From a virus: DNA of 64,000 bases. The translations under genes were made by a program, and so were the position numbers. Positions 1 through 64,000 of the stretch are shown piece by piece (positions within the stretch are counted from its first letter, which is position 1; every line of letters starts with the position of its first letter). The notes below the pieces were generated by a model. It saw only the letters and a program-made list of their open reading frames with translations, did no database searches and had not been told where the DNA came from. The stretch covers positions 62,001-126,000 of the IMG/VR virus record IMGVR_UViG_3300043449_002292; one strand, given 5' to 3'.

Positions 1-88
1 ACTGATTATTTTTTCGATCTCTTCCTCGGAGTCATTCCGCTTCAGCCTGGCGCTACCCACACTTCGCGAAACCGCAGCTTCCACAGGA
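1..88 (-). CDS. Possible N-terminus of the next downstream gene (partial)
   Basis: A reading frame overlapping the last codons of the ribonucleotide reductase gene in another frame stays open to the left window edge. GTG codons near 88 and 67 could start it. From the second the product would begin MGSARLKRNDSEEEIEKIIS. Neither start has a strong Shine-Dalgarno sequence. Short overlaps between consecutive genes are common in this genome, so a downstream gene starting here is plausible. Function cannot be assigned from so few residues. Confidence 0.3.
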
Positions 89-2539
89 GAGGCAACCTTC
101 CTGGTAGATGAGCTCCGAATTTCCACACTGTGGGCACCCTTTTTCAGTTGACTTAGTGCCATCCTTGATATACCCCTTTAAAACCCTTGCAATCACCCTA
201 GCATATGAAAACATATCGCTATTCTTATCCTTTTGCAACTGCTCCACAACATAATGGAGCGGAACCTCATGACGTAGGGCGAGTGAGATCGTCCTCGTAA
301 AGGCTCCCTGCGTTGGGTTGTCAAAAAGGTTCACGACGTCCTTGAAGATGAGATTATCGTCATCTCCGACAGGAACAACGAGATTGTAGGTTGCGACGCC
401 ATCACGCTTACCATTCTTGACGAGTGAGCCAGACTTGTACTTCTTTGGGATCTCGATGTTCTCCGGAATCCCGCAGAAGACCTCATACGGCTTACCCTCA
501 TTGAGTCCGATCAGGACGAGCCAAGATTCGGTGACGTCACCGTTACGAACTGTCGCACGATGTATGTCACAATCAAGAGACTTCGGACGCTTCGGGATGA
601 GGCGACCGTCCTCACCCTTCTTTTCCTTCTTCGGTTCATCAACCTGAACAAGAACGCCCGTCCTGCAACCATCGCGATAGACCGTGAAGCCCTTACATCC
701 CATCTTCCATGCCTTCAGATAGACATCGTTCACGATCTCGCGGGTGGCAGAGTTGGGTAGGTTGCATGTCTTAGAGATCGAGTGATCGATCCACCTCTGG
801 GCTGCAGCCTGAATCTCAACCGACTTCGTCCAGTCGATGTCATTCGCAGTTCCACCCCAGTATGGGCTCTCCTTCGGGTCGGTCTTACCAGTGATATCCA
901 TCCACTTCTTGAACCAGTGGTGGTAGACCGTATACTCCTGCCACTTGTCGCCCATCGGATCGACAAAGTCAACCCTGGAAGTGAGATCACCCTGTGTGAT
1001 CTTGCGACGGCGCTTGTAGGAGAGGAGGAATGCGGGTTCGATGCCGGATGTCGTCCGAGTGAGACATGAAACCGAGCCGACTGGTGCCGTGGTGGTAAGC
1101 GCGATGTTACGACGACCCGTGGTCCTCCACATGTCCATAGCATCTTCTTCGCAGGCAGAAATTACCTTTCTGAGATATTTGTGACTCTTTTCCTTCTCGT
1201 AGTCCCATACCGGGAAGGCGCCTCTCTCCTTCGCCATGATAAGTGACGACGTGTGTGCACCGATGGCAAGCTCCTTGTAGATCGACTCTGTGATCTCAAT
1301 TGAGCGACTGTCTCCGTAGCGCACATTTAACGCGGCGAGCGCGTCTCCGAGACCAGTGATGCCAAGACCGGTGCGACGACCGTTGAGTCCTGCAGCTCGG
1401 ATCTTCTGCCAGAGATCAATCTCAATCTGCTTGACATTTGCAGGCTCCTTGTCATTGCGGATCTTCTCAAGAATCCGATCGACACATTCAACCTCGAGAT
1501 CAACGAGATCATCCATCAGGCGCTGTGCCTTCATGACAACCTCATTGAAAAAGTCGAAGTCGAACCTTGCGTCATCAGTGAATGGGTCCCTCACGAATGA
1601 TGTGAGATTGACCACCATCAGACGGCAGGAGTCGTATGGGCTTAGCGGGATCTCACCGCATGGATTGGTGGAGATTGTCTTGTAACCGACATCGCGGTAG
1701 CAATCCACGATACCCTGATCTACCACCGTATCCCAGAAGAGCGCGCCGGGCTCAGCGGAAGCCCATGCAGCATCCACAAACTTATTCCAGACCTGCTTCG
1801 CGTCGACCATCTTGACGATCTCCGCGTCCTCGGGGTGTGCCTCGACCGGCCAGCGAAGGCAGAACCCGACGTTGCTCTCCACTGCCTGCATGAACTCATC
1901 GGTGAAGCGGATGGAGATATTGGCACCGGTCACCTTCTTCAGGTCACGCTTGATATCGATGAAGGTCTCGATCTCCGGGTGCCGGCAGTCGATGGTGAGC
2001 ATGAGAGCACCACGTCGCCCGCCCTGCGCAACCTCACGGCAGGAGTTGGAGAAGCGCTCCATGAAGACGCCGATGCCATCTGTCGTCCGGGCAGCGTTGG
2101 AGGTCGGCTGGCCCTTCGGGCGGATGGTCGAGATGTCAAACCCGACACCCCCACGCCTCTTCATGATCTGGACCTGCTCCTGATCCGTGAAGAGGATCCC
2201 GGCGTAGCTGTCATGCGGCTGGTCAATCACGAAACAGTTCGAGAGCGACTGGAGCTGGTGCGGGTTTCCGATCCCAGACATTGGGGAGCCCTGCGGGACG
2301 ACATCAGCAAAATTCTTCAGCAGATCATAGATCTCATCCTCACCCATCGGATTTGGATACTTCGACTCGATTCGAGCAAACTCACGTGCGAGCCGACGGT
2401 GCATCATGTCAGGATCTACCTCAAGGATGTTATCATCCTTGTCACGCAGGGCGTATTTCATAAAAACATCTGGGGCCAGATCATCATTCTCGAAATAAGC
2501 CGTCGTCCTCTCGAGGACCTCACCCTTGCTGAAAGACAT
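53..2539 (-). CDS. nrdJ: Adenosylcobalamin-dependent (class II) ribonucleotide reductase
   Basis: Reduces ribonucleotides to deoxyribonucleotides for phage DNA synthesis, using a radical derived from coenzyme B12. The roughly 828-residue chain has the class II hallmarks. A first redox cysteine lies in SNCF near residue 103. The NPCGE active-site loop (radical Cys about 295, Glu about 297) is present, and the Gly-rich segment TAPVGSVS lies further on. The C-terminus is a cysteine-rich tail with paired CxxC motifs (CPQCG, CLSCGSCG), as expected for the part that re-reduces the active site. No separate small subunit gene is visible, as expected for class II. Two ATGs are adjacent; I take the second (2539) because AAGGAG then lies 5 nt upstream, while the first would leave only 2 nt. 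It follows the helicase gene by a few bases, so it is probably co-transcribed with the replication block. Length is within the normal range for phage NrdJ. Confidence 0.95.
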   Translation of the reverse strand: MSFSKGEVLERTTAYFENDDLAPDVFMKYALRDKDDNILEVDPDMMHRRLAREFARIESKYPNPMGEDEIYDLLKNFADVVPQGSPMSGIGNPHQLQSLSNCFVIDQPHDSYAGILFTDQEQVQIMKRRGGVGFDISTIRPKGQPTSNAARTTDGIGVFMERFSNSCREVAQGGRRGALMLTIDCRHPEIETFIDIKRDLKKVTGANISIRFTDEFMQAVESNVGFCLRWPVEAHPEDAEIVKMVDAKQVWNKFVDAAWASAEPGALFWDTVVDQGIVDCYRDVGYKTISTNPCGEIPLSPYDSCRLMVVNLTSFVRDPFTDDARFDFDFFNEVVMKAQRLMDDLVDLEVECVDRILEKIRNDKEPANVKQIEIDLWQKIRAAGLNGRRTGLGITGLGDALAALNVRYGDSRSIEITESIYKELAIGAHTSSLIMAKERGAFPVWDYEKEKSHKYLRKVISACEEDAMDMWRTTGRRNIALTTTAPVGSVSCLTRTTSGIEPAFLLSYKRRRKITQGDLTSRVDFVDPMGDKWQEYTVYHHWFKKWMDITGKTDPKESPYWGGTANDIDWTKSVEIQAAAQRWIDHSISKTCNLPNSATREIVNDVYLKAWKMGCKGFTVYRDGCRTGVLVQVDEPKKEKKGEDGRLIPKRPKSLDCDIHRATVRNGDVTESWLVLIGLNEGKPYEVFCGIPENIEIPKKYKSGSLVKNGKRDGVATYNLVVPVGDDDNLIFKDVVNLFDNPTQGAFTRTISLALRHEVPLHYVVEQLQKDKNSDMFSYARVIARVLKGYIKDGTKSTEKGCPQCGNSELIYQEGCLSCGSCGFAKCG

Positions 2540-2548
2540 CATTACTCC

Positions 2549-3940
2549 TTACTTGCTGCCGGTCACTTCCTGCCACTTCTTACGCAGGAGTTTCTTGGCG
2601 TCGTTGTTGTCTTGCGTCATCGATTCCTGCAGCGTCAAGCTGTTCTCATCAAGAATTTTAATCCTAGACTGCGAGGTGTCGATGTGAATAGGAAAAAGAA
2701 TCCCATCCCGCCCGGCTCGGTTCTTTGCCACGAAAAGCCGACCAGAGCCGTCAGCTTTTTCGCTGGGCTTTCTTGAGAGCGAGACGACGACATCGGCGAC
2801 CATCGCCTTACCGTAGGCCTCGCTCATGTTCTCAAGCCCAACAACATCAGAAGAGGATGCCTCTCGATTTGCCTGGGATGCAGTCCAGATTGGGATGTTT
2901 AGCTCCATCGCGAGATTACGTAGCTCCTCGTAAACGAGCTTCAGCTCGTGACGGAGCGAGTCGAACGTTCTGGAAGATCGCATGATGTCTGCATAATCGA
3001 TCACAACGAGGCTCGGGACGAAACCCTTCAGGTTGAGCTTCTCGATGTGATTCCTGATCGTCTGCACCGTCGCGGTGCCCGTCGGATACTCCTTGATGAT
3101 GAGACGACCAAGGTCCATGTTCTTGTAGGTCGCGAGAACGTCCTCCTTCATATCAGGAACATCGTTCGACGGAATGCCGCAGAGGTTCGAGTCGTAGCGG
3201 AGGCCGACAGCCGTCTCGGTGAGTTCGAAGGTGTAATGGACGACGTTCTTTCCCATCTTGAGGGCATGCGCGCCCATCGCCGTGAGCCAGTGTGACTTAC
3301 CAACACCCGTCGGAGCGACAACAACGCCGAGCTCTCCACGCCCAAGCCCTCCACGCAGGATGTCCTTACCATCTAAAACCTCGAGACCCGTTGGACATGG
3401 ATTACGATTGATCTTCACGAAGCGCGCCTCGGCATCCTCGAAGAAATCGTGGCCCGTGGTGTTGGCCATACCGACGGAGACTGCCTTCTTCATGAGATCG
3501 ACGACAGACTCGAACTTGTCGGTTGCGACCATCTCGACCGCCTTCTCGAGAGCCTCACGGAAAGCCTGACGCTTGCAGAAATCGAGAGATTTCTCCTTCA
3601 CGTAGCCGAGGTCACCGGGATCGGGATTAGCCCGCATACGATGCAGGAAATCGATGATCTGATCCTTGAGGATCGCATCGGGCCCCTGCTGCAGGTCCTC
3701 CTTGATGATGGAGACGAGCAGCTGCATCGTTGGGAAGCACTTGAACTTCTCAAAATGCTTGAAGTAGCGATCCGTTAGGAACGCGAGGTACTTCAGGTCG
3801 AAGTAATCAGGTCGCATAACCTCAACCATCTGGGCAGCCCAGACGTGATCGGTCAGTAGACCCTGAAAAATCTTCTCCTGAAACGACTTACCGTACTGGC
3901 GAAATAGTGCCTCGCCAGCGTTAATCTCGTTGGACGTCAT
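2549..3940 (-). CDS. Replicative DNA helicase, DnaB/T4 gp41-like
   Basis: Hexameric ring helicase that would unwind the fork 5' to 3' on the lagging strand and pair with the primase at 52235-53191. The 463-residue protein has an N-terminal helical region of about 170 residues, followed by a RecA-type core. The Walker A motif APTGVGKS is at about residues 209-216, after an LRGGLGRGELGVV strand typical of the DnaB family. A Walker B-like VVIDYADIMRS and a later TASQANREA segment, matching the DnaB motif 3/4 region, are also present. The N-terminal domain is short and closer to T4 gp41 than to bacterial DnaB. It lies 8 nt downstream of the 5' nuclease gene and upstream of nrdJ. The family is certain; equivalence to gp41 is inferred from the T4-like context. 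Confidence 0.92.
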   Translation of the reverse strand: MTSNEINAGEALFRQYGKSFQEKIFQGLLTDHVWAAQMVEVMRPDYFDLKYLAFLTDRYFKHFEKFKCFPTMQLLVSIIKEDLQQGPDAILKDQIIDFLHRMRANPDPGDLGYVKEKSLDFCKRQAFREALEKAVEMVATDKFESVVDLMKKAVSVGMANTTGHDFFEDAEARFVKINRNPCPTGLEVLDGKDILRGGLGRGELGVVVAPTGVGKSHWLTAMGAHALKMGKNVVHYTFELTETAVGLRYDSNLCGIPSNDVPDMKEDVLATYKNMDLGRLIIKEYPTGTATVQTIRNHIEKLNLKGFVPSLVVIDYADIMRSSRTFDSLRHELKLVYEELRNLAMELNIPIWTASQANREASSSDVVGLENMSEAYGKAMVADVVVSLSRKPSEKADGSGRLFVAKNRAGRDGILFPIHIDTSQSRIKILDENSLTLQESMTQDNNDAKKLLRKKWQEVTGSK

Positions 3941-3948
3941 GAGCTCTC

Positions 3949-4914
3949 TTAAATATGAAGAAGTTGATTCGTCAGCTGGAAGAAAGTTCGTTCGCGGTCG
4001 AAGTTATTGATTCCGGACTTGACCAGCAACCGAAGATAGTCCATTTTATTGGCCTCTGGCCTAAATGATTCGAGCCCGGAGTCGATTTTCCCAACTTGAT
4101 TTCCGGACAATGACGTAACATCGAGGTACATCAACTGCCAGTTGAGTCGTGCCTCAGCAGCTCCTTCAACGATATTCCTGAAGAGCTGCGGACCTTTCGG
4201 CGTCGCTCGTCCCTCCGCGAGCTTCACGATATCATCCGGGTGTAACGTATCATCCCCCGCGATCTCGGGAAATCTCTTCGCCATCGTCTTCCAGCCAGCG
4301 CCGTCTATACCGGGAATTCCATCCGAGCCGTCACCTACGAAGCAACGAGTCGCGATGAAGTTAGCCGCCGTGCACCCGAACCGCTCGACCACGTCAGGTG
4401 AGGATACGAACATCTTCGAGGTTGGGCTCCAGATCCTGACGCGATCATCAAGAAGCTGGTAATAGTCCTTGTCGGATGAGATGATGACACATGGATCCTC
4501 CTTCATCCGGTATCGAGCGATGTAACCGATAACGTCGTCCGCCTCACAGTCGGTGACATAACTCTGTTGGACTGGTAAGAGCTTCAGGATCTGCACAAGT
4601 GTGGCAACCTGCCAGTTCCTGTTCTGGACCGTATCGGGTATATCACCCTCATAGTAGCGATTAAGCTTTTGCGGCTTCCGTTTAGCCTTGTACTCTGAGA
4701 ATAGAGCTCGCCGCCTGGGAGAACCTCCGCCCTCCCAGACGACGATGATTCGCTTCGGCCCCAATGCCTCCGCTTTCGCACCGAGATCATTCAGGAATCC
4801 GACGATACCACCGACTGCCTGCCCATTTGCACCCAAAGTTGGATTTGCGCAGAAATGGCGCGTAAACAAATTGAGCCCGTCCGCCAGGACAATCGGCCTA
4901 CCCTTCAACATCAT
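3949..4914 (-). CDS. rnh: 5'-3' exonuclease / RNase H (T4 Rnh, FEN family)
   Basis: Removes RNA primers and 5' flaps during lagging-strand synthesis. The 321-residue protein has the FEN/5' nuclease layout. An early aspartate lies in VLADGLNLF (D12). The arginine/lysine-rich arch region is SEYKAKRKPQK. The acidic cluster CEADDVIGYIAR and the ISSDKDYYQLL motif each supply metal ligands. The helix-3-turn-helix loop is GDGSDGIPGI. T4 Rnh has a very similar size (305 residues). Two ATGs are adjacent; GGAGG is 1 nt from the first and 4 nt from the second, so translation may begin at the second (4911). The start overlaps the uvsX stop, which suggests translational coupling with the recombinase. Confidence 0.93.
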   Translation of the reverse strand: MMLKGRPIVLADGLNLFTRHFCANPTLGANGQAVGGIVGFLNDLGAKAEALGPKRIIVVWEGGGSPRRRALFSEYKAKRKPQKLNRYYEGDIPDTVQNRNWQVATLVQILKLLPVQQSYVTDCEADDVIGYIARYRMKEDPCVIISSDKDYYQLLDDRVRIWSPTSKMFVSSPDVVERFGCTAANFIATRCFVGDGSDGIPGIDGAGWKTMAKRFPEIAGDDTLHPDDIVKLAEGRATPKGPQLFRNIVEGAAEARLNWQLMYLDVTSLSGNQVGKIDSGLESFRPEANKMDYLRLLVKSGINNFDRERTFFQLTNQLLHI

Positions 4915-6110
4915 GCCTCCGGGTCGATGTCAGCGCCGACCATCTGGTCCTTCAGCGCGCGCATCTCCTCGTATGACTCTGGATCGATATCAAGATCCGC
5001 CGTGCTCACCGAGGTGCGAATGAGTGCCTTCTCGAGGAGCCCATCGATCCATGGCTTGTACTGCGGATCCGCCCACATCTCACCGAAGTCGGACTTGTGG
5101 AACTTCTTCTCGATGATGTTCTCATTCTTCTCATTAACGACCCGCATCGTCTTCCAGGCGCCAGCGCCCTCAATCTCGACCTGATGGTCGTTCACCATGT
5201 CGGGACCGTGCTCGCGAAGGACATCGAAGACCTCCTCATGCTCCTCGATGCCCTTACCGAAGATGATCCGGAAATGGACCTTTCGGAAAGGAGGGGCGAC
5301 TTTGTTCTTGATCGTCTTCGCCCAGACGTTGATGCCAATCGCCTCACCCTGCTTGTTCTCGATGGGAGCGCCGGCACCGAGCTTGAGACGGACCGAGGCA
5401 TGGAACGGGATCGCCATGCCGCCGGGGGTCGTCGTTGGATCGCCATGCATGACGCCGATCTTCGTGCGGATCTGGTTTAGGATGACGAAGAGGACGTTCT
5501 GATCGCCGATGACGCCGGTGATCTTGCGCATGCCCTTCGAGATCGCTCGAGCCTGGAGACCGATCGTGTCCTTATCGTAGGCACCCTCGAGCTCAGCCTT
5601 CGGGGAGCTCGCTGCGACCGAGTCCCAAATGATCGTGATCGGAACATCCTTCGCCATCGCCTTTGCCTTCAGGATCGTCTTCTCGGCGATGTCAAGCACC
5701 TCCTCGGTGCAGTGAGTGTCGACGTAGACGAATCGCTTCGAGACGTCGACGCCGAGCGCCGCGAGATTCTCGACCGAGGTGCCGTTCTCGGTGTCGATGT
5801 AGACCACGATACCACCCATCGACTGGGTGGAACGGGCGATCTGCGTTGCGATGTGGCTCTTACCGATCGAGGGCGGACCGAAGATCTCAACAATTCGACC
5901 CTCCGGTAGTCCACCGTTCGCACGATTGGCGACGATTAGATCGAGCTGCTTCGAGCCGCTTGAGATCCAGCGCTTCACGTGAGTCGGTGACGTATCGACC
6001 GCCAAGTTGTAGGCGATCCGTGATCCATGATCCTTGTTGAGGGACGAGATGAGCTCACTGGTAAAATCATCAGCAGCCGTCTTCGCTGCTGCAGCATCCT
6101 TCTTTGCCAT
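4911..6110 (-). CDS. uvsX: UvsX/RecA-family recombinase
   Basis: Forms filaments on single-stranded DNA and drives strand invasion, which in T4-type phages primes recombination-dependent replication. The 399-residue chain carries Walker A GPPSIGKS at about residues 78-85, Walker B TIIWDSVAAS, and the RecA-type segment LNQIRTKIGVMHGDPTTTPGG, which corresponds to the L1/L2 DNA-binding region. Length is close to T4 UvsX (391 residues). A strong AAGGAG precedes the ATG. It lies just downstream of the gp32-like SSB and of a hairpin terminator, and overlaps the 5' nuclease gene by 4 nt. In T4, UvsX works with gp32 on the same DNA. No UvsY-like mediator was recognised in the window. Confidence 0.95.
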   Translation of the reverse strand: MAKKDAAAAKTAADDFTSELISSLNKDHGSRIAYNLAVDTSPTHVKRWISSGSKQLDLIVANRANGGLPEGRIVEIFGPPSIGKSHIATQIARSTQSMGGIVVYIDTENGTSVENLAALGVDVSKRFVYVDTHCTEEVLDIAEKTILKAKAMAKDVPITIIWDSVAASSPKAELEGAYDKDTIGLQARAISKGMRKITGVIGDQNVLFVILNQIRTKIGVMHGDPTTTPGGMAIPFHASVRLKLGAGAPIENKQGEAIGINVWAKTIKNKVAPPFRKVHFRIIFGKGIEEHEEVFDVLREHGPDMVNDHQVEIEGAGAWKTMRVVNEKNENIIEKKFHKSDFGEMWADPQYKPWIDGLLEKALIRTSVSTADLDIDPESYEEMRALKDQMVGADIDPEA

Positions 6111-6155
6111 GTTGACTCCTTCGATATTCTAAATTGCTTACCTGAAATGTGCAAA

Positions 6156-6182
6156 GGGCGGAGAGGTTTAACCCTTCCGCCC
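6156..6182 (-). terminator. Hairpin terminator after the SSB gene
   Basis: Between the SSB stop (6208) and the uvsX start, the minus strand reads a 7-bp GC stem GGGCGGA/TCCGCCC. A further AGG/CCT pairing lies inside it across a one-base bulge, and the loop is about 6 nt. The U-run after it is short (TTTGC), so termination may be partial. That would give more SSB than UvsX transcript. Stem pairing is read directly from the sequence; the termination role is inferred. Confidence 0.55.
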
Positions 6183-6207
6183 CCGCATCAATCACCGGAC
6201 CCTGGAA

Positions 6208-7038
6208 TCAGAACCCGCTGTCCTCGAGATCAGCGAACGCGTCATCGAGATCACGGGCTGCTGCCTTCGGACCGCCGCCCGACTTCTTCGCCGGCTTCGG
6301 ATCATCGTCATCGAACGATGCGAGCTTGCTGTCGGTCTCACTCTTTGCAGGACCACCACGGCTCGTGCCGGAGTCGCTCGAGGCACCACCGTTGATCCAA
6401 TCATTGACGATCTTCTCGATCTCCTCGTAAGGCTTGAGGTTCACCGCCTCATCGACCTCGGGGATCGAATCAAGCCACTTCTTCGCCTGGGCGGAATCAC
6501 GGCTGAGGGGCTCAACCTTCGCACGGGGAGAAACCTTCGTATCGGCAAACTGCTTACCGGGCAGCTTCGAGACCGTCACGCGGATGTCACGACCCTCGAG
6601 CGGATCGGTGATATCGCCGTAGTCCTCATCGAGCATGAGGTTGAGGATGTCCTGGTAGACCATCTTACCGAAGGACCAGATACGGACGCCCTTGTCCTCC
6701 TCACCGCGGACGATGACCGGAGCGAAGGTGCGCATCTTCGGGGCGACCTTCTTCGCGAGCTCACGGCTCGTGTCGCTGCCCTCATCGTAGAGCTTACCAC
6801 GAAGCTCCTTGATTGGATCGGGCTTGCCAAACTGGAACGGAGCGAGGATACCCGGACTGTTGCCGATGTTGTAGTAGTACCAGCGATCCTTGAAGGGCTG
6901 ACCGTCGTTGTTCGGGAACGCCAGGAGTCGAACCGTGTACTCCTTGCCCTCCTCAGGCTTCCACTGCTGGTCACGCTTGTTGTTCTTACCGGAGAGTTCG
7001 CCGAGCTTGCGGCGGATTGCGTCTAGATCGATTGCCAT
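6208..7038 (-). CDS. Single-stranded DNA-binding protein, T4 gp32-like
   Basis: Coats single-stranded DNA at the replication fork and during recombination. The 276-residue protein has the gp32 order. A short basic N-terminus (IRRKLGELSGKNN) probably mediates cooperativity. The OB-fold core contains aromatic patches such as RWYYYNIGNSPG and VRIWSFGKMVYQDIL. The C-terminal tail is acidic and disordered, and ends DDAFADLEDSGF for protein partners. There is no cysteine in the whole protein, so the structural zinc site of T4 gp32 is absent. The gene is preceded by an unusually long, structured 137-nt leader and followed by a hairpin terminator. Both fit a highly expressed and possibly self-regulated gene. 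Identity rests on fold pattern and position next to uvsX. Confidence 0.88.
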   Translation of the reverse strand: MAIDLDAIRRKLGELSGKNNKRDQQWKPEEGKEYTVRLLAFPNNDGQPFKDRWYYYNIGNSPGILAPFQFGKPDPIKELRGKLYDEGSDTSRELAKKVAPKMRTFAPVIVRGEEDKGVRIWSFGKMVYQDILNLMLDEDYGDITDPLEGRDIRVTVSKLPGKQFADTKVSPRAKVEPLSRDSAQAKKWLDSIPEVDEAVNLKPYEEIEKIVNDWINGGASSDSGTSRGGPAKSETDSKLASFDDDDPKPAKKSGGGPKAAARDLDDAFADLEDSGF

Positions 7039-7175
7039 GATGTTTTAGTTTTCCTTGATTGATTGTTGTTGATAGACAGGGAGTTTCGGCTTTCGCTTCC
7101 CCTCCCCGGGGTTACCCGATGTCCCGCCTTTAGGGCCAAGACATAGGGAGATTGTAATGGGTTCTTTTGATGTTT
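7039..7175 (-). promoter_or_regulatory. Structured 137-nt leader of the SSB gene
   Basis: This is among the longest gene-free intervals in the window. On the minus strand an imperfect hairpin spans 7119-7144 (ATGTC paired with GACAT, continuing through two G-U pairs). It is followed by G/C-rich runs able to form further stems (GGGT/ACCC, a GC-GAAA-GC tetraloop hairpin, GGGA/TCCC), then an A-rich, unstructured stretch before the ATG. T4 gene 32 mRNA carries a pseudoknot plus unstructured leader to which gp32 binds to repress its own translation. The layout here is reminiscent, but that role is inferred. Confidence 0.4.
7119..7144 (-). other. Imperfect hairpin in the SSB leader
   Basis: ATGTC pairs with GACAT, extended by two G-U pairs and a G-C pair, enclosing a loop around CCTAAAG. 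It lies 95 nt upstream of the SSB start and is the first clear structural element of the leader. Confidence 0.4.
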
Positions 7176-7451
7176 TCAGCGCTTCTTGCGCTTTCCCTTA
7201 CCGAGACCGCCGAACGAACGCCTTGCAACGTTGGTGATATCACGACGTGGACCGGGAGGGCGCATGCCGAGCGGCAGCGTGTAACCAGCGACCGCACCAG
7301 CACCGGAGAACTCATCGAGCTCCGCCTCTTCCATGCTGCAGCTGTGCCCCTCACCTTCCTCATACATCACTCCGCACTCAGAGCAGCGACGCATGCCCTC
7401 AAGAGCTTCCATGATCATAAGGCGAAGAGATGAGCGATCTAGCGTGTCCAT
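7176..7451 (-). CDS. Small Cys/basic protein with leader-type N-terminus, function unknown
   Basis: This 91-residue protein is not recognised. Its N-terminus DRSSLRLMIMEALEG is an amphipathic helix resembling the LR-x-(I/M)(I/V) leader seen in three virion-block proteins (42608-42916, 42966-43451, 32415-33623), with an I-M-E tripeptide that could be a gp21-type cleavage site. Next comes a possible zinc-binding stretch (CSECGVMYEEGEGHSC, a CxxC then HxC). A Gly/Pro-rich middle and a strongly basic end (LGKGKRKKR) follow. A basic tail could bind nucleic acid. It sits between the HD-like gene and the SSB leader. A packaged, DNA-associated protein is one possibility, and only a hypothesis. Confidence 0.7.
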   Translation of the reverse strand: MDTLDRSSLRLMIMEALEGMRRCSECGVMYEEGEGHSCSMEEAELDEFSGAGAVAGYTLPLGMRPPGPRRDITNVARRSFGGLGKGKRKKR

Positions 7452-7459
7452 ACTCTTAA

Positions 7460-8044
7460 TTATTCAGTTCCGACCTTTCTGACAAGGATATCACGCGCAG
7501 AACGCAGGAGAATTGTGAGCGTCGGCTCGGCAGTAGGAGCAAGTCGACTCTCGACCCAATCAGGCGGGCGACTCGGTCCACGGATCGCCATGAACTCCTC
7601 CTCGGTGAGCTTCACGTCGTAGTGTTGAAGCAGGAAGAGCGAACGCTCGGGGATCGTCATCCGCGACATTCCCTCGTTCGGCTTGTAGAAAGCTCCGAGC
7701 TTCTCACGACGCCAGCCCTCCTCCTCAGGAACGAAGTAGGGCTCCTCGAGGTTGCCGACCTTACCGACCTCATGCAGGAGGCCGACGATGAGGATCGACT
7801 CCGTCGTTGCTCCCATCTCGAAGGTATCGTTGATTCGTTTCATACCCTTCGCAACAGTGATCGCCTGCTGGACGAGCCCACCCGGTTCGCAGCCGGGACT
7901 GTCGTTACGCGGCTCAGCCGGGCACATGAGAAGACGCTCACCGAGCTCATCCATCATGCGGGTGAGACCCTCACCGCGGTTGATCTTATCAACGAGCTTG
8001 GCGTAGCTCGTCCAGAGGTCAGTCAGCTCTCGTTCGTTCATCAT
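7460..8044 (-). CDS. HD-superfamily protein with degenerate metal site
   Basis: The 194-residue protein contains LLHEVGKVGNLE near residues 89-100, which aligns with the LxHDxGKxG core of HD-domain phosphohydrolases. The following segment, from the WRREKLG region to IPERSLFLLQHYDVKLT, matches a small HD protein family I know from T4-like phages. In that family the ligands are His in an N..PGGL-H context, then the His-Asp pair. Here the upstream His is replaced (PGGLVQQA) and the HD pair reads HE. It may therefore have lost hydrolase activity, or use a changed site. The substrate of the family is not established to my knowledge. It lies between the polymerase-linked small gene and the 91-residue protein. 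Confidence 0.75.
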   Translation of the reverse strand: MMNERELTDLWTSYAKLVDKINRGEGLTRMMDELGERLLMCPAEPRNDSPGCEPGGLVQQAITVAKGMKRINDTFEMGATTESILIVGLLHEVGKVGNLEEPYFVPEEEGWRREKLGAFYKPNEGMSRMTIPERSLFLLQHYDVKLTEEEFMAIRGPSRPPDWVESRLAPTAEPTLTILLRSARDILVRKVGTE

Positions 8045-8085
8045 GGGTTATTATTACATGACGCCGCGAGATTTGCAAACTTGAA

Positions 8086-8499
8086 TTAGCCCCAGTGAAT
8101 CCAGAGGCCGTTCGACAAGGCGTCGACCTTCAACCGTGTTGGAAGGGCGATCCTATCCGTCTTCTCAGCAGCCCATAACGTTGATTTGATCATTCTGATC
8201 GCGACAGCTGGGCTATAATCCATCAGATCCGATGAGACACTGATCGAGATGCCATTTCTAGACACGTATTTCTGCGGCTCTCCGAAGATTCCACGCAGCA
8301 CCTCTGACTTTGCTGCTATCCTGATTACGTCATAGATGTCCTGCAGCCAATCCTCTCCGCCGCCCATGAATCTCGATAGATCGAGTCCGTTGATTATCTG
8401 CTCGGGATCTCTCTCCACCAAGCCCAGATCGTTCCACCCAGGCGGAGCGTCACCGAACCCCTTGTACTTACCCTGCAGCTTGCGTCTGATCGCTGACAT
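8086..8499 (-). CDS. Hypothetical protein overlapping the polymerase gene
   Basis: A 137-residue soluble protein with no recognised motif. It has a basic N-terminus (MSAIRRKLQGKYKG) and a mixed alpha/beta composition ending in GLWIHWG. The start overlaps the end of the family A polymerase gene by 32 nt in another frame. The start is still well supported: a strong GAGGAGGAG lies 4 nt before the ATG, inside the polymerase coding sequence. The overlap suggests coupled translation, so a role with the polymerase is possible but not shown. Confidence 0.75.
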   Translation of the reverse strand: MSAIRRKLQGKYKGFGDAPPGWNDLGLVERDPEQIINGLDLSRFMGGGEDWLQDIYDVIRIAAKSEVLRGIFGEPQKYVSRNGISISVSSDLMDYSPAVAIRMIKSTLWAAEKTDRIALPTRLKVDALSNGLWIHWG

Positions 8500-9670
8500 G
8501 TTGCTCCTCCTCTATGTATGCAGGAGAGAGGGAAAGCTCAAAGTGACCCAGGCCCTCAACATCGAGGCCACGACGTGTGAGTGCCGCGAGTCGATCCACG
8601 CTTCCGGGATGTACGTCAACCAGCAGGGCATCGTGGAGAACATAGCAGGGGATGACGTCGAGATCCTCTGCCTCGATGCTCTCCAGCAGGTCGCCGAATC
8701 CACCGAGAGCGACATCCACCGCGGTCGACTGCGTGAAGTGTGAGATGAGCAGGTGCTGCTCGGTCGCCTCCGGGAGGGGGCGTCCCCAGTGACTCCTGAT
8801 CGCCCCCTCCCGCGCGAGCTCGGACGACAGGCGCCCCCGCAGGCCTGAGAGTCCAAAGTAATCCTCGATCTGCTTGATCACCCGCGTGTTAATGGACCCA
8901 AGCTCCTCTGTGATACCAGCGCGTGATGAGCCGTAAAGCATCTTCAACGTGGCAAGCTTCACCTGCCTGCGATTCGCAGCCCCTCCGAGCCTCTCTGCGA
9001 CATCAGAATAGATGTCAACAGGTGCAGACCCATTGGCGAGTAGACGTAGGACTCGGGGCTCGAGGGACACAAAATCGATCTGCGTCATCCGTCCACCATC
9101 GAATCGGCTCGCGAGGATCCTCCGGTGATCCTTCTGCAGCGTGAGAATTCGCGGGCCCTCCCTCACGGTAAGGCGACCCGTCGCCGTCGCATGGGAGTAG
9201 ATAGGTGGCTGGCACATGAAATCCGGACCTGGCTCGAAGCTGTCAAGCACGCTCGTCGATGATCGTCCCTGCTCGATGCGGAGGGAGGAAAGGTCAACCC
9301 GGCAGGGCTGCAGCTTCGAAAGAACCCGGCGGGAGCCTGCAAGACAATCCGCGTAATCGCCCAGTGCCTCAAGGGTGTCCAGGACCGTGCCCTCGATCCC
9401 TCGCAGGTGCTCACCGAGGATGCGCTGCGGGATCACGAGCGGCCATGGAATGGGACCGCGAGCGAGACCCTCCATCGAGAGACGATACTCTGCCGGAATG
9501 AAGTCCGGAACCTCATGCCCGATCGTTTCCATGAGCGCGCCCAGGGACCTTATCTGGGTGTGATCACCCAGGATCCACGACGAATCAGGGGCACGACCCC
9601 ACGAGACCTGCGCTTCATCGATAACAAGATCGCGAGCTGAGTTGAGCGCTCGACCTGAGATTGCAAGCAT
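8468..9670 (-). CDS. Family A DNA polymerase, polymerase domain only
   Basis: Template-directed DNA synthesis. The 400-residue chain retains the palm and fingers motifs of the DNA polymerase I family. A template-binding segment TATGRLTVREGPRILTLQK is at about 162-180. Motif A is TQIDFVSLEPRVLRLLA, with catalytic Asp 199. Motif B is RRQVKLATLKMLYGSS (Arg 234/235, Lys 238, Tyr-Gly 246-247). A QSTAVDVA segment precedes motif C, YVLHDALLVDV, with His 346 and Asp 347. Motif C has Ala where the family normally has Glu (HDE to HDA). The roughly 150-residue N-terminal part is too short for a 3'-5' exonuclease domain. No T4 gp43-type family B polymerase lies in this window, so this could be the replicase, perhaps with a separately encoded exonuclease. 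I recall such a split in Rhodothermus phage RM378. No clear Shine-Dalgarno precedes the ATG. Confidence 0.88.
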   Translation of the reverse strand: MLAISGRALNSARDLVIDEAQVSWGRAPDSSWILGDHTQIRSLGALMETIGHEVPDFIPAEYRLSMEGLARGPIPWPLVIPQRILGEHLRGIEGTVLDTLEALGDYADCLAGSRRVLSKLQPCRVDLSSLRIEQGRSSTSVLDSFEPGPDFMCQPPIYSHATATGRLTVREGPRILTLQKDHRRILASRFDGGRMTQIDFVSLEPRVLRLLANGSAPVDIYSDVAERLGGAANRRQVKLATLKMLYGSSRAGITEELGSINTRVIKQIEDYFGLSGLRGRLSSELAREGAIRSHWGRPLPEATEQHLLISHFTQSTAVDVALGGFGDLLESIEAEDLDVIPCYVLHDALLVDVHPGSVDRLAALTRRGLDVEGLGHFELSLSPAYIEEEQHVSDQTQAAG

Positions 9671-9700
9671 GCTGAATAGTAACCTGGGTCAGGATCAATT

Positions 9701-12700
9701 TCACCCTGCCGCATCAGCAAGGCACTCCTCGATCTTCGCCTGCAGGAGAGCCGCAGCCTCCTCACCGAGCAGCGGTAGAAGGGCGGGCAGGTTCTGAAGA
9801 ACAGCGATGAGAGCGGCGAGCTTCTGGGCCGCGGCGGCGACCTGAGCGGCCTTCGCAGCAGCCTCCTCAGCGGCGGCGGCGGCAGCAGCGACATCTATCC
9901 GCGTCTGCTCAGGGATCGCGGCGAGCAGGGCGTCCGCGGCCTGCTCGGCCTTTTCATTAATCTCGGCCTCGACTTCGGCAGCAAGCCTTGTCAGTTCCTT
10001 TTTCGCTTGAACCTCGAGATCATGGATGAATTCGTGCAGATCATCGCAGGCGTTATTAACCTGGCTAGTGACCGCCGTCGTTACGTCCTCTGTTGAGGGT
10101 GTGGGAGCGGCTGGCTCCAGTATTCCGACCGCTGGGGACGTTTTCGTTGTGTCAGAGAAATCCACCACAGCTTTCGCGAGCTGCTGATTGATGCTCGAGT
10201 ATGTCGGAAACCCAGCGCTGTATGCCATCTGAAGCTCTGTCTTGAACCCATCCTTACCGATGGTCGAGTCGACGGAGACCACGAAGTAGCAGCTATCGAT
10301 GGAAGTTCCCGTTCCAAAATCAACGAAAAATCGTTGCATCGGGTGGAAAAGAGGGCATCCGATTGTGGTCATTCCGAGCTTCGCCGGAAGCACCTGCATC
10401 GGCACACCGGAATCGACATTCTCATCCGCCCTTTCACCGTCAGAGTTGAAAGCACGGCCGAGGAGCATGTTCGCCATTGCGGCGTTTCCACCTGTCGTGA
10501 GAGATGCATTCACAACCGCCGACGTTGATGAGCCGTAGATGATAGTTGGCATACCGGCCGCGACGACTCGCTTTATTTCATCGTAGCTGCCCGCCACACG
10601 CAGAAGGACAGTGCCGTTTTCGACGTTTCTGATGACACTTTCGACAGTTTGTTCAGCCGAGGAGATCCTTTGCAAGCTCGCCTTATCGACAGTCTCGAGA
10701 ATACCAGCGTCCAGTCCAGCTTTCACCGCAGCGAGGGCAGCGTTCTCCTTCTGATCGTTATTACCCGATCTAACGTACTCTGATACGGGAATCTGGATCA
10801 TGCTCAGCTCGTTGTCCTTTGCCGCTGTGATGATCTCCGATAGCGTTGAGCTCGGCTCCATGGCGCTATCGTAGACATGCAGCTTGATCAAGGTCTTGGG
10901 CCTACCAGTTTCTTGATTGATGAGCGGTTCGCCTGCCTCGTCCAGGAGCTGACAGCCCTCGACGTGAACCTGCACGCGCCCAAATTTGATCTTCCTCTCG
11001 GGTATTCCAACCTCGCTAAGACGCTCCTCGAGGGTGAGCGCGGAGTTGGGTCTGAACGTTCCCTTGTACGGCTTGCCGTCGCGGCCTGTCAGGGTCACTG
11101 GTTTAAACTCTAAAGACTCTGCCTTGCCCTCATTTCCTGCCTTCTGGTTGTAAAAACCCGCCATTAGGTAAGCTCGTGCTGGCGCGAATGAGACGAATCG
11201 ATCATTGAGGAGACGGATGAATGACCTCGAGGAGAGCTCAGGGGTCTCCTTCACCTCCTTCAGGACCGCCGCCTTGAGACGACCCGCCTCTATCGGAAAG
11301 CAGCTGATCGGCAGGTCATGGACCGCTCCCGCGAGCTTGTTGAACGGGTAGAAGATGACCTGAACCTCCTCGTATTGCTTGGTGTTCAGGATAGGCTCCG
11401 CGACCATCTTCATGAAGACCGACCCGAATGAGTAGTATTCTGTTAGTTTCGAGAATGCTCCGCTATCGTAAACTGCCGTGCCCTTTTTCGCCTCCCCCGT
11501 CTGCGTTTTGGTCAAGTTCCCGTTTGCGTCTTTCGTCTCACCAACGATGAGGTTAGACGCCAGCGCGGCGCAGCGGTTTGGGTCTGCCACGAAAGGTGCT
11601 GCCAACTCATCGGACTCAAATTTGGGAAGTGAACTGAAGATGCTCTCGTAGGTTTGCGTGACCTCCTTCGCAAATTTTTCGGCCTCCCCGGAGACGTTGC
11701 TGGCGTTCGTTAGCACGGTCCTCCCGTAAAGTTCGAGCAGCTTGGAGCTGATCTCGGCGTCGGCGCCTTTGCTTTGCAGCAGATCCTTGATCTCGCCCAT
11801 CCTCTCCTTGTTACCAGCAGCTTTCAGGGCACCCGCGGCGTCCTTCAAGGTGTCAAGCACGTCGTACTGGGCCATCGAGGGTGTGGTCCCCCGACCTCGC
11901 AACTCAGCAAGACGATCGTTGATGGCCTCGACCAGCTTCTCCAGTGCAGGTAGCACGTTTGAATTTCCGCGCGGACCCGTGTTGAGCAGATCCATGCTTC
12001 CCACCGTCTGGATGGACAGGGTAACCTTAATCTGCCCGCCCTCCTCAAAGGAGTACGTGGAATTCGAGACCCTGTATCGTGCCTGGTGCTTCAAGGAATC
12101 GAGGAACTTGCCTATTGGATTTTTGGAGTCGATTCCGCCCTCAGGATGCGACCAACCGTAGGTGATATCGAGGAATGTCGTGCCGTAGAGATCAGGTCGA
12201 ACGAAGGCAGCCATCTCGCGAAGCCGCGAGCGATCGTGAATTACGAGCTCAAGCCTGCCTGTCGTGAAATCAGAGATGCTGCCCTGCATTTTCGTTGTCA
12301 GCTGCAGGTTCCCAAGGCTCGCGATGGGACGTAACCTGTCAATAACAGGCACGAACTCGAACCCCACCTCCCCCATGTTCACCAGCGTCTGTGGGGAAGT
12401 GAACAGCTCGATCCCGGAACGGGTCCCCAGCCCGAGGTCCAAAACTTCGCTTTTAACGTTCTCCGCCTGACTGGCGAGGATGGAGCTGTCGGCTGACCCG
12501 AGGCTCGGGGGATTGAGGAAGCCGTGGAGGGTCAACGCGGGGGCGACGGTTCCGACCGCGCGGCGTGTGCTCACAAGCTCCAGGTTGATGTATGGGACGC
12601 ACTTGCTGAACTCCAACGTCGGGATCGCGTTCATGAAAATCTCGATCGCACCTGTGTCCTTCACCATTGGACTCATGAACGGATTGAACACGGAGATAGC

Positions 12701-13216
12701 GTAAAAATTCTGATCCTTGATCGTCGGTTCAACTTTGAATTCTTTTTCTTGGGAGAGAGCTTGGGGGTTTGATATTATACCCGTCGGCTCCTTCACCTCG
12801 AATTTGTCGGTGGTACGTGTTGGAACAGCATAAAACTTAAGCTGTCCCTCGTTGGAAAGATCGTCATTTATGATGTATTTTTTAAGCTCATCAGGTGACT
12901 TTGACGCAGCCTGCACGAACTTGCCTATGCACACCGAGCCGTAGACGAGCTCTGCCACGAGATCCGACAGCGTATTTCCAGTGTCGTATGAGACGGAGCG
13001 TGTGATCTTCGCCGACTTCTTCAGAATATCCGCAAGCTGCGTCGCGTCTATGGCGTTGCGGGTCCTGTCCTGCTGCGCTTGAGCAAGGCCTGCCCGCACA
13101 TCTTCGAACTGCTCGGAAAGGCTCCAAGATTGCTCGATAAAAGCACCATCGGTGACAGCCTGGAAGTAGGTGGCAAGATCCTTGACAGCCTGCGAGACGA
13201 GGGGTGAGCGTGGCAC
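9701..13216 (-). CDS. Large baseplate structural protein, possible hub (gp27-like)
   Basis: A 1171-residue virion protein. Around residues 300-400, a segment with LELVIHDRSRLREMAAF and LDITYGWSHPEG resembles the hub domain that begins many gp27-like baseplate proteins, where a property or constraint statement is followed by an ITYGW-type strand. A later stretch (TTIGCPLFHPMQRFFVDFGTGTS) resembles the C-terminal part of the same fold. The last 130 residues are an alanine/glutamate-rich coiled coil. It starts with GTG directly after the LysM gene stop, with GAGGT 8 nt upstream. Being last in the block tape measure, tube-initiator-like, LysM, this protein, it sits where hub genes are usually found. 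The virion role is fairly sure; the hub assignment is tentative. Confidence 0.7.
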   Translation of the reverse strand: MPRSPLVSQAVKDLATYFQAVTDGAFIEQSWSLSEQFEDVRAGLAQAQQDRTRNAIDATQLADILKKSAKITRSVSYDTGNTLSDLVAELVYGSVCIGKFVQAASKSPDELKKYIINDDLSNEGQLKFYAVPTRTTDKFEVKEPTGIISNPQALSQEKEFKVEPTIKDQNFYAISVFNPFMSPMVKDTGAIEIFMNAIPTLEFSKCVPYINLELVSTRRAVGTVAPALTLHGFLNPPSLGSADSSILASQAENVKSEVLDLGLGTRSGIELFTSPQTLVNMGEVGFEFVPVIDRLRPIASLGNLQLTTKMQGSISDFTTGRLELVIHDRSRLREMAAFVRPDLYGTTFLDITYGWSHPEGGIDSKNPIGKFLDSLKHQARYRVSNSTYSFEEGGQIKVTLSIQTVGSMDLLNTGPRGNSNVLPALEKLVEAINDRLAELRGRGTTPSMAQYDVLDTLKDAAGALKAAGNKERMGEIKDLLQSKGADAEISSKLLELYGRTVLTNASNVSGEAEKFAKEVTQTYESIFSSLPKFESDELAAPFVADPNRCAALASNLIVGETKDANGNLTKTQTGEAKKGTAVYDSGAFSKLTEYYSFGSVFMKMVAEPILNTKQYEEVQVIFYPFNKLAGAVHDLPISCFPIEAGRLKAAVLKEVKETPELSSRSFIRLLNDRFVSFAPARAYLMAGFYNQKAGNEGKAESLEFKPVTLTGRDGKPYKGTFRPNSALTLEERLSEVGIPERKIKFGRVQVHVEGCQLLDEAGEPLINQETGRPKTLIKLHVYDSAMEPSSTLSEIITAAKDNELSMIQIPVSEYVRSGNNDQKENAALAAVKAGLDAGILETVDKASLQRISSAEQTVESVIRNVENGTVLLRVAGSYDEIKRVVAAGMPTIIYGSSTSAVVNASLTTGGNAAMANMLLGRAFNSDGERADENVDSGVPMQVLPAKLGMTTIGCPLFHPMQRFFVDFGTGTSIDSCYFVVSVDSTIGKDGFKTELQMAYSAGFPTYSSINQQLAKAVVDFSDTTKTSPAVGILEPAAPTPSTEDVTTAVTSQVNNACDDLHEFIHDLEVQAKKELTRLAAEVEAEINEKAEQAADALLAAIPEQTRIDVAAAAAAAEEAAAKAAQVAAAAQKLAALIAVLQNLPALLPLLGEEAAALLQAKIEECLADAAG

Positions 13217-13510
13217 TTAGGTGGACCTCAGGGCTTCCGACAGGTCCGTCGGAATGAGAACGCGCGTGCCCGGTGGCACCTGCAACCACCAACCTATCTC
13301 GGAGGCTGCCGCGATCACCCACCAGTACTTACCGTCACCGTAATACTGCCCAGCGAGCTGATCGAGTCGCTGGCCCTCGGCGAGAGTGATCTCGCTGACC
13401 TGCAACCGACCTGCACGAACCGCATCGCGGAGCTTCAGGAACGAATTTGCCGTGGAGAGACGTTGCGGTGTTCCAACGATAATATCTTTCTGGTATCTGC
13501 TGACTGCCAT
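13217..13510 (-). CDS. LysM-domain baseplate protein (T4 gp53/P2 gpX type)
   Basis: This 97-residue protein contains a LysM-like fold. The segment ITLAEGQRLDQLAGQYYGDG is followed by KYWWVIAAASEIGWW and a PPGTRVLIPTDL strand. Small LysM proteins next to the hub are a standard part of contractile-tail baseplates, for example T4 gp53 and P2 gpX. There the LysM domain joins wedge or hub parts rather than acting as a lytic enzyme. It is placed between the 1035-residue tail protein and the hub-like gene, and its stop abuts the hub GTG. No catalytic residues are expected or seen. Confidence 0.8.
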   Translation of the reverse strand: MAVSRYQKDIIVGTPQRLSTANSFLKLRDAVRAGRLQVSEITLAEGQRLDQLAGQYYGDGKYWWVIAAASEIGWWLQVPPGTRVLIPTDLSEALRST

Positions 13511-13528
13511 CTCTGGTATCCTTGGGTA

Positions 13529-16500
13529 TTAGAATAACTTCTGAAGCACGCTTTGTTTATAAGCCTCTTCATATGCTACCTTGGAGCCTGCGTTGTCTCC
13601 CCGCTCGAGAGTGCGAGTTTGAGTTCCGGCCCCATACGGCTCGCTATCCCCGCCCTCGACCACGGAGTTGATGAGATTTCCGATGGGATAGATCGGCGCC
13701 CTGTTGAAGCCCTCATGATCGAGGCCCGGCGCGATGTCATGGATGGGCTCAAGGGATACCTGCACCTTGCAGGCGCGGGGAGCACGGTTACCGGGTCCAT
13801 CCTCACCAGCGCCCCAGACGATGCCCTGATCCATCCAGGTGAACTGCAGCTGCGTAACAACGCCGGCAAGTCCAAGCCCACGTGTGGTCTCGAAAGATCT
13901 GACGATCGCATTATTCTCGGGATCATAGAATGACGTCACATCTGCGCTTGCGTCGAACCCCGCGGCGGCGGCTTTGGAATATTTTTCAGGGTCTACTATT
14001 ATCGATTTTCCGATAGGCAAACCCAATCCCTCACCGCTGATGATTCTGAAAATGTTGTCGTAATATTCACCAGATAGAGCCGGGTCTTTTATAGCAGTCC
14101 CCTCCGACTCAAGCTCAACTAAATGCTTGCCGTCAAAAGTCGCGTAAACTCCGGGTGAGATCGTATAGAGCGTGCTCGCCGCGAAACCAGCCGTAGCCGT
14201 GCTCTGCTTTTTTTCCTTGTCCTGATACCCAAATATTCTCTTGAGATTGAATCTTGAGTAATTGGATCGTATGAGATCCCCAATTCGAACCCTCACCACC
14301 GGGGTCGCTGTGGGTATTTGAGAAAATGGTTGCGTGAATTTAAAGTCCGAAGTAGTTCCTACTTTCGCTGTTAGATCACGACCCTTCGACCACTGAGGAT
14401 ATACCATCGTGGTGAGCTTGTTAATCTGCCACCACATGTAATCAAAATCATCAGGGTTCATGGCCACTATGTTAAACGAGAACCCGACCGAACGCTTGGT
14501 GTCCTTGTATGTCTTAACCTCCTCGATTCGACCGTAACCACCCGCGCTGTTGTAGTTTGCTGTGTAGCTGTCGCTGAGGTCCTCGAGGAACGCGTGAAAC
14601 GCTATGATCTCGTTTGTCCTTAGGTCCTGAAAGTAGAAGGGCATGTACTCGGCATCGAGCGTCGACTCAATCGCAGATACCTGCTCGGGAGAGAATCTCA
14701 ACCGCCCGTTGACATCGCCTTGCGTTGTTACAGACTTAATTCGATAGGAAATTCTGCTGTTACTTTCATCTAGCAGGGAACGATAGGATTGTGTGATATC
14801 AGAGGGAACAAGATGATACGAGGGTAGATCGTATAACGCGTAGCTTGTGCCACGTCGATTTTTGATCTTGTCACCGTAAACTCGTCTTGCTCCGAACCCC
14901 TGCATTAGAACCTTCTGACCGCCCGTATTTGACAAGGGATCAAAGTTCGCATACACGACATCGGGGTCGGACTCGAGGTCCGTCTTACGGTAATCTATCG
15001 CAGCAGCTTGCGTGTAAGCTAGATCTCCGATCTGGGCCAGCGTGTTAACGAACTTGAAGAGCTTCGAATCGAATATGCTCGGACCGCTGCCGATTCCGAC
15101 GATGTCCAGGGCTGCCGCGCCGACTGCGGATCCGAAATTTTCGATCGAGCTTCCAAGTGCAGCGGTATCCCGATTGAGCTCACGAATGATACCCATGTAG
15201 TACTGTCGTGATGTGGAATCAGCGTAGATGACAAGGATCCGAGCCGTGATCTCTCCGAGGAGTACAGCCGTGTTACCGTTGAGAATGATGCCAAGATCAA
15301 GGATAAGGGACGGATCGATACCGTAAGAGACACCCAGGAACGACGCGAGACCCGCAACGACGCAATCGCCGTATCCAACGAGCTTGTTGGTCGGCATGTA
15401 GATGGGATTCTGCAACGAGAGACCCGTTAGATCACTGAGAGCATTCAAACCCTGCGTGAGCGTGCCGAGCAGCGAATCCGCAGGCTCATACTTGAATTTC
15501 CCGGACTTTAACTTCCTTGGATTTCTCAAGCCAGAGTTTACCTCGGCTGGAACATCACCCTTTTCGCCCCCGGGTATTAGACCGATCACGGCAGCGGCAA
15601 GGACGGCAGCGACGAACGTGCCGCCCGTGACGAAAGCTGCGAACGCGGCTTGACTTGTGGTGGCACCTGTGAAGGTAGCATCGGGACTGAAAGGAACGGG
15701 CCACACACGACTGGCGTATCTTCCGTCCGTGTTGCCCAAACCATCATCACTCGTGATCGCGTCCTGACCACCGTTCGCCATCGTTCGATTGAGATCGTCC
15801 AGGGACGTTCCCTGCGCGGCGACAGCGACCCTGATGGGCTCCTCAAGCTGCGAGATCCCACCCGGTCCCGCTAGCCACTGATTAAAATCTTCATACTTGG
15901 CGGGTTCCACGCCCATCGCCGAGACCATCAGGTTGCGACCGATCTCACCGAGATCTTTAACATCCGTGAGCTTCACGTCCGAGACATCGTAAGATGATCC
16001 CAGGGACCCAACCCCGAGCCTGACCCTCTTGCTCGTTGCCGCCCCATCATCGACCGTGAAGCTTCTATCATCGAAAGTATCACCGCCATCGACGGTGAGA
16101 TTTCCTGAGTAGAGATTCTTGTTTGAGAGTGCCTGGCCGATCGAGCTCACGTAAGCTTTGGCACCAGCCGTCGTTGTCTTTACGGCACCGTCCGCTGCGT
16201 CCGAGCCGACGACACCGGATAGCAGCTCGTGACCGCTGAGCTCGACGGAATCGTTCGCCTCGCCGAGCGGTCCTGTTTTTACGATATCCTCGATCAAGGC
16301 ACCGTCGAGGGGCGAGCCCGGCAACCCATCACGGTAAGCGGCGTCACGCAACCCGGACTGATCCGAGAACCCACGCTCCTCTATCGAAAGGTCATTAAGG
16401 GGAAAGGGGTTCGCATGTGGAGGAGGGTTCGGTCCGTTGTACTCGACGATGTCCTCGGTCGGAACGACCCCCTTCGTCAAGCTGCTGATGTAGCTCCGCA

Positions 16501-16636
16501 AGGTCTGTCGGTTAGCTGTCGAGTAGTCGTTGTCACCCGGCTCGATGATCCCATCACCATCCGGTGTGGTCGTGTCACCGAGCCCAGTTCGAGCTTCGAA
16601 CTTTGGAACTGGTGGGGTAAATCTCGTGCTTGACAT
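13529..16636 (-). CDS. Tail/baseplate structural protein, possible tube initiator
   Basis: A 1035-residue protein encoded just after the tape measure and a 78-residue gene. The N-terminal 300 residues are polar and low in complexity. A hydrophobic Ala/Gly segment lies near residues 330-355 (AAFVTGGTFVAAVLAAAVIG). The second half holds a compact region, PFYFQDLRTNEIIAFHAFLE to YPQWSKGRDLT, and an end portion with HDIAPGLDHEGFNRAPIYPIG. These have the look of the tube-like domains of baseplate proteins that start tube polymerisation (T4 gp48/gp54), but I cannot prove homology. The ATG shares a base with the preceding stop (TGATG), so translation is likely coupled. Confidence 0.65.
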   Translation of the reverse strand: MSSTRFTPPVPKFEARTGLGDTTTPDGDGIIEPGDNDYSTANRQTLRSYISSLTKGVVPTEDIVEYNGPNPPPHANPFPLNDLSIEERGFSDQSGLRDAAYRDGLPGSPLDGALIEDIVKTGPLGEANDSVELSGHELLSGVVGSDAADGAVKTTTAGAKAYVSSIGQALSNKNLYSGNLTVDGGDTFDDRSFTVDDGAATSKRVRLGVGSLGSSYDVSDVKLTDVKDLGEIGRNLMVSAMGVEPAKYEDFNQWLAGPGGISQLEEPIRVAVAAQGTSLDDLNRTMANGGQDAITSDDGLGNTDGRYASRVWPVPFSPDATFTGATTSQAAFAAFVTGGTFVAAVLAAAVIGLIPGGEKGDVPAEVNSGLRNPRKLKSGKFKYEPADSLLGTLTQGLNALSDLTGLSLQNPIYMPTNKLVGYGDCVVAGLASFLGVSYGIDPSLILDLGIILNGNTAVLLGEITARILVIYADSTSRQYYMGIIRELNRDTAALGSSIENFGSAVGAAALDIVGIGSGPSIFDSKLFKFVNTLAQIGDLAYTQAAAIDYRKTDLESDPDVVYANFDPLSNTGGQKVLMQGFGARRVYGDKIKNRRGTSYALYDLPSYHLVPSDITQSYRSLLDESNSRISYRIKSVTTQGDVNGRLRFSPEQVSAIESTLDAEYMPFYFQDLRTNEIIAFHAFLEDLSDSYTANYNSAGGYGRIEEVKTYKDTKRSVGFSFNIVAMNPDDFDYMWWQINKLTTMVYPQWSKGRDLTAKVGTTSDFKFTQPFSQIPTATPVVRVRIGDLIRSNYSRFNLKRIFGYQDKEKKQSTATAGFAASTLYTISPGVYATFDGKHLVELESEGTAIKDPALSGEYYDNIFRIISGEGLGLPIGKSIIVDPEKYSKAAAAGFDASADVTSFYDPENNAIVRSFETTRGLGLAGVVTQLQFTWMDQGIVWGAGEDGPGNRAPRACKVQVSLEPIHDIAPGLDHEGFNRAPIYPIGNLINSVVEGGDSEPYGAGTQTRTLERGDNAGSKVAYEEAYKQSVLQKLF

Positions 16637-16872
16637 CAGAATCTCCTGGGCTGCCGACGACCGGGCTGCTTGGGGGTCGTATCGACCCCAGCTTTATTTA
16701 GTGAGGAGGCGAACTTACCCATCGCGTCTCCAGGTAGTCCAGCGCAGAGGTGCTCATAGGGTTTAAGCTGCTCCGCAAGTGCTGCGATCGCAGCTGGACG
16801 ATCGGCCTCAGGCACCTGCTCGAGAAGCGATTGATAGATGGGAGTCATCTTAAGGAGTTCTATGAGGGTCAT
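16636..16872 (-). CDS. Small protein downstream of the tape measure, function unknown
   Basis: A 78-residue protein, probably helical in its first 60 residues (MTLIELLKMTPIYQSLLEQV, then EADRPAAIAALAEQL), with a basic Pro/Arg-rich tail (PGRRQPRRF). It lies 7 nt after the tape measure gene and overlaps the next gene by one base. The position suggests a tail assembly or baseplate accessory role. No family is recognised. Confidence 0.7.
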   Translation of the reverse strand: MTLIELLKMTPIYQSLLEQVPEADRPAAIAALAEQLKPYEHLCAGLPGDAMGKFASSLNKAGVDTTPKQPGRRQPRRF

Positions 16873-16879
16873 GTTCTAT

Positions 16880-19800
16880 TCACTTCGGTTTCGGTGGGTT
16901 CCAAGTGTCGCCATCTTTGGTTTTGTTATATCCAATTGAGGTGTCATTCTCGAAGATGTCGTTGATTCCGTCGTTGTTCTGCATGAACTTCTTGAAATTG
17001 TCCGTCGCTGCGACGTAACCGCCCATGATCAGTGATTCGGAGATCTTCTGGGCGTTCATTGTCACGTTGAGCTGCACGTTGACATTCACGGTCCCTCCAG
17101 CCACGCTCAGGGAGGTCTTCGCGACCCTCATGTTCTTCTCAAGGCGATCGATCGTCGCGTCGAGTCGAACGGTCTCAAGGTCGGCGAGGATCTCATTGAT
17201 ATTCATGGTGTGACCGACGAGGGCTGTGAGCCGCTCCTCGAACTGCGTCATACGATCCTCGCTGAGACCTTTAACGACATCCTCGATGTTGTAAGCGAGA
17301 TCTGTGATGCCCTTGATAGCCTCGTTGAGGGGCTGGATCTCCTTCACGGCATCTTTCATATTCTTGATGTTGTTGATCATCTCGCTTGAGATTCCGAAAT
17401 CCGCGCCGAAGGACTGGCCCACCCAGAATCCGAACTGCCCGAGCAATGCGATGAATCCACCCGGCATATCAGCCAGGGTTTGGGCTGACGTCAGGGACGT
17501 CAGATTTGGGATAACGGTATTCACGTCGGTCAGACCTTCAAGCGAGGTGATGATCGTCTTCAGCGCGTCAATGGCCTTCGACATGTTCTGCACGGTGTCT
17601 TTCGTTTCATCGGTGATGGAGTTATCTTTGAATTTTTCATTAAACTGTGTTGCGAAGACGCCGAGCTGAGCCACCATGCCGGTTCCACCGGTAAGATCCA
17701 GCATTTTTTTATTGGCATCATCGACGTCTCCTATTCCGATCAACGTGGTGATCGTTGTTCCGATCGACGTGAGAGCAACGTTCAGACCCCCGATAGACTT
17801 TGCGGAATCACCTGCAACCCCATAGTTCAGGTAGTCTGCAAACCATCCGGAAAGGGCTAGGACCCTGCTCAGAAATCCCGTCGTCCCTTCCTCACCTGTC
17901 GTTCCGGTTAGGTCCTGCAACCTCCTCGTCGCTTCTTTGGTGTCACCCAGACCCGCCAGCGTCGTGATGATGGCGCCAATTCCCGTGACGGCCGCACCCA
18001 GCTTGCCGATCTGCTCGCCCTTGCCCGCGGCCGCGGAGGCGTCGCCCATCAAGTTGAGCTGGCCGATCAGGCCCATCCTCTTGCCGTCGCCCTTCAGGAG
18101 CGTGAAGGCGGTCGCGATGGCATCAAACATTCCCTCTGTATCGATCGTTCCGGCCCAGTCCTTCGGAATCGCAGCATCGATCGCTGAGACTGAGTTGATC
18201 ACGCCCTGCAATGTGGTCGCTATCTGCTGCAGGGATCCGATCTGGCTGGTCATCCCCGCGGCATACGTCAGATTCGTCTTGAACGTCTCATCGCTGAACG
18301 GTTCCACAAGCTGCTTGATCACGTCCCCGATACCCTCCAGGACGCTCGTCAGAACCCCTTTCGTGCCCTCGGCGACACCGAGCTTGCTGGCGACCCAGGT
18401 GGCAGCCGCAGCACCGACAAGTCCCATCGTGCCCATCTTCTCGTGCATCTTGCTGATGCCGAACATGGCACCCGCGACCGCGATGCCGAACACGGCAAGG
18501 ATACCTCCCAAGGCAAGGAGGTCCCCTATGCCGACATTCTCGAGTTTCTTCGCTGACTCAGCTATAAGGTCAACGAAGCTGTAGGTCTTATCAGGCAGCG
18601 GCTCCATGAGCGAGGCCATGAGCTCGGCGATGGCGCCTCCGATCGTCTTGATCGCCACGCCGACGGCAGCGGCCATCGTTGCGATCCTGAGCGGATCCTC
18701 TATGATATCGAAGAGCCTCTCCATCATGCCCTTACCGGTGGTAAGCGTGTCAGCTATCGGTGACTCGATCCCGCTCGAAAGACCTGAGGCGACATCTGCC
18801 GCGGCCCCCGAGGCAGCCCCGACAGCGCCCCCGGTGGATACCGCCTCCCCGACCGCATCGAATATCTTTCCAGTCTCCCCGAAGAACATGTTCGCGATCT
18901 CGGTGATCGTCGACATGATCGGACCACCCCCGACGAAGATTCCAGCGATCGCGGTTGCCCAGGGATACTGCTCGAACATCCTCATGATCGCGTCAATGAT
19001 TGCGCCACCGAGATCCGGCAGCTGATCCAGCAGCTTCGGAAGCGCGACCTTCAGGCGATCGACGGATTTTTTGAAGGCTGATTGGATCCCGCCCGTGACG
19101 CCTGATTCTCCATCATCCGTGAACATCTTCGTCAGGTTGTCGATCCACCTTGGGATGCTATCGACGAGCCACTCAACGCCGCCGACAAGAACGTCAAGCA
19201 TGAACTGTCCGAACCTCGCGGCCATATCCATGAAGCTAAAGTTTCCAACCCCCTCTGTGAAAGCTTTGGAAATGGATGTGAAGACGCCACCGAGGAGCTC
19301 CTTAACGCCCCCGACCACATCGCCCTCCTTCACCTTGGTTATGAAACTCTCAACGCTTGTTGCGATCTCCTCGAACATCGTGCCGATCTTGGTGAACAGC
19401 CCAAGAAATGCTTGACCATCATCATTCTTGAACAGGACCGCCGAGAATATCCTACCCACCCTCTGACCGATTACAGCCACGTCAATCATCTTCTTAGCAA
19501 GGTCCCCGATAGTTTTTAGGACACCTTTTGAGCCAAAGAACCCCCGACCGAATCCCTCGAAGAATGCTGACATGAAACCCGTGAATTCCTTAAACGGCGT
19601 GATGACGTTCTCAATGTTGTCCGCAAGATCCTTGAATGTCTCCTCGGTCGACTTCTGCTTCTTGTTCGCCGCGTCAGCGCCCGCGACGATCTCATCGTAG
19701 GACATCGCCAGACCCTGTGAGGAGAACGCAAGACTCACCTGCTTCTCGGTGAGACCCGCAGTGTCAGCGAGCAGCTTGCGATCCACGCGTGACATCTCGT

Positions 19801-20956
19801 CGATCGATCTGCCCGTCGCCGCGAACGCGCGCTGGAGCTCCTGCAGACGATCGGCTGCGCCTTCCATGTTCCTCAGCTTCAGGGGATCGAGAACCATGCC
19901 GAAACCCTGCGCGAGGCTGGCGGCCGCCTCCGCACCCTGCTCGAAGTCATCGAACTTGTCAACGAGCCCGGTGAGCTCGGTGATCTCTATGCCTAGCTTT
20001 CGTGTGAAGACGGCGGCCTGAGTCATCTCCTTCACGTAATTGCCAGTCATCTTTCCCAGGAGCTTGAAATTGTTCAACGCAGCGCCGACGTCCTTTCCGA
20101 GAACCTTCGTGGAGATACCGAAATTTCTTCCGATCTTGTCGACCGATGACAATATCTCCTGAGAGAGTGACTTGGTGCTTCTGCCAGTCGCAATGGCAAG
20201 GGTCGCGGTTTGCTGCATCGCCTCGGAGGAGAAACCGAGACCTTCCTTCAGGAGGTAGAGCTCGTCCGAGGCTTCGTTGAACTCCGAACCCAGCGCGTCG
20301 GTGATCGCCCCCATATCCTCGAAGACTTCCATGGCCTTCTCAACACGGTCGATGGATCCATCGATTCCAGGGGCGAACTTGGAGGCGAAGACGTTCGCTC
20401 CTCCTGCAGCCTCCTTCAGGCTGCTCCCCATCGTTGTCGCCATTGTCTTGACACGAGCCGCTGATGTCTCAGTGAAGCTGCCAACTTTCGCGCGCACCTT
20501 CTCGTAGGCTTCGGCGAGCTCGTACAACTTCTGCGCCATCTCGACCGCTTTCTTAATGAGAGTGTCGTACATTGTCGAGAGAACTCCGAAGGCAGCCTGC
20601 ACCGGGTTCATGATGATATCATGAAGTGAGGTGAAGTTCGTTCCCAGGAGCGCAAGACCCTCACTGAAGGGCGTGGTGAACTTCTCCCACACTCCCTCAC
20701 CGACGAAATCTTTTATCTTTCCGGTGAACGTGCTCCACATGCCGCTGGTCTTCTCGAGCTCCTCACCGGCGGACGACATGCTGCCCGCCATGTCATTGAC
20801 CGCTGGCACTGCATCCTGCGCAGCTTCCGTCACGTTTCGGAACGCGGCGGCCTGGGATCCAGCACCCTCCGAGATCGCAGTCAGCAGCTCACGCTGCTGC
20901 TTGAGGGACGCGTTAATCTCCTGAAGTATCTGTAGTTGCTCAGCTTGGATGTCCAC
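16880..20956 (-). CDS. Tail tape measure protein
   Basis: Sets tail length and later leaves the tube during DNA ejection. The 1358-residue protein begins with a heptad-rich helix (ILQEINASLKQQRELLTAIS). Long helical repeats follow, then several hydrophobic segments in the middle (for example LLALGGILAVFGIAVAGAMF), typical of tape measures. It directly follows the tube and chaperone genes and precedes baseplate genes, the invariant order in tailed phages. It is over twice the size of T4 gp29 (590 residues). At the usual 0.15 nm per residue it predicts a tail near 200 nm. It starts at GTG (20956), with GGTGA upstream. An ATAGTTA motif lies 24-30 nt before the start. Repeated modules of the type LGxxITTLxGIGDxxxA occur near residues 980-1130. 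Confidence 0.88.
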   Translation of the reverse strand: MDIQAEQLQILQEINASLKQQRELLTAISEGAGSQAAAFRNVTEAAQDAVPAVNDMAGSMSSAGEELEKTSGMWSTFTGKIKDFVGEGVWEKFTTPFSEGLALLGTNFTSLHDIIMNPVQAAFGVLSTMYDTLIKKAVEMAQKLYELAEAYEKVRAKVGSFTETSAARVKTMATTMGSSLKEAAGGANVFASKFAPGIDGSIDRVEKAMEVFEDMGAITDALGSEFNEASDELYLLKEGLGFSSEAMQQTATLAIATGRSTKSLSQEILSSVDKIGRNFGISTKVLGKDVGAALNNFKLLGKMTGNYVKEMTQAAVFTRKLGIEITELTGLVDKFDDFEQGAEAAASLAQGFGMVLDPLKLRNMEGAADRLQELQRAFAATGRSIDEMSRVDRKLLADTAGLTEKQVSLAFSSQGLAMSYDEIVAGADAANKKQKSTEETFKDLADNIENVITPFKEFTGFMSAFFEGFGRGFFGSKGVLKTIGDLAKKMIDVAVIGQRVGRIFSAVLFKNDDGQAFLGLFTKIGTMFEEIATSVESFITKVKEGDVVGGVKELLGGVFTSISKAFTEGVGNFSFMDMAARFGQFMLDVLVGGVEWLVDSIPRWIDNLTKMFTDDGESGVTGGIQSAFKKSVDRLKVALPKLLDQLPDLGGAIIDAIMRMFEQYPWATAIAGIFVGGGPIMSTITEIANMFFGETGKIFDAVGEAVSTGGAVGAASGAAADVASGLSSGIESPIADTLTTGKGMMERLFDIIEDPLRIATMAAAVGVAIKTIGGAIAELMASLMEPLPDKTYSFVDLIAESAKKLENVGIGDLLALGGILAVFGIAVAGAMFGISKMHEKMGTMGLVGAAAATWVASKLGVAEGTKGVLTSVLEGIGDVIKQLVEPFSDETFKTNLTYAAGMTSQIGSLQQIATTLQGVINSVSAIDAAIPKDWAGTIDTEGMFDAIATAFTLLKGDGKRMGLIGQLNLMGDASAAAGKGEQIGKLGAAVTGIGAIITTLAGLGDTKEATRRLQDLTGTTGEEGTTGFLSRVLALSGWFADYLNYGVAGDSAKSIGGLNVALTSIGTTITTLIGIGDVDDANKKMLDLTGGTGMVAQLGVFATQFNEKFKDNSITDETKDTVQNMSKAIDALKTIITSLEGLTDVNTVIPNLTSLTSAQTLADMPGGFIALLGQFGFWVGQSFGADFGISSEMINNIKNMKDAVKEIQPLNEAIKGITDLAYNIEDVVKGLSEDRMTQFEERLTALVGHTMNINEILADLETVRLDATIDRLEKNMRVAKTSLSVAGGTVNVNVQLNVTMNAQKISESLIMGGYVAATDNFKKFMQNNDGINDIFENDTSIGYNKTKDGDTWNPPKPK

Positions 20957-20979
20957 GCTATCTCACCGATGCTATTCCC

Positions 20980-20986
20980 TAACTAT
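20980..20986 (-). promoter_or_regulatory. ATAGTTA motif upstream of the tape measure gene
   Basis: The minus strand reads CGCATAGTTAGG between the stop of the 86-residue gene and the tape measure start. The same heptamer recurs upstream of four other structural genes at similar positions. It could be a late promoter element by analogy with the T4 late TATAAATA box, but this is a pattern match only. Confidence 0.3.
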
Positions 20987-21001
20987 GCGGGAGAGCTTTT
21001 T

Positions 21002-21262
21002 TCAGTAACGCCATTCCCTTCCGATAACGCGTCTGAACTCGGCCGCAGCAACCTGACGTGTCCTTATCATCTCGGTGACAGCGTCAAGGTTCGTGCTATT
21101 GTCGCAGAGCGCCTCGTAGAGCCGCCGTGAGGCGTTCATCGCATTGCGGATCGCCTCCACTTGCTTCTTATCACCGGAGAAGCTCGGGACGTTTCCGCCC
21201 TCGAGGATGTAACGACCTGCTGACCTGAAGATCTCCGTGAGAACTTTTTCCTGTTTTTCCAT
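21002..21262 (-). CDS. Small helical protein between chaperone and tape measure
   Basis: An 86-residue, Arg/Glu/Ala-rich, probably all-helical protein (EKQEKVLTEIFRSAGRYIL, then SRRLYEALCDN and RQVAAAEFRRVIGREW). It is not recognised. It lies in the tail assembly cluster, so an assembly helper or minor virion role is likely. A possible alternative is an extra partner of the frameshifted tail assembly chaperone encoded just upstream. Confidence 0.7.
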   Translation of the reverse strand: MEKQEKVLTEIFRSAGRYILEGGNVPSFSGDKKQVEAIRNAMNASRRLYEALCDNSTNLDAVTEMIRTRQVAAAEFRRVIGREWRY

Positions 21263-21287
21263 CTTGCAAAACTCCTGCGATTAAGTA

Positions 21288-21596
21288 TTACGTGAATCGA
21301 CGAAGCCGCGCAGGAGTCTCCCCCCGATGCATCCCCATCAGCGCACGTGTCTGGGCGTCGTTCTGATGGGCAGCTCGGGTCGGTGTGTTCTGCTTCTCAC
21401 TGTTACGTGAGAGCTCCTTGTTGAGCCGTGTGATGAACCAGGCACGATACTGGATGGGAATGTTGTAGCACTCCCAGTAGCTGAAGCCCATGTAATACAT
21501 GAGCAGGAAGCTCTGCTCGAGGTAGATCTCACGATCCTCAGGCGTCAGGCCAAAAAAAGCTGGCGCCGAGCGGCACCCGCACCTCGCTCTGCTCAC
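21288..21596 (-). CDS. Tail assembly chaperone, frameshift extension (gp51-like)
   Basis: The frame codes for a helical domain with AFFGLTPEDREIYLEQSFLL and a segment YMGFSYWECYNIPIQYRAWF, then RLNKEL. This pattern is like the T4 gp51-type hub assembly proteins of T4-related phages, where FxYxEAYxIPxxYRxWFIxR recurs. The only upstream start is a GTG at 21596 with no Shine-Dalgarno. The frame overlaps the end of the 280-residue chaperone gene by 59 nt, and the overlap contains a run of seven T on the coding strand (21552-21558). The simplest reading is that the domain is made as a C-terminal extension by ribosomal frameshifting (+1 or -2), giving a product of about 363 residues. The G/GT system of phage lambda is the classical parallel. 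Confidence 0.75.
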   Translation of the reverse strand: MSRARCGCRSAPAFFGLTPEDREIYLEQSFLLMYYMGFSYWECYNIPIQYRAWFITRLNKELSRNSEKQNTPTRAAHQNDAQTRALMGMHRGETPARLRRFT

Positions 21597-22380
21597 CGCA
21601 GGATGCGCAGTCGAACTCTCCCTTCAGCTCGATGCCGGGCTCATTCGCGTCGATGTGCTTACGAAGCGCCATCGAGTCACGGGCAGGCATGTTGCGGATG
21701 AAGCCGTTGATCGAGGAGCGGTCGGTCTTACCATCGATCGAGACGATGGAATACTGGAGACGGGTGGTCACCGCGCTGTCAGCGATCGCACCCTGCTTCT
21801 TCGCGCGTTCCGTGATGGTGTTGATCTCCTCCTCATCACGACCCGTCAGGAACTTGAAGTGCACGGCCTTCTTCGTGATCGGAAGCTTGAACTCGAAGAC
21901 GTTCTGACCCACGGTGACAGGGTCAGCCTGGAGACGCTTGATCGGCATGTCGGCAAGGTTGAACTCCTGCTTCGAGCGAGTGTTGCACTTCGGGCAGTCA
22001 GCCTCAACACGATACTCCGCACCGTAACCGGTGATGCGAAGGGCGACCATGATCGCGTTACGATCACCAGCGAGCATGTCCTGCACCTGGATCCGCTTGT
22101 CCGTCAGGCAGCTCCTGATAAGTTCGGTGATGACGGTGCCCTTCTTGATGAGAGCGCGTGAGGTCAGGATGTCCTCCTCACGGGCGGTCATCGCACGAAT
22201 ATCAACGGTCTCCCTCTTGTGAAGCGGACTCTCCGTTGGATAGACGACACCGTTCGAGGGAAGCGGAACGGACTCCACCGGAACCTCGAAACCGAAATCA
22301 TCGCGCATGACATCCTTCGTCTGGATGCCCGCTGGAACCGCCCCACCGAAAAGTGCACTACGATCTGTCTCACCTGCCAC
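21538..22380 (-). CDS. Tail assembly chaperone / baseplate hub assembly protein, T4 gp26-like
   Basis: A 280-residue protein whose core reads VPLPSNGVVYPTESPLHKRE, then MTAREEDILTSRALIKKGT. This signature belongs to the T4-type hub assembly family (gp26 group). It also carries two CxxC pairs (CPKC near 135, CASC near 262) that can form a zinc site. It starts at GTG with AGGAG 8 nt upstream. It is the first gene after a strong terminator that follows the tail tube gene, so it should have its own promoter. Position just upstream of the tape measure gene, plus a T7 run at its 3' end leading into a second frame, fits a tail assembly chaperone that loads the tape measure. Confidence 0.82.
   Translation of the reverse strand: MAGETDRSALFGGAVPAGIQTKDVMRDDFGFEVPVESVPLPSNGVVYPTESPLHKRETVDIRAMTAREEDILTSRALIKKGTVITELIRSCLTDKRIQVQDMLAGDRNAIMVALRITGYGAEYRVEADCPKCNTRSKQEFNLADMPIKRLQADPVTVGQNVFEFKLPITKKAVHFKFLTGRDEEEINTITERAKKQGAIADSAVTTRLQYSIVSIDGKTDRSSINGFIRNMPARDSMALRKHIDANEPGIELKGEFDCASCGEQSEVRVPLGASFFWPDA
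21552..21558 (-). promoter_or_regulatory. T7 slippery run, candidate programmed frameshift site
   Basis: On the coding strand the 0-frame codons are AGC TTT TTT TGG, with the stop TGA four codons after the last TTT. The downstream domain is read as GCT TTT TTT GGC. A tRNA-Phe on TTT can re-pair after moving +1 or -2 within the seven T, so either shift would join the two frames. Confidence 0.65.
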
Positions 22381-22433
22381 GTTGTTGACTCCTAAAATTT
22401 GCTATAGCAATTGTTAGCAATCATATGAGCAAG
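22380..22433 (-). promoter_or_regulatory. Probable promoter/operator region for the chaperone gene
   Basis: The space between the terminator at 22434-22465 and the chaperone start is AT-rich. It holds a perfect 12-bp palindrome TTGCTATAGCAA (22399-22410), flanked by the related TTGCTAACAA. Because the preceding hairpin should stop transcription from the sheath-tube unit, a promoter is expected here. No clear bacterial -35/-10 pair with normal spacing is seen. Confidence 0.35.
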
Positions 22434-22465
22434 TAAAAAAATGGCCACGCAAAATGCGTGGCCAT
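22434..22465 (-). terminator. Strong rho-independent terminator after the tail tube gene
   Basis: A perfect 11-bp stem (ATGGCCACGCA/TGCGTGGCCAT) with a 3-nt loop spans 22441-22465. It is followed on the minus strand by a run of T covering 22434-22441. It ends the sheath-tube transcription unit and separates these abundant proteins from the chaperone and tape measure genes. Confidence 0.92.
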
Positions 22466-22487
22466 CCTTCTTTTAGTGTTATTCCGA

Positions 22488-22976
22488 TCAGTACTGTAGG
22501 ACGCAGTTGTCGAAGCGGAGTGTGAGGGCAATTTCCATGATGTCATCGCCATCATACTTGAGCTCACCGAAGCCCGCCGAGGTGATGAAGGCTCCCTTAA
22601 TATCCCAGAGCTCGATAACGGTGCCGACCGGATCGAGGAGCTTCAGCTGGCAGTCGCGCTTGTAGAAGTCAGCGTAGCCTGCGCGTCCTGATACCGACTC
22701 AAAGTGGGTGCGAATCCATTCCATCACCTGCTGGGCGCCTGAGGGGGCGATCGCATCGTAGAGGGTCACGTCGATCGTCTCGAAGGTCGTCTTGCCGGCG
22801 ATGTAACGACGCGAGTTGATCCAAGGGATCTCCTTCTCCTCAGTCTTCACGCTTGGGCGCTTCGTTGACTTGATGAGGTAAGCATCGATTCCCTCGATGG
22901 CAAAAACCCATCGGTTCGACCTCTTCGGTTCAAACTTGTTGGGTAGCATATCGGTGACTGAGAGTGTCTCGGCCAT
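22488..22976 (-). CDS. Tail tube protein, T4 gp19-like
   Basis: Polymerises into the inner tube of the contractile tail. The 162-residue protein matches T4 gp19 (163 residues) in size. It has the family start PNKFEPKRSNRWVFAIEG followed by IDAYLIKSTKRPS, a middle DVTLYDAIAPSGAQQVMEW, and the end segment GELKYDGDDIMEIALTLRFD. It follows the sheath genes and is followed by a perfect terminator, as expected for a very abundant protein. A strong GGAG precedes the ATG, and an ATAGTTA motif lies 17-23 nt upstream of the start. Confidence 0.95.
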   Translation of the reverse strand: MAETLSVTDMLPNKFEPKRSNRWVFAIEGIDAYLIKSTKRPSVKTEEKEIPWINSRRYIAGKTTFETIDVTLYDAIAPSGAQQVMEWIRTHFESVSGRAGYADFYKRDCQLKLLDPVGTVIELWDIKGAFITSAGFGELKYDGDDIMEIALTLRFDNCVLQY

Positions 22977-22992
22977 TGTGTCTCCTGTTCCT

Positions 22993-22999
22993 TAACTAT
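22993..22999 (-). promoter_or_regulatory. ATAGTTA motif upstream of the tail tube gene
   Basis: The minus strand reads ACAATAGTTAAGG between the sheath stop and the tube Shine-Dalgarno. It is one of five intergenic copies of this heptamer, all before structural genes. A late promoter element is the working guess; no test of it is possible from sequence alone. Confidence 0.35.
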
Positions 23000-23017
23000 T
23001 GTTGTTATTCTAAATTC

Positions 23018-26000
23018 TTAGAAATTAGCCGCGTTTCTTGCCTCAAAGTCGATCGAGATGAACTCGGCCGCCTTCGTGGGCTGCAGGTAAATCTTACCGC
23101 GGATGGTGTTGTTCTCGATGTCAGCCTGCGTTGTCGTTGTCGTATCGATCTGGACACGGTAACGCTCGACACCACGCTGCGCCTGCACCTGCTTCATGAT
23201 GGGGGTCACGAGGGAGTTGAAGCGGGCGATGGTTGCCTCACGGTTCGGCTCGAAGAGAAGGGTGTAAGCGACGGCCTTCACTCGACGACGAACCTCGATG
23301 AGGAGTCGACGGACGTTGACGCGATCGAGGGCCGAACCTTCAGCAAGCGTTGTTCGTTGTCCGTTGATAATGATCCCAGCGCCCAGTGAGGCGACGATCG
23401 GGTTGATACCGGCGTCATACACGGTGTCGACATTCTCCGCTAGGAACTTCGTGCTGAGCTCCTCTGCAGGGATAATCGCGCGGACGTAACCTGCGGGAGC
23501 ATTCCACGCGTAACCGATACGATCGTTCTGACCGAAGGCACCGAGGACCATCGCGGAAGCCGGAACTCTCATGGACACCGGGATCCCGTTTCCTGGATCG
23601 ATCGAGGCGAAGAGATCCGGGAAGTATGCAGCACCGAAGGAGTTGTTAAGACCGCGGTTACGGAAGCGTGTCGTTGTGTAGTTGACGTTGACACTCGGAT
23701 ACGTGTCGGAGGAGATCGACGCGGTGATGTAGCTGTTGGTCTCGTCCTTCAACTCAACGTCCATGATGTAGAGCGCATCAAACTTCGTCTGCATGGACGA
23801 CAGGGCATAATCCGTGACTGCGGGATGACGAACATCCGGGATCGCCAGGAGGCTAACGTCGGAGTAGGTCTTGTTCGACATGATATCGACCGCCTTGCGG
23901 TAAGCAGCGACCGTCGGTCCGTTGAGCTCTCCCTGGTTGGTGTTATCGAGCTCACGACGGATAGCAGAGTCACGCATGTAGAACTTGTCAGCGTCGAAGA
24001 CGTTCAGACCATCGAATCCGCCCTGCATGAAGGTTACGAACTTCAGGTAGCTCCTGTTTGAAGCGTATGAGAAGTCGACGTTAACGTCCAGGAACCTTCC
24101 ACCCAGGGTGCTATCAAGAACTCCGTCACGCTGGTATACAGCCTCATCCCAGCGGGTCGTATCAATCGTGGTGTCGGAGCTTGTCATCACCTGGACCCTC
24201 TCCAGCGTGAAGAGGTTCTTGTTGAAGAGATCCGCGTCAACCACGGAGCCATTGACGTTCTGAGCACCCTCGTTTCCACCCGCCCAGGGGTTCTGGTATG
24301 TCGTGTGGAACTTGGGGAAATACTTCGTGTATGCAGAGAACGCGCCAGCGCCCAGGAGCGTGGTAGGAGCCGTGGTTCCATCGTTCGGCTGCGTTGTTGA
24401 GTTGCAGACATTGAACTGTGGTCCCCAGTAATACTTGCTCTCACCAGTCGCATTCGGATCGGCAGCGGCGGCGCCGATATTGATGCTGTGCCTGAAGAAG
24501 ATCGGCAGCTCACGAGCATTCGTCGTTGGAACGGTGAGGTGTGGGCTGTTACCGTAAGATCCTGTGGTGAGGAACCCAGAACCTGATGTCACAAGGTGGT
24601 AGTATCCACGTGAACCGACCGGCAGTGTGTTGGTCGGAACAATCTTGTTGATGACATCGTCTGAGAGTTCGATCCTGATACGACGTGAGGCCTTACCGTA
24701 GAGACCGTCCTCGATAACTTTCTGCGCGTCAGCCGTGCGATCGAAATCAAAGTAGGTGTTGAGATCACCGATCTTCTTTCCAACGAAGTTGGAGCTGTCA
24801 GGATCGAGATCACAATCAACGTAACTCTCTAGGACGACGGGTGAATCATCGCTGTCATCGAAGCTCCGCAGCTTGACGGTGAACCTACCGTAGGAGTCAG
24901 CCGTGGTAGGATACTTGATGTTCTCGATTGTTATCTTGTAGAGCTCGTTTGAATCGGCGCCGTCGGAACGTGCGTGGAACTTGAAGAGGTTGTACCTTGT
25001 TCCACCGAAGTTCTGGGAGACGATGAACGGGGTCGCTGGGTGCTGATAACGATCCTCGAAACCCTCGTAGTTGGGGAACGTGGCAGTTCCGTTATTTGCC
25101 GTCTGCGTTCCACTCAGGCAGAAGACGATCTCCTCGATCGATGTGTTCACGTCGACGCGACGAACGAGATCCTGTGCGGCGATTCCGGATCCTGTTGGAA
25201 CCGCGAAGGCATCGAGAACATCGTAATGGTTGTAGAGAACGTATCCATACTCCTCGACAAGACGGGGATTTGTGTTTAACGTTCTCGCGAAGTAGCTGAG
25301 ATCGCTTGGGTTAAGCGAGGCGCTGATAACGCTCGGATACGCATCCGAGTCGGTGTGGCCGTTCAGGAACAGGGTGAAGTTCTGCTTGCCGCTGCGAAGA
25401 TCGAGCGACCCAGTGAACCATCCCTTAGCCGGAATCGCGGTCGTAGCAGCGGAAGAGTAGGTATCCGAAGTGGCTCCGGGAGCGGAGCTCGAAACGGTGA
25501 TCTGAACGCCTGACGCGGCGAAGAGAACGCCGCGGATGATCGGCTGCGCCGCGGTCGACGTCTGAACTCCTGAATCAGAGAGTAACCAGGAACCAGCAGA
25601 TTCCGACATGTAGCAGCCGAGGAAGTATGTCCTTCCGTTGATTCCGCTCGTGGTGGCGTATGGATTGTTTCCAAGCTGACCCGTCGCAGTCTGCACCTTC
25701 TGCGACCCTACCACGAAGCCAGCGTTAGTAACCTTGCCAGCGTTCGGGGAAGCTGTCGTGCGTTTATTTCCATCACCGACGCCAAGAACCCTGACATACG
25801 TTCCCGCCGATGCGTTGTTCAGCCACTGATTCAGGGCCACCGGCGCCGGACGATCAGCGCTTGGGTATCCAAACTCAGTCCTGAACTGCTGAGCGTTGGC
25901 GAAAGTCAGGGGAACGAAAGCAGTTCCCTGATCGGCTGTTCCGATCACTCCCGCGGCGCGACCCGATGGTTGAACCTCGGTCACCCCACCGGTGCTATCG

Positions 26001-26032
26001 ATCTCATTTAACGTGATATTTGGCGCAGCCAT
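23018..26032 (-). CDS. Tail sheath protein, copy 1 (T4 gp18-like)
   Basis: Forms the contractile sheath. The 1004-residue protein has the sheath N-terminus with an early strand (NITLNEIDSTGGV) and GVIGTADQGTAFVPLTFANA. The conserved C-terminal core contains SALDRVNVRRLLIEVRRRV, LLFEPN, and the C-terminal strand KAAEFISIDFEARN, which links neighbouring subunits in sheaths. It is about 50 percent longer than T4 gp18 (659 residues). The extra length lies in the middle, where sheath proteins carry surface domains. A second, divergent sheath gene precedes it. Being closer to the tube gene, this copy is the better candidate for the main sheath subunit, but that is inference. Confidence 0.93.
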   Translation of the reverse strand: MAAPNITLNEIDSTGGVTEVQPSGRAAGVIGTADQGTAFVPLTFANAQQFRTEFGYPSADRPAPVALNQWLNNASAGTYVRVLGVGDGNKRTTASPNAGKVTNAGFVVGSQKVQTATGQLGNNPYATTSGINGRTYFLGCYMSESAGSWLLSDSGVQTSTAAQPIIRGVLFAASGVQITVSSSAPGATSDTYSSAATTAIPAKGWFTGSLDLRSGKQNFTLFLNGHTDSDAYPSVISASLNPSDLSYFARTLNTNPRLVEEYGYVLYNHYDVLDAFAVPTGSGIAAQDLVRRVDVNTSIEEIVFCLSGTQTANNGTATFPNYEGFEDRYQHPATPFIVSQNFGGTRYNLFKFHARSDGADSNELYKITIENIKYPTTADSYGRFTVKLRSFDDSDDSPVVLESYVDCDLDPDSSNFVGKKIGDLNTYFDFDRTADAQKVIEDGLYGKASRRIRIELSDDVINKIVPTNTLPVGSRGYYHLVTSGSGFLTTGSYGNSPHLTVPTTNARELPIFFRHSINIGAAAADPNATGESKYYWGPQFNVCNSTTQPNDGTTAPTTLLGAGAFSAYTKYFPKFHTTYQNPWAGGNEGAQNVNGSVVDADLFNKNLFTLERVQVMTSSDTTIDTTRWDEAVYQRDGVLDSTLGGRFLDVNVDFSYASNRSYLKFVTFMQGGFDGLNVFDADKFYMRDSAIRRELDNTNQGELNGPTVAAYRKAVDIMSNKTYSDVSLLAIPDVRHPAVTDYALSSMQTKFDALYIMDVELKDETNSYITASISSDTYPSVNVNYTTTRFRNRGLNNSFGAAYFPDLFASIDPGNGIPVSMRVPASAMVLGAFGQNDRIGYAWNAPAGYVRAIIPAEELSTKFLAENVDTVYDAGINPIVASLGAGIIINGQRTTLAEGSALDRVNVRRLLIEVRRRVKAVAYTLLFEPNREATIARFNSLVTPIMKQVQAQRGVERYRVQIDTTTTTQADIENNTIRGKIYLQPTKAAEFISIDFEARNAANF

Positions 26033-26057
26033 TCGTTGAACTCCTTAATCTCTCGCT

Positions 26058-26064
26058 TAACTAT
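26058..26064 (-). promoter_or_regulatory. ATAGTTA motif upstream of sheath copy 1
   Basis: The minus strand reads GCAATAGTTAAG 7 nt after the stop of sheath copy 2. It is nearly identical over 11 of 12 bases to the copy before the tube gene. It could allow separate expression of the two sheaths. Confidence 0.35.
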
Positions 26065-26070
26065 TGCTGA

Positions 26071-29000
26071 TTATACGAACTCAACACCCGCGGGGGTGAT
26101 GATAAAGTCGACAGCGATGAACTCAACCGCGCGGGTTGGGACCACGATAATCCTACCGTTGAGCCTGCTGGCCTCTACGTCAGCCTGGGTGTTGTTGGTA
26201 TCATCGCAGATGATCCTGAACTGCTCAACTCCCGCCTGTGCCTTCACAAGGGAAAGCAGCGGGGTCGCACGATCGACGAATGTCTTCCTTGTCGTTGCAT
26301 CGTTGGGCTCGAAGAGAAGACCACGCGCGACGCCGAGAATGATCCTCTTGAGCTCCAGGAAGAGACGACGGACATTGACGCGATCGAAAGCTGACTTCGA
26401 GAGCTGCAGGGTCTTCTGTCCGAAGATGACGAACCCGCTACCCGGGAAGGTTGCGATCGGGTTGATCGAATTCTCGTAGAGGTAATCACGATCAGCTGCC
26501 GAGAGTCGAACCTCAACGTTGCCTACGAAATCGAGAGCAGCGCGGTTGAAGCCTGCGGGAGCATACCACGGGTAGGAGACCCTGTCACCGTATCCGATCG
26601 CTCCGAGCGCCGCCACCGATGCGGGCACCTTGACCTTACGGTTCGTCGTCGTATCATTCACAAAGACGTCCGGGAAGTAAGTCGCGACGTAGTTGCTGTT
26701 GATCGCGCGGGCGGTGAGAGCATCCGTCGTCTTCGTCACATTGGGCTTCGTTCCTGAATCCTCAAAGATTCGAACGTTCGCATCAGTGTAGGACGGCATG
26801 TCGAGGACATACATTCCAAGAGCGTAGCTTGGAAGTCGACGGGTGATGTAATCGGTAATCAGCGGCTCCTTGATTCCCGGCGTAGCGATCACGTTGACGT
26901 TGACCGTCAGCTTGTCTGTCATGAGCTTCGAGGCGACACGATATGAATTGATCGCGTTGTTGCTGAGGTTGTCACCCGCAGGATCGTATCCCAGACCCGA
27001 TCGAGCAAGCGGTTCGGATCCACCGACAGCCAGACCGCCCGTATCCGTCGACGTTGCGCGATCACCGAGGCGAGCCGCTGCAGCGTCGAGGACGTTGAGA
27101 CCGTCGAATCCACCGTAGAAGATCGTGGAGAACTTCGCATACTCGGAGAATTTGTTGAATGTGTTGACGGAGCCCGACAGAAGCGAGGCGAAAGTAAGCC
27201 TGCTCAGGGAGCTGTCGGTGATCCTATAGTCCACAGCATCCGGAACCCCGTTACGTATGTAAGCAGCCTCCTTCATGTGGGCCTCGATGGTTCCCGTTAC
27301 ATCGGAGAGCGTCTGATTGGAAAGGGCGACACGTGCCAGCGTGAACTTGTTGGCGTTGAAAGCATCAGCATCCGAGCCGGTCAGCAGCGCGTCGAGCTTC
27401 TGAATCCCCTGGAACTTTGAGTAAGCGAGAACCAGAGGGTTGAAGGCGTAACCAGCGTTCGCGTCCATGACCGAGTTCTCAATTTTACCCGAGACGGTTC
27501 CGGACGGGACGAGCTTCTCAAACTTCACACCCCAGTGCAGGCGGGAGTCTGGGATCTCGAGGATTCCCGGCGACCCGATGTATGATGAGCCGTCAACAGT
27601 TCCCCTCGTTGCCTTGAAGCGGAACGGAAGCGGTGGGACAATAGAGCCGGTCAGGCCCGTTGCGATCGAGCTGCTGCAGGCGAGGCGTGGTAGCACCCCT
27701 CCGCCAGAGCCGTAGGTCCTCGTTCCGATGATGAGGGCGCTCTGCGTATCCGTAAGGGTCTGGGTCGTGCGAACGACAGGAACACCGCGGAAACCGAAGG
27801 GCAGGGCGTTCGTTGGAACCGCGCCGGAATCAAGCTGGCTGGAAATCCGCACTCGAATTCGACGGCTCGCGTTCGGGAACTTACCGCTGATCAGCAGCCT
27901 CTGCTCCGACTCATCCGCAGCATCGAAGTTGAAGGTTACCTTACGATCTCCGATCTTCTTGGCAACGTAGTTCGTGCTGTTCGGATTGAGATCGCAGCCA
28001 GTGAAGCTCTCGAGAACCTTCGTCGATGTGTCGGTGTCGAAGAGATCACGAACCAGGACGTCGAACGTTCCGTATGGGTTCTTCGGATCCGTGGAGGCCT
28101 TCATGTTGACGATCGAGATCTTGAAGAGATCGTTGCCTGAGGAACCATCCGTGAGGGTCTCGAAGTGGAAGAGGTCATACTCAAAACCACCATACGGCTG
28201 CGAGATGATCGCTGGGGTCCGCGGGGTCGTGTAGCGGGTATCGTAACGTCCGAACTTCTGCAGGAAGAGGTCGTTTGAGCCTGAGGCGATCGCGATGCAG
28301 CTGTCACCGGTCGTATCGATGGGAGCAAGCTCGTCCTCAACCGGAAAATCGACGTAGAGCAGGTGCTGCTCGTCCTGGAACTTGCGGGGGTCCGTGTTGA
28401 GAACCTTTCCGAAGTAGTCCGTAGCGTTGGGGTCGAAGGACGCGGTCAGTATCCTGACGCCAGAGACCGAATCGGTCGTTCCGAACGTGGCACCCTGTGA
28501 TGAGGAGATTACGAACTTGAACTTCTTGTATGTTGTGGAGTTTGAATCGAGATCCGTCGAGGCGATGTCATCGAAAGCTGCTCCCGTCCCGCTCCACTGC
28601 GATGCCGCCCCGGTCATGTCAAGGACCATACCGCGGGCGCCGGTTGGGAAGAACAGCATACCACGAACGACGTTTATCGTGTCGTTCGAGGTTGGGTTGA
28701 AGCTCGGGTTATCGCTGAAAACCGGGAATCCACGCCACTCGGAGGGAGTTGACGTATCGGATGGCAGCTTGTGACGAGCAACGAGGAACTGCACCGCGCC
28801 AGTCTTACGAAGGTCGGTTGGGGGCTGGGCGACTGTTGAGCCGAGGACCTTGAAACCAGCGTTACGAACGGTTCCCTGTCCAGCTGTCGTGGAGAAATCA
28901 GAGGTGGTGGCATTCGCACCCGCGCCGAGGACGCGGATGAATGTGAGGGCACCCTTGTTCTTCAGCCACTCGTTCGCGGCGTAAGAGGCTGGACGATCCG

Positions 29001-29184
29001 GGTCGAGGCCACCGAAGCGTGCCTCGAAGTCCGAGAACGACGCGACGATGGTGGGCACGAAGGCAGGACCGGATGCGGCTGCACCGATGAGACCGCCAGG
29101 AACCCCAGTGGGCTGGGCTCCGGGTGCGGTGAGCTCAATCTCCTGCTCGAAAAATCCAGGAGAGCGAAATACCTGTTCCGACAT
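26071..29184 (-). CDS. Tail sheath protein, copy 2 (divergent paralogue)
   Basis: A 1037-residue paralogue of the adjacent sheath. The N-terminal segment GGLIGAAASGPAFVPTIVAS parallels GVIGTADQGTAFVPLTFANA. The C-terminal core repeats INPIA, FDRVNVRRLFLELKR, LLFEPND, AGVEQFRI, NTQADVEASRLNGRI and AVEFIAVDF. The two proteins align along almost their whole length but differ at most positions, so the duplication is old. It follows the neck gene at 29251-30516. Both are intact and in the same orientation. It may make a mixed sheath, a collar-proximal ring, or a sheath with altered surface domains; the sequence does not decide. Confidence 0.92.
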   Translation of the reverse strand: MSEQVFRSPGFFEQEIELTAPGAQPTGVPGGLIGAAASGPAFVPTIVASFSDFEARFGGLDPDRPASYAANEWLKNKGALTFIRVLGAGANATTSDFSTTAGQGTVRNAGFKVLGSTVAQPPTDLRKTGAVQFLVARHKLPSDTSTPSEWRGFPVFSDNPSFNPTSNDTINVVRGMLFFPTGARGMVLDMTGAASQWSGTGAAFDDIASTDLDSNSTTYKKFKFVISSSQGATFGTTDSVSGVRILTASFDPNATDYFGKVLNTDPRKFQDEQHLLYVDFPVEDELAPIDTTGDSCIAIASGSNDLFLQKFGRYDTRYTTPRTPAIISQPYGGFEYDLFHFETLTDGSSGNDLFKISIVNMKASTDPKNPYGTFDVLVRDLFDTDTSTKVLESFTGCDLNPNSTNYVAKKIGDRKVTFNFDAADESEQRLLISGKFPNASRRIRVRISSQLDSGAVPTNALPFGFRGVPVVRTTQTLTDTQSALIIGTRTYGSGGGVLPRLACSSSIATGLTGSIVPPLPFRFKATRGTVDGSSYIGSPGILEIPDSRLHWGVKFEKLVPSGTVSGKIENSVMDANAGYAFNPLVLAYSKFQGIQKLDALLTGSDADAFNANKFTLARVALSNQTLSDVTGTIEAHMKEAAYIRNGVPDAVDYRITDSSLSRLTFASLLSGSVNTFNKFSEYAKFSTIFYGGFDGLNVLDAAAARLGDRATSTDTGGLAVGGSEPLARSGLGYDPAGDNLSNNAINSYRVASKLMTDKLTVNVNVIATPGIKEPLITDYITRRLPSYALGMYVLDMPSYTDANVRIFEDSGTKPNVTKTTDALTARAINSNYVATYFPDVFVNDTTTNRKVKVPASVAALGAIGYGDRVSYPWYAPAGFNRAALDFVGNVEVRLSAADRDYLYENSINPIATFPGSGFVIFGQKTLQLSKSAFDRVNVRRLFLELKRIILGVARGLLFEPNDATTRKTFVDRATPLLSLVKAQAGVEQFRIICDDTNNTQADVEASRLNGRIIVVPTRAVEFIAVDFIITPAGVEFV

Positions 29185-29250
29185 CAGTTGCTCCTAATCT
29201 TAATGGGCTAATCAAAAGCTAAGTATGTCATAGGAGCGGAAACGACGCAG

Positions 29251-30516
29251 TCATTTTAAGTCCTTGTCGGACTTTGCGATTCTCCTGACGGTCGTGAGAA
29301 CTTCCTCTCCGTGGGCCGCAGAAACCCTCCTGACCCTCACGGTCACGTCCATGGGTTTACCCGTTATGGGATCCTCGGTGAGTCTCCTGGTGGTGCTGCG
29401 GGTTCGCAGCGAGGTAGATTCCATGCCTCCCACAGCCGTCGTCGGATTCTCCCGAATCCCGCTTCCGACCCGCTGGTTTCCACCCGCTGCGCGCTCAGCC
29501 TGACGATCCGTGCTTGTGCCGATGGAACCTTGAATCTCCGGCCCGTCGACGGTCGCGATGGGATCGAGGATCCTAGAATCGATCCGCATGTCGGCGAAGT
29601 TGCCCGGGGGCTCCGGATCGACCATGCCGTTGATTATTCCGAACGAGAACTGGGTCGCTGAGACTGTCCTCCTGATGCCGTTCGGAATTCCAGGTGATGA
29701 TGGCAGGACGATGAAGGCTGGGATGGAGGCCTTCAGGGTGTGCTTGATCGCGCGTTCATCATCGCTCATGTTGTCGAACGTGGTCTCGGACGAGACATCG
29801 GGGTCGAATGTGGCGTTGAACCAGTAACCCGAATCCGTCTCAAGGCGGTAAGATCTCGCGCGGACGTTGTGGTAACCGCTCAGTATCGTGGTCAGGATCT
29901 CGTTGCTATGCTGCATGAACTGCGTCCATAGGGTGATCTCGTAGCTTGCTGTGAAGAATTTCGGAACTGGGATGGAGATTGTCTCGTAAATTCCAGCACC
30001 GAGATTAGGCTCGAGAAGGCGACCACCTGCCATCCGCCCTGGTCGATCCAGACTGTCACGTCTGGAGCCGGTGGTTGGTGCTCCCACAGATTCCAGGCCG
30101 AGCGAGTTGATCACACGCTGGTAGATGGGATCGTCCTCGGACAGTCGACGCTTCACATCGATCGTGCCGATGTCACCCATCTCAATGATCTTCTGCGCTT
30201 CCTGCGCAACACCTGACCTCTGTATCGTGATCAGCGGAAGTATCAATGCGCCGTTCTTGTCCCGCAGCGGTTGCTTCCTGCGGGTGATCGCGAAACGCTC
30301 ACCTGTCGCGAAGATGATGGGAACCTTCTTCGTGGATCCATCCTTCTGCCTGTAGATGAGGGGCAGGTCCTTGTCGAAGAGGTTGAAGAGCGCGCGGTCG
30401 ACGTCCTCCAACCCGACGCTCGGGATGACCAGATCCTCGGGAACTGCCGAACCCTCGTAACCAAGATCGATCTTGTCGCGTCCGTAGCGCTTCCCAACAG
30501 CATACCTTGTGCTCAT
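29251..30516 (-). CDS. Neck / sheath-stabilising protein, T4 gp15-like
   Basis: A 421-residue protein directly upstream of the sheath genes. Its N-terminal part contains ALFNLFDKDLPLIYRQKDG, then KVPIIFATGERFAITRRKQP and LPLITIQRSG. This resembles the pattern of T4-type tail completion proteins, which begin by describing a small subunit fold binding the last sheath ring. A middle segment (VPKFFTASYEITLWTQFMQH, then EILTTILSGYHN) also fits. T4 gp15 is shorter (272 residues). The C-terminal 120 residues are polar and Arg-rich. The family is inferred from motif pattern and position in the neck block; overlap by 4 nt with the upstream gp14-like gene suggests coupling. Confidence 0.65.
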   Translation of the reverse strand: MSTRYAVGKRYGRDKIDLGYEGSAVPEDLVIPSVGLEDVDRALFNLFDKDLPLIYRQKDGSTKKVPIIFATGERFAITRRKQPLRDKNGALILPLITIQRSGVAQEAQKIIEMGDIGTIDVKRRLSEDDPIYQRVINSLGLESVGAPTTGSRRDSLDRPGRMAGGRLLEPNLGAGIYETISIPVPKFFTASYEITLWTQFMQHSNEILTTILSGYHNVRARSYRLETDSGYWFNATFDPDVSSETTFDNMSDDERAIKHTLKASIPAFIVLPSSPGIPNGIRRTVSATQFSFGIINGMVDPEPPGNFADMRIDSRILDPIATVDGPEIQGSIGTSTDRQAERAAGGNQRVGSGIRENPTTAVGGMESTSLRTRSTTRRLTEDPITGKPMDVTVRVRRVSAAHGEEVLTTVRRIAKSDKDLK

Positions 30517-31166
30517 TCGTCACCGTAGAATGATGAGTTGATCCCATCAGGAGAGACCTTCTTGGGTCCGGTGATGGGAGCATCGAGCTTACCGTCCGCC
30601 TGCAACTCGCGCCGGTCCGCCGTTGTGCCGAGCTCGTTCGTAGCCGCCCCTCGTTGCTGGACGAAGGTGTCCTGGGAAACCCGCTCCGTCTCGTATGTTG
30701 CCGCGGCGGGGCCCTGGAACGCCTTGTCGATGAGACCCTCGCGAGCCTGCTTACCCATCAACTTGTAACCCGTCACGTGCTCCACCTGCCCGAAGATCTT
30801 GCTGATCGTGATGACCTGGGTAATCTCGAAGAAAACTGCACCGTATGAGAAGAAATCTCCCATTTTTAAGCGAAGCCCCTTATCGACGAGGTCCTGAGAG
30901 TGTATCCTCACCTCAATCGCGTGGAACTTCTCACTGCCGAACTTGTTCGTCTTTACCTCGCCCGCCGACCACTCAACGAGAGCATCGATCTCGAGCGGCG
31001 CATCGAACACCTTCTCGGTCGACTCCTCGTAAACATCGTGAACCTGCGTGACATCGACACGGATCGGATAATAGAAGATCTTCTGGCCGATAACGTCCTT
31101 GATGATCTCCTTTGTGAGGTCGCTGATTAGATCAAGCTCACGGGGTGTGATGAAGAGCCGCGCCAT
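30513..31166 (-). CDS. Neck protein, T4 gp14-like
   Basis: A 217-residue protein with the pattern of gp14-type neck proteins. The N-terminal region covers DLTKEIIKDVIGQKIFYYPI and DVYEES. Then come KVFDAPLEIDALVEW, a beta-rich middle with RLKMGDFFSYGAVFFEITQV, and a polar C-terminus. gp14 in T4 joins the head to the tail collar. The gene lies between the gp13-like and gp15-like genes, the same order as T4 13-14-15, and its ends abut or overlap both neighbours. Confidence 0.7.
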   Translation of the reverse strand: MARLFITPRELDLISDLTKEIIKDVIGQKIFYYPIRVDVTQVHDVYEESTEKVFDAPLEIDALVEWSAGEVKTNKFGSEKFHAIEVRIHSQDLVDKGLRLKMGDFFSYGAVFFEITQVITISKIFGQVEHVTGYKLMGKQAREGLIDKAFQGPAAATYETERVSQDTFVQQRGAATNELGTTADRRELQADGKLDAPITGPKKVSPDGINSSFYGDE

Positions 31167-31169
31167 GCA

Positions 31170-32342
31170 TCACCCGATGGTGATCACGCGGCCCATAGGA
31201 ACCGGGATCGCCTTGAGTATCTTCTGTTGATTATCAATCTCGGAAGCTTTCGTCTCGATGAGCTTGTTGTATGTCATCGAGTCGAGCATCTCCTTCAGGT
31301 CCGTCCTCAGCTTTTCCTTCTCCTCCTTCCCGGCTGATTTCAGGTCGCCTCCATCAAGCTGGAGCTCGCCGCCCGGGATCGGAACCGATCCAAATTTTGA
31401 CCTGATCATACCGAGCAGCTCCTTGCAGAGCGCGAGGGTGTACTGCCTCACCCACTGACGTGCCATGGAGTTGACCCGTGAATACTGGAAATTACCGTAG
31501 GGAACGTTGGAGAGGTTCGAGACGCCGTTGATGGAGTTGTCGGTAAAAGCTGGTGTCAATGGGTTGGACTCAAAGCCCACGCGAACCCAAAGCTTCAACG
31601 GGTTCTCGGCGGTGGGGGTCGGAAAGATCCTAATCTTCGTGCCTGTCACCCTGTAGCTGTAGTTTGAGCGACGGACGCGGTTGGAGATGTTCATCTGCCC
31701 GCCGCGGAGGATATCCTCGAAGACTGGTAGGACGTAGAAGACGGTCTCCGGTGTGAACGACTCGAACGAGAACTCGTTGTTGAGGTAGTTGATCGCCGAA
31801 GTGGTATCGAAGAACCTGTATGCAGCCGAGGGATTGAAGTGCATGATCTCGAAGACACGCATCTTCCGATGCTCAGGGTTGAGGGATGAGCTGACGATAG
31901 GGGTGTTCGTTGCTGGATCCACGAGATCGGTGTAGAGATCGTAGTCCTGGACATTCTGGCGGAGCTGTATCGACCCAGAGACCGAGTTGTACGTTCCTCC
32001 GAGGCCTGCCTCCACAGCGTAGGGCTCCGCGAGACGTATGATGTAGTTCAGCGTGTCGCGTGGAAACTTCTGGGTCGCGCTATCGAGGCTGCTCGTCTGC
32101 ATTCCAAGCAGCGAGAGCAGCTGGCTCTTCGCCTGGTACTGGTTGACGATCGAGCCGTACTCAAGGAATGCCTCCTCGAAGCAAGCCCAGATCTGCTTCC
32201 TGGTGAGCTCGACCGAGAGTATATCATCCCCGAGCCGTCGCTTCACGAAGGTGATCATCGCGTCCGCCTCGGTCTGAAAGTTCGAGTCGGAATCGAAGAA
32301 GCCGAATGGTGTCGGACTTAGTGTGCTGGTAAACGATGACAT
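31170..32342 (-). CDS. Neck protein, T4 gp13-like
   Basis: A 390-residue protein. It contains a helical N-terminal part (MITFVKRRLGDDILSVELTR, then WACFEEAFLEYGSIV) and a beta-rich core (KMRVFEIMHFNPSAAYRFF). Near the C-terminus is the segment YTLALCKELLGMIRSKFGS, followed by PIPGGELQLDGGDLKSAGKE. That last segment is the clearest gp13-family feature I recognise in T4-related phages. It is preceded by an 11-bp hairpin at 32366-32392. Together with the next two genes it forms the head-tail joining block. Confidence 0.75.
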   Translation of the reverse strand: MSSFTSTLSPTPFGFFDSDSNFQTEADAMITFVKRRLGDDILSVELTRKQIWACFEEAFLEYGSIVNQYQAKSQLLSLLGMQTSSLDSATQKFPRDTLNYIIRLAEPYAVEAGLGGTYNSVSGSIQLRQNVQDYDLYTDLVDPATNTPIVSSSLNPEHRKMRVFEIMHFNPSAAYRFFDTTSAINYLNNEFSFESFTPETVFYVLPVFEDILRGGQMNISNRVRRSNYSYRVTGTKIRIFPTPTAENPLKLWVRVGFESNPLTPAFTDNSINGVSNLSNVPYGNFQYSRVNSMARQWVRQYTLALCKELLGMIRSKFGSVPIPGGELQLDGGDLKSAGKEEKEKLRTDLKEMLDSMTYNKLIETKASEIDNQQKILKAIPVPMGRVITIG

Positions 32343-32365
32343 CGCTCTTCCCCAGCCCTAAATAG

Positions 32366-32392
32366 GAACGAGCAGGGAACACCTGCTCGTTC
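32366..32392 (-). other. Perfect 11-bp hairpin before the neck block
   Basis: A perfect inverted repeat GAACGAGCAGG/CCTGCTCGTTC with a 5-nt loop lies between the stop of the 402-residue gene (32415) and the gp13-like start (32342). The minus strand lacks a proper T run after the stem (CTATTTAGGG). It may therefore be a weak terminator, an mRNA-stabilising or processing structure, or a protein site. On the plus strand the following bases are also only moderately T-rich. Confidence 0.6.
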
Positions 32393-32414
32393 TCTAATCA
32401 ATTGTTTTTCGATC

Positions 32415-33623
32415 TCAGACGAAGGAGGAAATCAGCATCCGACGACCACCACGATTCATACTGTCCATCAGGTGATGGGCTGCCGAGAACTGATACATCT
32501 CAACGGCGAGCTTACGCATCTCGCTCTCATACAGGGCGGCCCTTCGAGCACGTATCCTGGACTCCGACATCGTCTTCGCACCTGCTGGCGCAGCAGGACG
32601 AATCGCAGCTGCCGCCCCAGCGGTCGCTGCCGACGCTTTAGCAAGGCCACGGGAGGCTGCGTCCAGGGCGTTCGCGATCATGGTGCGAACAGCATTAGCG
32701 GCTTTACCTGCAAGACCGATAAGAAAATCTATGAAGGATATGAAAGCCATTCCCGTCATGATAGCGCCCACACCGACCGCAGTCAAGAGAGTTTCCACTG
32801 CAGCCACAGCACTTTTGAGCGTGTTCTTTATGAAGTTTAGAACCTCCTGAAGACCTGCTTTCATGGCACTTTGAACGTTGGTTACAAAGTTTGCCCATGC
32901 CGTGCCCATGGCGTCCTTAAAAATTTTCAGGTTGCAGTCTGTCGCAAACTTCTGTTTCGCCCGAAGCTGATCATTTATCAATGTGCTAAGAGCAGAGAAC
33001 GTTCCTGCGAGGGCCTCAATCGCTCCCTCGGACAATCCTGCGGTGAACGCGGCGCCCGCCATGCGAGCGGCAGTCTGGAGAGCGCCCGTGAGTCCACCCT
33101 GTCCGCCAGCCGTGCGTAAACTGCTCGCCATCTTGGAGAAGGTGCTGGCAGTCGCTTCCTGTATTCTCTCGGTTGCGATCAGCTCTGCTGTCACAGCTCC
33201 CACCCTTCCTGCCAGTCCGACCGCGGCGAGGGCGTCGGGTAGACTCTTCACAAAAACTTCGATTCTACAGGCGTCGTCCACACCTGGACGGCCCGGGACG
33301 TCAGGGCTCGGAGGGGCACCGCCACCGCCAGCCGCAGCGGGCTTATTCTTCAGCTGGGCAGCGACAGCCATGATGGCCGTGGCAGCCTTCGATCCGGCGG
33401 CAACGGGCTTCAGCGGCTGACCTAGCTTCGCTGTCTGAACCGCGTTGGTGCTGATATCGGCGCTGTAGCTGTAGGTGGCATCCTGCCACGTGACCACGTT
33501 ACCGGCGACCTTCACATTCTTTGCCTCCGCAGCTTGAGCAGCAGTGGAAGCCTGCTCCATGAGGTATGATCTCCTCATCTCCTGGTTGACGATGGCACGA
33601 AGCTGTGACTCAGTTATCCTCAT
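32415..33623 (-). CDS. Ala-rich protein with capsid-targeting-like leader, probable internal virion protein
   Basis: This 402-residue protein is not a known family. The first 25 residues (ITESQLRAIVNQEMRRSYLM) form an amphipathic leader shared in style with three other phage proteins, followed by L-M-E, a candidate gp21 protease site. The rest is alanine-rich and helical. Hydrophobic stretches (for example VGAIMTGMAFISFIDFLIGL around residues 290-310) could insert into membrane. A proline-rich linker lies near residue 105. Located between the nucleotidyltransferase module and the neck block. A protein packaged with the DNA and delivered into the host or its membrane would explain both leader and hydrophobic helices; this is a hypothesis. 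Confidence 0.75.
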   Translation of the reverse strand: MRITESQLRAIVNQEMRRSYLMEQASTAAQAAEAKNVKVAGNVVTWQDATYSYSADISTNAVQTAKLGQPLKPVAAGSKAATAIMAVAAQLKNKPAAAGGGGAPPSPDVPGRPGVDDACRIEVFVKSLPDALAAVGLAGRVGAVTAELIATERIQEATASTFSKMASSLRTAGGQGGLTGALQTAARMAGAAFTAGLSEGAIEALAGTFSALSTLINDQLRAKQKFATDCNLKIFKDAMGTAWANFVTNVQSAMKAGLQEVLNFIKNTLKSAVAAVETLLTAVGVGAIMTGMAFISFIDFLIGLAGKAANAVRTMIANALDAASRGLAKASAATAGAAAAIRPAAPAGAKTMSESRIRARRAALYESEMRKLAVEMYQFSAAHHLMDSMNRGGRRMLISSFV

Positions 33624-33639
33624 TTTATCTCCTAAAATC

Positions 33640-35412
33640 TTATCTATCTACGAGAATATGCTCAAGCAGCGATTTTAGCAGGATTCTCCTGCCATCTTGG
33701 ATATCACCGCGTTCCCCTTTAACTATTCCCCAGTACATGTTTTTCATCTCCTGGTTCAGGTTTTTTGGAACGTAGCTATCGAATGATGACTTATCACCAG
33801 CCGCGATGAATCCACGCATCATGGTTCCTGAGATCTGCGTGGTTTCCGACCTTGGAACTGCGACCTGCTGGAACTTCTCCAGCACGGCAGGATCTTTGAT
33901 CGTGCTCCTCATCTTGGCAGGGGAGTACTTGACTTTCGCATCCTCAACATCGGAGTAGAAGATGAAGCGACTGACGATGCCCTTCAGGTCTCGCATCTTG
34001 TTCACCGCAATATCGAGCGGTGACTCCTGGCTGATGATGAGCGTCGCGTTTGGAAAGTCCTTGTGAAACTGTGGCTCCAGCACCGACTTCCAGGCATCGA
34101 TCATGACACCGGCTGGCAGCTCATCCCTTCCTGCGATCGATGTGATGATGAGAGCCTCGTCGCACTCACTCGCGACCCGACCGATCATCTTCCAGTGACC
34201 GTCATGAACCGGTTTACCCGCGAGGACGAAGATACCGACAGTGATCCCATTCCTGTCACCGATCTCGACTCGCTTCATGATCCTCGTCTTCGTTGTCAGG
34301 AACAGGTCCTCCTGCCGCTGTATCAGCTCCTTCTTCCGGTGGAAGAGACGACCCAGCCTGTTCGAGATCGCCGCATCGAAGTAGCACTCGTTATGGATCC
34401 GCTCCAGCAAATCGTTCATCTCGGACTCCTTGATGTTACGATTCTGGGCTGGAGCAAACTCAGCGACAATCTCATCCGCGATGGTGATGATCGAACTCCA
34501 GTAGGCCTGCTCGATCGGAGGCGTTTCCCGGAACTTATCTTTCACAGCTCCGCGGGTGGTCTCATCATGTTGGTCGGGGTTTAGGGCCTTGTAAAGAGCC
34601 CTCGTGGTCGATGTCCTCATCACGACGCCCTCGGCTGGGGACAGATCCGTCTCCGTCGAGAGAGAGGTCTTGAACTCCGAGAACACCTTGTAGATCACAT
34701 CGATGATACGAAGGGGACGATCCGGTGAGCGATCGTTGTATGCATCGTTGAGTGAGCTGAACACTTCATTGAAACGACGCTCGATCGCCTTGTTCCTGAT
34801 GCCCGCCCTGAAATCATTGATGCTGGAGAGCTTCCCGTCGAACATCACTGGATACGTTTTCACCCCTAGCAGCCGAGCGTATCGCTCCAGCATGTCATCA
34901 TCATCGACAGGTGTCATGTTGCTGACGAGATGGGTTCCAGTGAGCTTGTAGTGGCATGGTCCGAAGAGCGTCAGGAAGATCCCATGCTTCTGGGGGTAAT
35001 CACGGGTGATTGTCGCCTTGCGTTGCACGAACTCGAGGAAGAACTCGGTTCCCTGTGGAATCTCCGCGGTCTGATGATGCATCCGCTCAAGCAGGGAATG
35101 AACGAGAGCATACTGCGCCGTTCCCGCCGAGTGCGCTCGGATCTCCTCCTCACGCTTTCCGAGTCCACGAATCTCACTTGGAAAGATCAGGTTACCCCTG
35201 TAGGCAACGTGCCAGTTCTTCGCGTAATCGTTCGGATCGAACTCGTTGTTGCGACGGATGAGGGTAAGCTTCGTTCCGTCGATCTTCTCAACTATCCTGA
35301 CGTTATCATCGAGAAACTGCCTTGCCTTGCGACGATCATTCTCACGCTCGCGTGGGGTAGCATCATCGCGGATCATGACCTTCCTAAGGTCCTTGATGGA
35401 GATGTCGGCCAT
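33640..35412 (-). CDS. RNA-ligase-like nucleotidyltransferase fused to NMNAT-type adenylyltransferase
   Basis: A 590-residue two-domain enzyme. Residues 1-300 carry ligase-superfamily motifs. Motif I is EKIDGTKL with nucleophile Lys 43. The motif III region is FFLEFVQ through KHGIFLTLF (125-150), motif IV is AEGVVMR (260-266), and motif V is LYKALN with Lys 275. Residues 388-560 form an HxGH-type nucleotidyltransferase. HDGH at 403-406 follows FVLAGKPV, and ISGTMMR at 527-533 is followed by AAGDKSSFDSYVP, as in NMN or related adenylyltransferases. A helical linker separates them. Both domains keep their catalytic residues, so the protein could both make and use adenylylated intermediates. Likely themes are RNA or tRNA repair and NAD metabolism; the substrate is unknown. 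It lies 4 nt after a Pol-beta-fold NTase gene. A good GGAGAT precedes the next gene. Confidence 0.85.
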   Translation of the reverse strand: MADISIKDLRKVMIRDDATPRERENDRRKARQFLDDNVRIVEKIDGTKLTLIRRNNEFDPNDYAKNWHVAYRGNLIFPSEIRGLGKREEEIRAHSAGTAQYALVHSLLERMHHQTAEIPQGTEFFLEFVQRKATITRDYPQKHGIFLTLFGPCHYKLTGTHLVSNMTPVDDDDMLERYARLLGVKTYPVMFDGKLSSINDFRAGIRNKAIERRFNEVFSSLNDAYNDRSPDRPLRIIDVIYKVFSEFKTSLSTETDLSPAEGVVMRTSTTRALYKALNPDQHDETTRGAVKDKFRETPPIEQAYWSSIITIADEIVAEFAPAQNRNIKESEMNDLLERIHNECYFDAAISNRLGRLFHRKKELIQRQEDLFLTTKTRIMKRVEIGDRNGITVGIFVLAGKPVHDGHWKMIGRVASECDEALIITSIAGRDELPAGVMIDAWKSVLEPQFHKDFPNATLIISQESPLDIAVNKMRDLKGIVSRFIFYSDVEDAKVKYSPAKMRSTIKDPAVLEKFQQVAVPRSETTQISGTMMRGFIAAGDKSSFDSYVPKNLNQEMKNMYWGIVKGERGDIQDGRRILLKSLLEHILVDR

Positions 35413-35416
35413 CAGA

Positions 35417-36946
35417 TCACCCCAGCATCATGTTAACAAGACGATTGATCCGACGGCGAGTCGACTCATCGACCCCAACGTCTTCTGTGTCCTCGATGAA
35501 CCCCTTCTGTCCGCGCACCGTGTACTTATCATAGAACTCTTTCTTCATCGCCTCCACATCCATCGTTGATGCATCAGCGTCAGGCAGGGCATTCTTGAAA
35601 GTTTCGATGATAGCTTCCTTCACACTCTTATCCTCTTGTGGGTCGGTGGCTGATATCTTCTGGGCACGGCGTCCGTAGAGCCTGATCACCAGCTCCTCGT
35701 ATACTTTGACGATCTCAGGAGGTGAGAACCTCTCCTTCATCAGGTCAAGAATACCAACGAAGGACTGGAAGTCCTCCAATTCCCTCTCTGTGGGCTCCGA
35801 CTCGCTCCCGAACAGTGACTTAAAGATCTGCTTGACGATCCGAATCGCACCAGAGCGCTCGGATCGTTTGAGGTACTTGTACACCTCATCACCATTATAA
35901 GTCCAGTCAAGCTTTTTGTATCGTTCCCCTAGTCCAGTTACAAGATCCACTGACAGCAGGGAACGTAAGCGGACAGGTCTCATTGAAGCGGCCTTGATCT
36001 CACGCTTCACCTGCGTGAGAGCCTGTGCGTATGCAGACTCAGGTTTCTTCTTGGGGAAGTCCCTGAGGATCTTTTTCATCTCCTCCTGCGCGCGGGCCTC
36101 GATCTCCTCATCGGTCGGGGACACAAAATCAGGATCCTTCGTCATGCTGATCCCAGGATCCTCAGCGGTCGCTGACGGTGTCGCAAGACGCGCGTTGATC
36201 GGCATGGGCGACCTGATGGTGGCGATCGACATCAGGATCATCTTGTGGGCGAGTCCCTTGACGCCAGCCTCGATATCACGCCATGATGATGAGTGCGAGA
36301 ATCGTGCCCACTCGGAGGGCTTCCCACCTTCATACTCCGATGATTCGAAATCGATCTGGAAGAAGGTATCACCCTCACCCGGAGAAGCCGCAGGATCCCA
36401 GGTGTAGGCGAAGAGAGCATTCATCTGATCCGTGCCGGGAGAGTGCTTATTATGCCCGATGTACGCGATGCGATCCGTGAGCGACTGATCCTCAAGGCGT
36501 GTGAGGGTTGCGAAGAGCTCCTCCGCCCTCTCCTCCGGGATCGTGAGGTCGATATCGCCCACCGTGGGCTTGAACTTGATGAACCTCTCATCGGGCATCT
36601 TCTCGCGTGGAGCGAAGAGGTGGGCGGAGGAGCCGTTGAACGCGAAGCCCGTCCCGAGGATCTCATCGCGGGTTTCAGGATCCCAGAGCGGATGACCATG
36701 ATCACGTTTGAAACGATCGTCGAGCGCCACGAGCGCCTTGATCACCTCACGTCGGAAGTCCTCCCTCGTGATGCGACCGCCCTTCAGATCGATCTTCTCG
36801 GCATAAGCTTCCTTACCACGAAAGGTCTTCACCCGCTCTGGGCTGATGACTCGACCTGTCTCCGGATCACGAACGAGAGCTCGGGTGTTGCCACCCTCGA
36901 CAAGCCCATCATACGATCCAAAGATAAAATTGGCGATGCTGAACAT
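35417..36946 (-). CDS. Pol-beta-fold nucleotidyltransferase
   Basis: A 509-residue protein with the minimal catalytic pattern of the Pol-beta/MNT nucleotidyltransferase superfamily. A Gly-Ser turn lies in FAFNGSSAHLF (105-107). The metal-binding pair is VGDIDLTIP (Asp 131 and Asp 133), and a third acid lies in FFQIDFES (Asp 199). The region that follows (ARFSHSSSWRDIEAGVKGLA) is a helical part often involved in substrate contacts. The C-terminal half is helical and charged and is not recognised. It could transfer NMP to RNA, protein or a small molecule. The intimate pairing with the ligase-NMNAT fusion (5-nt gap) argues for one pathway. A hairpin sits upstream at 36982-37028. Confidence 0.75.
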   Translation of the reverse strand: MFSIANFIFGSYDGLVEGGNTRALVRDPETGRVISPERVKTFRGKEAYAEKIDLKGGRITREDFRREVIKALVALDDRFKRDHGHPLWDPETRDEILGTGFAFNGSSAHLFAPREKMPDERFIKFKPTVGDIDLTIPEERAEELFATLTRLEDQSLTDRIAYIGHNKHSPGTDQMNALFAYTWDPAASPGEGDTFFQIDFESSEYEGGKPSEWARFSHSSSWRDIEAGVKGLAHKMILMSIATIRSPMPINARLATPSATAEDPGISMTKDPDFVSPTDEEIEARAQEEMKKILRDFPKKKPESAYAQALTQVKREIKAASMRPVRLRSLLSVDLVTGLGERYKKLDWTYNGDEVYKYLKRSERSGAIRIVKQIFKSLFGSESEPTERELEDFQSFVGILDLMKERFSPPEIVKVYEELVIRLYGRRAQKISATDPQEDKSVKEAIIETFKNALPDADASTMDVEAMKKEFYDKYTVRGQKGFIEDTEDVGVDESTRRRINRLVNMMLG

Positions 36947-36981
36947 TTAGCCTTCGCTTCTCCGTATGAATACATATAGCG

Positions 36982-37028
36982 CTCAACGGCAAGCAGGTCA
37001 TCATCTACTGAGCCCGCTTACCGTTGAG
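36982..37028 (-). other. Long-stem hairpin upstream of the nucleotidyltransferase module
   Basis: CTCAACGG pairs with CCGTTGAG (8 bp). The pairing continues after one C-A mismatch with AAGC/GCTT, leaving a 21-nt loop. It lies in the 105-nt gap between the decoration-like gene and the NTase gene. There is no T run after it on the minus strand, so it is not a typical terminator. It may be a processing or attenuation structure. Confidence 0.5.
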
Positions 37029-37051
37029 TTGTATCTCTGAGCCGAGCTGTA

Positions 37052-37522
37052 TCAGTTGCCTGCGAAGACTAGTGATCCGCTGCTCGTGAGAACGCAGAAG
37101 TTCAGACCATCAGAGATGAGGGAGACAGAGCTGCCTACCACAGTCTCAAGGCTTACCTTGCTGCCCTTGCTGTTGGGACTTGCGACTATGAACTTTCCAA
37201 GATTCGCAGCGGCAGTTCCCGTGAGAAAGTGCTGCTGACCTGCAGATCCTGCAGTTCTGAAGACGATCACACCGCCTGGGATCGTGGACGGTGCGGGTAG
37301 ATACACGCCGGCCGCGGTAGCGTTATTGATGGTGTAAACCCCTGGATAGGTTATCGAACCTGACGCGGCGACCACCTGCGCTGTCGAATACGGCGTGTTC
37401 GTCATTGAAACATCGCTGTTGAAAGTTGCTGTTGAGTTGAAGCTTGACGACACCTGAACCGTTAGTCCAGTTCCTGAGGATGAATCGACAGTGCCACGTC
37501 CATCTATTGTTGTGCTTGCCAT
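37052..37522 (-). CDS. Small beta-rich head protein, possible capsid decoration protein
   Basis: A 156-residue protein rich in Ser, Thr, Gly and Val, with hardly any charge. It is predicted to be all beta (YPGVYTINNATAAGVYLPAP, then GGVIVFRTAG and SGSLVFAGN). It is the first gene after the major capsid protein and its terminator. Small beta proteins at this spot often decorate the capsid or form head fibres. No family could be assigned. The ATG has GGAG upstream. Confidence 0.7.
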   Translation of the reverse strand: MASTTIDGRGTVDSSSGTGLTVQVSSSFNSTATFNSDVSMTNTPYSTAQVVAASGSITYPGVYTINNATAAGVYLPAPSTIPGGVIVFRTAGSAGQQHFLTGTAAANLGKFIVASPNSKGSKVSLETVVGSSVSLISDGLNFCVLTSSGSLVFAGN

Positions 37523-37590
37523 TTTGAAAATCTCCTTTATTTGGACCTAACGCCGTCGATCGACGACACATTCTAAATATACTTCGAAAA

Positions 37591-37620
37591 CTAAAATGGC
37601 CACCTCTTTCGAGGTGGCCA
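37591..37620 (-). terminator. Rho-independent terminator after the major capsid gene
   Basis: A perfect 10-bp stem TGGCCACCTC/GAGGTGGCCA with a GAAA tetraloop (minus strand) spans 37597-37620 and is followed by TTTTAGTTTT. It lies about 28 nt after the capsid protein stop. The outer half of the stem, TGGCCAC, is the same as in the terminator after the tail tube gene. Confidence 0.88.
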
Positions 37621-37647
37621 CCCTAGTTCACCCTATCGGCTAGAACA

Positions 37648-39567
37648 TCAGATGATGTTCATGTCGAGGCAGGTGACCGTTCCGTAGAAGTCGGAGCGGA
37701 CCATCTTCTTGCCGTAGCGGGTCATGACACCCTTACGCGGCGTGAAGTCCTCGGGAGCGAAGATCGTCGGGGTGACGATGAGCGGGACGTAAGGAGCGTA
37801 GACGTAGCCAGTCTCCAGGTAGCTGCCGCCCTTGAAGCCGACGAGAATCTTGTTCCTGGGGAAGTAAGGATCCTTGTAGACCGTGAAGCGGTTGCTGAGG
37901 GTGCCGACCTTCTCCGCGCCGATCGAGAACGGGGCGCCGACCTGACCGGAACCGTCGATGCTGTAGCTCGGGCGGTAGTAGGTCGAGGCCTCGAGGATCG
38001 TCGCGACGTCCGGGCCGACAACGATGAAGTTGGCGGAGCCGCGGAGGGTCTTGCGGTGGATCTCGTTACCGACGTCGATGATCGTCTCGGTGAGGGTCTC
38101 ATACCACTCACGGACCGTGCCGGTGAAGTTCGGGCCCGGAGCGGTGGTGGAGGCGCGGCTGATCTCAGCGCCGGTGGTCTTGTTGACGAACCTGCCCGGG
38201 GCGCGTGACCAGAAGTAGTTCGCACCCGACGCCTGCGTGAGCAGGTCGTTCAGGATCTCACGATCGAGCTCGAGGGCGATCTGCTCGGAGAGGATCTGGG
38301 TGAGCTCAACCTCAGCGTCGATGCTGTGGTAAGCGTTCAGGTCCTGCGCGAGCTCCGGAGACCAGCGAGCGCGGAGCTTGCGGGTCGTCGCGGTGACGGC
38401 GATGGACTCGATCTTGATGTCGATCTCGGGGATGACCGGGGAGGGGGTCGTGCCGAAGTTCGACTCGAAGACCGGGATGGTCACGGTGGAGCCAGTGGTG
38501 CTCTCAACGTCGAGCGCCGAGTTCAGCGGGTAGCTGATCTTGAGCGAGCTCGCGTAGCCACCATCGGTGTCGAGCTTCGGAAGAAGGTTCGAGGCCGAGA
38601 TGACGCAGAGCATGTGGGTTCCGGACAGCGGGGTCGCGGTGAACACCTTCGAGCTGTTGTTCCAAGTTCCAACCTGGTTGAGACGACGGATGTTGAGGAC
38701 GCTGTTACCACCCTGGAAGGTCTCGCCCGGGATCAGGAGACCCGGGACGGTGCCAGTCGTGAAGATCGCGAAGTCCTTAACGAGCGACTGGTCGGAACCA
38801 GTGAGCTGTCCGAGATCGACAACGAGGAACTTGAAGAAGGCATCGCCGTCGGCAAGACCAGCGGGCTTCGGTGAGCTCTCGATGAGGCTGGTGACCTGCG
38901 GATCGAATCCGAGGAGGCGACCATCGGTTCCTGTGGCGTGGAGGTTCGCACGGGCCGTGAAGGCACCGGCGCCGCTGTAACCACCGGAGGCAACGATCTG
39001 AGCGGCGTTCAGCACGAAGTCGGCGTGAACGCGGCTGTAACCGGCGCCGGCGAGATCATACATACCACCGGTCGCAAGAGAGCCGCTCTGGACGCCCTTA
39101 CCAACAGGGTTGTTGTAGATCGACTGACCGACGGTGTAGGTCGACTTGGTGGAAGCCGTTCCAGCTCCGTCAACGCCAGCATCACCACCGCGGTTGGTGC
39201 CGTAGGTGTAATCCAGGTAGAAGAGGAGACCGGAGGGGAGGCTCATCGGCTGGATCGAGACGAGCTCGTTCGCCACGAGGCCGCCGAAGACGCGGCGGAC
39301 GATGGGGAACGCGATGTTCGAGAAGCCGCGGATGTCGCTGCCGCCTGAGGAGAGAGAGCCACCGCCGCTGGAGAGAGCGTTGCTCTCGCGGAGGAGGTTG
39401 GCGGTCTGGTTCTCGAGGAGGCGAGCCATGTTCTCGCGATTGACTCCATCGAGGCCACGAAGCAGGCCGGTGCGGCCCCACTTCTCGACGAGGCGGCTGT
39501 TCTCCGCCCCGACGTCACGCCCGCGGATGCCTTCCGAGAGCTGCTCTAGTGTAAAAGACTTAGACAT
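37648..39567 (-). CDS. Major capsid protein, T4 gp23-like
   Basis: Forms the head shell. The 639-residue protein has the gp23-family landmarks. An N-terminal leader contains LVEKWGRTGLLRGLDGVNRE and MARLLENQ, followed by DIRGFSNIAFPIVRRVFGGL and NELVSIQPMSLPSGLLFYLD. The C-terminal core contains ELAQDLNAYHSIDAEVEL. Its N-terminal 60-70 residues are probably removed by the prohead protease, as in T4, where cleavage follows an (I/L)-x-E tripeptide; LVE occurs before KWG. It is about 120 residues longer than T4 gp23, with a Gly/Ser/Thr-rich insertion after residue 130. It follows the scaffold gene, the same order as T4 22-23, and ends at a strong terminator. Confidence 0.95.
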   Translation of the reverse strand: MSKSFTLEQLSEGIRGRDVGAENSRLVEKWGRTGLLRGLDGVNRENMARLLENQTANLLRESNALSSGGGSLSSGGSDIRGFSNIAFPIVRRVFGGLVANELVSIQPMSLPSGLLFYLDYTYGTNRGGDAGVDGAGTASTKSTYTVGQSIYNNPVGKGVQSGSLATGGMYDLAGAGYSRVHADFVLNAAQIVASGGYSGAGAFTARANLHATGTDGRLLGFDPQVTSLIESSPKPAGLADGDAFFKFLVVDLGQLTGSDQSLVKDFAIFTTGTVPGLLIPGETFQGGNSVLNIRRLNQVGTWNNSSKVFTATPLSGTHMLCVISASNLLPKLDTDGGYASSLKISYPLNSALDVESTTGSTVTIPVFESNFGTTPSPVIPEIDIKIESIAVTATTRKLRARWSPELAQDLNAYHSIDAEVELTQILSEQIALELDREILNDLLTQASGANYFWSRAPGRFVNKTTGAEISRASTTAPGPNFTGTVREWYETLTETIIDVGNEIHRKTLRGSANFIVVGPDVATILEASTYYRPSYSIDGSGQVGAPFSIGAEKVGTLSNRFTVYKDPYFPRNKILVGFKGGSYLETGYVYAPYVPLIVTPTIFAPEDFTPRKGVMTRYGKKMVRSDFYGTVTCLDMNII

Positions 39568-39623
39568 TTTGTTTACTCCAATTTGGAAAATTTGTTAGAA
39601 AAACCGATTAAACCAACGGGCAA

Positions 39624-41405
39624 TCACTTACCCGACTTGATACCTGCGAGGATTGCCCAGCGATCCACCTCGACGGATTCATTCAGGCTAGCAGCGGGGC
39701 TAGCTGACCGCGTCGATCTGGAGGACGAACCAAGGATCCGACCCTCAGTCATCGTGCCTGACTTCGACTTGAGGGACTCAGTCAGGCTGGTGTAGAGAAG
39801 CTTCGCCTCCCGCACCGACTTCGCAGCATCGAGCGACTCAACGATCGCCCTCTGCTGACGTGGGGTGAGGTCCCGGTTCTGCATCAGCTTATTGACATAG
39901 AGAAGCTTCGCATTGAACAGGTTGACCTCCTCGAGCTGCTCGCGTAGTGTGGAAACAGCGCGCTCAGACTCAGCGAGCTTAGCCTTGAGAGCACGATTCG
40001 TGCGTGCCTCCTCGACCCTGGCCTCTCGCTCTTCCTTCGCGGCGTCGGTTGCCTTCTTGGCAACTTCGAGCGCCTTGCGGGCGGTCTTCTCGGCCTCACC
40101 GAGCTGATTCAGCTCGTCGGGAAGGCCTTCGACGGAACCACCACCAAAATTACCGGGCATCGCGTCCTTGATGCCCTTCGCGTTCTTGCCCTTGGAGCTC
40201 TTCGCCTCACGAAGGCGACGGAGCTCACGGCGGAGCATGGACTCATCGACGTGGAAGACGTTCTCGTTCTGCTCGGCAGCATCGACATCAGCGATCTCCT
40301 CGAGCTCATCCTCATCCTCGTCGTACATCTCTTCGAGATCGGTGTCGTCATCCTCCTCGAGCTCGTCGTACTCCTCCTCGAGGTCGTCATCATACTCGTC
40401 CATGTCGTACTCCTCAAGGTCGTCATCATACTCGTCCATGTCGTACTCTGACGGAGCGGGCGGCTCCGGAGCGGGTTCAGGAGCTGCAGGAGCACCAGCA
40501 CCGGTGTCAGCAACGTCAACTGGCATCTCTTCGCCAGCAGCAGCGGCATCCTCCTCACCGAGATCAACGCTGAAGCTCATCGCCTTCAGCTTCTCCTTCA
40601 CCGTATCATCGAGACCCTCGAGATCCATGGGCTCGAAAACAAGCTTCGCCTCACGACGAAGACCACGATTGGATCTTCCCTCCATTTCCTCCAGGAGGCG
40701 ACGGAACCTCGCGTTTGTTGACATATGCTTCATCTCCTTAACTATGTTGTTGAACTTTTGCCTGGTCTCAGGACTACCACCATTAGATATCACCTGATCC
40801 CTGAAATCATGCATGTTTTTCAGCAGAATTGAATAGGCTGCGCGGAAGTTTGATCCCTCCGTCAGCGGTAACGTTCTCGAGACTCTCTTGAGAGCCTCAA
40901 ACTGACGACGAATCTGGCCGATCGATACCCTGTCACGACGACGCTCACCGAGTATCATGTCGGCAAGAGCTCCGAGGCTCTCCTTGTTGAGAGACACCTC
41001 AACGTCGTCACCTTCAGCAGCGTCAGCTTCCGTGGAGGCCGATGCCTCGCCGTGCTTGTCAACGCGAACGTTGATCTTCACCTCGGTTCCTGAGGCGGTC
41101 TTCGTTGTGACAGTGTGCGTGACCTCCTCGTCGGGATCAGGAGCCGGTGCGCCAGCAGACGTGTCCATACCCGTCATAGGTGCAGCTGACGTTGCATCCA
41201 TCGTTCCGTCGTCTGGTAGCGGCTCAAGATCGAGGTTCGGAGCTTCCTCACCGGTCTCCTCGTCCTGTTCAGCAAGCATCTGGCGTTCGACCATCCGACG
41301 GATCTGCGGTGAGATCGACTCAATGATCTTATTTCTCGCGTTTCTCTCAGCCATCTCCTTCAGAGCTTTGGCATCAGAAATCGCTTCGTCATACAGGTTC
41401 GGCAT
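39624..41405 (-). CDS. Prohead core/scaffold protein, T4 gp22-like position
   Basis: A 593-residue, highly charged helical protein located directly before the capsid gene, as T4 gp22 is. The N-terminal part is polar. A very acidic region near residues 320-385 contains the tandem repeat EYDMDEYDDDLE. The C-terminal half is a long heptad-rich coiled coil (ESERAVSTLREQLEEVNLFN) typical of scaffolds. T4 gp22 is shorter (269 residues). An internal in-frame ATG at 40724, with AAGGAG 9 nt upstream, could give a second product of 366 residues. The scaffold role is inferred from composition and gene order rather than sequence identity. Confidence 0.75.
   Translation of the reverse strand: MPNLYDEAISDAKALKEMAERNARNKIIESISPQIRRMVERQMLAEQDEETGEEAPNLDLEPLPDDGTMDATSAAPMTGMDTSAGAPAPDPDEEVTHTVTTKTASGTEVKINVRVDKHGEASASTEADAAEGDDVEVSLNKESLGALADMILGERRRDRVSIGQIRRQFEALKRVSRTLPLTEGSNFRAAYSILLKNMHDFRDQVISNGGSPETRQKFNNIVKEMKHMSTNARFRRLLEEMEGRSNRGLRREAKLVFEPMDLEGLDDTVKEKLKAMSFSVDLGEEDAAAAGEEMPVDVADTGAGAPAAPEPAPEPPAPSEYDMDEYDDDLEEYDMDEYDDDLEEEYDELEEDDDTDLEEMYDEDEDELEEIADVDAAEQNENVFHVDESMLRRELRRLREAKSSKGKNAKGIKDAMPGNFGGGSVEGLPDELNQLGEAEKTARKALEVAKKATDAAKEEREARVEEARTNRALKAKLAESERAVSTLREQLEEVNLFNAKLLYVNKLMQNRDLTPRQQRAIVESLDAAKSVREAKLLYTSLTESLKSKSGTMTEGRILGSSSRSTRSASPAASLNESVEVDRWAILAGIKSGK
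40382..40448 (-). repeat. 36-bp tandem repeat coding for an acidic protein repeat
   Basis: Two nearly exact copies of a 36-bp unit (second copy about 31 bp long) lie in frame in the scaffold gene and encode EYDMDEYDDDLE twice. A related, shorter piece lies on the other side. In-frame repeats like this can expand or contract without breaking the gene. Confidence 0.85.
40739..40745 (-). promoter_or_regulatory. ATAGTTA motif inside the scaffold gene
   Basis: The minus strand reads AACATAGTTAAGGAGATG within the coding sequence, followed by the internal ATG at 40724. The motif, the Shine-Dalgarno and the ATG together look like a copy of an intergenic start region, supporting an internal start. 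Confidence 0.3.
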
Positions 41406-41425
41406 GTTGTATCCCTACGCTCAAT

Positions 41426-41432
41426 TAACTAT
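41426..41432 (-). promoter_or_regulatory. ATAGTTA motif upstream of the scaffold gene
   Basis: The minus strand reads GATATAGTTAATTG 8 nt after the preceding stop. It contains TATAGT, a passable -10 box, but no -35 at the usual spacing. It is one of the recurrent copies before structural genes. Confidence 0.35.
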
Positions 41433-41439
41433 ATCGTTC

Positions 41440-42021
41440 TCAGTCTTTTTCGAGGTCCTGCTGCAAATGAATTGCTCTGATCAGCCGACGAAGTCTTGAC
41501 ATCGTGAGCTCATCAGGACCAGGTATCTCCTCGAGAGTGTATGCCGGCTCCATCGAACCTGCATCTCGCAGGGGCAATGAGCTGGAGTATCCTGCTTTCG
41601 ATCCGGCAAGAGATATTCTAGCCGGGGCAGGACGGATCGAGGGTCCATCAGCTCCAACTCCGAGGACCCCCTGCTTGTTCTTATAGAGGTCTGGGATTGG
41701 TGACATTCCACGACCCGTCGTCTGCTCATGCATCCAGAAATCAGCTCCGACGAATCGACGGTTATCCGCAGCACGATCAGCATACGAGTCCCAGCGAATG
41801 TGACCCTGTCCCGCCTTATTACCTATCGCGACCTGCTGTAGGAGATCGTCCTCATCCTCTAGCTCGTCCTCGTCATCTACATCGCAGGCAGGCTCTTCAA
41901 TGTAAGGCCATGATGATTGACCCATACGTGGTAAATCACGACGCCCGTCCGTGCCGTATCCCAGGCCGGTGCGGGCGTCGTAGTTTGGATTGTTAGCTTC
42001 TCTGATCCGTCGACGTGACAT
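41440..42021 (-). CDS. Hypothetical head-block protein
   Basis: A 193-residue, mostly disordered-looking protein. It has a basic start (MSRRRIREANNPNYDARTG), an acidic stretch (CDVDDEDELEDEDDLLQQ), then WDSYADRAADNRRFVGADFW and a helical end (TMSRLRRLIRAIHLQQDLEK). It lies among core and scaffold genes. It could be a core or minor capsid protein; there is no recognised family. Confidence 0.65.
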   Translation of the reverse strand: MSRRRIREANNPNYDARTGLGYGTDGRRDLPRMGQSSWPYIEEPACDVDDEDELEDEDDLLQQVAIGNKAGQGHIRWDSYADRAADNRRFVGADFWMHEQTTGRGMSPIPDLYKNKQGVLGVGADGPSIRPAPARISLAGSKAGYSSSLPLRDAGSMEPAYTLEEIPGPDELTMSRLRRLIRAIHLQQDLEKD

Positions 42022-42026
42022 GATGA

Positions 42027-42572
42027 TTACGTCGTGGGATCGCCGTCAGCGCCTGGGTTGGTGGCCCACGCCTCGCTCTGCCCCAGCGTTCCGATCGGTC
42101 CTGAGACGTCGATCGTTGTGGTCGCGATCTGAGCCGCTGTTGCACTCGGCGTGACTGTATCGACCGTGCCCCCCGTTCCGAAGTTATCGTTCGCGGCGAC
42201 TGCAGTTCCACCAGCAGCAACGACAGAAGACCCCTCACCACCGGTAGGGTCGCTGTTGACAATGAGGTTCGGGTAGTAGGGAGAGTCGATCGCAACGCCG
42301 TTGATATCAGTGATAGAGCTAACATCAGGTGCGCCTGTGTAATCCATATCGACGGACGGAAACTGCACAGCATCACCCTCCTGCACGGCGGGCTGAAGCA
42401 GATCCCGAGCAGTGGTGAGATAATCACTGGCTAACGTCGTGTAGATCGGGGAGTTCGGAAACATCGCATTCAGAGTCATAGTATCAGAGTTTGATAGTCC
42501 GACCGTACCGCCCGCAGTCAAGGTCGTGCGGGCGGTAATCGGCGAGTTGATTGTTGGATACTTTCCTGGCAT
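42027..42572 (-). CDS. Hypothetical virion-type protein, Thr/Gly/Ala-rich
   Basis: A 181-residue protein with low charge and many Thr, Ser, Gly and Asp residues (MTLNAMFPNSPIYTTLASDY, then GGTAVAANDNFGTGGTV). It is consistent with a beta-rich virion part. It stands between two head-core genes and is preceded by a copy of the ATAGTTA motif. No family is recognised. Confidence 0.65.
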   Translation of the reverse strand: MPGKYPTINSPITARTTLTAGGTVGLSNSDTMTLNAMFPNSPIYTTLASDYLTTARDLLQPAVQEGDAVQFPSVDMDYTGAPDVSSITDINGVAIDSPYYPNLIVNSDPTGGEGSSVVAAGGTAVAANDNFGTGGTVDTVTPSATAAQIATTTIDVSGPIGTLGQSEAWATNPGADGDPTT

Positions 42573-42593
42573 GATATTCCCCTCTTTGCTCTC

Positions 42594-42600
42594 TAACTAT
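42594..42600 (-). promoter_or_regulatory. ATAGTTA motif upstream of the 181-residue head-block gene
   Basis: The minus strand reads ACAATAGTTAGAG 8 nt after the stop of the 102-residue gene, then AGAGGGG as Shine-Dalgarno. Confidence 0.35.
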
Positions 42601-42607
42601 TGTCCTA

Positions 42608-42916
42608 CTAAATTTCCTCGAGGATATCAGCGCGGAGCTCCTGACGAGCCTCGTTAACCTCGGACAGACGACGTGCAAGCTCGACTGCCTCGCGCTGCAG
42701 GTTCTCGTAGTGCTTCACCTTCTTGGCCAGCGTGCCAGCAAGCTCGGAGGGCTGCACCTCACGGGTCTTCTTGACCGCGTCCTTCATGTCCTTGGGCATG
42801 TCCGTGGAGGTAGACTTCGCCTTCTTTCCCTTCTTCTTCTCCTTCATAACCCTGGACTTCTCCTCCATGATGATTCTGCGGAGAATGCTGGGTGTGAGAT
42901 TCACGATTCTTGACAT
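42608..42916 (-). CDS. Small basic/acidic coiled-coil protein with leader motif, prohead core candidate
   Basis: A 102-residue protein. The leader LTPSILRRIIMEEKSRVM resembles those of three other proteins and contains I-M-E. It is followed by a lysine-rich segment (KEKKKGKKAKS) and a C-terminal coiled coil (KKVKHYENLQREAVELARRL). Size and composition resemble the small core proteins of T4 heads (gp67/gp68), which are cleaved by gp21. The position between the protease and scaffold genes supports a core role. Confidence 0.7.
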   Translation of the reverse strand: MSRIVNLTPSILRRIIMEEKSRVMKEKKKGKKAKSTSTDMPKDMKDAVKKTREVQPSELAGTLAKKVKHYENLQREAVELARRLSEVNEARQELRADILEEI

Positions 42917-42965
42917 CTTCGTAGCTCCTATAAGGCTCAGATGTTAATTATCCCTAACAAACAGT

Positions 42966-43451
42966 CTACATCGACTTTTTTGAAGGAGCAAACGCAAGAT
43001 CAGCCCAACTCGACGCTCCATCGAAAAGTGACATTGGATCAACGTCAGCCACGGGAGACATTGAATCAGCACGAACAGCCATCGCAGCGCCTGGGGAACG
43101 TTCAGCCTGCATCTGGCTGGGTAGTGTATTCCTCGCGGTGTCCTCGAATATCTGCTGCATCACACCCTGCTGCTCACGGGGAAACTCAGCCGCCAGGTTC
43201 GCAATAGCTGGCATCGGCGCGCGGCGACCTTGCGCCTGCTCAGCTATCTTGGAAGCTCCAGCCGAGAATGTGACGCTGTCCAGATGCTTTTTCCCGACAG
43301 GTAAAGGAGAGGGTGCCCGTTCAGGCCTACGTGCCGGTGTTTCCCTGCTAGAACGTGAGCTCTCGTTGATAGTTGGTTTCAAACCCTCTATCATGACCTC
43401 AAGGATACACTCCTTGATTATGTCCTTCAGCTCTGATCTCGAAAGCGCCAT
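42966..43451 (-). CDS. Head-block protein with capsid-targeting-like leader
   Basis: A 161-residue protein. The leader LSRSELKDIIKECILEVMIE has two (I/L/M)-x-E sites. After it the protein is Pro/Ser/Arg-rich and likely disordered (RRPERAPSPLPVGKK), with short helices later. It lies 2 nt downstream of the prohead protease gene. A core or internal protein processed by that protease is the best guess. Confidence 0.7.
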   Translation of the reverse strand: MALSRSELKDIIKECILEVMIEGLKPTINESSRSSRETPARRPERAPSPLPVGKKHLDSVTFSAGASKIAEQAQGRRAPMPAIANLAAEFPREQQGVMQQIFEDTARNTLPSQMQAERSPGAAMAVRADSMSPVADVDPMSLFDGASSWADLAFAPSKKSM

Positions 43452-43452
43452 C

Positions 43453-44067
43453 TTACTTCTTCCATGTTAGAATATCGTTGAATATTCTATCGATCCGATC
43501 GCTTCGATTAAATGTTCTTGAGAGTTCGTTCTGCTTTACCTGACGACCTTCACGCATCATGAAAGCGCCGGGGGTTGAAGGTTCGGACACGAAATCCCAG
43601 CAGATGAGCTGAAAGTCGTCCTGAACGATCTGATGCTCGCCTGACTTCCGGGTTGAACCGACGCCTCGTGAGGAGATACCGAGCGTGACCCCAGCCTCGA
43701 CGAGGCTCTGAAGTATCTTGCCGCAGGGGGTGTCGAGTATCTCGACGGTCCCGTAGCAGACGTTGCCCTCCATGTAGGCTTCACGGACGATGTGGCTCAC
43801 CTTCTTCAGCTCAACGACAGAGGAGTCCGGATGATCACATTCACCCAACGCGCGACTCTCACGAATGAACTTCTGGTAGTTGCGAACCTCTCGCTCCAGG
43901 ATATCCTTTGGATAAACGCGACCGTTCTGGTTCAGGGTCTCCGCCTTCTGGAGGATACCTTTCATGATGAGTTTACCACCGTTCTGATCGCGGCTCTCCT
44001 TGACCATCTTGGAATCATAGGAGAACGGAGCCCACTCGGTGAGCAGCATTAGGGATCTATCACTCAT
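43453..44067 (-). CDS. Prohead maturation protease, T4 gp21-like
   Basis: A serine protease that matures the prohead by cutting core and shell proteins. The 204-residue protein (T4 gp21 has 212) has the herpesvirus-protease-like triad region. The His is in GECDHPDSS (His 79), and the Ser is in TLGISSRGVGS (Ser 132/133). The typical N-terminal segment LQKAETLNQNGRVYPKDILE is also present. It lies between the portal-linked gene and head core genes, the same context as T4 20-67-68-21. Overlap by 8 nt with the upstream gene suggests coupling. Confidence 0.95.
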   Translation of the reverse strand: MSDRSLMLLTEWAPFSYDSKMVKESRDQNGGKLIMKGILQKAETLNQNGRVYPKDILEREVRNYQKFIRESRALGECDHPDSSVVELKKVSHIVREAYMEGNVCYGTVEILDTPCGKILQSLVEAGVTLGISSRGVGSTRKSGEHQIVQDDFQLICWDFVSEPSTPGAFMMREGRQVKQNELSRTFNRSDRIDRIFNDILTWKK

Positions 44068-44896
44068 CTTTAGTCTCCATCTCCTGATACAGTTGCGTCA
44101 GCTGCATGAACTTAACAATCCCGGCGTCGTCCAGTGAACGTGGGTCGGCGGATTCGACCATCGTTTTTACCCCGTCGAGCTTCTCCAGCAGAACTCCGTT
44201 GTCGGTGGATTCCTTTAACCTGCTCAGGCCACGCAGTGCCCGCCTCTTGATGCTCTCGAGCATATTCTCATCGACTCTACCGTGAACGTAATCACGTATC
44301 AGGGCTTTCTGAGTTTCATTCAGCTTGTCACCCCACTTCTTCTCGAACTTCTCGTTCATGACCCTCACGGTGAGAGAATTTACGTCCTTCGTGGTGAGGT
44401 CATCAATAACAACTGGTTCGGACTTCTCACGTCGCATCCACTCGAGAAGCTTGCCCTCATATTCAACGACTCGAGTGAGGTCAGATTCATCCTCACGACG
44501 CCAGTCGTTTAAAAGGGTCTGTAGGGTCGCGTATAGACGATACTCTCTCACCGGTTGATTGAAGAAGCTATCATCGTTTAGCGTCTTATTAATTTCTCGA
44601 ATCAGAGCCGACTTTTCAACCTCAAGCTGCCTTGGAGAGAATATATGAACTCCACGACGAGCCTCCTGTATCAACCGAAGTCCAAGGCTTTCAGACCTCA
44701 CTGTCGTGTTGAGGAGAGCTTGAAAGAGACGAAATTCCTTAAAAATTTCAGTCCCAGGCTTGAAGTGCTTCTTGATTATTGAGGTGCACTTATTAGCAGT
44801 GGCAAGATCATTGTCAATCAACGCAGCAGAAGCCCTAAGGAGCAGCTGCTCGTAAATGATTCCTACGTTTCTTTTCTTGTTATGCTGGTTACTCAT
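44060..44896 (-). CDS. Head-block protein between portal and protease, function unknown
   Basis: A 278-residue, charged, all-helical protein (YEQLLLRASAALIDNDLATA, then FRLFQALLNTTVRSE and EKFEKKWGDKLNETQKAL). It overlaps the portal gene end and the protease start by 8 nt each. In T4 this interval encodes prohead core proteins gp67 and gp68, but those are much smaller and I see no sequence evidence of homology. A core or portal-assembly role is inferred from position only. Confidence 0.65.
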   Translation of the reverse strand: MSNQHNKKRNVGIIYEQLLLRASAALIDNDLATANKCTSIIKKHFKPGTEIFKEFRLFQALLNTTVRSESLGLRLIQEARRGVHIFSPRQLEVEKSALIREINKTLNDDSFFNQPVREYRLYATLQTLLNDWRREDESDLTRVVEYEGKLLEWMRREKSEPVVIDDLTTKDVNSLTVRVMNEKFEKKWGDKLNETQKALIRDYVHGRVDENMLESIKRRALRGLSRLKESTDNGVLLEKLDGVKTMVESADPRSLDDAGIVKFMQLTQLYQEMETKDE

Positions 44897-46802
44897 CTGC
44901 GCTTCCCGAATTATTTGAAATGTCGGTCTTCTCAGCGATGATCTCGCTATTCCCTATACCTATCTTCGTCCGCATGTCTTTCAACGATAATCCGAGCTGC
45001 GGCGTCATCTTCGGTCTTGGAAAAGCTGGTTCATCGTAGAGCTCCTGCATCAAGCTCATCTGCTTACGAGATTCGACAGCCACTGAGTAAAGCTCGTCCT
45101 CATCAAAGACTCGATTGCTGGTGTCCTGATCGCGCGCCCAGCTTCCAACGCCCGCCATCTTGAACATGTCAGGCATATCGACCGACGCAGCGGTGCTGCG
45201 ATCTCGGGTGGTCTCTACGTCCTTACCGAAGACATTTCGTATCTTCTTCTCAGCCTTGAGAGGAAGATCCTCATTCTCGATCGATAGTATCGCCGGACGC
45301 TCAACGCCGGAAGAGACGATCTCGCCCTCTCTCTCATAACCAGCTGTCAGCGCGCCGCCGCCGGCTGCAGCGCCACCACCGCCAACTCCACCAGCGCCCT
45401 CAGGTCCAGGAACCGCCTCAAGATCAGCGTCCTCGGTCTTATCAGCCTTCCTACCCTCTTTGATATTCTCGATGTCCTCATCGGAGAGACCCATGATATT
45501 CTTGCGAACCCAACGACGATCAACGATACCCTCAGGAGCCTTTCCGGCGATGTCGAAACGTGAGGAGATGAGCTCAAGTTTCTGCTGCTGGGCGATCGTG
45601 GAAGGATTGGAAAGCTTAAGCGTAAAGTCAAGCAGATCCTCTCCTGTGTAGCCGTGGGAGTAGAGATGAATCATCGCCATCTTGTTGAGTTCTGATATCA
45701 CAACCTTCTGGATCCTTGAGATAGTTCTGGAGAACCTGATGTCCTCCTGCGCTAGGGTAGCCTTCGCACCGATTTCCTCGTCGTAACCGAGGTAAGCTTT
45801 CGGAATCTTCAAGGCAGCGAAGAGCTTCTTCTGGATGTATTGCACGTCCTCTATCGCCGCGGCGTTAGATCCACCCGCCAGTGAATCGATCTTGGTTCCC
45901 GTCTCACCGCCGCGAACTGGAATGAAGTAGTCCTCATCAACTGCGAGAGGATTGTAACGAAGGTCCATCTTTCCGTTTGCTTTATCAGCGACCTTGTTCC
46001 TCTTCAGGCTCGTCTGCGCCTGCTCCATGAAGTTTGCAATCTCCTCGGGTGGGATGTTGCCGACATCAATGTAAAACACACGACGCTCAGGAGCACGAAC
46101 GATGCGATAGACGAGCATCGCATCCTCCATGAGAATCAGCTGGCGCCAGATACGCCGAGCAGACTCTAGAACTGACGATCCGTATGGAAGGAAAGCGTCA
46201 TTACCGAGGAGTCTGAAGTGTGAAATCTGCCAATTCTCAAGGACCTGATTCCCGCGGGTGATCCAACGGAAGCGAACCGCCATGGGATCCTTCGGATCGT
46301 AACCTTCCTCACGCTCCATCTCGGAGATTGGAATCGGGTAGGCATTGATGATTCCGTAGTTCGGGTGCACGTCGTTGAAGAGGAAGAAGTCGCCATACTT
46401 GCAGAGATTCCTCGTCCACATCGGTAAGTTGAACTCGATGTTCAGCGTATCAGTGAAAAGTGTCTCGAGCAGCTCCCTGATCCTTCGATTCTCGGAGTGA
46501 ATGTGAAGGACCTGACCCTTCTCATCCTGTGAAACGGTCTCCTCCGCATAAATGTCAAGAGCGGAGGCAATCTCTGGTGTTGCTTCCATCTCAGAGAAGT
46601 CTGAGTATCTTGACATGCGATCAAAAGCACCGTAAGCAGACACGGTGCTTGAGTAGATGTCGGACTGATTCCTTCTAAACATCTCATAGGCTGAGGATGC
46701 AGTAGGTTCAGAGAAATTTTTCACCTTTCGACGGATAACTGGCCCGGACCTAAAGAGCTGGGTCAGCCGCTGAAAAAGATTCTTGTTTGTTTTTTCTGCC
46801 AT
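44889..46802 (-). CDS. Portal protein, T4 gp20-like
   Basis: A ring at the head vertex through which DNA is packaged. The 637-residue protein has portal landmarks. RYSDFSEMEATPEIASALDI lies near residue 65. WTRNLCKYGDFFLFNDVHPN and NAYPIPISEMEREEG follow. A helical stem region contains RRVFYIDVGNIPPEEI and FMEQAQTSLKRN. KIPKAYLGYDEEIGAKATLA comes next. T4 gp20 has 524 residues; the extra length is a Gly/Ala-rich, probably flexible region and C-terminal tail after residue 470. It lies 38 nt after the terminase gene, the expected order. Confidence 0.95.
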   Translation of the reverse strand: MAEKTNKNLFQRLTQLFRSGPVIRRKVKNFSEPTASSAYEMFRRNQSDIYSSTVSAYGAFDRMSRYSDFSEMEATPEIASALDIYAEETVSQDEKGQVLHIHSENRRIRELLETLFTDTLNIEFNLPMWTRNLCKYGDFFLFNDVHPNYGIINAYPIPISEMEREEGYDPKDPMAVRFRWITRGNQVLENWQISHFRLLGNDAFLPYGSSVLESARRIWRQLILMEDAMLVYRIVRAPERRVFYIDVGNIPPEEIANFMEQAQTSLKRNKVADKANGKMDLRYNPLAVDEDYFIPVRGGETGTKIDSLAGGSNAAAIEDVQYIQKKLFAALKIPKAYLGYDEEIGAKATLAQEDIRFSRTISRIQKVVISELNKMAMIHLYSHGYTGEDLLDFTLKLSNPSTIAQQQKLELISSRFDIAGKAPEGIVDRRWVRKNIMGLSDEDIENIKEGRKADKTEDADLEAVPGPEGAGGVGGGGAAAGGGALTAGYEREGEIVSSGVERPAILSIENEDLPLKAEKKIRNVFGKDVETTRDRSTAASVDMPDMFKMAGVGSWARDQDTSNRVFDEDELYSVAVESRKQMSLMQELYDEPAFPRPKMTPQLGLSLKDMRTKIGIGNSEIIAEKTDISNNSGSADE

Positions 46803-46840
46803 TTTGATCCTAATTCTACTCGTTAATCTAACAGCTTAAA

Positions 46841-48436
46841 TTATCCCCTGATCAACCAACCGAATCGAGAGTATGCATTGGCACCAATCGCCGTGTTACC
46901 AGGAATCGCATCGACCATTATTGGTGACAAAGGACGTCCCATGTGCGGCACCAGCGGATCCTCATTGTGATCTCTCTTATTCACTGCGAATGCTGATAGC
47001 ATCGCTTTCGTGACTTCCTGACTCTGACGTGAATAGTCTATGTTCGTGTCAAAAAGCCAGATCCCTATCGCTAGCGCCATGACGAGATCGTCGTTGTAGC
47101 CTTTCATAGCTTTTGCAGTCTGCCCGATCCACGTGAACGTCTTCAGTTCCTCAACCATACGGGTGGAACGAATCTTGATCTGCTTGTTTCTGATGACTTC
47201 TTCAAGCTTCGTGAGGATCTTGGTCCTGTTCGACGGCCCGGTCGTGAAACCAATGTTTGCCACATCCTCGGAGCCCGCTGAGGCTCCCATGAACATGTAT
47301 TTTTTATCCTTGTAGTAGAGGTTAGGATAACCGAGTTCCTTCAGCTTCATACAAACCGCATACCCATAGCTGTTGTTCTCTGGGCAGACGAGCGCCTTGT
47401 TGTACCTCAGTCCTGCCTCGTTTAAGAGGACGGCAAACTGATCGGGCGGAACTTTACCTTTGAACTCCGACACCTGCTCACCGAAAGTTGTATCGATGAC
47501 GTGGAAGCTTGAGTAATCGGCTCCATCGCCTCTGGCCACATCGGCGCTGATAATGTACTTGTGCTCTGGTAACGCGTAACGCCAGATCCACACCCCCATC
47601 TCAGGGCCCCAACGCTCGATCGGTGTCTGGGTCTGGGAGATGATGTATTCAAGTTCATTCGCTCCAAGAAACGTATCACCTGATGCAGCAAAGTCGCAGA
47701 GGAGCTCTTGCGCGACCTGCTTGCGGGTCATGTTCCTCGACTCGTTATCGAACCAAGCCTGATCGCGTTCTGGATGCACGTCCCAAGGAAGCTTTATCGC
47801 GTTGAATTCGTTGAGTCCTGCCTCACCCTCGACGTACAGCTTGTGATACTGTCCACCGACGCCGTTAGGGGTAGAGAGGACGATAGCGCGACCACCTGTC
47901 GATAGCGTGGGATACAGACCAGTCCAGAGCTCATCGAAGTTACCGATGAACGCTGCCTCATCGACTATCAGAAGTGTTAGGGCCTCGGATCGACCAGCGT
48001 CATCGGACGTTGGGATCGCCTTGATCGATGAACCGTTACTGAACTCTATCACCTGCTTCGTATCAGATCTGACAGTTGGCATGACAAGCCATGTCGGTAG
48101 GTTCTGCAGCATGACCTTCACCTTCTTGATGAAGTTCTGCGCAACGGCGAGCTTTGTGGCGATGATGAGGATCGCCTTATCCTTGTAGAAGAGGGCGAGC
48201 CAGAGCGCGTAGGCAGCAGCGAGTGTCGAGATTCCAAGCTGCCGTGATTTCAGGATAACATTGAATCGATGCTCTTCAAACTGCTCGAGGCACTCATCCT
48301 GGAACTTGTACGTGTCAAACCCAACTAGACCCCTCGTCGGGTGCTGGATCTTAACATACTTGTTAATGAAATAAGAAGAGTTCTTACCGCAGCTGATAAT
48401 TTCTGCGACCTGTTTATCTTTGGAAAGGACGGCCAC
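46841..48436 (-). CDS. Terminase large subunit, T4 gp17-like
   Basis: Packaging motor and headful nuclease. The Walker A-like loop is LKSRQLGISTLAAA, the variant in which the invariant Lys comes before the loop rather than at GKT. Walker B with catalytic Glu is LTLLIVDEAAFI, and the coupling motif is IVLSTPNG. The C-terminal RNase H-fold nuclease begins at ISADVARGDGADYSSFHVID, with further acidic residues such as YNDDLVMALAIG near the end. I place the start at GTG 48436 (product begins MAVLSKDKQ), because AGGTGG is just upstream and it leaves no overlap with the previous stop. A TTG at 48478 would overlap that gene by 41 nt. It has about 531 residues (T4 gp17 has 610). No small subunit was recognised with confidence. 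Confidence 0.95.
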   Translation of the reverse strand: MAVLSKDKQVAEIISCGKNSSYFINKYVKIQHPTRGLVGFDTYKFQDECLEQFEEHRFNVILKSRQLGISTLAAAYALWLALFYKDKAILIIATKLAVAQNFIKKVKVMLQNLPTWLVMPTVRSDTKQVIEFSNGSSIKAIPTSDDAGRSEALTLLIVDEAAFIGNFDELWTGLYPTLSTGGRAIVLSTPNGVGGQYHKLYVEGEAGLNEFNAIKLPWDVHPERDQAWFDNESRNMTRKQVAQELLCDFAASGDTFLGANELEYIISQTQTPIERWGPEMGVWIWRYALPEHKYIISADVARGDGADYSSFHVIDTTFGEQVSEFKGKVPPDQFAVLLNEAGLRYNKALVCPENNSYGYAVCMKLKELGYPNLYYKDKKYMFMGASAGSEDVANIGFTTGPSNRTKILTKLEEVIRNKQIKIRSTRMVEELKTFTWIGQTAKAMKGYNDDLVMALAIGIWLFDTNIDYSRQSQEVTKAMLSAFAVNKRDHNEDPLVPHMGRPLSPIMVDAIPGNTAIGANAYSRFGWLIRG

Positions 48437-48437
48437 T

Positions 48438-48809
48438 TCACACCACCTGCAGCGTGACCTGTCTCCTGTAGTACGCAACTCGACGAGCCGAGTTATTCGT
48501 GGCTACAATTACCTCCAGCGAGTCCTTATTTGAAACTTCCTTGAGTTTGATCGCGGAGCCTGTAGCTTCCTTGAACTTACTCTTAAGATCAGCGACGCAC
48601 TTTCCAAGAATTTCGATGGATTCATGAGACACCCGATCAGCCTGCGCACGAAGGGCGCTCTCGGCCGCGAAGTGAACCACTGTCATGTACTTGAGCGTTA
48701 ACGTGTCACCGTTTGTGGAGCATGTAACGGAATTCGGCATGGAAGATACGCCCCAACCCTTTTGCGTTATCTGTGCCAGGGTGTTGAGGTCTTTTGTTGA
48801 TAGATGCAT
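48438..48809 (-). CDS. Small protein upstream of terminase, function unknown
   Basis: A 123-residue protein with an N-terminal helix (STKDLNTLAQITQKGW), a beta segment (SVTCSTNGDTLTLKYMTVVH), a helix (SHESIEILGKCVADLKSKF) and a C-terminal strand-rich end (YYRRQVTLQVV). The immediate position before the large terminase is where a small terminase is often found. However, the fold pattern (no helix-turn-helix or long coiled coil) does not support that name. Confidence 0.65.
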   Translation of the reverse strand: MHLSTKDLNTLAQITQKGWGVSSMPNSVTCSTNGDTLTLKYMTVVHFAAESALRAQADRVSHESIEILGKCVADLKSKFKEATGSAIKLKEVSNKDSLEVIVATNNSARRVAYYRRQVTLQVV

Positions 48810-48828
48810 TTCGTATAACTCTCCCAGT

Positions 48829-49110
48829 CTAAATATGCACCCTCGAGTGAGGCGACGCTAGTCTCTTCGCGACGACCTCAGAAATCTTAGCTGGATCTGG
48901 TCTCCATCCTTCTAACCACGACTTCCTGTTAGTATCTACGATTTCATTTTCACAATCGAAGCAAGCACCGCATCTCGACAGAGAAATCGTATCTATCTCA
49001 TCTATTGAAACACATCCGCAAATCAAGCACGAGATTGGAACTGATTCTCCCTTGGCATCTCCCCTCTTAACGATACGATACCCATTTTTCAGCTCAACTT
49101 CCTTCTTCAT
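48829..49110 (-). CDS. Zinc-ribbon-like small protein
   Basis: A 93-residue protein with two cysteine clusters, SCLICGC and RCGACFDC, about 17 residues apart, a spacing suited to one zinc ribbon. The C-terminal region (KSWLEGWRPDPAKISEVVAK) is helical. It starts at an ATG sharing one base with the stop of the gp47-gp46 fusion gene (TAATG). A DNA- or protein-binding accessory of the recombination block is possible; the function is unknown. Confidence 0.65.
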   Translation of the reverse strand: MKKEVELKNGYRIVKRGDAKGESVPISCLICGCVSIDEIDTISLSRCGACFDCENEIVDTNRKSWLEGWRPDPAKISEVVAKRLASPHSRVHI

Positions 49111-52100
49111 TAATACCTCACCCTTGCGTCGATACCATCGTGAGAGATCTCGATCACGTTATCTACAATGTCCTTTATGCTGTCGACGTGGGAGATGACA
49201 AGCATGTTCTTGAAGTTACGCTTGAGTGACGTCAGCAATCTAGCGCATGCCTCGAGGTTGGTGTCATCCAGGGCGCCAAAGCCCTCGTCTATGATGAAAA
49301 GATCAGGCTTAGGAATCGCGGAAACTTCGATCAGGGCGGTTCTGATCGCAAGTGAGGAGATCATCTTCTCCATTCCCGACGCAAGCTCGATCGGTCGTTT
49401 GGAGTCCCCGTAGTCAATGAAGATCTCGAGATCGCCGTCCTCCTCATTAGCCAGGAGCTCAACGTTGAAATTGGCCACGCCGGTTAGGACCTTGGCAATC
49501 TCCTGATTGATCCGCGGGAGCTGGGAAGCGATGATCTGCAGTGGGATGCCATCCTTACCCGTAGCGGACAGGATGGTCTCATAGATCTTCCAGTCAGCCT
49601 GCAGCTTCTCGATCCGAGCTATGTCCTGCTTAAGACGAGTGATTTCAGATCCGATGGCACCGATACGCTGGTTATCCTTCAGGATTCTCTTCGAAATCTC
49701 GGTTGCCTTTCTCTCCTGCTCGTCAACCTCGAGCTGCATCGTCTTTACCTGCTCAAGGGCTGATACCGAAATCGCAGCGCGAATCTCCTGTAACAATTTG
49801 TTCACTCTCTGCGACTCCTGCTCATGAGACTCTACGAGAGACTCCAAAGTCTTCACCCGACTCTCATGGGCCGCGTGGGATGTCTTCATGGATGGCAGCT
49901 TCGACTGTAGGGAGCTTAGCTTCTCGAACCGCTCCTTCATCTCCCTCAGGTTCTCAGAATCAAAGCTCTGCTTCAGCTCATCGATTGTCGTGGCTATCTC
50001 GTCAAGGACTGCCTTGTGAGCAGGTATCAGCAGCTTGTCAGCGTGTGAATCCTTGATGTATTTGCAGGTTGGGAACTTGTCGCCGCAGGGAACATCCGAC
50101 AGCTTGCTCACTGATCGTTCCAAGCGCTGTAACGCGTCAGACTCATTTTTAAGCTTCGTCTGAGCCTCTCCAATCTTGCTAGAGACACGCTCCGATCGAT
50201 CGATGTCAGCTTTCAATGACGAGATGTCTGACTTTTCGAAAACCTCATCAACCTTCTGGATCTTTCGCTGCAGCTCGTCACGCTCCTCAATCGCCTGCGC
50301 CAGCTCATTCTTGGCTCGCTTGATCTTAGACTCGAGAGTTACAAGTTCTGACTCGTAATTCTTGATATCGTCAAGCGTATGTGAGGATCCGGGAGATTCA
50401 CGTTCCAGTATCGCTCGAAGCTTCTTCACATGGGATTCTATGGAGAGCTTCTCATTCTCGAGGATTGCCACCTCATCGTGAAGGTTCTTCTCCTCGATTT
50501 CCTTCGACTCGATGGAAGCGCGTAGATCCAAGGCAGGGGTGCGCTTCAACTCGGACTTGATGGAGCTTGACGCTTCCTTGGCGAGCAGGTTCAGGGAATC
50601 AAAAACCTGCAGGTTCAGGAACTTCGAGAGTATGTTCTTGCGTGCGGTGGCACGCTCCTTCAGGAAGGTGTTCATCTCCCCCTGCGCCGCGAATGACGTG
50701 AGCAGGAAATCGTCCGAGGTTCCGATGAGGGAACGGAGCACCTTATCGGAATCCTTGCGCTGCTCTCCCGAGATATCCTCAACTGGCTTACCGTCCGCGT
50801 CGATCTTGAAAAGGTTGAGGTGGGTGACGGCGTGCTGTAGACCTGCTTTCGTCTGGTGCTTCACAGATTGGCGCTCTGACATGTAGGTGTCATTTCCAGC
50901 TTGAAATTCCACAGCCGCCTTACAGTAGTCCTTCCTTGTATTGATGATGTGAAGGTTCTTGATCGGCCCACGATCGGTCGTATTGAATAGGGAATACATG
51001 ATCGTACCAGGGATCGATGACTTACCTTGAGCATTTCGACCGAAGATGCCTGTGATACCGCTCAGGTTCTCGAAATCGATCTCATTCTCCGTCCCGTAGG
51101 AGTAGGTGTTATCCCACTTGATCTTCTTGATCGACCACTTGACATCGCCCAACCTCTCATCGGCTGGTAGGGATTCGATGAGCTTCGACACGGTGGATTC
51201 CAGCTTCATGAGAGAGTCACCTGATACTCCTTTGGATTCAGCGTAACTCCTGAACAATCCCTTGATGGTTGTGGGGTCACGAAGGTTCTCACGTGAGAGT
51301 GTGGTTGAACCCGCCCGCATCTCCTCCTTCACCTGCTCACCAACGAACTTCCAGACGACCTCTGTCGCTGACATCTTTTTACGAAGCTCGCCAGCAAGCT
51401 GTCTGGACTCGGATATAACGATGTCCTCGCTGTTCAGAACCCTGAACCTGGACCCTCTGGGTAGCTTCTCGCAAACCTGCATCGTGGACGAGACGTCACC
51501 CTGCCATTCAACGGTCTGGAATGGGCGTGGATTCTTCAGCTTAATGAAGTTGACCCGATAATCTTCCCGACCCTTGATCTGCCAGAAGAGAAACCCCTTC
51601 TCGGTGTCCTCACCGTAGTTCTGCTGCACGGTGGAGCCCGGATAGGCGATCCTGGTGTCTCCATCGAGGAACTGCCGACGGTGGATATCTCCGAGGAGAG
51701 TGAAATCGTAAGGTCGAAACATGTCGACCGTCACCTCACCCTCGATGGGCATGCCAGTATCGAGGAGGGAACCTCCTACCGCTCCGTGGTAGAGGGCGAT
51801 GTTGATCAGGTTGGGATCATCGCTCGGGTTGCACTTACCCCAGTTCTCCTCATCGAAGCATGAAAAGTTAGCGAAGTTGATTCCATTGATCTCGTAGTTT
51901 CCCGAGTCCTTCAGGAAGTGGATATTATGATGATCAAGTGCAGAGATAATGGGAGAGATCGCATCAAGACGGGACTTATTATGGATGAGGCCGTCATGAT
52001 TGCCGAGAATAACAACGGTGGGCCAGTTCGAAAGCTTCTGAAACCACCAACGGAGACGATCCACGAGCTCCGGGGTGATGCCTTGCGTCTTCGAGTGGAC

Positions 52101-52238
52101 GATGTCGCCACCGACGACGATCATGTCTGGATGGAGCTCATCGAGCTTCCTGAAGAAATCCTCGAACACCTCGGTGTATTCATCATGACGCTGCAGGCCG
52201 CGCCAGTGGATGTCGGCAATATGTGCGATCTTGATCAA
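49110..52238 (-). CDS. Single-chain recombination nuclease: gp47 (SbcD/Mre11) fused to gp46 (SbcC/Rad50)
   Basis: Resects DNA ends for recombination-dependent replication. Residues 1-230 are a complete metallophosphatase. They contain ADIHW (Asp 9, His 11), GGDIVHS (Asp 45), GNHDG (Asn 80, His 81), YHGAV (His 151) and GDIHRR (183-186). Residues 230-370 match a Mre11 capping region. From about 370 the chain is an SMC/Rad50-type ATPase. It has Walker A GRNAQGKSS (400-408), a long coiled coil, a Zn-hook-like PCGDKFPTCKYI at about 710-720, the ABC signature ELASGMEKMIS, and Walker B FIIDEGFGALDD. In T4 the two parts are separate proteins of 339 and 560 residues. I see no stop or frameshift at the join. 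It overlaps the primase gene by 4 nt. Confidence 0.93.
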   Translation of the reverse strand: MIKIAHIADIHWRGLQRHDEYTEVFEDFFRKLDELHPDMIVVGGDIVHSKTQGITPELVDRLRWWFQKLSNWPTVVILGNHDGLIHNKSRLDAISPIISALDHHNIHFLKDSGNYEINGINFANFSCFDEENWGKCNPSDDPNLINIALYHGAVGGSLLDTGMPIEGEVTVDMFRPYDFTLLGDIHRRQFLDGDTRIAYPGSTVQQNYGEDTEKGFLFWQIKGREDYRVNFIKLKNPRPFQTVEWQGDVSSTMQVCEKLPRGSRFRVLNSEDIVISESRQLAGELRKKMSATEVVWKFVGEQVKEEMRAGSTTLSRENLRDPTTIKGLFRSYAESKGVSGDSLMKLESTVSKLIESLPADERLGDVKWSIKKIKWDNTYSYGTENEIDFENLSGITGIFGRNAQGKSSIPGTIMYSLFNTTDRGPIKNLHIINTRKDYCKAAVEFQAGNDTYMSERQSVKHQTKAGLQHAVTHLNLFKIDADGKPVEDISGEQRKDSDKVLRSLIGTSDDFLLTSFAAQGEMNTFLKERATARKNILSKFLNLQVFDSLNLLAKEASSSIKSELKRTPALDLRASIESKEIEEKNLHDEVAILENEKLSIESHVKKLRAILERESPGSSHTLDDIKNYESELVTLESKIKRAKNELAQAIEERDELQRKIQKVDEVFEKSDISSLKADIDRSERVSSKIGEAQTKLKNESDALQRLERSVSKLSDVPCGDKFPTCKYIKDSHADKLLIPAHKAVLDEIATTIDELKQSFDSENLREMKERFEKLSSLQSKLPSMKTSHAAHESRVKTLESLVESHEQESQRVNKLLQEIRAAISVSALEQVKTMQLEVDEQERKATEISKRILKDNQRIGAIGSEITRLKQDIARIEKLQADWKIYETILSATGKDGIPLQIIASQLPRINQEIAKVLTGVANFNVELLANEEDGDLEIFIDYGDSKRPIELASGMEKMISSLAIRTALIEVSAIPKPDLFIIDEGFGALDDTNLEACARLLTSLKRNFKNMLVISHVDSIKDIVDNVIEISHDGIDARVRY

Positions 52239-53191
52239 AGGATGCTCCCGCTTCTCATGATTTTAGAGAGGTTAATAATACCCTGAAACTTGTCCCAAGT
52301 TCTAGCCTGCGATTTCGCTTCTAGAAATTCCTGACGTGTCATCTCACCAACGTCCTTGTAATCACCGAGATTCAGTATCCTCACAGGGACGTCAAATTCC
52401 GACAGGGCTTTCGCCCACTTATGCTGCTTCTCTGGCATGTCACTGTCAAGTGCAAGGACAACAGGTGTTCTGTTTCTAGCGATCGCCTGGAACAGCGCTG
52501 ACTTCCTGGACATGTTGGAACCGAGGATCGCCGTCGCGTTACTGTCACACTTCGTCAGATCGAATGGACCCTCAACAAGCGTCAGCTCCTGACGCCAATC
52601 GAGATTCAGCTCGTTGAAGATGAATTCACCGCGTGGTATCGAGGGATTCACATACTTCCCAACAGCTTTCTTATCTATCGCGCGGGCGGTCCAGTAGTTC
52701 AGCTTTCCGTCGGAGTCGAATGACGGCATGATCACACGACGAGCGAGTCGACCACGTCGAACGAATCCGAGTCGGAAATACCACATCTCACGCAGTCCGA
52801 GCCCACGCTCATGGACATAATCAAGGCAAGCCCGCGTGTCAGGATCACGAGCATCGGTGCACTCAGCCAGCAACCTGAACCCCAACGGCAGCTCGACCTT
52901 CGGAGCTTCGACAACCTCATCCATGAACCGACGCTGGTGTGAACCAGTGACCCCCTCCCACCTCGCGGCGACCTCGGGTGATAGCTTACGCAGCACCTTC
53001 GCGATCGAGGCTCCACGGGCATCGCAGACCCAGCAGTGATACTGTCCTGTGTCGATGCGAACGATAAACTTTTGCTTCTTGGACTCCTTACAATCAGGAC
53101 AGCGAAAGGCAGCGTTGATGCCTTTTCGGTCCAACGTGCATGCTCCAAGAGCGCGCGTCAGGATCTCGACTCTTTCCTTGGCGTCTATCAC
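52235..53191 (-). CDS. DNA primase, T4 gp61/DnaG-type
   Basis: Makes RNA primers for lagging-strand synthesis with the helicase at 2549-3940. The 318-residue protein has an N-terminal zinc ribbon (FRCPDCKESKK and YHCWVCDARG, residues about 30-60). A linker follows, then a TOPRIM core. Glu is in LTLVEGPFDLTKC (about 218), and the DxD-like acid pair is in VVLALDSDMPEKQHKW. T4 gp61 has 342 residues. It overlaps the gp47-gp46 fusion start and follows the RuvC-like gene, so the block joins replication and recombination. Confidence 0.9.
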   Translation of the reverse strand: MIDAKERVEILTRALGACTLDRKGINAAFRCPDCKESKKQKFIVRIDTGQYHCWVCDARGASIAKVLRKLSPEVAARWEGVTGSHQRRFMDEVVEAPKVELPLGFRLLAECTDARDPDTRACLDYVHERGLGLREMWYFRLGFVRRGRLARRVIMPSFDSDGKLNYWTARAIDKKAVGKYVNPSIPRGEFIFNELNLDWRQELTLVEGPFDLTKCDSNATAILGSNMSRKSALFQAIARNRTPVVLALDSDMPEKQHKWAKALSEFDVPVRILNLGDYKDVGEMTRQEFLEAKSQARTWDKFQGIINLSKIMRSGSIL

Positions 53192-53208
53192 ATTAGAATA
53201 GTAAAAGG

Positions 53209-53748
53209 TTACTGAGCTTTTAACAGATACGCAGCCCGAGCCATCACGTAGGCGTCGGCAGCGTCATTGACCCCGGAGGCGAAGAGCGTCATACCCTTCC
53301 TCTTGCCCGTCGTCGCGACACGACGCGGGAGCTGAGTCCCGGTCACGACCTCAACCCACTCCATGATCTGATCCTTCGTGTCACGAGCCTTATCGATCTT
53401 GATCCCCAGACCGCGACGGGCTGATGTCGAATCGAAAAAGATCGGTTTCACGTTGAACACGTCATAGGCGAGCCAGGAGACGATGCCGTTGAATCGAGCG
53501 AGCGTCAGCAGTGTGTGGGCCGAGCTCATCCCACGGCGGAATCCCTGCAGGGGCTCCTCAATGGAGATCTTGGACACGAAGTATTTCGATTGCAGATCCA
53601 GCAGACCATTTCGAACCGCCTGCGCCTTGTCGAACAGGTTATCGTGTTTGATGAGCTTGAAGCTACCCATCTCAACCAAGCTGCCGTCATCATTCAGGAT
53701 CGCCCAACCCGTCGAAGATGTTGAGACATCGAGACCGAGTATCATCAC
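53209..53748 (-). CDS. RuvC-like Holliday-junction resolvase
   Basis: Cuts DNA junctions and branches, needed before packaging. The 179-residue RNase H-fold protein has Asp 7 in LGLDVSTSSTGWA, Glu 64/65 in KISIEEPLQGF, and C-terminal acids in GVNDAADAYVMA (Asp 162 and Asp 165). This is the four-acid pattern of RuvC. T4 uses the unrelated endonuclease VII (gp49) for this task. It overlaps the upstream LamG protein gene by 4 nt and lies 18 nt before the primase gene. Confidence 0.85.
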   Translation of the reverse strand: MMILGLDVSTSSTGWAILNDDGSLVEMGSFKLIKHDNLFDKAQAVRNGLLDLQSKYFVSKISIEEPLQGFRRGMSSAHTLLTLARFNGIVSWLAYDVFNVKPIFFDSTSARRGLGIKIDKARDTKDQIMEWVEVVTGTQLPRRVATTGKRKGMTLFASGVNDAADAYVMARAAYLLKAQ

Positions 53749-56048
53749 CAGTCCATCTTGATCCTGAAGAGGTAACGATCCTCGTCACGCTTCACGATCG
53801 GTTGGGCGAGGGTCGCACGCGCGACAACATTCAGGTTATCGTCGTGTAGGTTCACGCCGGTGATGATGACAGCGCCCATGTTGACATCATCCGGATCGTC
53901 CGATGCTCTCAACGGAATAAATGTTGGATTAGAGCTGGAGTTTATCTGGCCCGCAGCGCATGGGACGGTGATCTCCATCACGTGAACCTGACGCTCGCCC
54001 CGTAAAGAAAGCTCAAACTGCTCCTTTCCGAATGGGTAGAGGGTCGGGTTCTTAACAACTGCGATTCCCTCATCGTAAAGTATCGTTCCGACTCCTGCCC
54101 ACTTCGCGTGTGGGGTCAGAGCATCAGCGCGGTATAGACCTCCAAGACCGTTATCCTTCAGCTTGATCTGGATCTGACCTCCAGAACCCGTGATGCTGGT
54201 GTCTGTGATCTCGAAGCTTCCTGGATGTATCCTACCTCCATAAAAAAGGTTGCTTGTATCGAAGAAAACAACCTCGTTGGAAGAAGGATCACGTTGACGC
54301 TGAAATATGGTCAGAACTGATCCGATCTCGCTTCCGCTGGCGAGGTTATCAGGACCGACACCCTCAATCGCGCTTGAGATAGAGGACGGTAAGCTGTCAT
54401 CGGAGGCTATCAGTCCTTTAAAGAGAGAAGAAGTTGGAAGTAGATCGTTTAAGCTGACGGCAGAAATCTCGAGGTTTCCAAAGTCATTGACGTATTTTGA
54501 TAGTGAGGACGTCAGGCTGGGTTTAAAATCTAAGGATCCAGAGGACAGGATCTGGTAGTTTGGTCGAGTGAGACCGTTGTCGCAAGGTAGGACAGTTAGG
54601 TTACGCTTTACGAAAGACCCGGTTGCATACAGCAGGTTGTTAGCTTCCTGAAAGTCTGTCACGTTCCACGTAATCTCGGAGCCTGTCAGGTTGAAGAGAG
54701 TCGGATATATCCCTTGCACGAACTCCCTAACGAAATTGTCAACATTGATCTCATGCCCGCCGACCCCAAATGACATCGAGACGTTGAAAGCGTCCTGTGT
54801 GCTCTGCTGCGTTGTCTGGAACGGTGTAACAAAAACATCTCGCGTAGGAGATTCCTTGGTGAAGAGCACAGGAACGAAGAAGAGGAGATCTTCAGGAATG
54901 GTGCTTCCGACGCTATTGGACTGATAGTATGTTATCCCTTCGTCATCCAGGAATTTCTGCCAGATTCTAAATTCATGCGCTTCGGCCCTTAATGGGAAAT
55001 TGAGAGTTCCGCTAGGGGTGAACCCGATGGGATCCGTTATAAATGTTGAAGTTCCGCCGAGGACTGGGTTCGGACCATCGTAAAAATTACCGATGAATAG
55101 CGCATCCTGATCCATCAGGGGTGAATTGTAGATCGGCGCAATCGAGCTGCTGCCGACGTTAAAGTATCCTCTCTCCACACCGTCAACCACGAATGAGCCC
55201 GTTCCGTTGTCATACTCGGGTGACCACCTCACAACAACGTGGTGCCAGCTGTTCAGGCTCAGGCAGTTATCATCAGAGAAAAATGTGTAATTTCCGGCGA
55301 CCGCGTGATCAGGTCTAACTTCAGCAGATGCTGACAGCTGCAGCAGCAACCTGAACTTGTTCACCAGTCCCTCCTCATCGACAGATGAGCCAGAGCAAAG
55401 TGATAATGCGAACGTGGAGGAGAGGTGGTAGATGGTTCCAGGTTTGTAACCATCACTCGCGCTCGCGTTCTGGTACTTGGGATTTAGATAGCACTCCAGC
55501 GAGAACGCGGAATCAGGAGTGTAGGGACCGCGATCCCCAGACGTGATCTGATTATCGTAAACGATAACAGAGTCGCTGGGTAACCCGGAAGCGGTGAAAA
55601 AGTTCAAGCAGTTATAATTTGTGAAGTTCCAGTGGGCGTATGGGTTTTTGATTCGATAGTACGGAAATAGAATCTGCTTGATATTTGACTTTCGAAGGAA
55701 ATCAGAGTTGAGGGAGAACGGTGGTTCGAAACGAAGAGATTCGACCTGTTTGTTCCGCGCTGATGATCTGGAAAGAGAATTTACGCCTGATAGGTAGCTC
55801 TCAAGCCCTGCCGTGAGATCAGAGCCCGTTGACATGACAAGCTCTGACCTAATAGATTCAGGATCATCGGTTGAAAATTCAGAGTCTACAAAAGCTGGTT
55901 TGTCGACTTCTTTCTCGATGTGCGATGATCTTGCAAAGACAGGGACTGATCCAGTCACACCCTCCGAGGAGGACGAGAATGTTCTCCTCGGACGGGCTAT
56001 GACGGAAAATTTCTCGAAGTTATCGCTGCTGAGAGCTACGATGGACAA
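53745..56048 (-). CDS. Tail/baseplate protein with LamG-like (concanavalin-type) domain
   Basis: A 767-residue virion protein. Residues about 180-370 form a laminin G-like beta sandwich. FSLECYLNPKYQ is followed by GTIYHLSSTFALSLC, LNSWHHVVVRWSPEY, GSFVVDGVERGYF and DALFIGNFYDG, the usual order for LamG domains that bind sugar or protein surfaces. The last 90 residues (SSNPTFIPLR through VARATLAQPIVKRDEDRYLF) resemble the end of the adjacent 434-residue protein. It starts at TTG; a nearly perfect AAGGAGGT lies 7 nt upstream, which supports this rare start. It may be a receptor-binding or baseplate-fibre protein. Confidence 0.8.
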   Translation of the reverse strand: MSIVALSSDNFEKFSVIARPRRTFSSSSEGVTGSVPVFARSSHIEKEVDKPAFVDSEFSTDDPESIRSELVMSTGSDLTAGLESYLSGVNSLSRSSARNKQVESLRFEPPFSLNSDFLRKSNIKQILFPYYRIKNPYAHWNFTNYNCLNFFTASGLPSDSVIVYDNQITSGDRGPYTPDSAFSLECYLNPKYQNASASDGYKPGTIYHLSSTFALSLCSGSSVDEEGLVNKFRLLLQLSASAEVRPDHAVAGNYTFFSDDNCLSLNSWHHVVVRWSPEYDNGTGSFVVDGVERGYFNVGSSSIAPIYNSPLMDQDALFIGNFYDGPNPVLGGTSTFITDPIGFTPSGTLNFPLRAEAHEFRIWQKFLDDEGITYYQSNSVGSTIPEDLLFFVPVLFTKESPTRDVFVTPFQTTQQSTQDAFNVSMSFGVGGHEINVDNFVREFVQGIYPTLFNLTGSEITWNVTDFQEANNLLYATGSFVKRNLTVLPCDNGLTRPNYQILSSGSLDFKPSLTSSLSKYVNDFGNLEISAVSLNDLLPTSSLFKGLIASDDSLPSSISSAIEGVGPDNLASGSEIGSVLTIFQRQRDPSSNEVVFFDTSNLFYGGRIHPGSFEITDTSITGSGGQIQIKLKDNGLGGLYRADALTPHAKWAGVGTILYDEGIAVVKNPTLYPFGKEQFELSLRGERQVHVMEITVPCAAGQINSSSNPTFIPLRASDDPDDVNMGAVIITGVNLHDDNLNVVARATLAQPIVKRDEDRYLFRIKMDW

Positions 56049-56059
56049 CCACCACCTCC

Positions 56060-57364
56060 TTAGAAATCGAGGCGGACGCGCACTGTCAGATCTTTCTCGT
56101 CGTTCTTCTCTATCGGTCTCGACATCTTGGCGACTGCGAGCAGATTGTCATTCGCATCGTAAAGTCCGACCGTCGTGACGAATGAGAACGCCTTCTGCTG
56201 GTCCTGTCCCTCATCGATAACAGTGATTCTGCCGTCAGACTCGATGTATGTTGGGTTTGAAGAGTAGTTAAACTCGTCAGCGGTCGCGCGGCAGAAGAGC
56301 AGCGTGCTGTTGATGTTAGTGACATTCTGGAAGGTGATCGCGGTATTCGACCCTGAGCTGAAGCGACAGGATGCAATATGATCAACGATATCATCGATGC
56401 TGCCCGACGTGAGGAAGTCAGGGATGAATCTTGCCGCCGGATTTGATCCGTAGGCAGTCTGCAGAGAGCTACCAGATCCGATGATCGTCTCGTTTGTCGC
56501 AAGTCCTGAAACACTTGGATTACCAACAACCGATGAGATCGCGCCGGACACATGCTGATCACCCCACATGATCTTGGATAGATCAAGAACCGCAGTTCCT
56601 GCATCGTAGAACATTAGTCCGACCTTCGATGCAGTGTTCGAAGCGTCCACGATTTCACCGACCTCACCGCCGTATGTTGAACGCTTGCTGCTCGCAGAGC
56701 CAACATCGGTGAATATTGCAGATCCAGACGTCGAGGTGCGAAACAGATTGCTTCCTGTGTAAGTTGTCAGGGCTGCCGTGATAGCATTCTCTTGCGTCGA
56801 TCTATCAGCAGCGGGGGCTCCATCAACGACGCCTGTGGTGTAGAACCTCATCGCAAAAGTCTCACGCTTGATCGAGTCACGAGCGAAGAGTCGCTTAAAA
56901 TTTAGGAACAGGGCGTTATCAATACGATCGGTCGACGTGCTGGCCGGATCCGTATCGATGACAAATGGACTGTAGAAAGCCTGGTTCGCATCTCCGAGAA
57001 GCTTCGCAGCGTGCTGACGGTAGACGTCTATCTTCTCGCGCATCTGCAGCGATGAGCTTGGAAAGAGGAGCTTTCCCGCAGTGTCCTCACCGAGTTTGAT
57101 ATTCTGAACCGTTGACCCGCTGTACCACAACCCAACGCTCATATCGAACATTGGGTTCGCGGTCTGAAGGGTGTAATCCTGGTCGTACACGGTCTGGAAG
57201 AGTGAGGCTGTCACGGACGTTGCACCCGATCCGGTGACGAATACCTGGTATGATCGTCGTGTAGTTGATCCTGACACGTCCTCTTGTATCATGTCAACGA
57301 GCTGATTTAACGCAGACCTGCTGGATTTGATGTCTGCTGGTGAGATGTCCTTGTAAGTTGCCAT
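56060..57364 (-). CDS. Baseplate/tail structural protein sharing a C-terminal domain with its neighbour
   Basis: A 434-residue virion-type protein. The N-terminal part contains DISPADIKSSRSALNQLVDM and a polar linker, and the middle holds RREVIKALFLN-like short helices. The C-terminal 100 residues contain FNYSSNPTYI and VGLYDANDNLLAVAKMSRPI followed by KNDEKDLTVRVRLDF. The latter region parallels the end of the LamG protein encoded next. Proteins with this ending occur in baseplate clusters of T4-related phages as I recall them. The exact role is unknown. A short hairpin lies just before its start. Confidence 0.7.
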   Translation of the reverse strand: MATYKDISPADIKSSRSALNQLVDMIQEDVSGSTTRRSYQVFVTGSGATSVTASLFQTVYDQDYTLQTANPMFDMSVGLWYSGSTVQNIKLGEDTAGKLLFPSSSLQMREKIDVYRQHAAKLLGDANQAFYSPFVIDTDPASTSTDRIDNALFLNFKRLFARDSIKRETFAMRFYTTGVVDGAPAADRSTQENAITAALTTYTGSNLFRTSTSGSAIFTDVGSASSKRSTYGGEVGEIVDASNTASKVGLMFYDAGTAVLDLSKIMWGDQHVSGAISSVVGNPSVSGLATNETIIGSGSSLQTAYGSNPAARFIPDFLTSGSIDDIVDHIASCRFSSGSNTAITFQNVTNINSTLLFCRATADEFNYSSNPTYIESDGRITVIDEGQDQQKAFSFVTTVGLYDANDNLLAVAKMSRPIEKNDEKDLTVRVRLDF

Positions 57365-57375
57365 TTTATTCCTTG

Positions 57376-57392
57376 CCTGAGATTTTCTCAGG
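57376..57392 (-). other. Short hairpin next to a ribosome binding site
   Basis: CCTGAGA/TCTCAGG (7-bp stem, 3-nt loop) lies 11 nt upstream of the ATG at 57364, partly next to the Shine-Dalgarno AAGGAA. It could slow ribosome loading or act as a weak terminator, but there is no long T run after it. Confidence 0.4.
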
Positions 57393-57410
57393 AGATATCA
57401 ACTAACTTGT

Positions 57411-58115
57411 TTAGGTCTTAGCGATCCTGACCTCGAACTCTGCAACAGTTCCAGATTGCATTCCCGTGATGCTCACGTTCGTCCCAATATAGGAATCGGA
57501 ACTGTCGTTATAGATCTCAAACTGCGTGGTTGATATGGTCCTAACGGACAGCGAGAAGGAGAGGTTCGATCCGCCTGTCGTTGATGACGTTCCGGTGGCT
57601 GCGAGCACGTATGTTGCGATACCATCGCGATCGACAGAATCAGGTGTGAATCCTGAAATAGCCAGGAATTGATTCTTCACCTTAACCGTGAAAGCTTGAT
57701 CACGAAGCTCAGGATCAACCAACGTGAGGCCGCCTGAAGTCTGCGTCAAAGTTACAGTAGTAGATCCAGTTCTCGATAGATTTAGCAGCTTGCTAGTTGT
57801 AAGTGGTGCAGGTGTTGAAACTAACGTTGAGCTGGGAAGATACCTAAGATACGGGTTCGAGACAGACACGGATCTATACTTTAACGCTAGGTTCGCGCTC
57901 GTCTGAGCCTCGAAAACAGGTGTGTTCTTCTCGATCTTCTCCTTTCCGACAGTTCTTCCGAACTTGGGAATCATCGTGTAGTCGACCTCATCGTCCCCCA
58001 GCGCAAACTTCACGATAGAGAAGCTTCCGTCATTTCTTGAAAGGAACTGCCTGCCGATGTCGGTGAGAACAGCGTCCACGATGATGTTATTGGTTGAATG
58101 ATCCAGATATCCCAT
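57411..58115 (-). CDS. Virion structural protein, baseplate cluster
   Basis: A 234-residue protein. The N-terminal 60 residues (YLDHSTNNIIVDAVLTDIGR, then FSIVKFALGDDEVDY) have the look of a conserved tail protein start that I have seen in tail clusters of large phages. The rest is Thr/Ser/Val-rich and beta-like, with an end strand TVAEFEVRIAKT. It lies between an FN3-like protein gene and the 434-residue gene. A structural role in the baseplate or fibre is likely; no family name is offered. Confidence 0.7.
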   Translation of the reverse strand: MGYLDHSTNNIIVDAVLTDIGRQFLSRNDGSFSIVKFALGDDEVDYTMIPKFGRTVGKEKIEKNTPVFEAQTSANLALKYRSVSVSNPYLRYLPSSTLVSTPAPLTTSKLLNLSRTGSTTVTLTQTSGGLTLVDPELRDQAFTVKVKNQFLAISGFTPDSVDRDGIATYVLAATGTSSTTGGSNLSFSLSVRTISTTQFEIYNDSSDSYIGTNVSITGMQSGTVAEFEVRIAKT

Positions 58116-58187
58116 GTTTTACCCTAAGTTAGATATTAATTTTTCAAGTCGATTCTTAAAATTTTCTCCAAGATCTCGAGCTTGAAA

Positions 58188-59909
58188 TTACGTCGTCGTT
58201 ACGTTCCTCAAATCCTCTATCTTCACGTCAACATTGGACTGCTGCTGAAGATCAGTATTAAGTAGGACGAAACGGTAAAGTCCGTTTCTGTTTGTTGTCT
58301 TAATCAGTTGCAAATCTGTTCCCTTGCTATCTTTAACGGTTAAGTATTCGGGGTCGAAATACACTCTCATCGCTCGGGCTTCAGAAGATTTTACGCTGTC
58401 GAGACTCAGCTCGGCTTCCAGAAAATTATTAGGATATTGCTTTGGAGCGTTTCCCGGTGAGATCCTCTTCCTTATTAGCTTATTCTGCACTCTGTCGAAA
58501 GATATGAGAAATTGCGCGCTGTAGTTCGACGTGAGAGCATGAGCATCGACGGAAACGATCGAGTAGATGTATTTTGAGTCCTTGTCAAACTCAGAGTCAA
58601 CGTATGAATTTCTCGGACCATCGAGCGTCGTGATAAGATCGGGATCGACCGTCTCAGTTGAAGGAGTCTTAATGACGGAATCATCAAAAGTGATCTGGGA
58701 TATTAGGCTGAATGGTTCATCTATCGATGATCTTCTGAAAATCTGCCATCCCTTTATGTCAAGTTGAGTGTTGGTTGGATAGGCCCAGCTAATCTGGAGC
58801 AAGAGGTTCTCATAGTCCCAATGAAAATTGATATCGAAGGGAGGGTCTGGAGGTATGTACTCCTCGGTTATAACAGCTGCGAATGTTGATGGCCTTGATG
58901 AGAATAAAAAGCGCGACAGCTGCATCTGACCTGTATCTGCGCTGATCGTGGTGTTGTATGTCGATATCAATGTTCTAATGCTGTAGGCATACTGTATTCC
59001 GTATCGAACCTCAGTATCAACGTATGTGCAGATGCTAGGGTTGTTGATGTAGAATGTTCTCTTATTTTTGACAGCATCATCAACGACCTCGTATCTTTCG
59101 ATGATGTATCCGTGATGCTCAACATTTCGAAGATCGTATGTGGTGATAATCGAGAAATCCCCAACAGATGGAAGCTCAGGATCCAACTCATCGACTGTTG
59201 GTCCCCGGTTGCTCCTCCTTCTTGATCTTGCCGTGATCGCTTTCGAGTTTCTCTTAACGATCAGCGCTGCCGAAGAAACTGGTGACAGCGACGCTTCCCG
59301 TGATGAATCTGACAAATAGTAGTTGTCTATCATCATCGCGAGCTGCTCCTCAGCAGCAGCGTCTGTCGGTTCTATCTCAACACCGTTCTTAAAGAAAACT
59401 TTCCTGCTCTGGGATGCTAGGCTCAAATAGCGTTGTATGATGTCACCGTCGCTTGTGATCGAGGTGACAGCGTTCAAACGGGCTGCCGTGTCGGTGGCTG
59501 ATCCCGATGGCAGGCCCCTGACCCGCGCCGAGGCCTCGAACCTCTCACCGACCCTATTCCTAAAGTCAATGTCCTGAAAGTAGAGAATGGTCGCATCCGA
59601 TGTGATGCTTGACTCATTCGAGATATTTTCGACATTTTGTCTGATGAACTCATCGCTGACAGGAACGTTGGTCGAACGAACAGGATCAAACTGGATCCCG
59701 GTCCAGCTCAGCCTCACATATCTAGGAATCCTTTCTAGGGTATCGTTGGGTGTCAGCCCAGTAATCGGACGTTTAGATTTCGGAGCGTCATCGTTGATTC
59801 TCTCATCAGGAACGAAAAAGTTGTACACGAACCTAACGTCAGGTTTATCAGGAACAGGAATGTCCAGCAGCTGAAAAGCTCGGCTGATGTATGTCGAATC
59901 ATAACTCAT
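58188..59909 (-). CDS. Virion protein with fibronectin III-like domain
   Basis: A 573-residue protein. A region near residues 355-470 looks like an FN3 module: PPFDINFHWDYENLLLQISW is followed by DIKGWQIFRR, then YVDSEFDKDSKYIYSIVSVD. An earlier region with HHGYIIERYEVV and YGIQYAYSIRTL may be a second, divergent copy near 265-330. FN3 modules in phage tails usually act as spacers or weak carbohydrate binders. It lies in the fibre/baseplate cluster at the right of the window. The overall role is unknown. Confidence 0.7.
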   Translation of the reverse strand: MSYDSTYISRAFQLLDIPVPDKPDVRFVYNFFVPDERINDDAPKSKRPITGLTPNDTLERIPRYVRLSWTGIQFDPVRSTNVPVSDEFIRQNVENISNESSITSDATILYFQDIDFRNRVGERFEASARVRGLPSGSATDTAARLNAVTSITSDGDIIQRYLSLASQSRKVFFKNGVEIEPTDAAAEEQLAMMIDNYYLSDSSREASLSPVSSAALIVKRNSKAITARSRRRSNRGPTVDELDPELPSVGDFSIITTYDLRNVEHHGYIIERYEVVDDAVKNKRTFYINNPSICTYVDTEVRYGIQYAYSIRTLISTYNTTISADTGQMQLSRFLFSSRPSTFAAVITEEYIPPDPPFDINFHWDYENLLLQISWAYPTNTQLDIKGWQIFRRSSIDEPFSLISQITFDDSVIKTPSTETVDPDLITTLDGPRNSYVDSEFDKDSKYIYSIVSVDAHALTSNYSAQFLISFDRVQNKLIRKRISPGNAPKQYPNNFLEAELSLDSVKSSEARAMRVYFDPEYLTVKDSKGTDLQLIKTTNRNGLYRFVLLNTDLQQQSNVDVKIEDLRNVTTT

Positions 59910-59958
59910 AATAACACCCTACTAGTTTCCACGAACGGCAGTTTCATTATGGTAGCAA

Positions 59959-62900
59959 CTAATACATGCTAGCTAGGTGAAGTGAAGCTTGGCAGCAGAC
60001 ATTTCCGATAGATACACCGCCATTTATCGGGTCGCGATTGATGACGATAGAAATTTCACCAGAATCAGACACTTCCACCCAACCCTTTTCGATCAGGGAT
60101 GTAACCATATCTGTAGCGAGACCCCCACTGTCTGTTTCACTACGCCCCAGATCGATCTTGAATTCGTCCAGGTCGAAAGGGATCAGGAAGACCCTATCAA
60201 AATTTGACGGGAGTATCGCTCTATTGAGAACTGTGTCGTTTCTCATTAAGAACGAAGACGAAATTGCGTCGATAAGCTCCTTGTCTCCTGTCGTTATGCC
60301 CTCAACCTTTTTTAGATGATCAACCTCTCCGTTGCTGTTGAATATCTGATCCAACTGATCCGAGTTTGGAAGAACCAAACCTGCTAGTCCTAACGCGGAC
60401 GAAGTTTTCAGAGCAGCTCGTCCGGCATCGGAAGTAGAATCGTTAAATCTGATCGTCAGTGTTTCATCGAAAATCTTTCCACTCAGCTTGTAGAGGTAAG
60501 TCTCCATCATGTAGCTTAAAAACGTGTTTCTCACGATCTGGTCAAACTCAGTGTCAGTGATTGAGGAGTATCTCGAATCAGATTTCAAAGCGTCATATCT
60601 AAGCACCTGCTTCACGTCCCGTGAGTAAAGAACGAAGTTAGCTTTACGCGCTAGAGACGTGATGTAATCATCGGCGACAAAAGACAAACGCTCTAAATTA
60701 TTTGAGAACCCACCCGGTTGTATGAATAGTCTTGGATCAAAGATATATGTCTTCGGTGAGAAAGAAATGTCACTGAGCTCGTAATCCTTACGATGTAGAT
60801 CTATTTTAACCATACCGGAAGTTCCTGGTCGTAATGAGCTCGGCAAAAAACCTGCAGGAATTCCAACGGCAGCGATCCTGATGTTCTCTGCCTCTCTAGT
60901 CGCGAATGTTGATGACTGAAGGAGCAAATCAAAAACAGATGATTCGCTCGAATAGTAAGATGCTCTAGCTGGTACGTATCCCTTCGATGTCTGCGGCCTA
61001 TACTTATCAAGCATTGAACGACGTCGGATGATCTGCTGCGTCGTCAGATCGGACAGCATCTTGTAACCGTCCTCCGTCTTTATAACATCGCTCCTTGTTG
61101 AAGAAGAGACAAGATCGTTGGTGATGGTTACAAGCTCGTCCTTCGATTTCGAAAGCAGGCTTAAATAAGATGACATGTAGGCCGCGCTGTTTCGAACCTT
61201 TTCGTGCCTACCCATCAACGTGACAAAAGCGCTATAGGGTTCTGCATATGATGAGGGGGCAATATCACTCGTAGCGTAGTTGTCTCCAATAACATATTCT
61301 AAACCGCTTTGTAAACTTCCAATATCTGCAAGCGAATAGCTATCGAGAGAAATACCATCCGCCATGACGTTATCTTCAACTGTTATCGGGATGTTCGTTC
61401 CTTCCGCATTTGTCTCGACGACTGTCCGTGCTTCTGTAGTTGAGACGGTTCCAGACGTTAGGAAGGGAGTTCCAAGAAGACCAGCGAGCCTCACGAAGCA
61501 TTCGACAATTAACGAGAGCAGAGCAAATTCATCCAGACCGATGTATTTTGTGTATCCTGCGCTGTTTGTAATCGTCGCATCAGCTGGTAATCTTTCAGTG
61601 GCTGCGCTCAGGATCTGGTCATATGCATTTAAGATGTAATTAAACACATTGTCGGAAGAGCTAGTCTGCACAGTTTCAAATATGCTCTTAATCGTGTTAG
61701 GGTCTGTGACAACGTTATTAGACACCGTCTGCAAAAGATCATCGATAGCTTGCTTACCTCGTAGAACAGCTTCAAACGCTTGTTTAGCGCGCTTAAATTT
61801 ATCTTTTGTAAATCTACCTTGCTGAACTGTGTCATACTCGTTTACTATTTTCTCAATGTCCGACGTCGAAGCGTTGATGATGCTATTTTTTATGCTTTCT
61901 ATGTTGCTTTCTCTAAATTTGCTCTTATCAAGATTGTGGTTGTTCGGAGTATCAACGTCAATATAAAGATCGATAAACGCTGTAAGATCATTAACGTCAA
62001 GGTCTACGATCTCTTCCGCAGCAACTTCTGCGTATTCAGCAATTGTTTGTTCAAGATCTGCGACTTGATCATAGTAAGCTGTCGCGGCACCAGAATCTCC
62101 CGTTGTGTTGAAAAATAAAAGTGCAAAAAATCCAGCTGCAACGTTCGTTTCAGTTGGTGAGTTTGATGCTCTGCGTCCAACCACACGCTCCACGACAGCA
62201 GCCGATTTATCCTCGATCTGAATCGTGGTTGGAGATGCGCTGGCTTGTAATACTGAACTGTTCTCCGAGGTTCTGGTGGTCAGTAACGTCACTTTCCCAG
62301 TCTCGCTACCTGAGGCGCCGAGGACTCCTAAGGTTTCATACCACTTTAACCTACCAACAGTTTGTAGAATGAGTTGACGTAGATTAGCGCCGTTATTTTC
62401 AAATCCTTCACCGACGTATTCAGCATCGTTATATGCTGCAAGTGTTAACGCCGCGAATTGAAATTTTGTGCTATCGGAAGCGGTCGCTGTTTTTGTCGCA
62501 TTTATGAACTGATTAACTATAATTCGAAGTATCTCAGGAGGTGAGACCTGACTGCTGGTATCGAAACGACCAGTTATATGAGTTAAGAACTTAGTTATTG
62601 TTCCAAAATTTTTTACTGTCGTTTGGCAGTATGAATCCAGGTCCGTGAAGTTGAGATCTCCCTCGGAAATTGGTTTTCTTACAAGACCTCTGGGTCCCGA
62701 AAGACATATTCGACCCGCGCCGTCGCGCACGGTTGGATCATCTGTTTCAAGTGGAAGAACGGTCTTATCGCTAAGATGATACTGCAGAAATGGAAGCGAG
62801 ATTGCTCTAGAAGCTGAAAGATCGGAGATCTTCTTATAGAATGGAAAGCCATCAGACAATTTGGTTCCGTAAAAGATCGTCACAGGGTTCGAGATATCGA

Positions 62901-63720
62901 AAGCAACTTCATCGTTGATATCATCCTGCTCGACAAGAGCAGCACCTGATGAAACAGCCATGATCCTCGATATTATCTCCGAGCATGCCACCAGCTTTTC
63001 ATTGACGGTGGACCCAAGCTTATCAATTTCGGACCATGGGTGATTCGTGTTAAGGTCGGTCTTTAAGTAATTGACCAAGCTTTCGTAATCATCAGAAAAA
63101 AGTATGTTCGATCGAAACGATTCAATAAAAGTCTGGACAATCTCTGTGTTGCTAAACGATGATGTGTCTTCATTGTAAATTGATGAGACGGTGAAGCTAG
63201 CCTGCGATGGATCCCTCTCATACGATCTTGTGCCAATCTCCTGGAGGAACTCAACTGCCGCGCTTGCGATATTTTCGTCGTCCCTCTTAAAATTCATTGA
63301 AGACTCTACGGCTTCAACAGCATTGAGAAACGATGCAAGATCGAGCATGAGATCGTCCGCATCTGCCACGCTAGCATCGACGGAATCCTTCAGGCTGGTC
63401 CACTCTCCCGTCGAATCATTGTCGATACACTTCTGGATCACATACGCTGCATCCTCCGTGTTAAGTGAATGGCACGTCTCGAGAACTTCAAAGTAATTTC
63501 CGTATTCGGTCTTATTGGTCCCGCTACCATCACCGTTAGAATCGTACAATCTATTGAAATCAATCACGGCCACCAGCTCAGTGCTAGGGGAACCATCGGT
63601 GGCTGTGAAAGCCTCCGAACTATCAGTGCCAGTGCCCTCACCCGTCGCTGCCAAAAGAGCTGCGGTTGATGTTTCATTTGAAACACTTCTTACCGAAAAG
63701 CTGGATTGAATAACTGCCAT
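59959..63720 (-). CDS. Very large virion protein, baseplate/fibre cluster
   Basis: A 1253-residue protein of mixed character. The N-terminus is Ser/Thr-rich (MAVIQSSFSVRSVSNETSTA). There are long acidic helical regions (DDLMLDLASFLNAVEAVESS) and a middle with many helices. A region near residues 940-980 contains AAVGIPAGFLPSSLRPGTSG, MVKIDLHRKDYELSDISFSP and KTYIFDPRLFIQPGGFSNNL. No family is recognised. Its size, position and lack of enzymatic motifs suggest a baseplate or fibre part. An AT-rich codon choice compared with the tail genes near 10000-20000 is noticeable. Confidence 0.65.
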   Translation of the reverse strand: MAVIQSSFSVRSVSNETSTAALLAATGEGTGTDSSEAFTATDGSPSTELVAVIDFNRLYDSNGDGSGTNKTEYGNYFEVLETCHSLNTEDAAYVIQKCIDNDSTGEWTSLKDSVDASVADADDLMLDLASFLNAVEAVESSMNFKRDDENIASAAVEFLQEIGTRSYERDPSQASFTVSSIYNEDTSSFSNTEIVQTFIESFRSNILFSDDYESLVNYLKTDLNTNHPWSEIDKLGSTVNEKLVACSEIISRIMAVSSGAALVEQDDINDEVAFDISNPVTIFYGTKLSDGFPFYKKISDLSASRAISLPFLQYHLSDKTVLPLETDDPTVRDGAGRICLSGPRGLVRKPISEGDLNFTDLDSYCQTTVKNFGTITKFLTHITGRFDTSSQVSPPEILRIIVNQFINATKTATASDSTKFQFAALTLAAYNDAEYVGEGFENNGANLRQLILQTVGRLKWYETLGVLGASGSETGKVTLLTTRTSENSSVLQASASPTTIQIEDKSAAVVERVVGRRASNSPTETNVAAGFFALLFFNTTGDSGAATAYYDQVADLEQTIAEYAEVAAEEIVDLDVNDLTAFIDLYIDVDTPNNHNLDKSKFRESNIESIKNSIINASTSDIEKIVNEYDTVQQGRFTKDKFKRAKQAFEAVLRGKQAIDDLLQTVSNNVVTDPNTIKSIFETVQTSSSDNVFNYILNAYDQILSAATERLPADATITNSAGYTKYIGLDEFALLSLIVECFVRLAGLLGTPFLTSGTVSTTEARTVVETNAEGTNIPITVEDNVMADGISLDSYSLADIGSLQSGLEYVIGDNYATSDIAPSSYAEPYSAFVTLMGRHEKVRNSAAYMSSYLSLLSKSKDELVTITNDLVSSSTRSDVIKTEDGYKMLSDLTTQQIIRRRSMLDKYRPQTSKGYVPARASYYSSESSVFDLLLQSSTFATREAENIRIAAVGIPAGFLPSSLRPGTSGMVKIDLHRKDYELSDISFSPKTYIFDPRLFIQPGGFSNNLERLSFVADDYITSLARKANFVLYSRDVKQVLRYDALKSDSRYSSITDTEFDQIVRNTFLSYMMETYLYKLSGKIFDETLTIRFNDSTSDAGRAALKTSSALGLAGLVLPNSDQLDQIFNSNGEVDHLKKVEGITTGDKELIDAISSSFLMRNDTVLNRAILPSNFDRVFLIPFDLDEFKIDLGRSETDSGGLATDMVTSLIEKGWVEVSDSGEISIVINRDPINGGVSIGNVCCQASLHLASMY

Positions 63721-64000
63721 TTACACCATCCTCGCGGGTCCGAAAAGCTCCGATTCGCTAAAATCAGAGAATACAGCGGATATGTAATACTTCACGCTGT
63801 CAAGCGGGGCGTCTATCTCATTGTCGACGTATGACATGCTGTTTGTCTCGCAGTATTGCAGCGCTTTCACGGGTGCCATCCTTCCATTGTAATCAGCATA
63901 AAGGATAATGTGATCCAGAGGTTGAATTCCTGCTTTAAGCTGCCACTTGAGAATGTTACCGTTCACTCCAGCCTTAGCTTTGAAATCGTTGACCTGGATA
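63721..64000 (-). CDS. C-terminal end of an FN3-like virion protein (partial)
   Basis: The frame is open through the right window edge, so only the C-terminal end (about 93 residues) is seen. ILKWQLKAGIQPLDHIILYA, VKALQYCETNSMSYVDNEID and SVKYYISAVFSDFSES follow the strand pattern of an FN3 domain, similar to the FN3-like part of the 58188-59909 protein. A GTG at 63966 could be mistaken for a start, but the frame continues upstream without a stop. The stop abuts the next gene start. Confidence 0.7.
   Translation of the reverse strand, partial: IQVNDFKAKAGVNGNILKWQLKAGIQPLDHIILYADYNGRMAPVKALQYCETNSMSYVDNEIDAPLDSVKYYISAVFSDFSESELFGPARMV

Follow-up and report, generated by a model that had tools for sequence, protein, structure and literature searches.

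A shared N-terminal leader on unrelated proteins of T4-like phages is a candidate cleavable capsid-targeting propeptide

Introduction

The internal proteins of phage T4 are the best-described case of proteins addressed to the inside of a phage head. They are highly diverse, and their capsid-targeting sequence (CTS) alone is conserved, according to the part of PMC3012670 used here. According to sections of two further papers, the CTS attaches these proteins to the core and gp21 trims them (PMC5694885, PMC9958956), and in the relevant section of PMC9958956 the T4 shell protein gp24 is likewise stated to lose 10 residues. For the giant Salmonella phage SPN3US, the portion of PMC5694885 that deals with its head describes two paralogues with identical first 15 residues. 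The capsid-targeting literature among open-licence PMC papers concerns T4, SPN3US, P1 and other phages, and we found there no published account of the leader described below.

Here we compare with these systems a leader found in a 142,859-base virus record. The window, that is, the whole stretch of DNA analysed, comprises 64,000 nucleotides and corresponds to positions 62001-126000 of that record. An earlier note on the window had proposed that four of its proteins begin with the same short helix, that a gp21-type protease removes it after (L/I)xE, and that one of the four is encoded far away in the replication region.

Results

The coordinates of the four ORFs in the earlier note are correct, and all four lie on the minus strand, which it had not given. 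For scoring we took 52 leaders, 51 of other phages and one of the same record, made a profile of the leader core from them and ran it over the 167 ORFs of the entire record; the null consisted of 1024 windows taken from the interior of these proteins (maximum score 6.5). The 102-aa, 402-aa and 161-aa proteins (Table 1) rank third, sixth and seventh among the 167 ORFs, each with a score reached by 0 of the 1024 null windows, while the fourth, a 91-aa protein, scores 1.3. The proposal therefore stands for three of the four proteins and fails for the last. The bodies of the three true leader proteins are unrelated to one another, as had been said. The consensus of the leader reads M-K-I-T-K-S-Q-L-K-Q-I-I-K-E-E-x-x-x-(L/V)-L-x-E.

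Table 1 Features of the window and further leader genes of its record. Positions are those of the window unless marked as record positions.
Feature	Position	Strand	Evidence
91-aa protein, replication module, tested and rejected as a leader protein	7176..7451	minus	leader-core score 1.3
402-aa protein, leader MRITESQLRAIVNQEMRRSYLME, long hydrophobic Ala-rich segments	32415..33623	minus	leader-core score 12.7
Leader of the 402-aa protein, residues 1-23, predicted cut after LME (between E23 and Q24)	33555..33623	minus	sequence
Major capsid protein, gp23-like, with propeptide	37648..39567	minus	PF07068 E 1.3e-75
Predicted maturation site of the major capsid protein, LLRE (residues 58-61) followed by S	39385..39396	minus	aligned capsid proteins
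Putative scaffold, between protease region and capsid gene	39624..41405	minus	position and synteny
193-aa head-module protein, leader-like C-terminal helix TMSRLRRLIRAI	41440..42021	minus	
102-aa small protein, next head-module gene, leader form LTPSILRRIIMEE	42608..42916	minus	leader-core score 20.4
Leader of the 102-aa protein, residues 1-26, possible cut after VMKE	42839..42916	minus	sequence
161-aa small head-module protein, directly downstream of the protease gene, starts with leader MALSRSELKDIIKECILEVMIE	42966..43451	minus	
Leader of the 161-aa protein, residues 1-22, predicted cut after E22 (MIE followed by G)	43386..43451	minus	leader-core score 12.3
gp21-type prohead protease (S77), predicted processing enzyme	43453..44067	minus	PF03420 E 1.9e-26; phrog_207 head maturation protease E 9.7e-51
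Portal protein, gp20-like	44889..46802	minus	PF07230 E 3.5e-77
Further leader gene	record 16916-17266	minus	leader-core score
Further leader gene	record 28287-28799	minus	leader-core score
Further leader gene	record 34424-35311	minus	leader-core score
Further leader gene	record 47388-47999	minus	leader-core score
Further leader gene	record 48637-48951	minus	E 5.2e-11 with the 22-column profile, but itself part of that profile

Across the record, 8 of the 167 ORFs score at least 10, against 0.00 expected, and the leader is thus more frequent than chance. The whole-record search, which the earlier note had suggested, yields at least five further leader genes outside the window. One of the eight ORFs, at record positions 5646-5852, looks spurious because it has no LxE. 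A 22-column leader profile, with which whole records were searched and matches counted at E <= 1, gives five matches in the window's own record.

Homologues of the 102-aa protein with the same N-terminus occupy the same place in 5 of 20 head modules; the leader site, MxE in the window copy, is poorly conserved among relatives. The gene for the 402-aa protein lies immediately ahead of the neck-region genes, and its product has a weak tape-measure PHROG match (E 0.005), no match in a Pfam scan and no relatives found in viral_contigs.

The 91-aa protein was rejected as a leader protein. It ranks 14th (p ~0.02 per ORF), at a level where 3 to 6 of the 167 ORFs are expected by chance, and its membership is not supported because its homologues (15 rows including the window copy) have a median score of -3.6, below the 95% shuffle level of -0.4. 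Of the 35 relatives found, the surroundings were checked at 13 loci, and at all 13 the homologue neighbours the SSB gene and RecA comes next. The gene is a replication-module gene, a syntenic neighbour of SSB and RecA whose orthologues do not carry the leader profile, and the idea of a leader protein encoded in the replication region is not borne out. The conserved part of the family is the element DEFSGAGAVAGYTLPLG. In general form, DEFSGAGAVAG(Y/F)(T/S)LPLG, this element ends or comes after an acidic stretch (window copy and L286-L320), and the proteins that contain it, 81 to 439 aa long, are encoded at the same gene place, flanked by a gene of the 194-aa type on one side and by SSB on the other.

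We then consider the leader in other viruses. A degenerate DNA pattern for M-x-I-T-x-S-x-L-x-x-I-I-x-E-E matched at least 119 stretches in IMG/VR, whereas a control pattern with the same codons permuted had 0 matches. Among the matches listed, 118 scanned loci contain 238 leader ORFs. All 22 leader records longer than 102 kb, the window's own among them, carry between 2 and 32 matches to the 22-column profile (E <= 1), and 21 are present in LR756508.1. A Flavobacterium phage isolate has one match (E 8e-4) and the isolate Microcystis phage Mel-JY01 a single weak one (E 0.04); T4, P-SSM2, S-PM2, HTVC008M and RM378 have 0 at E <= 1. Random viral records showed the profile in 1 of 23, weakly (E 0.064); the 23 are contigs of at least 17 kb out of 44 loci, and this control is thin for large records because only 3 of the 23 exceed 100 kb. 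When records were picked by similarity of the capsid protein and not by the leader, 11 of 28 had a leader match at E <= 0.05.

Searches with consensus peptides for isolates that combine virion proteomics with the leader returned only LR756508.1 or nothing. A clade-2 query from L272, representing the family beside the protease and not the window copy, gave no isolate match, and a literature search found no proteomics for the Flavobacterium phage. The leader pattern also matched 8 stretches in 4 bacterial MAGs (L152-L159), with leader and S77 on one contig in two of them, on different contigs in one, and S77 not found in one. We read the leader contigs of these MAGs as phage genomes binned with bacteria.

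The presence of a gp21-type protease in the window was confirmed. The PF03420 match of 93.2 bits exceeds the cut-off of 27 and the gene lies in the head module, both in agreement with membership of S77. PF03420 occurs in 22 of 22 leader records above 102 kb, in 1 of 5 of 98-100 kb and in 19 of 48 of 16-82 kb, and in 1 of the 23 random viral records (0 of 20 below 100 kb). The N-terminus of the protease, MSDRSLMLLTE, contains LLxE, and a comparable [LIV]LxE near the start is found in 32 of 37 S77 proteins (37 found among 38 loci). This putative self-site lends weak support because its P1' residue, aromatic in 31 of 32, is unlike that of the leader and capsid sites. In a set of 39 protease loci, two (L246 and L254) failed a signature filter.

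Around the protease we fetched 20 head modules, of which L273 ends within the scaffold gene; for L274 the stretch used stops short of the portal. The gene order is portal, a 278-aa protein, protease, small leader protein and, further on, scaffold and capsid, with extra genes in some modules. A homologue of the 161-aa protein lies downstream of the protease in all 20 aligned rows (the window and 19 of the 20 modules, L274 being left out). Residues K13, C15, E18 and E22 are invariant in these 20 sequences, and hhalign matches the family to columns 1-21 of the leader profile (E 1.5e-5). In the AlphaFold2 model a confident helix spans residues 5-23, ending at the predicted site, and is followed by low confidence.

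Leader-like helices also appear elsewhere than at N-termini. The C-terminal helix of the 193-aa protein has a core score of 10.1 in the window and in L280, 4.8 in L277 and -0.4 in L283, the 95% shuffle level being 1.2. Overall there are 31 internal matches versus 294 genes with an N-terminal helix; some of the 31 begin at Met and may be true starts. The scaffold was rejected as a source of the leader helix (hhalign E 0.12, probability 0.5%, scores near shuffle).

Several observations were made alongside. The single ORF L051:4014-4709 contains two leaders, one N-terminal and the other about 90 residues on, as though two cargo units were joined. A basic small protein resembling ribosomal protein S21 was seen by eye near the protease inside the head module of L266-L276 and L278, and also occurs as L007:22183-22410; in Microcystis phage Mel-JY01 the S21-like protein is annotated RpsU. 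A tandem pair of major capsid protein genes is present in one head module in L284 and L285, and in L266, L270 and L273 very long ORFs (865 to 1572 aa) separate the protease region from the scaffold gene.

To characterize the predicted cutting site we used the 197 leader ORFs with unrelated bodies that were left after removal of 41 of the 238 as redundant or too short. LxE was not part of the DNA search pattern. Among the matches listed, 139 of the 197 proteins have an (L/I)xE starting at most ten residues past the leader core, compared with 10-13% in later windows of these proteins and with a mean of 50.7 of 197 in the shuffle control (sd 5.5, maximum 67). The distance from leader to LxE is nearly constant, with somewhat varied spacing; most favoured is L/V/I-L-x-E, directly past which the 197 proteins show no more position-specific conservation. 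In a larger set of 602 ORFs (407 non-redundant, 373 with a recognised core), [LIM]xE is present in 246 of the 373 leader proteins and absent within 11 residues of the core in 127. In the Flavobacterium phage, the one protein with a leader lacks an LxE beyond it.

We compared these sites with the propeptide of the major capsid protein, in which L59 and E61 are invariant among 19 aligned capsid proteins. The capsid site [LVIM]L[RK]E was found at 89 of 101 loci tried; its 79 unique sites all have R or K at P2, and 69 of them have A, S or Q at P1'. Leader sites have P4 (mostly L/V/I), P3 (mostly L) and P1 in common with the capsid site and lean towards the same P1' (A, G, Q and S), although this likeness is partial and their P2 is varied. 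Their mean fit to the capsid-site model is -0.65 log2 odds versus -1.55 for internal LxE of the same proteins, a fit reached by 0 of 5000 control samples.

Leader proteins range from about 76 to 265 aa (5-95%). A domain scan of the 110 longest of the 407 found only 20 Pfam families, with one or two members each, among them YkuD transpeptidase, leucine-rich repeats, EF-hand, DUF5824, DUF6321, TseH-like and ParBc_2. PHROG matches of the bodies are chiefly to families of unknown function, and a defence-protein library gave one methyltransferase match among the 110. The leaders are basic, with a median net charge of +3 over 15 residues, while the bodies are mostly acidic. Their hydrophobic moment is 0.37 versus 0.24 in later windows, and only 24% of leaders lie above their own 95% level.

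Finally, identical leader residues within one locus are encoded by different codons in 40% of 8803 comparisons, not all of them independent as some loci overlap. The same-codon rate is 0.60 versus 0.42 expected, an excess which indicates that some copies have recent common DNA ancestry. Common descent and selection acting on the peptide are both compatible with this codon pattern.

Discussion

The comparative evidence strongly supports the proposal of the earlier note that the leader targets proteins to the capsid and is cut by a gp21-type protease after (L/I)xE: the spacing of LxE, the likeness to the capsid site, the co-occurrence with S77 and the leader on the gene beside the protease all point in this direction. 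On these sequence comparisons we regard the leader as a probable cleavable capsid-targeting propeptide, which S77 would remove and by means of which the prohead would be loaded with a large, variable set of cargo proteins.

As an amphipathic helix with a positive charge, the roughly 22-residue leader would dock the cargo protein on the inside of the growing prohead, at the core or the inner shell. Once activated, the S77 protease would cut after (L/V)-L-x-E, as in the major capsid propeptide; the trimmed body would remain in the head with the DNA and would probably be injected on infection. We infer docking, cleavage, packaging and injection, the first three from the behaviour described for T4 internal proteins.

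Several points count against reading the leader as a propeptide: about a third of the leader proteins in the larger set (127 of 373) have no clear site, nor does the one in the Flavobacterium phage, P1' is only partly capsid-like, P2 is unrestricted, and the scaffold is unlike the leader. Nor does this reading predict the internal and C-terminal leader-like helices, because the signal would be N-terminal and cleavable. These helices, together with the proteins that have no clear site, would suit a different role: the helix would serve as a tag that docks its protein to a different phage or host complex, for example a polymerase, the membrane or some other compartment, while LxE would be incidental or the target of a different protease. 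The S77 protease in all 22 large leader records, the leader on the gene beside the protease and the resemblance of leader sites to the capsid propeptide speak against such a tag, which we hold to be unlikely.

Considerably less likely still is a common origin of all leader proteins as paralogues of a single family that have diverged so far that only their start is recognisable, with no targeting module. Leader copies often lie close together and the raised same-codon rate would fit this; yet their lengths vary widely, they carry unrelated domains (YkuD, LRR, EF-hand, DUF5824) whose matches already suggest differing folds of the bodies, and conservation ends at LxE. The same codon excess could reflect a 5' cassette acting at the DNA level, such as a translation start region, spread by exchange and encoding a peptide without a role, but this is very improbable given the different codons behind 40% of the identical residues and the retention of LxE at somewhat varied spacing. 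Chance resemblance holds for the 91-aa protein alone and has practically no likelihood as a general account, being refuted for the other three proteins by the number of high-scoring ORFs in the record, and opposed by the viral matches that the permuted pattern failed to give.

Returning to the cleavable propeptide, a broader picture may be drawn, which we put forward tentatively and consider slightly more likely wrong than right. A single leader would, across a large group of T4-like phages that are mostly uncultured, load into the head a fast-changing arsenal of up to ~30 different proteins per genome, injected with the DNA as first-strike effectors; the arsenal would include double-leader polyproteins split by the head protease, as well as head proteins with a C-terminal helix.

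Most leader bodies belong to no known family. Should the leader prove to be a packaging signal, sequence alone would suffice to predict that many uncharacterised proteins of abundant aquatic phages are packaged in the virion and probably injected. Many viral proteins of unknown function would then be assigned a first role, and a rule would be available for spotting early effectors and anti-defence proteins. The leader would also be a second, independent capsid-targeting system for comparison with T4, and possibly a peptide with which to load cargo into other phage heads.

Among known systems, the CTS of T4 IPI, IPII, IPIII and Alt, as described in the parts of the literature cited above, is the closest. 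Like the CTS, the present leader is a conserved N-terminal peptide on otherwise unrelated, variable proteins, it ends in (L/I)xE, and an S77 protease of the gp21 type is encoded in the same genome. The two differ in length, ~10 residues in T4 (MKTYQEFIAE in IPII and IPIII) against ~22 here, and in sequence, no similarity being evident from the profile search of T4. They also differ in number, since three IPs and Alt are the T4 proteins named in those parts, against 2 to 32 matches per leader record, and unlike the CTS the leader is also found on a conserved gene beside the protease. The propeptide of T4 gp24 (MAKINELLRE, cut before S) is similarly short, N-terminal and ends in LLRE, but it belongs to a single-copy vertex shell protein and is shorter than the leader. 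Head proteins of SPN3US, too, have N-terminal propeptides cut by the prohead protease, although in the portion of PMC5694885 used here several of these exceed 100 residues, the cleavage motif is another one (such as AxE) and eight processed proteins are reported. The leader would act like the T4 CTS, although the comparisons made here gave no sign of sequence homology between the two.

Follow-up and report, generated by a model that had tools for sequence, protein, structure and literature searches.

A predicted head-packaged RNA ligase–adenylyltransferase fusion and Pol-beta-type nucleotidyltransferase as a candidate RNA end-repair module of T4-like phages

Introduction

The nearest described idea to the module reported here is that of RlaP, a Pol-beta enzyme acting together with RNA ligases in jumbo phages (PMC7824862). 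In both cases a large phage pairs a Pol-beta nucleotidyltransferase (NTase) with an RNA ligase that is ATP-dependent, and for RlaP a restoring of nucleotides before sealing has been proposed; in the present module, by contrast, the ligase shares one chain with a HIGH-type adenylyltransferase, and predicted head-targeting leaders are present. The ligase resembles T4 RNA ligase 2 (Rnl2; PF09414) in fold and nucleotidyl-transferase motifs but carries in addition an NMNAT-type domain. This domain has the HIGH-superfamily fold and motifs of the NMNAT/PPAT enzymes and of the phage 'cytitidyltransferase' (phrog_395, phrog_3041); unlike NMNAT/PPAT enzymes, it is fused to a ligase or encoded beside one. 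A fusion of an RNA ligase with an NMNAT-type domain was not described in the literature that we searched.

A second comparison is with proteins that travel in the phage head. T4 leaders of 10–20 residues target internal head proteins (PMC5694885, PMC9958956). The NTase resembles these proteins and Alt in having a short N-terminal leader, an (L/I/V)-x-E site and a gp21-type protease in the genome, but here the candidate cargo is a ligase with two nucleotidyltransferases. Multi-enzyme chains found in two relatives of our module (L107 and L113) recall the polyvalent injected proteins (PMC5512222), which are delivered with phage DNA; a combination of ligase, HIGH NTase and Pol-beta NTase did not appear in the searched passages of that paper. 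Here we describe two adjacent genes whose products, an Rnl2-type ligase with its fused HIGH-superfamily adenylyltransferase and a Pol-beta-type NTase, would together make up a three-enzyme complex for processing nucleic-acid ends that is specific to phages.

Results and discussion

Two adjacent genes in a T4-like head block

The stretch of DNA analysed here (the window; 64,000 nucleotides) is part of a 142,859-base IMG/VR virus record that may be incomplete; statements of absence apply to the profiles and records searched. On its minus strand, the NTase gene P0002 (35417..36946; 509 residues) comes first and is followed after a gap of 4 nt by the ligase–NMNAT gene P0001 (33640..35412; 590 residues), in agreement with the coordinates, strand and lengths of the initial annotation. 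P0001 matches phrog_27149 (2.7e-25) and PF09414 (2.2e-5), and P0002 matches phrog_19290 (7.5e-35); neither PHROG is a family with a characterised function. The pair sits in a T4-like head block with a gp23-type major capsid gene upstream and a head–tail adaptor gene downstream, and a few kb upstream are the genes for the portal, the large terminase and a prohead protease of the gp21 type. Directly upstream of the NTase gene, a strong RNA hairpin (36982..37028, minus strand; MFE -40 kcal/mol and z -4.8 for 36950–37050) could be terminator-like or a processing site.

P0001 joins an Rnl2-type ligase to an NMNAT/PPAT-fold domain

Three nucleotidyl-transfer sites with intact catalytic residues had been claimed for the two genes from the letters and translations, and all of the motifs named there are present. 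The ligase domain of P0001 (residues 1–385; 34258..35412, minus strand) contains K43-I-D-G, with the codon of the nucleotidyl lysine at 35284–35286 (minus strand), E261-G-V-V and K275; K43, D45, G46, E127, E261, G262 and K275 are conserved in the alignment. The adenylyltransferase domain (residues 386–575; 33688..34257, minus strand) contains H403-D-G-H (34195–34206, minus strand) and I527-SGT-x-x-R533 (ISGTMMR), both intact in the window. An AlphaFold2 model of P0001 from 41 aligned rows reached a pLDDT of 92.7 and a pTM of 0.89. Foldseek matched it to T4 RNA ligase 2 (2hvr, E 7e-8; 1s68, E 6e-6; probability 1.00), bearing out the predicted ligase fold around Lys 43. After motif V, the model continues in helices until the NMNAT part, as in Rnl2, without the OB fold of DNA ligases. 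The PF09414 score of the ligase, 25.1 bits, lies below the Pfam gathering cut-off of 27, so that P0001 'works like' Rnl2 but by Pfam's rule is no member.

The C-terminal half was matched by profile search to the archaeal NMNAT 1f9a (E 1.5e-6) and by Foldseek to PPAT/NMNAT structures (E about 2e-5), both supporting the Rossmann-type NMNAT/PPAT fold that had been proposed around the HxGH at 403–406; an NCBIfam search returned weak NMNAT/PPAT matches to this part only. PPAT structures match as well as NMNAT, and the fold therefore does not tell the substrate. The predicted structure thus shows P0001 as an RNA ligase of the T4 Rnl2 type that continues into an adenylyltransferase of NMNAT/PPAT fold.

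Two separate genes merged by a sequencing error had been named in the initial annotation as the finding that would overturn this reading. The fusion is present in all contigs of the window's clade and in most distant relatives, and its recurrence across dozens of contigs rules out a sequencing or assembly error. Some distant clades have TxGH/TxAH instead of HxGH or have lost the Arg of the C-terminal motif. A description of HxGH as degenerate in the Vibrio and Campylobacter relatives was dropped: the alignment reads TxGH/TxAH there, with a Thr as in PPAT, and inactivation of that domain is accordingly not claimed.

The intact HxGH and ISGTxxR of P0001, the archaeal NMNAT as closest PDB profile match and the existence of phage NAD salvage (NadV/NadM, NARP2-like; PMC9503650) raise the alternative that the module serves NAD metabolism, the NMNAT domain remaking NAD+ from NMN against NAD-depleting immunity and the ligase domain using or regulating NAD-type compounds. 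We consider this improbable. The NAMPT partner of NAD salvage (PF04095) was not found in the 143-kb record, which may be incomplete, PPAT structures fit P0001 equally well, and the module's link is to a ligase and a Pol-beta NTase, not to NadV. NAD salvage, one of the options listed in the initial annotation, is on these grounds not supported.

P0002 has the motifs of a Pol-beta-type NTase and does not match RlaP

P0002 carries the motifs G105-S-S, D131-I-D133 and D199; G105-S106, D131-x-D133 and D199 are invariant in 46 of 46 alignment rows of its relatives. Its AlphaFold2 model (pLDDT 88.7, pTM 0.82) gave weak matches in the PDB, the best being TdT and small alarmone synthetases at E about 0.1, all enzymes of the Pol-beta superfamily, and clear matches among viral predicted structures (E <= 0.001) only to unnamed or uncharacterised proteins. 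Judged by its conserved motifs, P0002 is a Pol-beta-type NTase. Membership in RlaP was rejected: the RlaP profile PF10127 found no match in the 46 relatives of P0002 or anywhere in the window's own record.

Between the window and its nearest relative L001 (74% and 72% identity), dN/dS is about 0.1 for the ligase, NMNAT and NTase parts, with synonymous sites close to saturation. By this sequence comparison, all three parts are under purifying selection. The folds, the invariant catalytic residues and the low dN/dS in every part together confirm the original observation. A host-encoded origin of the pair was also considered; as far as pattern searching can tell, no relative of P0001 or P0002 turned up in two scans across bacterial and archaeal genomes. 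A PADLOC defence-system search returned no result for the module.

The three modules form one system

Relatives were gathered from IMG/VR and phage records, many of them metagenomic fragments, and profiles of the three modules were run over all ORFs. This extended the search for the gene pair to other phages, as the initial annotation had suggested, and recovered the modules as adjacent genes, as separate genes and as one chain. In the window's clade, the NTase gene adjoins the ligase–NMNAT gene wherever the contig allows viewing. L046, L048 and L051 encode a single ligase–NMNAT–NTase chain of about 958 residues, and L107 and L113 encode one giant chain in the order NTase, second ligase-like family and NMNAT, which in L113 continues with an HD phosphohydrolase. 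Independent PHROG models recover the same domains in L048 and L113. The second ligase-like family shares KxDG with the first, in aligned position, but its profile match is weak (E 0.0045, probability 8%), so it is named a ligase mainly from motifs and position.

Separate-gene versions belong to lineages other than the window's. L092 has NTase, ligase and NMNAT as three genes, and Xanthomonas phage X1 and Stenotrophomonas phage Moby have four genes in the order NTase, unknown, ligase-like and NMNAT-like. Campylobacter phage CP220 has the NTase about 65 kb away from the fusion gene. In Campylobacter phage vB_CcoM-IBB_35 the NTase is AEF56792 and the ligase AEI88202, and Vibrio phage Va1 is a further relative. 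Of the records reaching 100 kb or more, 15 contain the NTase, and every one of them (15/15) encodes the NMNAT module together with a ligase from one or other family.

The NMNAT-type module proved to be the 'cytitidyltransferase' annotated in cyanophages and jumbo phages, an identity that the initial annotation had overlooked. It stands alone in 525 phage records, and the NTase was absent from the four 'cytitidyltransferase' (cyanophage) records checked. In the records compared, co-occurrence is one-way: the NTase comes with the NMNAT module and a ligase, and the converse fails. Across these sequences, the three modules form one system, encoded as neighbours, as separate genes or as one polypeptide in two orders. 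Since triple fusions occur in two domain orders and whole records show the co-occurrence, the three enzymes are likely to share a pathway, as had been proposed from the single locus.

The NTase carries a candidate capsid-targeting leader

The T4 prohead protease recognises the consensus L/I-x-E. A site of this type, on a leader not remarked on in the initial annotation, precedes a strictly kept Gly-Gly-Asn (GGN) in the NTase. In a survey with one entry per distinct sequence around GGN, related sequences included, GGN directly follows a Met, nearly always the initiator, in 20 entries and follows a leader, usually of 10–17 residues, in 38. The last leader residue is Glu in 38/38, the third-last (P3) is Leu in 21, Ile in 11 and Val in 6, and the second-last is variable, giving the site (L/I/V)-x-E. 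In the window, the predicted leader comprises P0002 residues 1–17 (MFSIANFIFGSYDGLVE; 36896..36946, minus strand) and the predicted cut lies just before GGN (36887–36895, minus strand); the leader is disordered in the model, where pLDDT falls below 50 for residues 1–18, at the N-terminal end only. The predicted processing enzyme, a gp21-type prohead protease (S77), is encoded in the same genome at 43453..44067 on the minus strand (phrog_207, 9.7e-51; PF03420, 1.5e-27).

Corresponding sites occur elsewhere in the module. In the triple fusions L046 and L051, LNE followed by SGQ stands at the NMNAT/NTase junction, and in all ligases with a real N-terminal extension (11/11) an (L/I/V)-x-E stands a short way ahead of the conserved LDISI-type start. 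By the NTase tree, gain or loss of the leader happened about 7 times, at least 4 of these forced by well-supported branches, and each change of state comes with a conforming site; the tree count outweighs the raw 38/38 because that figure includes related sequences. Several clades have a leader on one partner only, either NTase or ligase, as expected if the two enter the head as a complex. L040–L045, L061, L091 and the Vibrio relatives have it on neither, and the packaging route is therefore not universal. One possible reason for the strict keeping of GGN is that activity depends on a free glycine at the N-terminus. The GGN/(L/I/V)xE rule also provides a simple sequence test for finding further packaged enzymes.

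A leader with a T4-type prohead-protease site, together with a protease encoded nearby, makes it probable that the set is packaged and leaves the head along with the DNA; for packaging of the three enzymes in the virus head, the sequence pattern gives us fairly high confidence. By the same token, the leader makes the location in the structural block probably functional. That location, between gp23 and the head–tail adaptor gene in the window's clade, could instead reflect a role in head assembly, the enzymes modifying a structural or injected protein by AMPylation or similar without being ejected. Pol-beta NTases are capable of modifying proteins, and the strictly kept GGN terminus is a possible modification site. 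We nevertheless give protein modification little credence: in other clades the module genes lie among replication or nucleotide genes, and a leader-processed enzyme agrees better with ejection.

A candidate virion-delivered RNA end-repair set

The reading that we favour, tentatively and with slightly less than even confidence, is a virion-delivered repair of RNA ends, probably those of tRNA, as counter-defence; RNA as the substrate and the defensive role we infer from sequence and predicted structure. Late in infection, the leader-bearing NTase would enter the prohead and bring the ligase/adenylyltransferase along, and the gp21-type protease would cut the leader after (L/I/V)-x-E to leave an NTase starting Gly-Gly-Asn. 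The complex would then be ejected with the DNA, able to act ahead of phage gene expression. In the host, the NTase would re-add nucleotides lost from RNA ends, most likely of tRNAs, cut by host ribonuclease defences, the ligase would seal the repaired ends via a 5'-adenylylated intermediate, and the adenylyltransferase would yield an App-X compound that either resembles NAD or serves the ligase as substrate or regulator. Among the functions listed in the initial annotation, RNA end repair as counter-defence is the one best supported. If true, the heads of many T4-like phages would contain a complex ready to repair (or tag) nucleic acids, and the host would meet counter-defence enzymes before the phage genes are read, one step ahead of T4 Pnkp/Rnl1 repair. 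A testable role would thereby be offered for PHROG families 27149 and 19290, both without known function, and perhaps also for the 'cytitidyltransferase' annotated in hundreds of cyanophages.

RNA is preferred to DNA as the substrate because the ligase has an Rnl2 fold in which motif V is followed by a helical domain rather than by an OB fold. These features bear on a different reading, in which a packaged NHEJ-like set protects, fills and joins the termini of the incoming phage DNA, or breaks in it, and comprises a PolX-like NTase, the ligase and sometimes a nuclease-like partner. Packaging together with the genome would fit such a set, TdT, which is one of the best (but weak) structural matches to the NTase, is a PolX enzyme, and a search of the window's own record for a PF01068 DNA ligase was negative. 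Several relatives also have a neighbour gene read by eye as PD-(D/E)XK-like, and in L095 such a part is fused ahead of the NTase. The neighbour gene is, however, without Pfam support, no nuclease-like gene lies beside the module in the window, and the Rnl2-type ligase fold without OB domain argues against a DNA substrate; we regard a DNA-end role as unlikely.

RNA ends are usually healed and sealed with the help of calcineurin-like phosphoesterases, P-loop kinases and CCA-type tRNA nucleotidyltransferases. Genes for a CCA-type tRNA nucleotidyltransferase, a calcineurin-like phosphatase or an AAA_33 P-loop kinase lie beside the module in several relatives. The 5' kinase and 3' phosphatase of a Pnkp/Rnl repair set were not found in the window's own record, which has no match to PF13671 (kinase) or PF12850 (phosphatase). 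In whole records, about 3 of 12 AAA_33 and 3 of 11 Metallophos_2 matches are near the module; the enrichment is weak and, as the scan missed divergent copies, only suggestive.

The weakest link of the RNA-repair reading is the NMNAT-type domain, for which plain RNA repair offers no evident task. T4-type RNA ligase accepts App-X donors, and the domain would find a use if the virion-carried enzymes tagged RNA 3' ends, with App-X, made from ATP by the NMNAT-type domain, serving as activated donor from which the ligase joins p-X (e.g. NMN). We hold out only a slim chance for such tagging. The NTase would then prepare the RNA 3' end for the joining of p-X, and its GGN, exposed once Met is removed or the prohead protease has cut, could act as a switch that renders the complex active only after head maturation.

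Relatives and neighbours of the nucleotidyltransferase

In two related virus contigs, the Pol-beta-type nucleotidyltransferase (NTase) is part of a giant chain of 1919 aa (L113:1808-7567) or 1684 aa (L107:975-6029). Both chains carry an N-terminal leader followed by an NTase with the GGN start, and (L/I/V)xE sites, of the prohead-protease type, are numerous along them. In this, the two chains resemble head polyproteins that would be processed into separate enzymes; the L113 chain also contains a SpoT-like HD phosphohydrolase. An exposed GGN start is retained in all NTase relatives, whether it arises from Met removal or from protease cutting, and the leader alone would not need such conservation. 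Two further contigs encode tandem pairs of two different NTase genes (L098:5842-8042 and L101:4770-6461), all of which begin with MGGN.

Six contigs have a neighbouring gene whose family varies (L103:4609-5928, L104:5417-6907, L105:3288-4613, L106:2189-2989, L095:4744-6080, and L020:8942-9946). Several of these genes combine a head-type leader with a D...SxK-type pattern, which on visual inspection resembles that of a nuclease; Pfam gave no match. In L095, the neighbour gene is fused ahead of the NTase.

A 402-aa gene (window 32415-33623) adjoins the ligase-NMNAT fusion, and the N-terminus of its product, MRITESQLRAIV...LME, is another leader-type start. Its counterpart is absent from L001, L002, L012, L015, and L016; in L011 (9533-12493) it is joined in frame to the ligase-NMNAT protein, giving 986 aa in total.

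Other features of the window

A strong hairpin lies between a 156-aa ORF and the NTase start (36982-37028, minus strand). The 101-base stretch that contains it folds at about -40 kcal/mol with a z of -4.8; the stem is terminator-like but lacks a T run.

In the window, the counterparts of gp47 and gp46 appear to be joined in one protein, since a single 1042-aa ORF (49110-52238, minus strand) matches both the SbcD-like model phrog_100 (residues 1-339) and the SbcC-like model phrog_77 (residues 365-1032).
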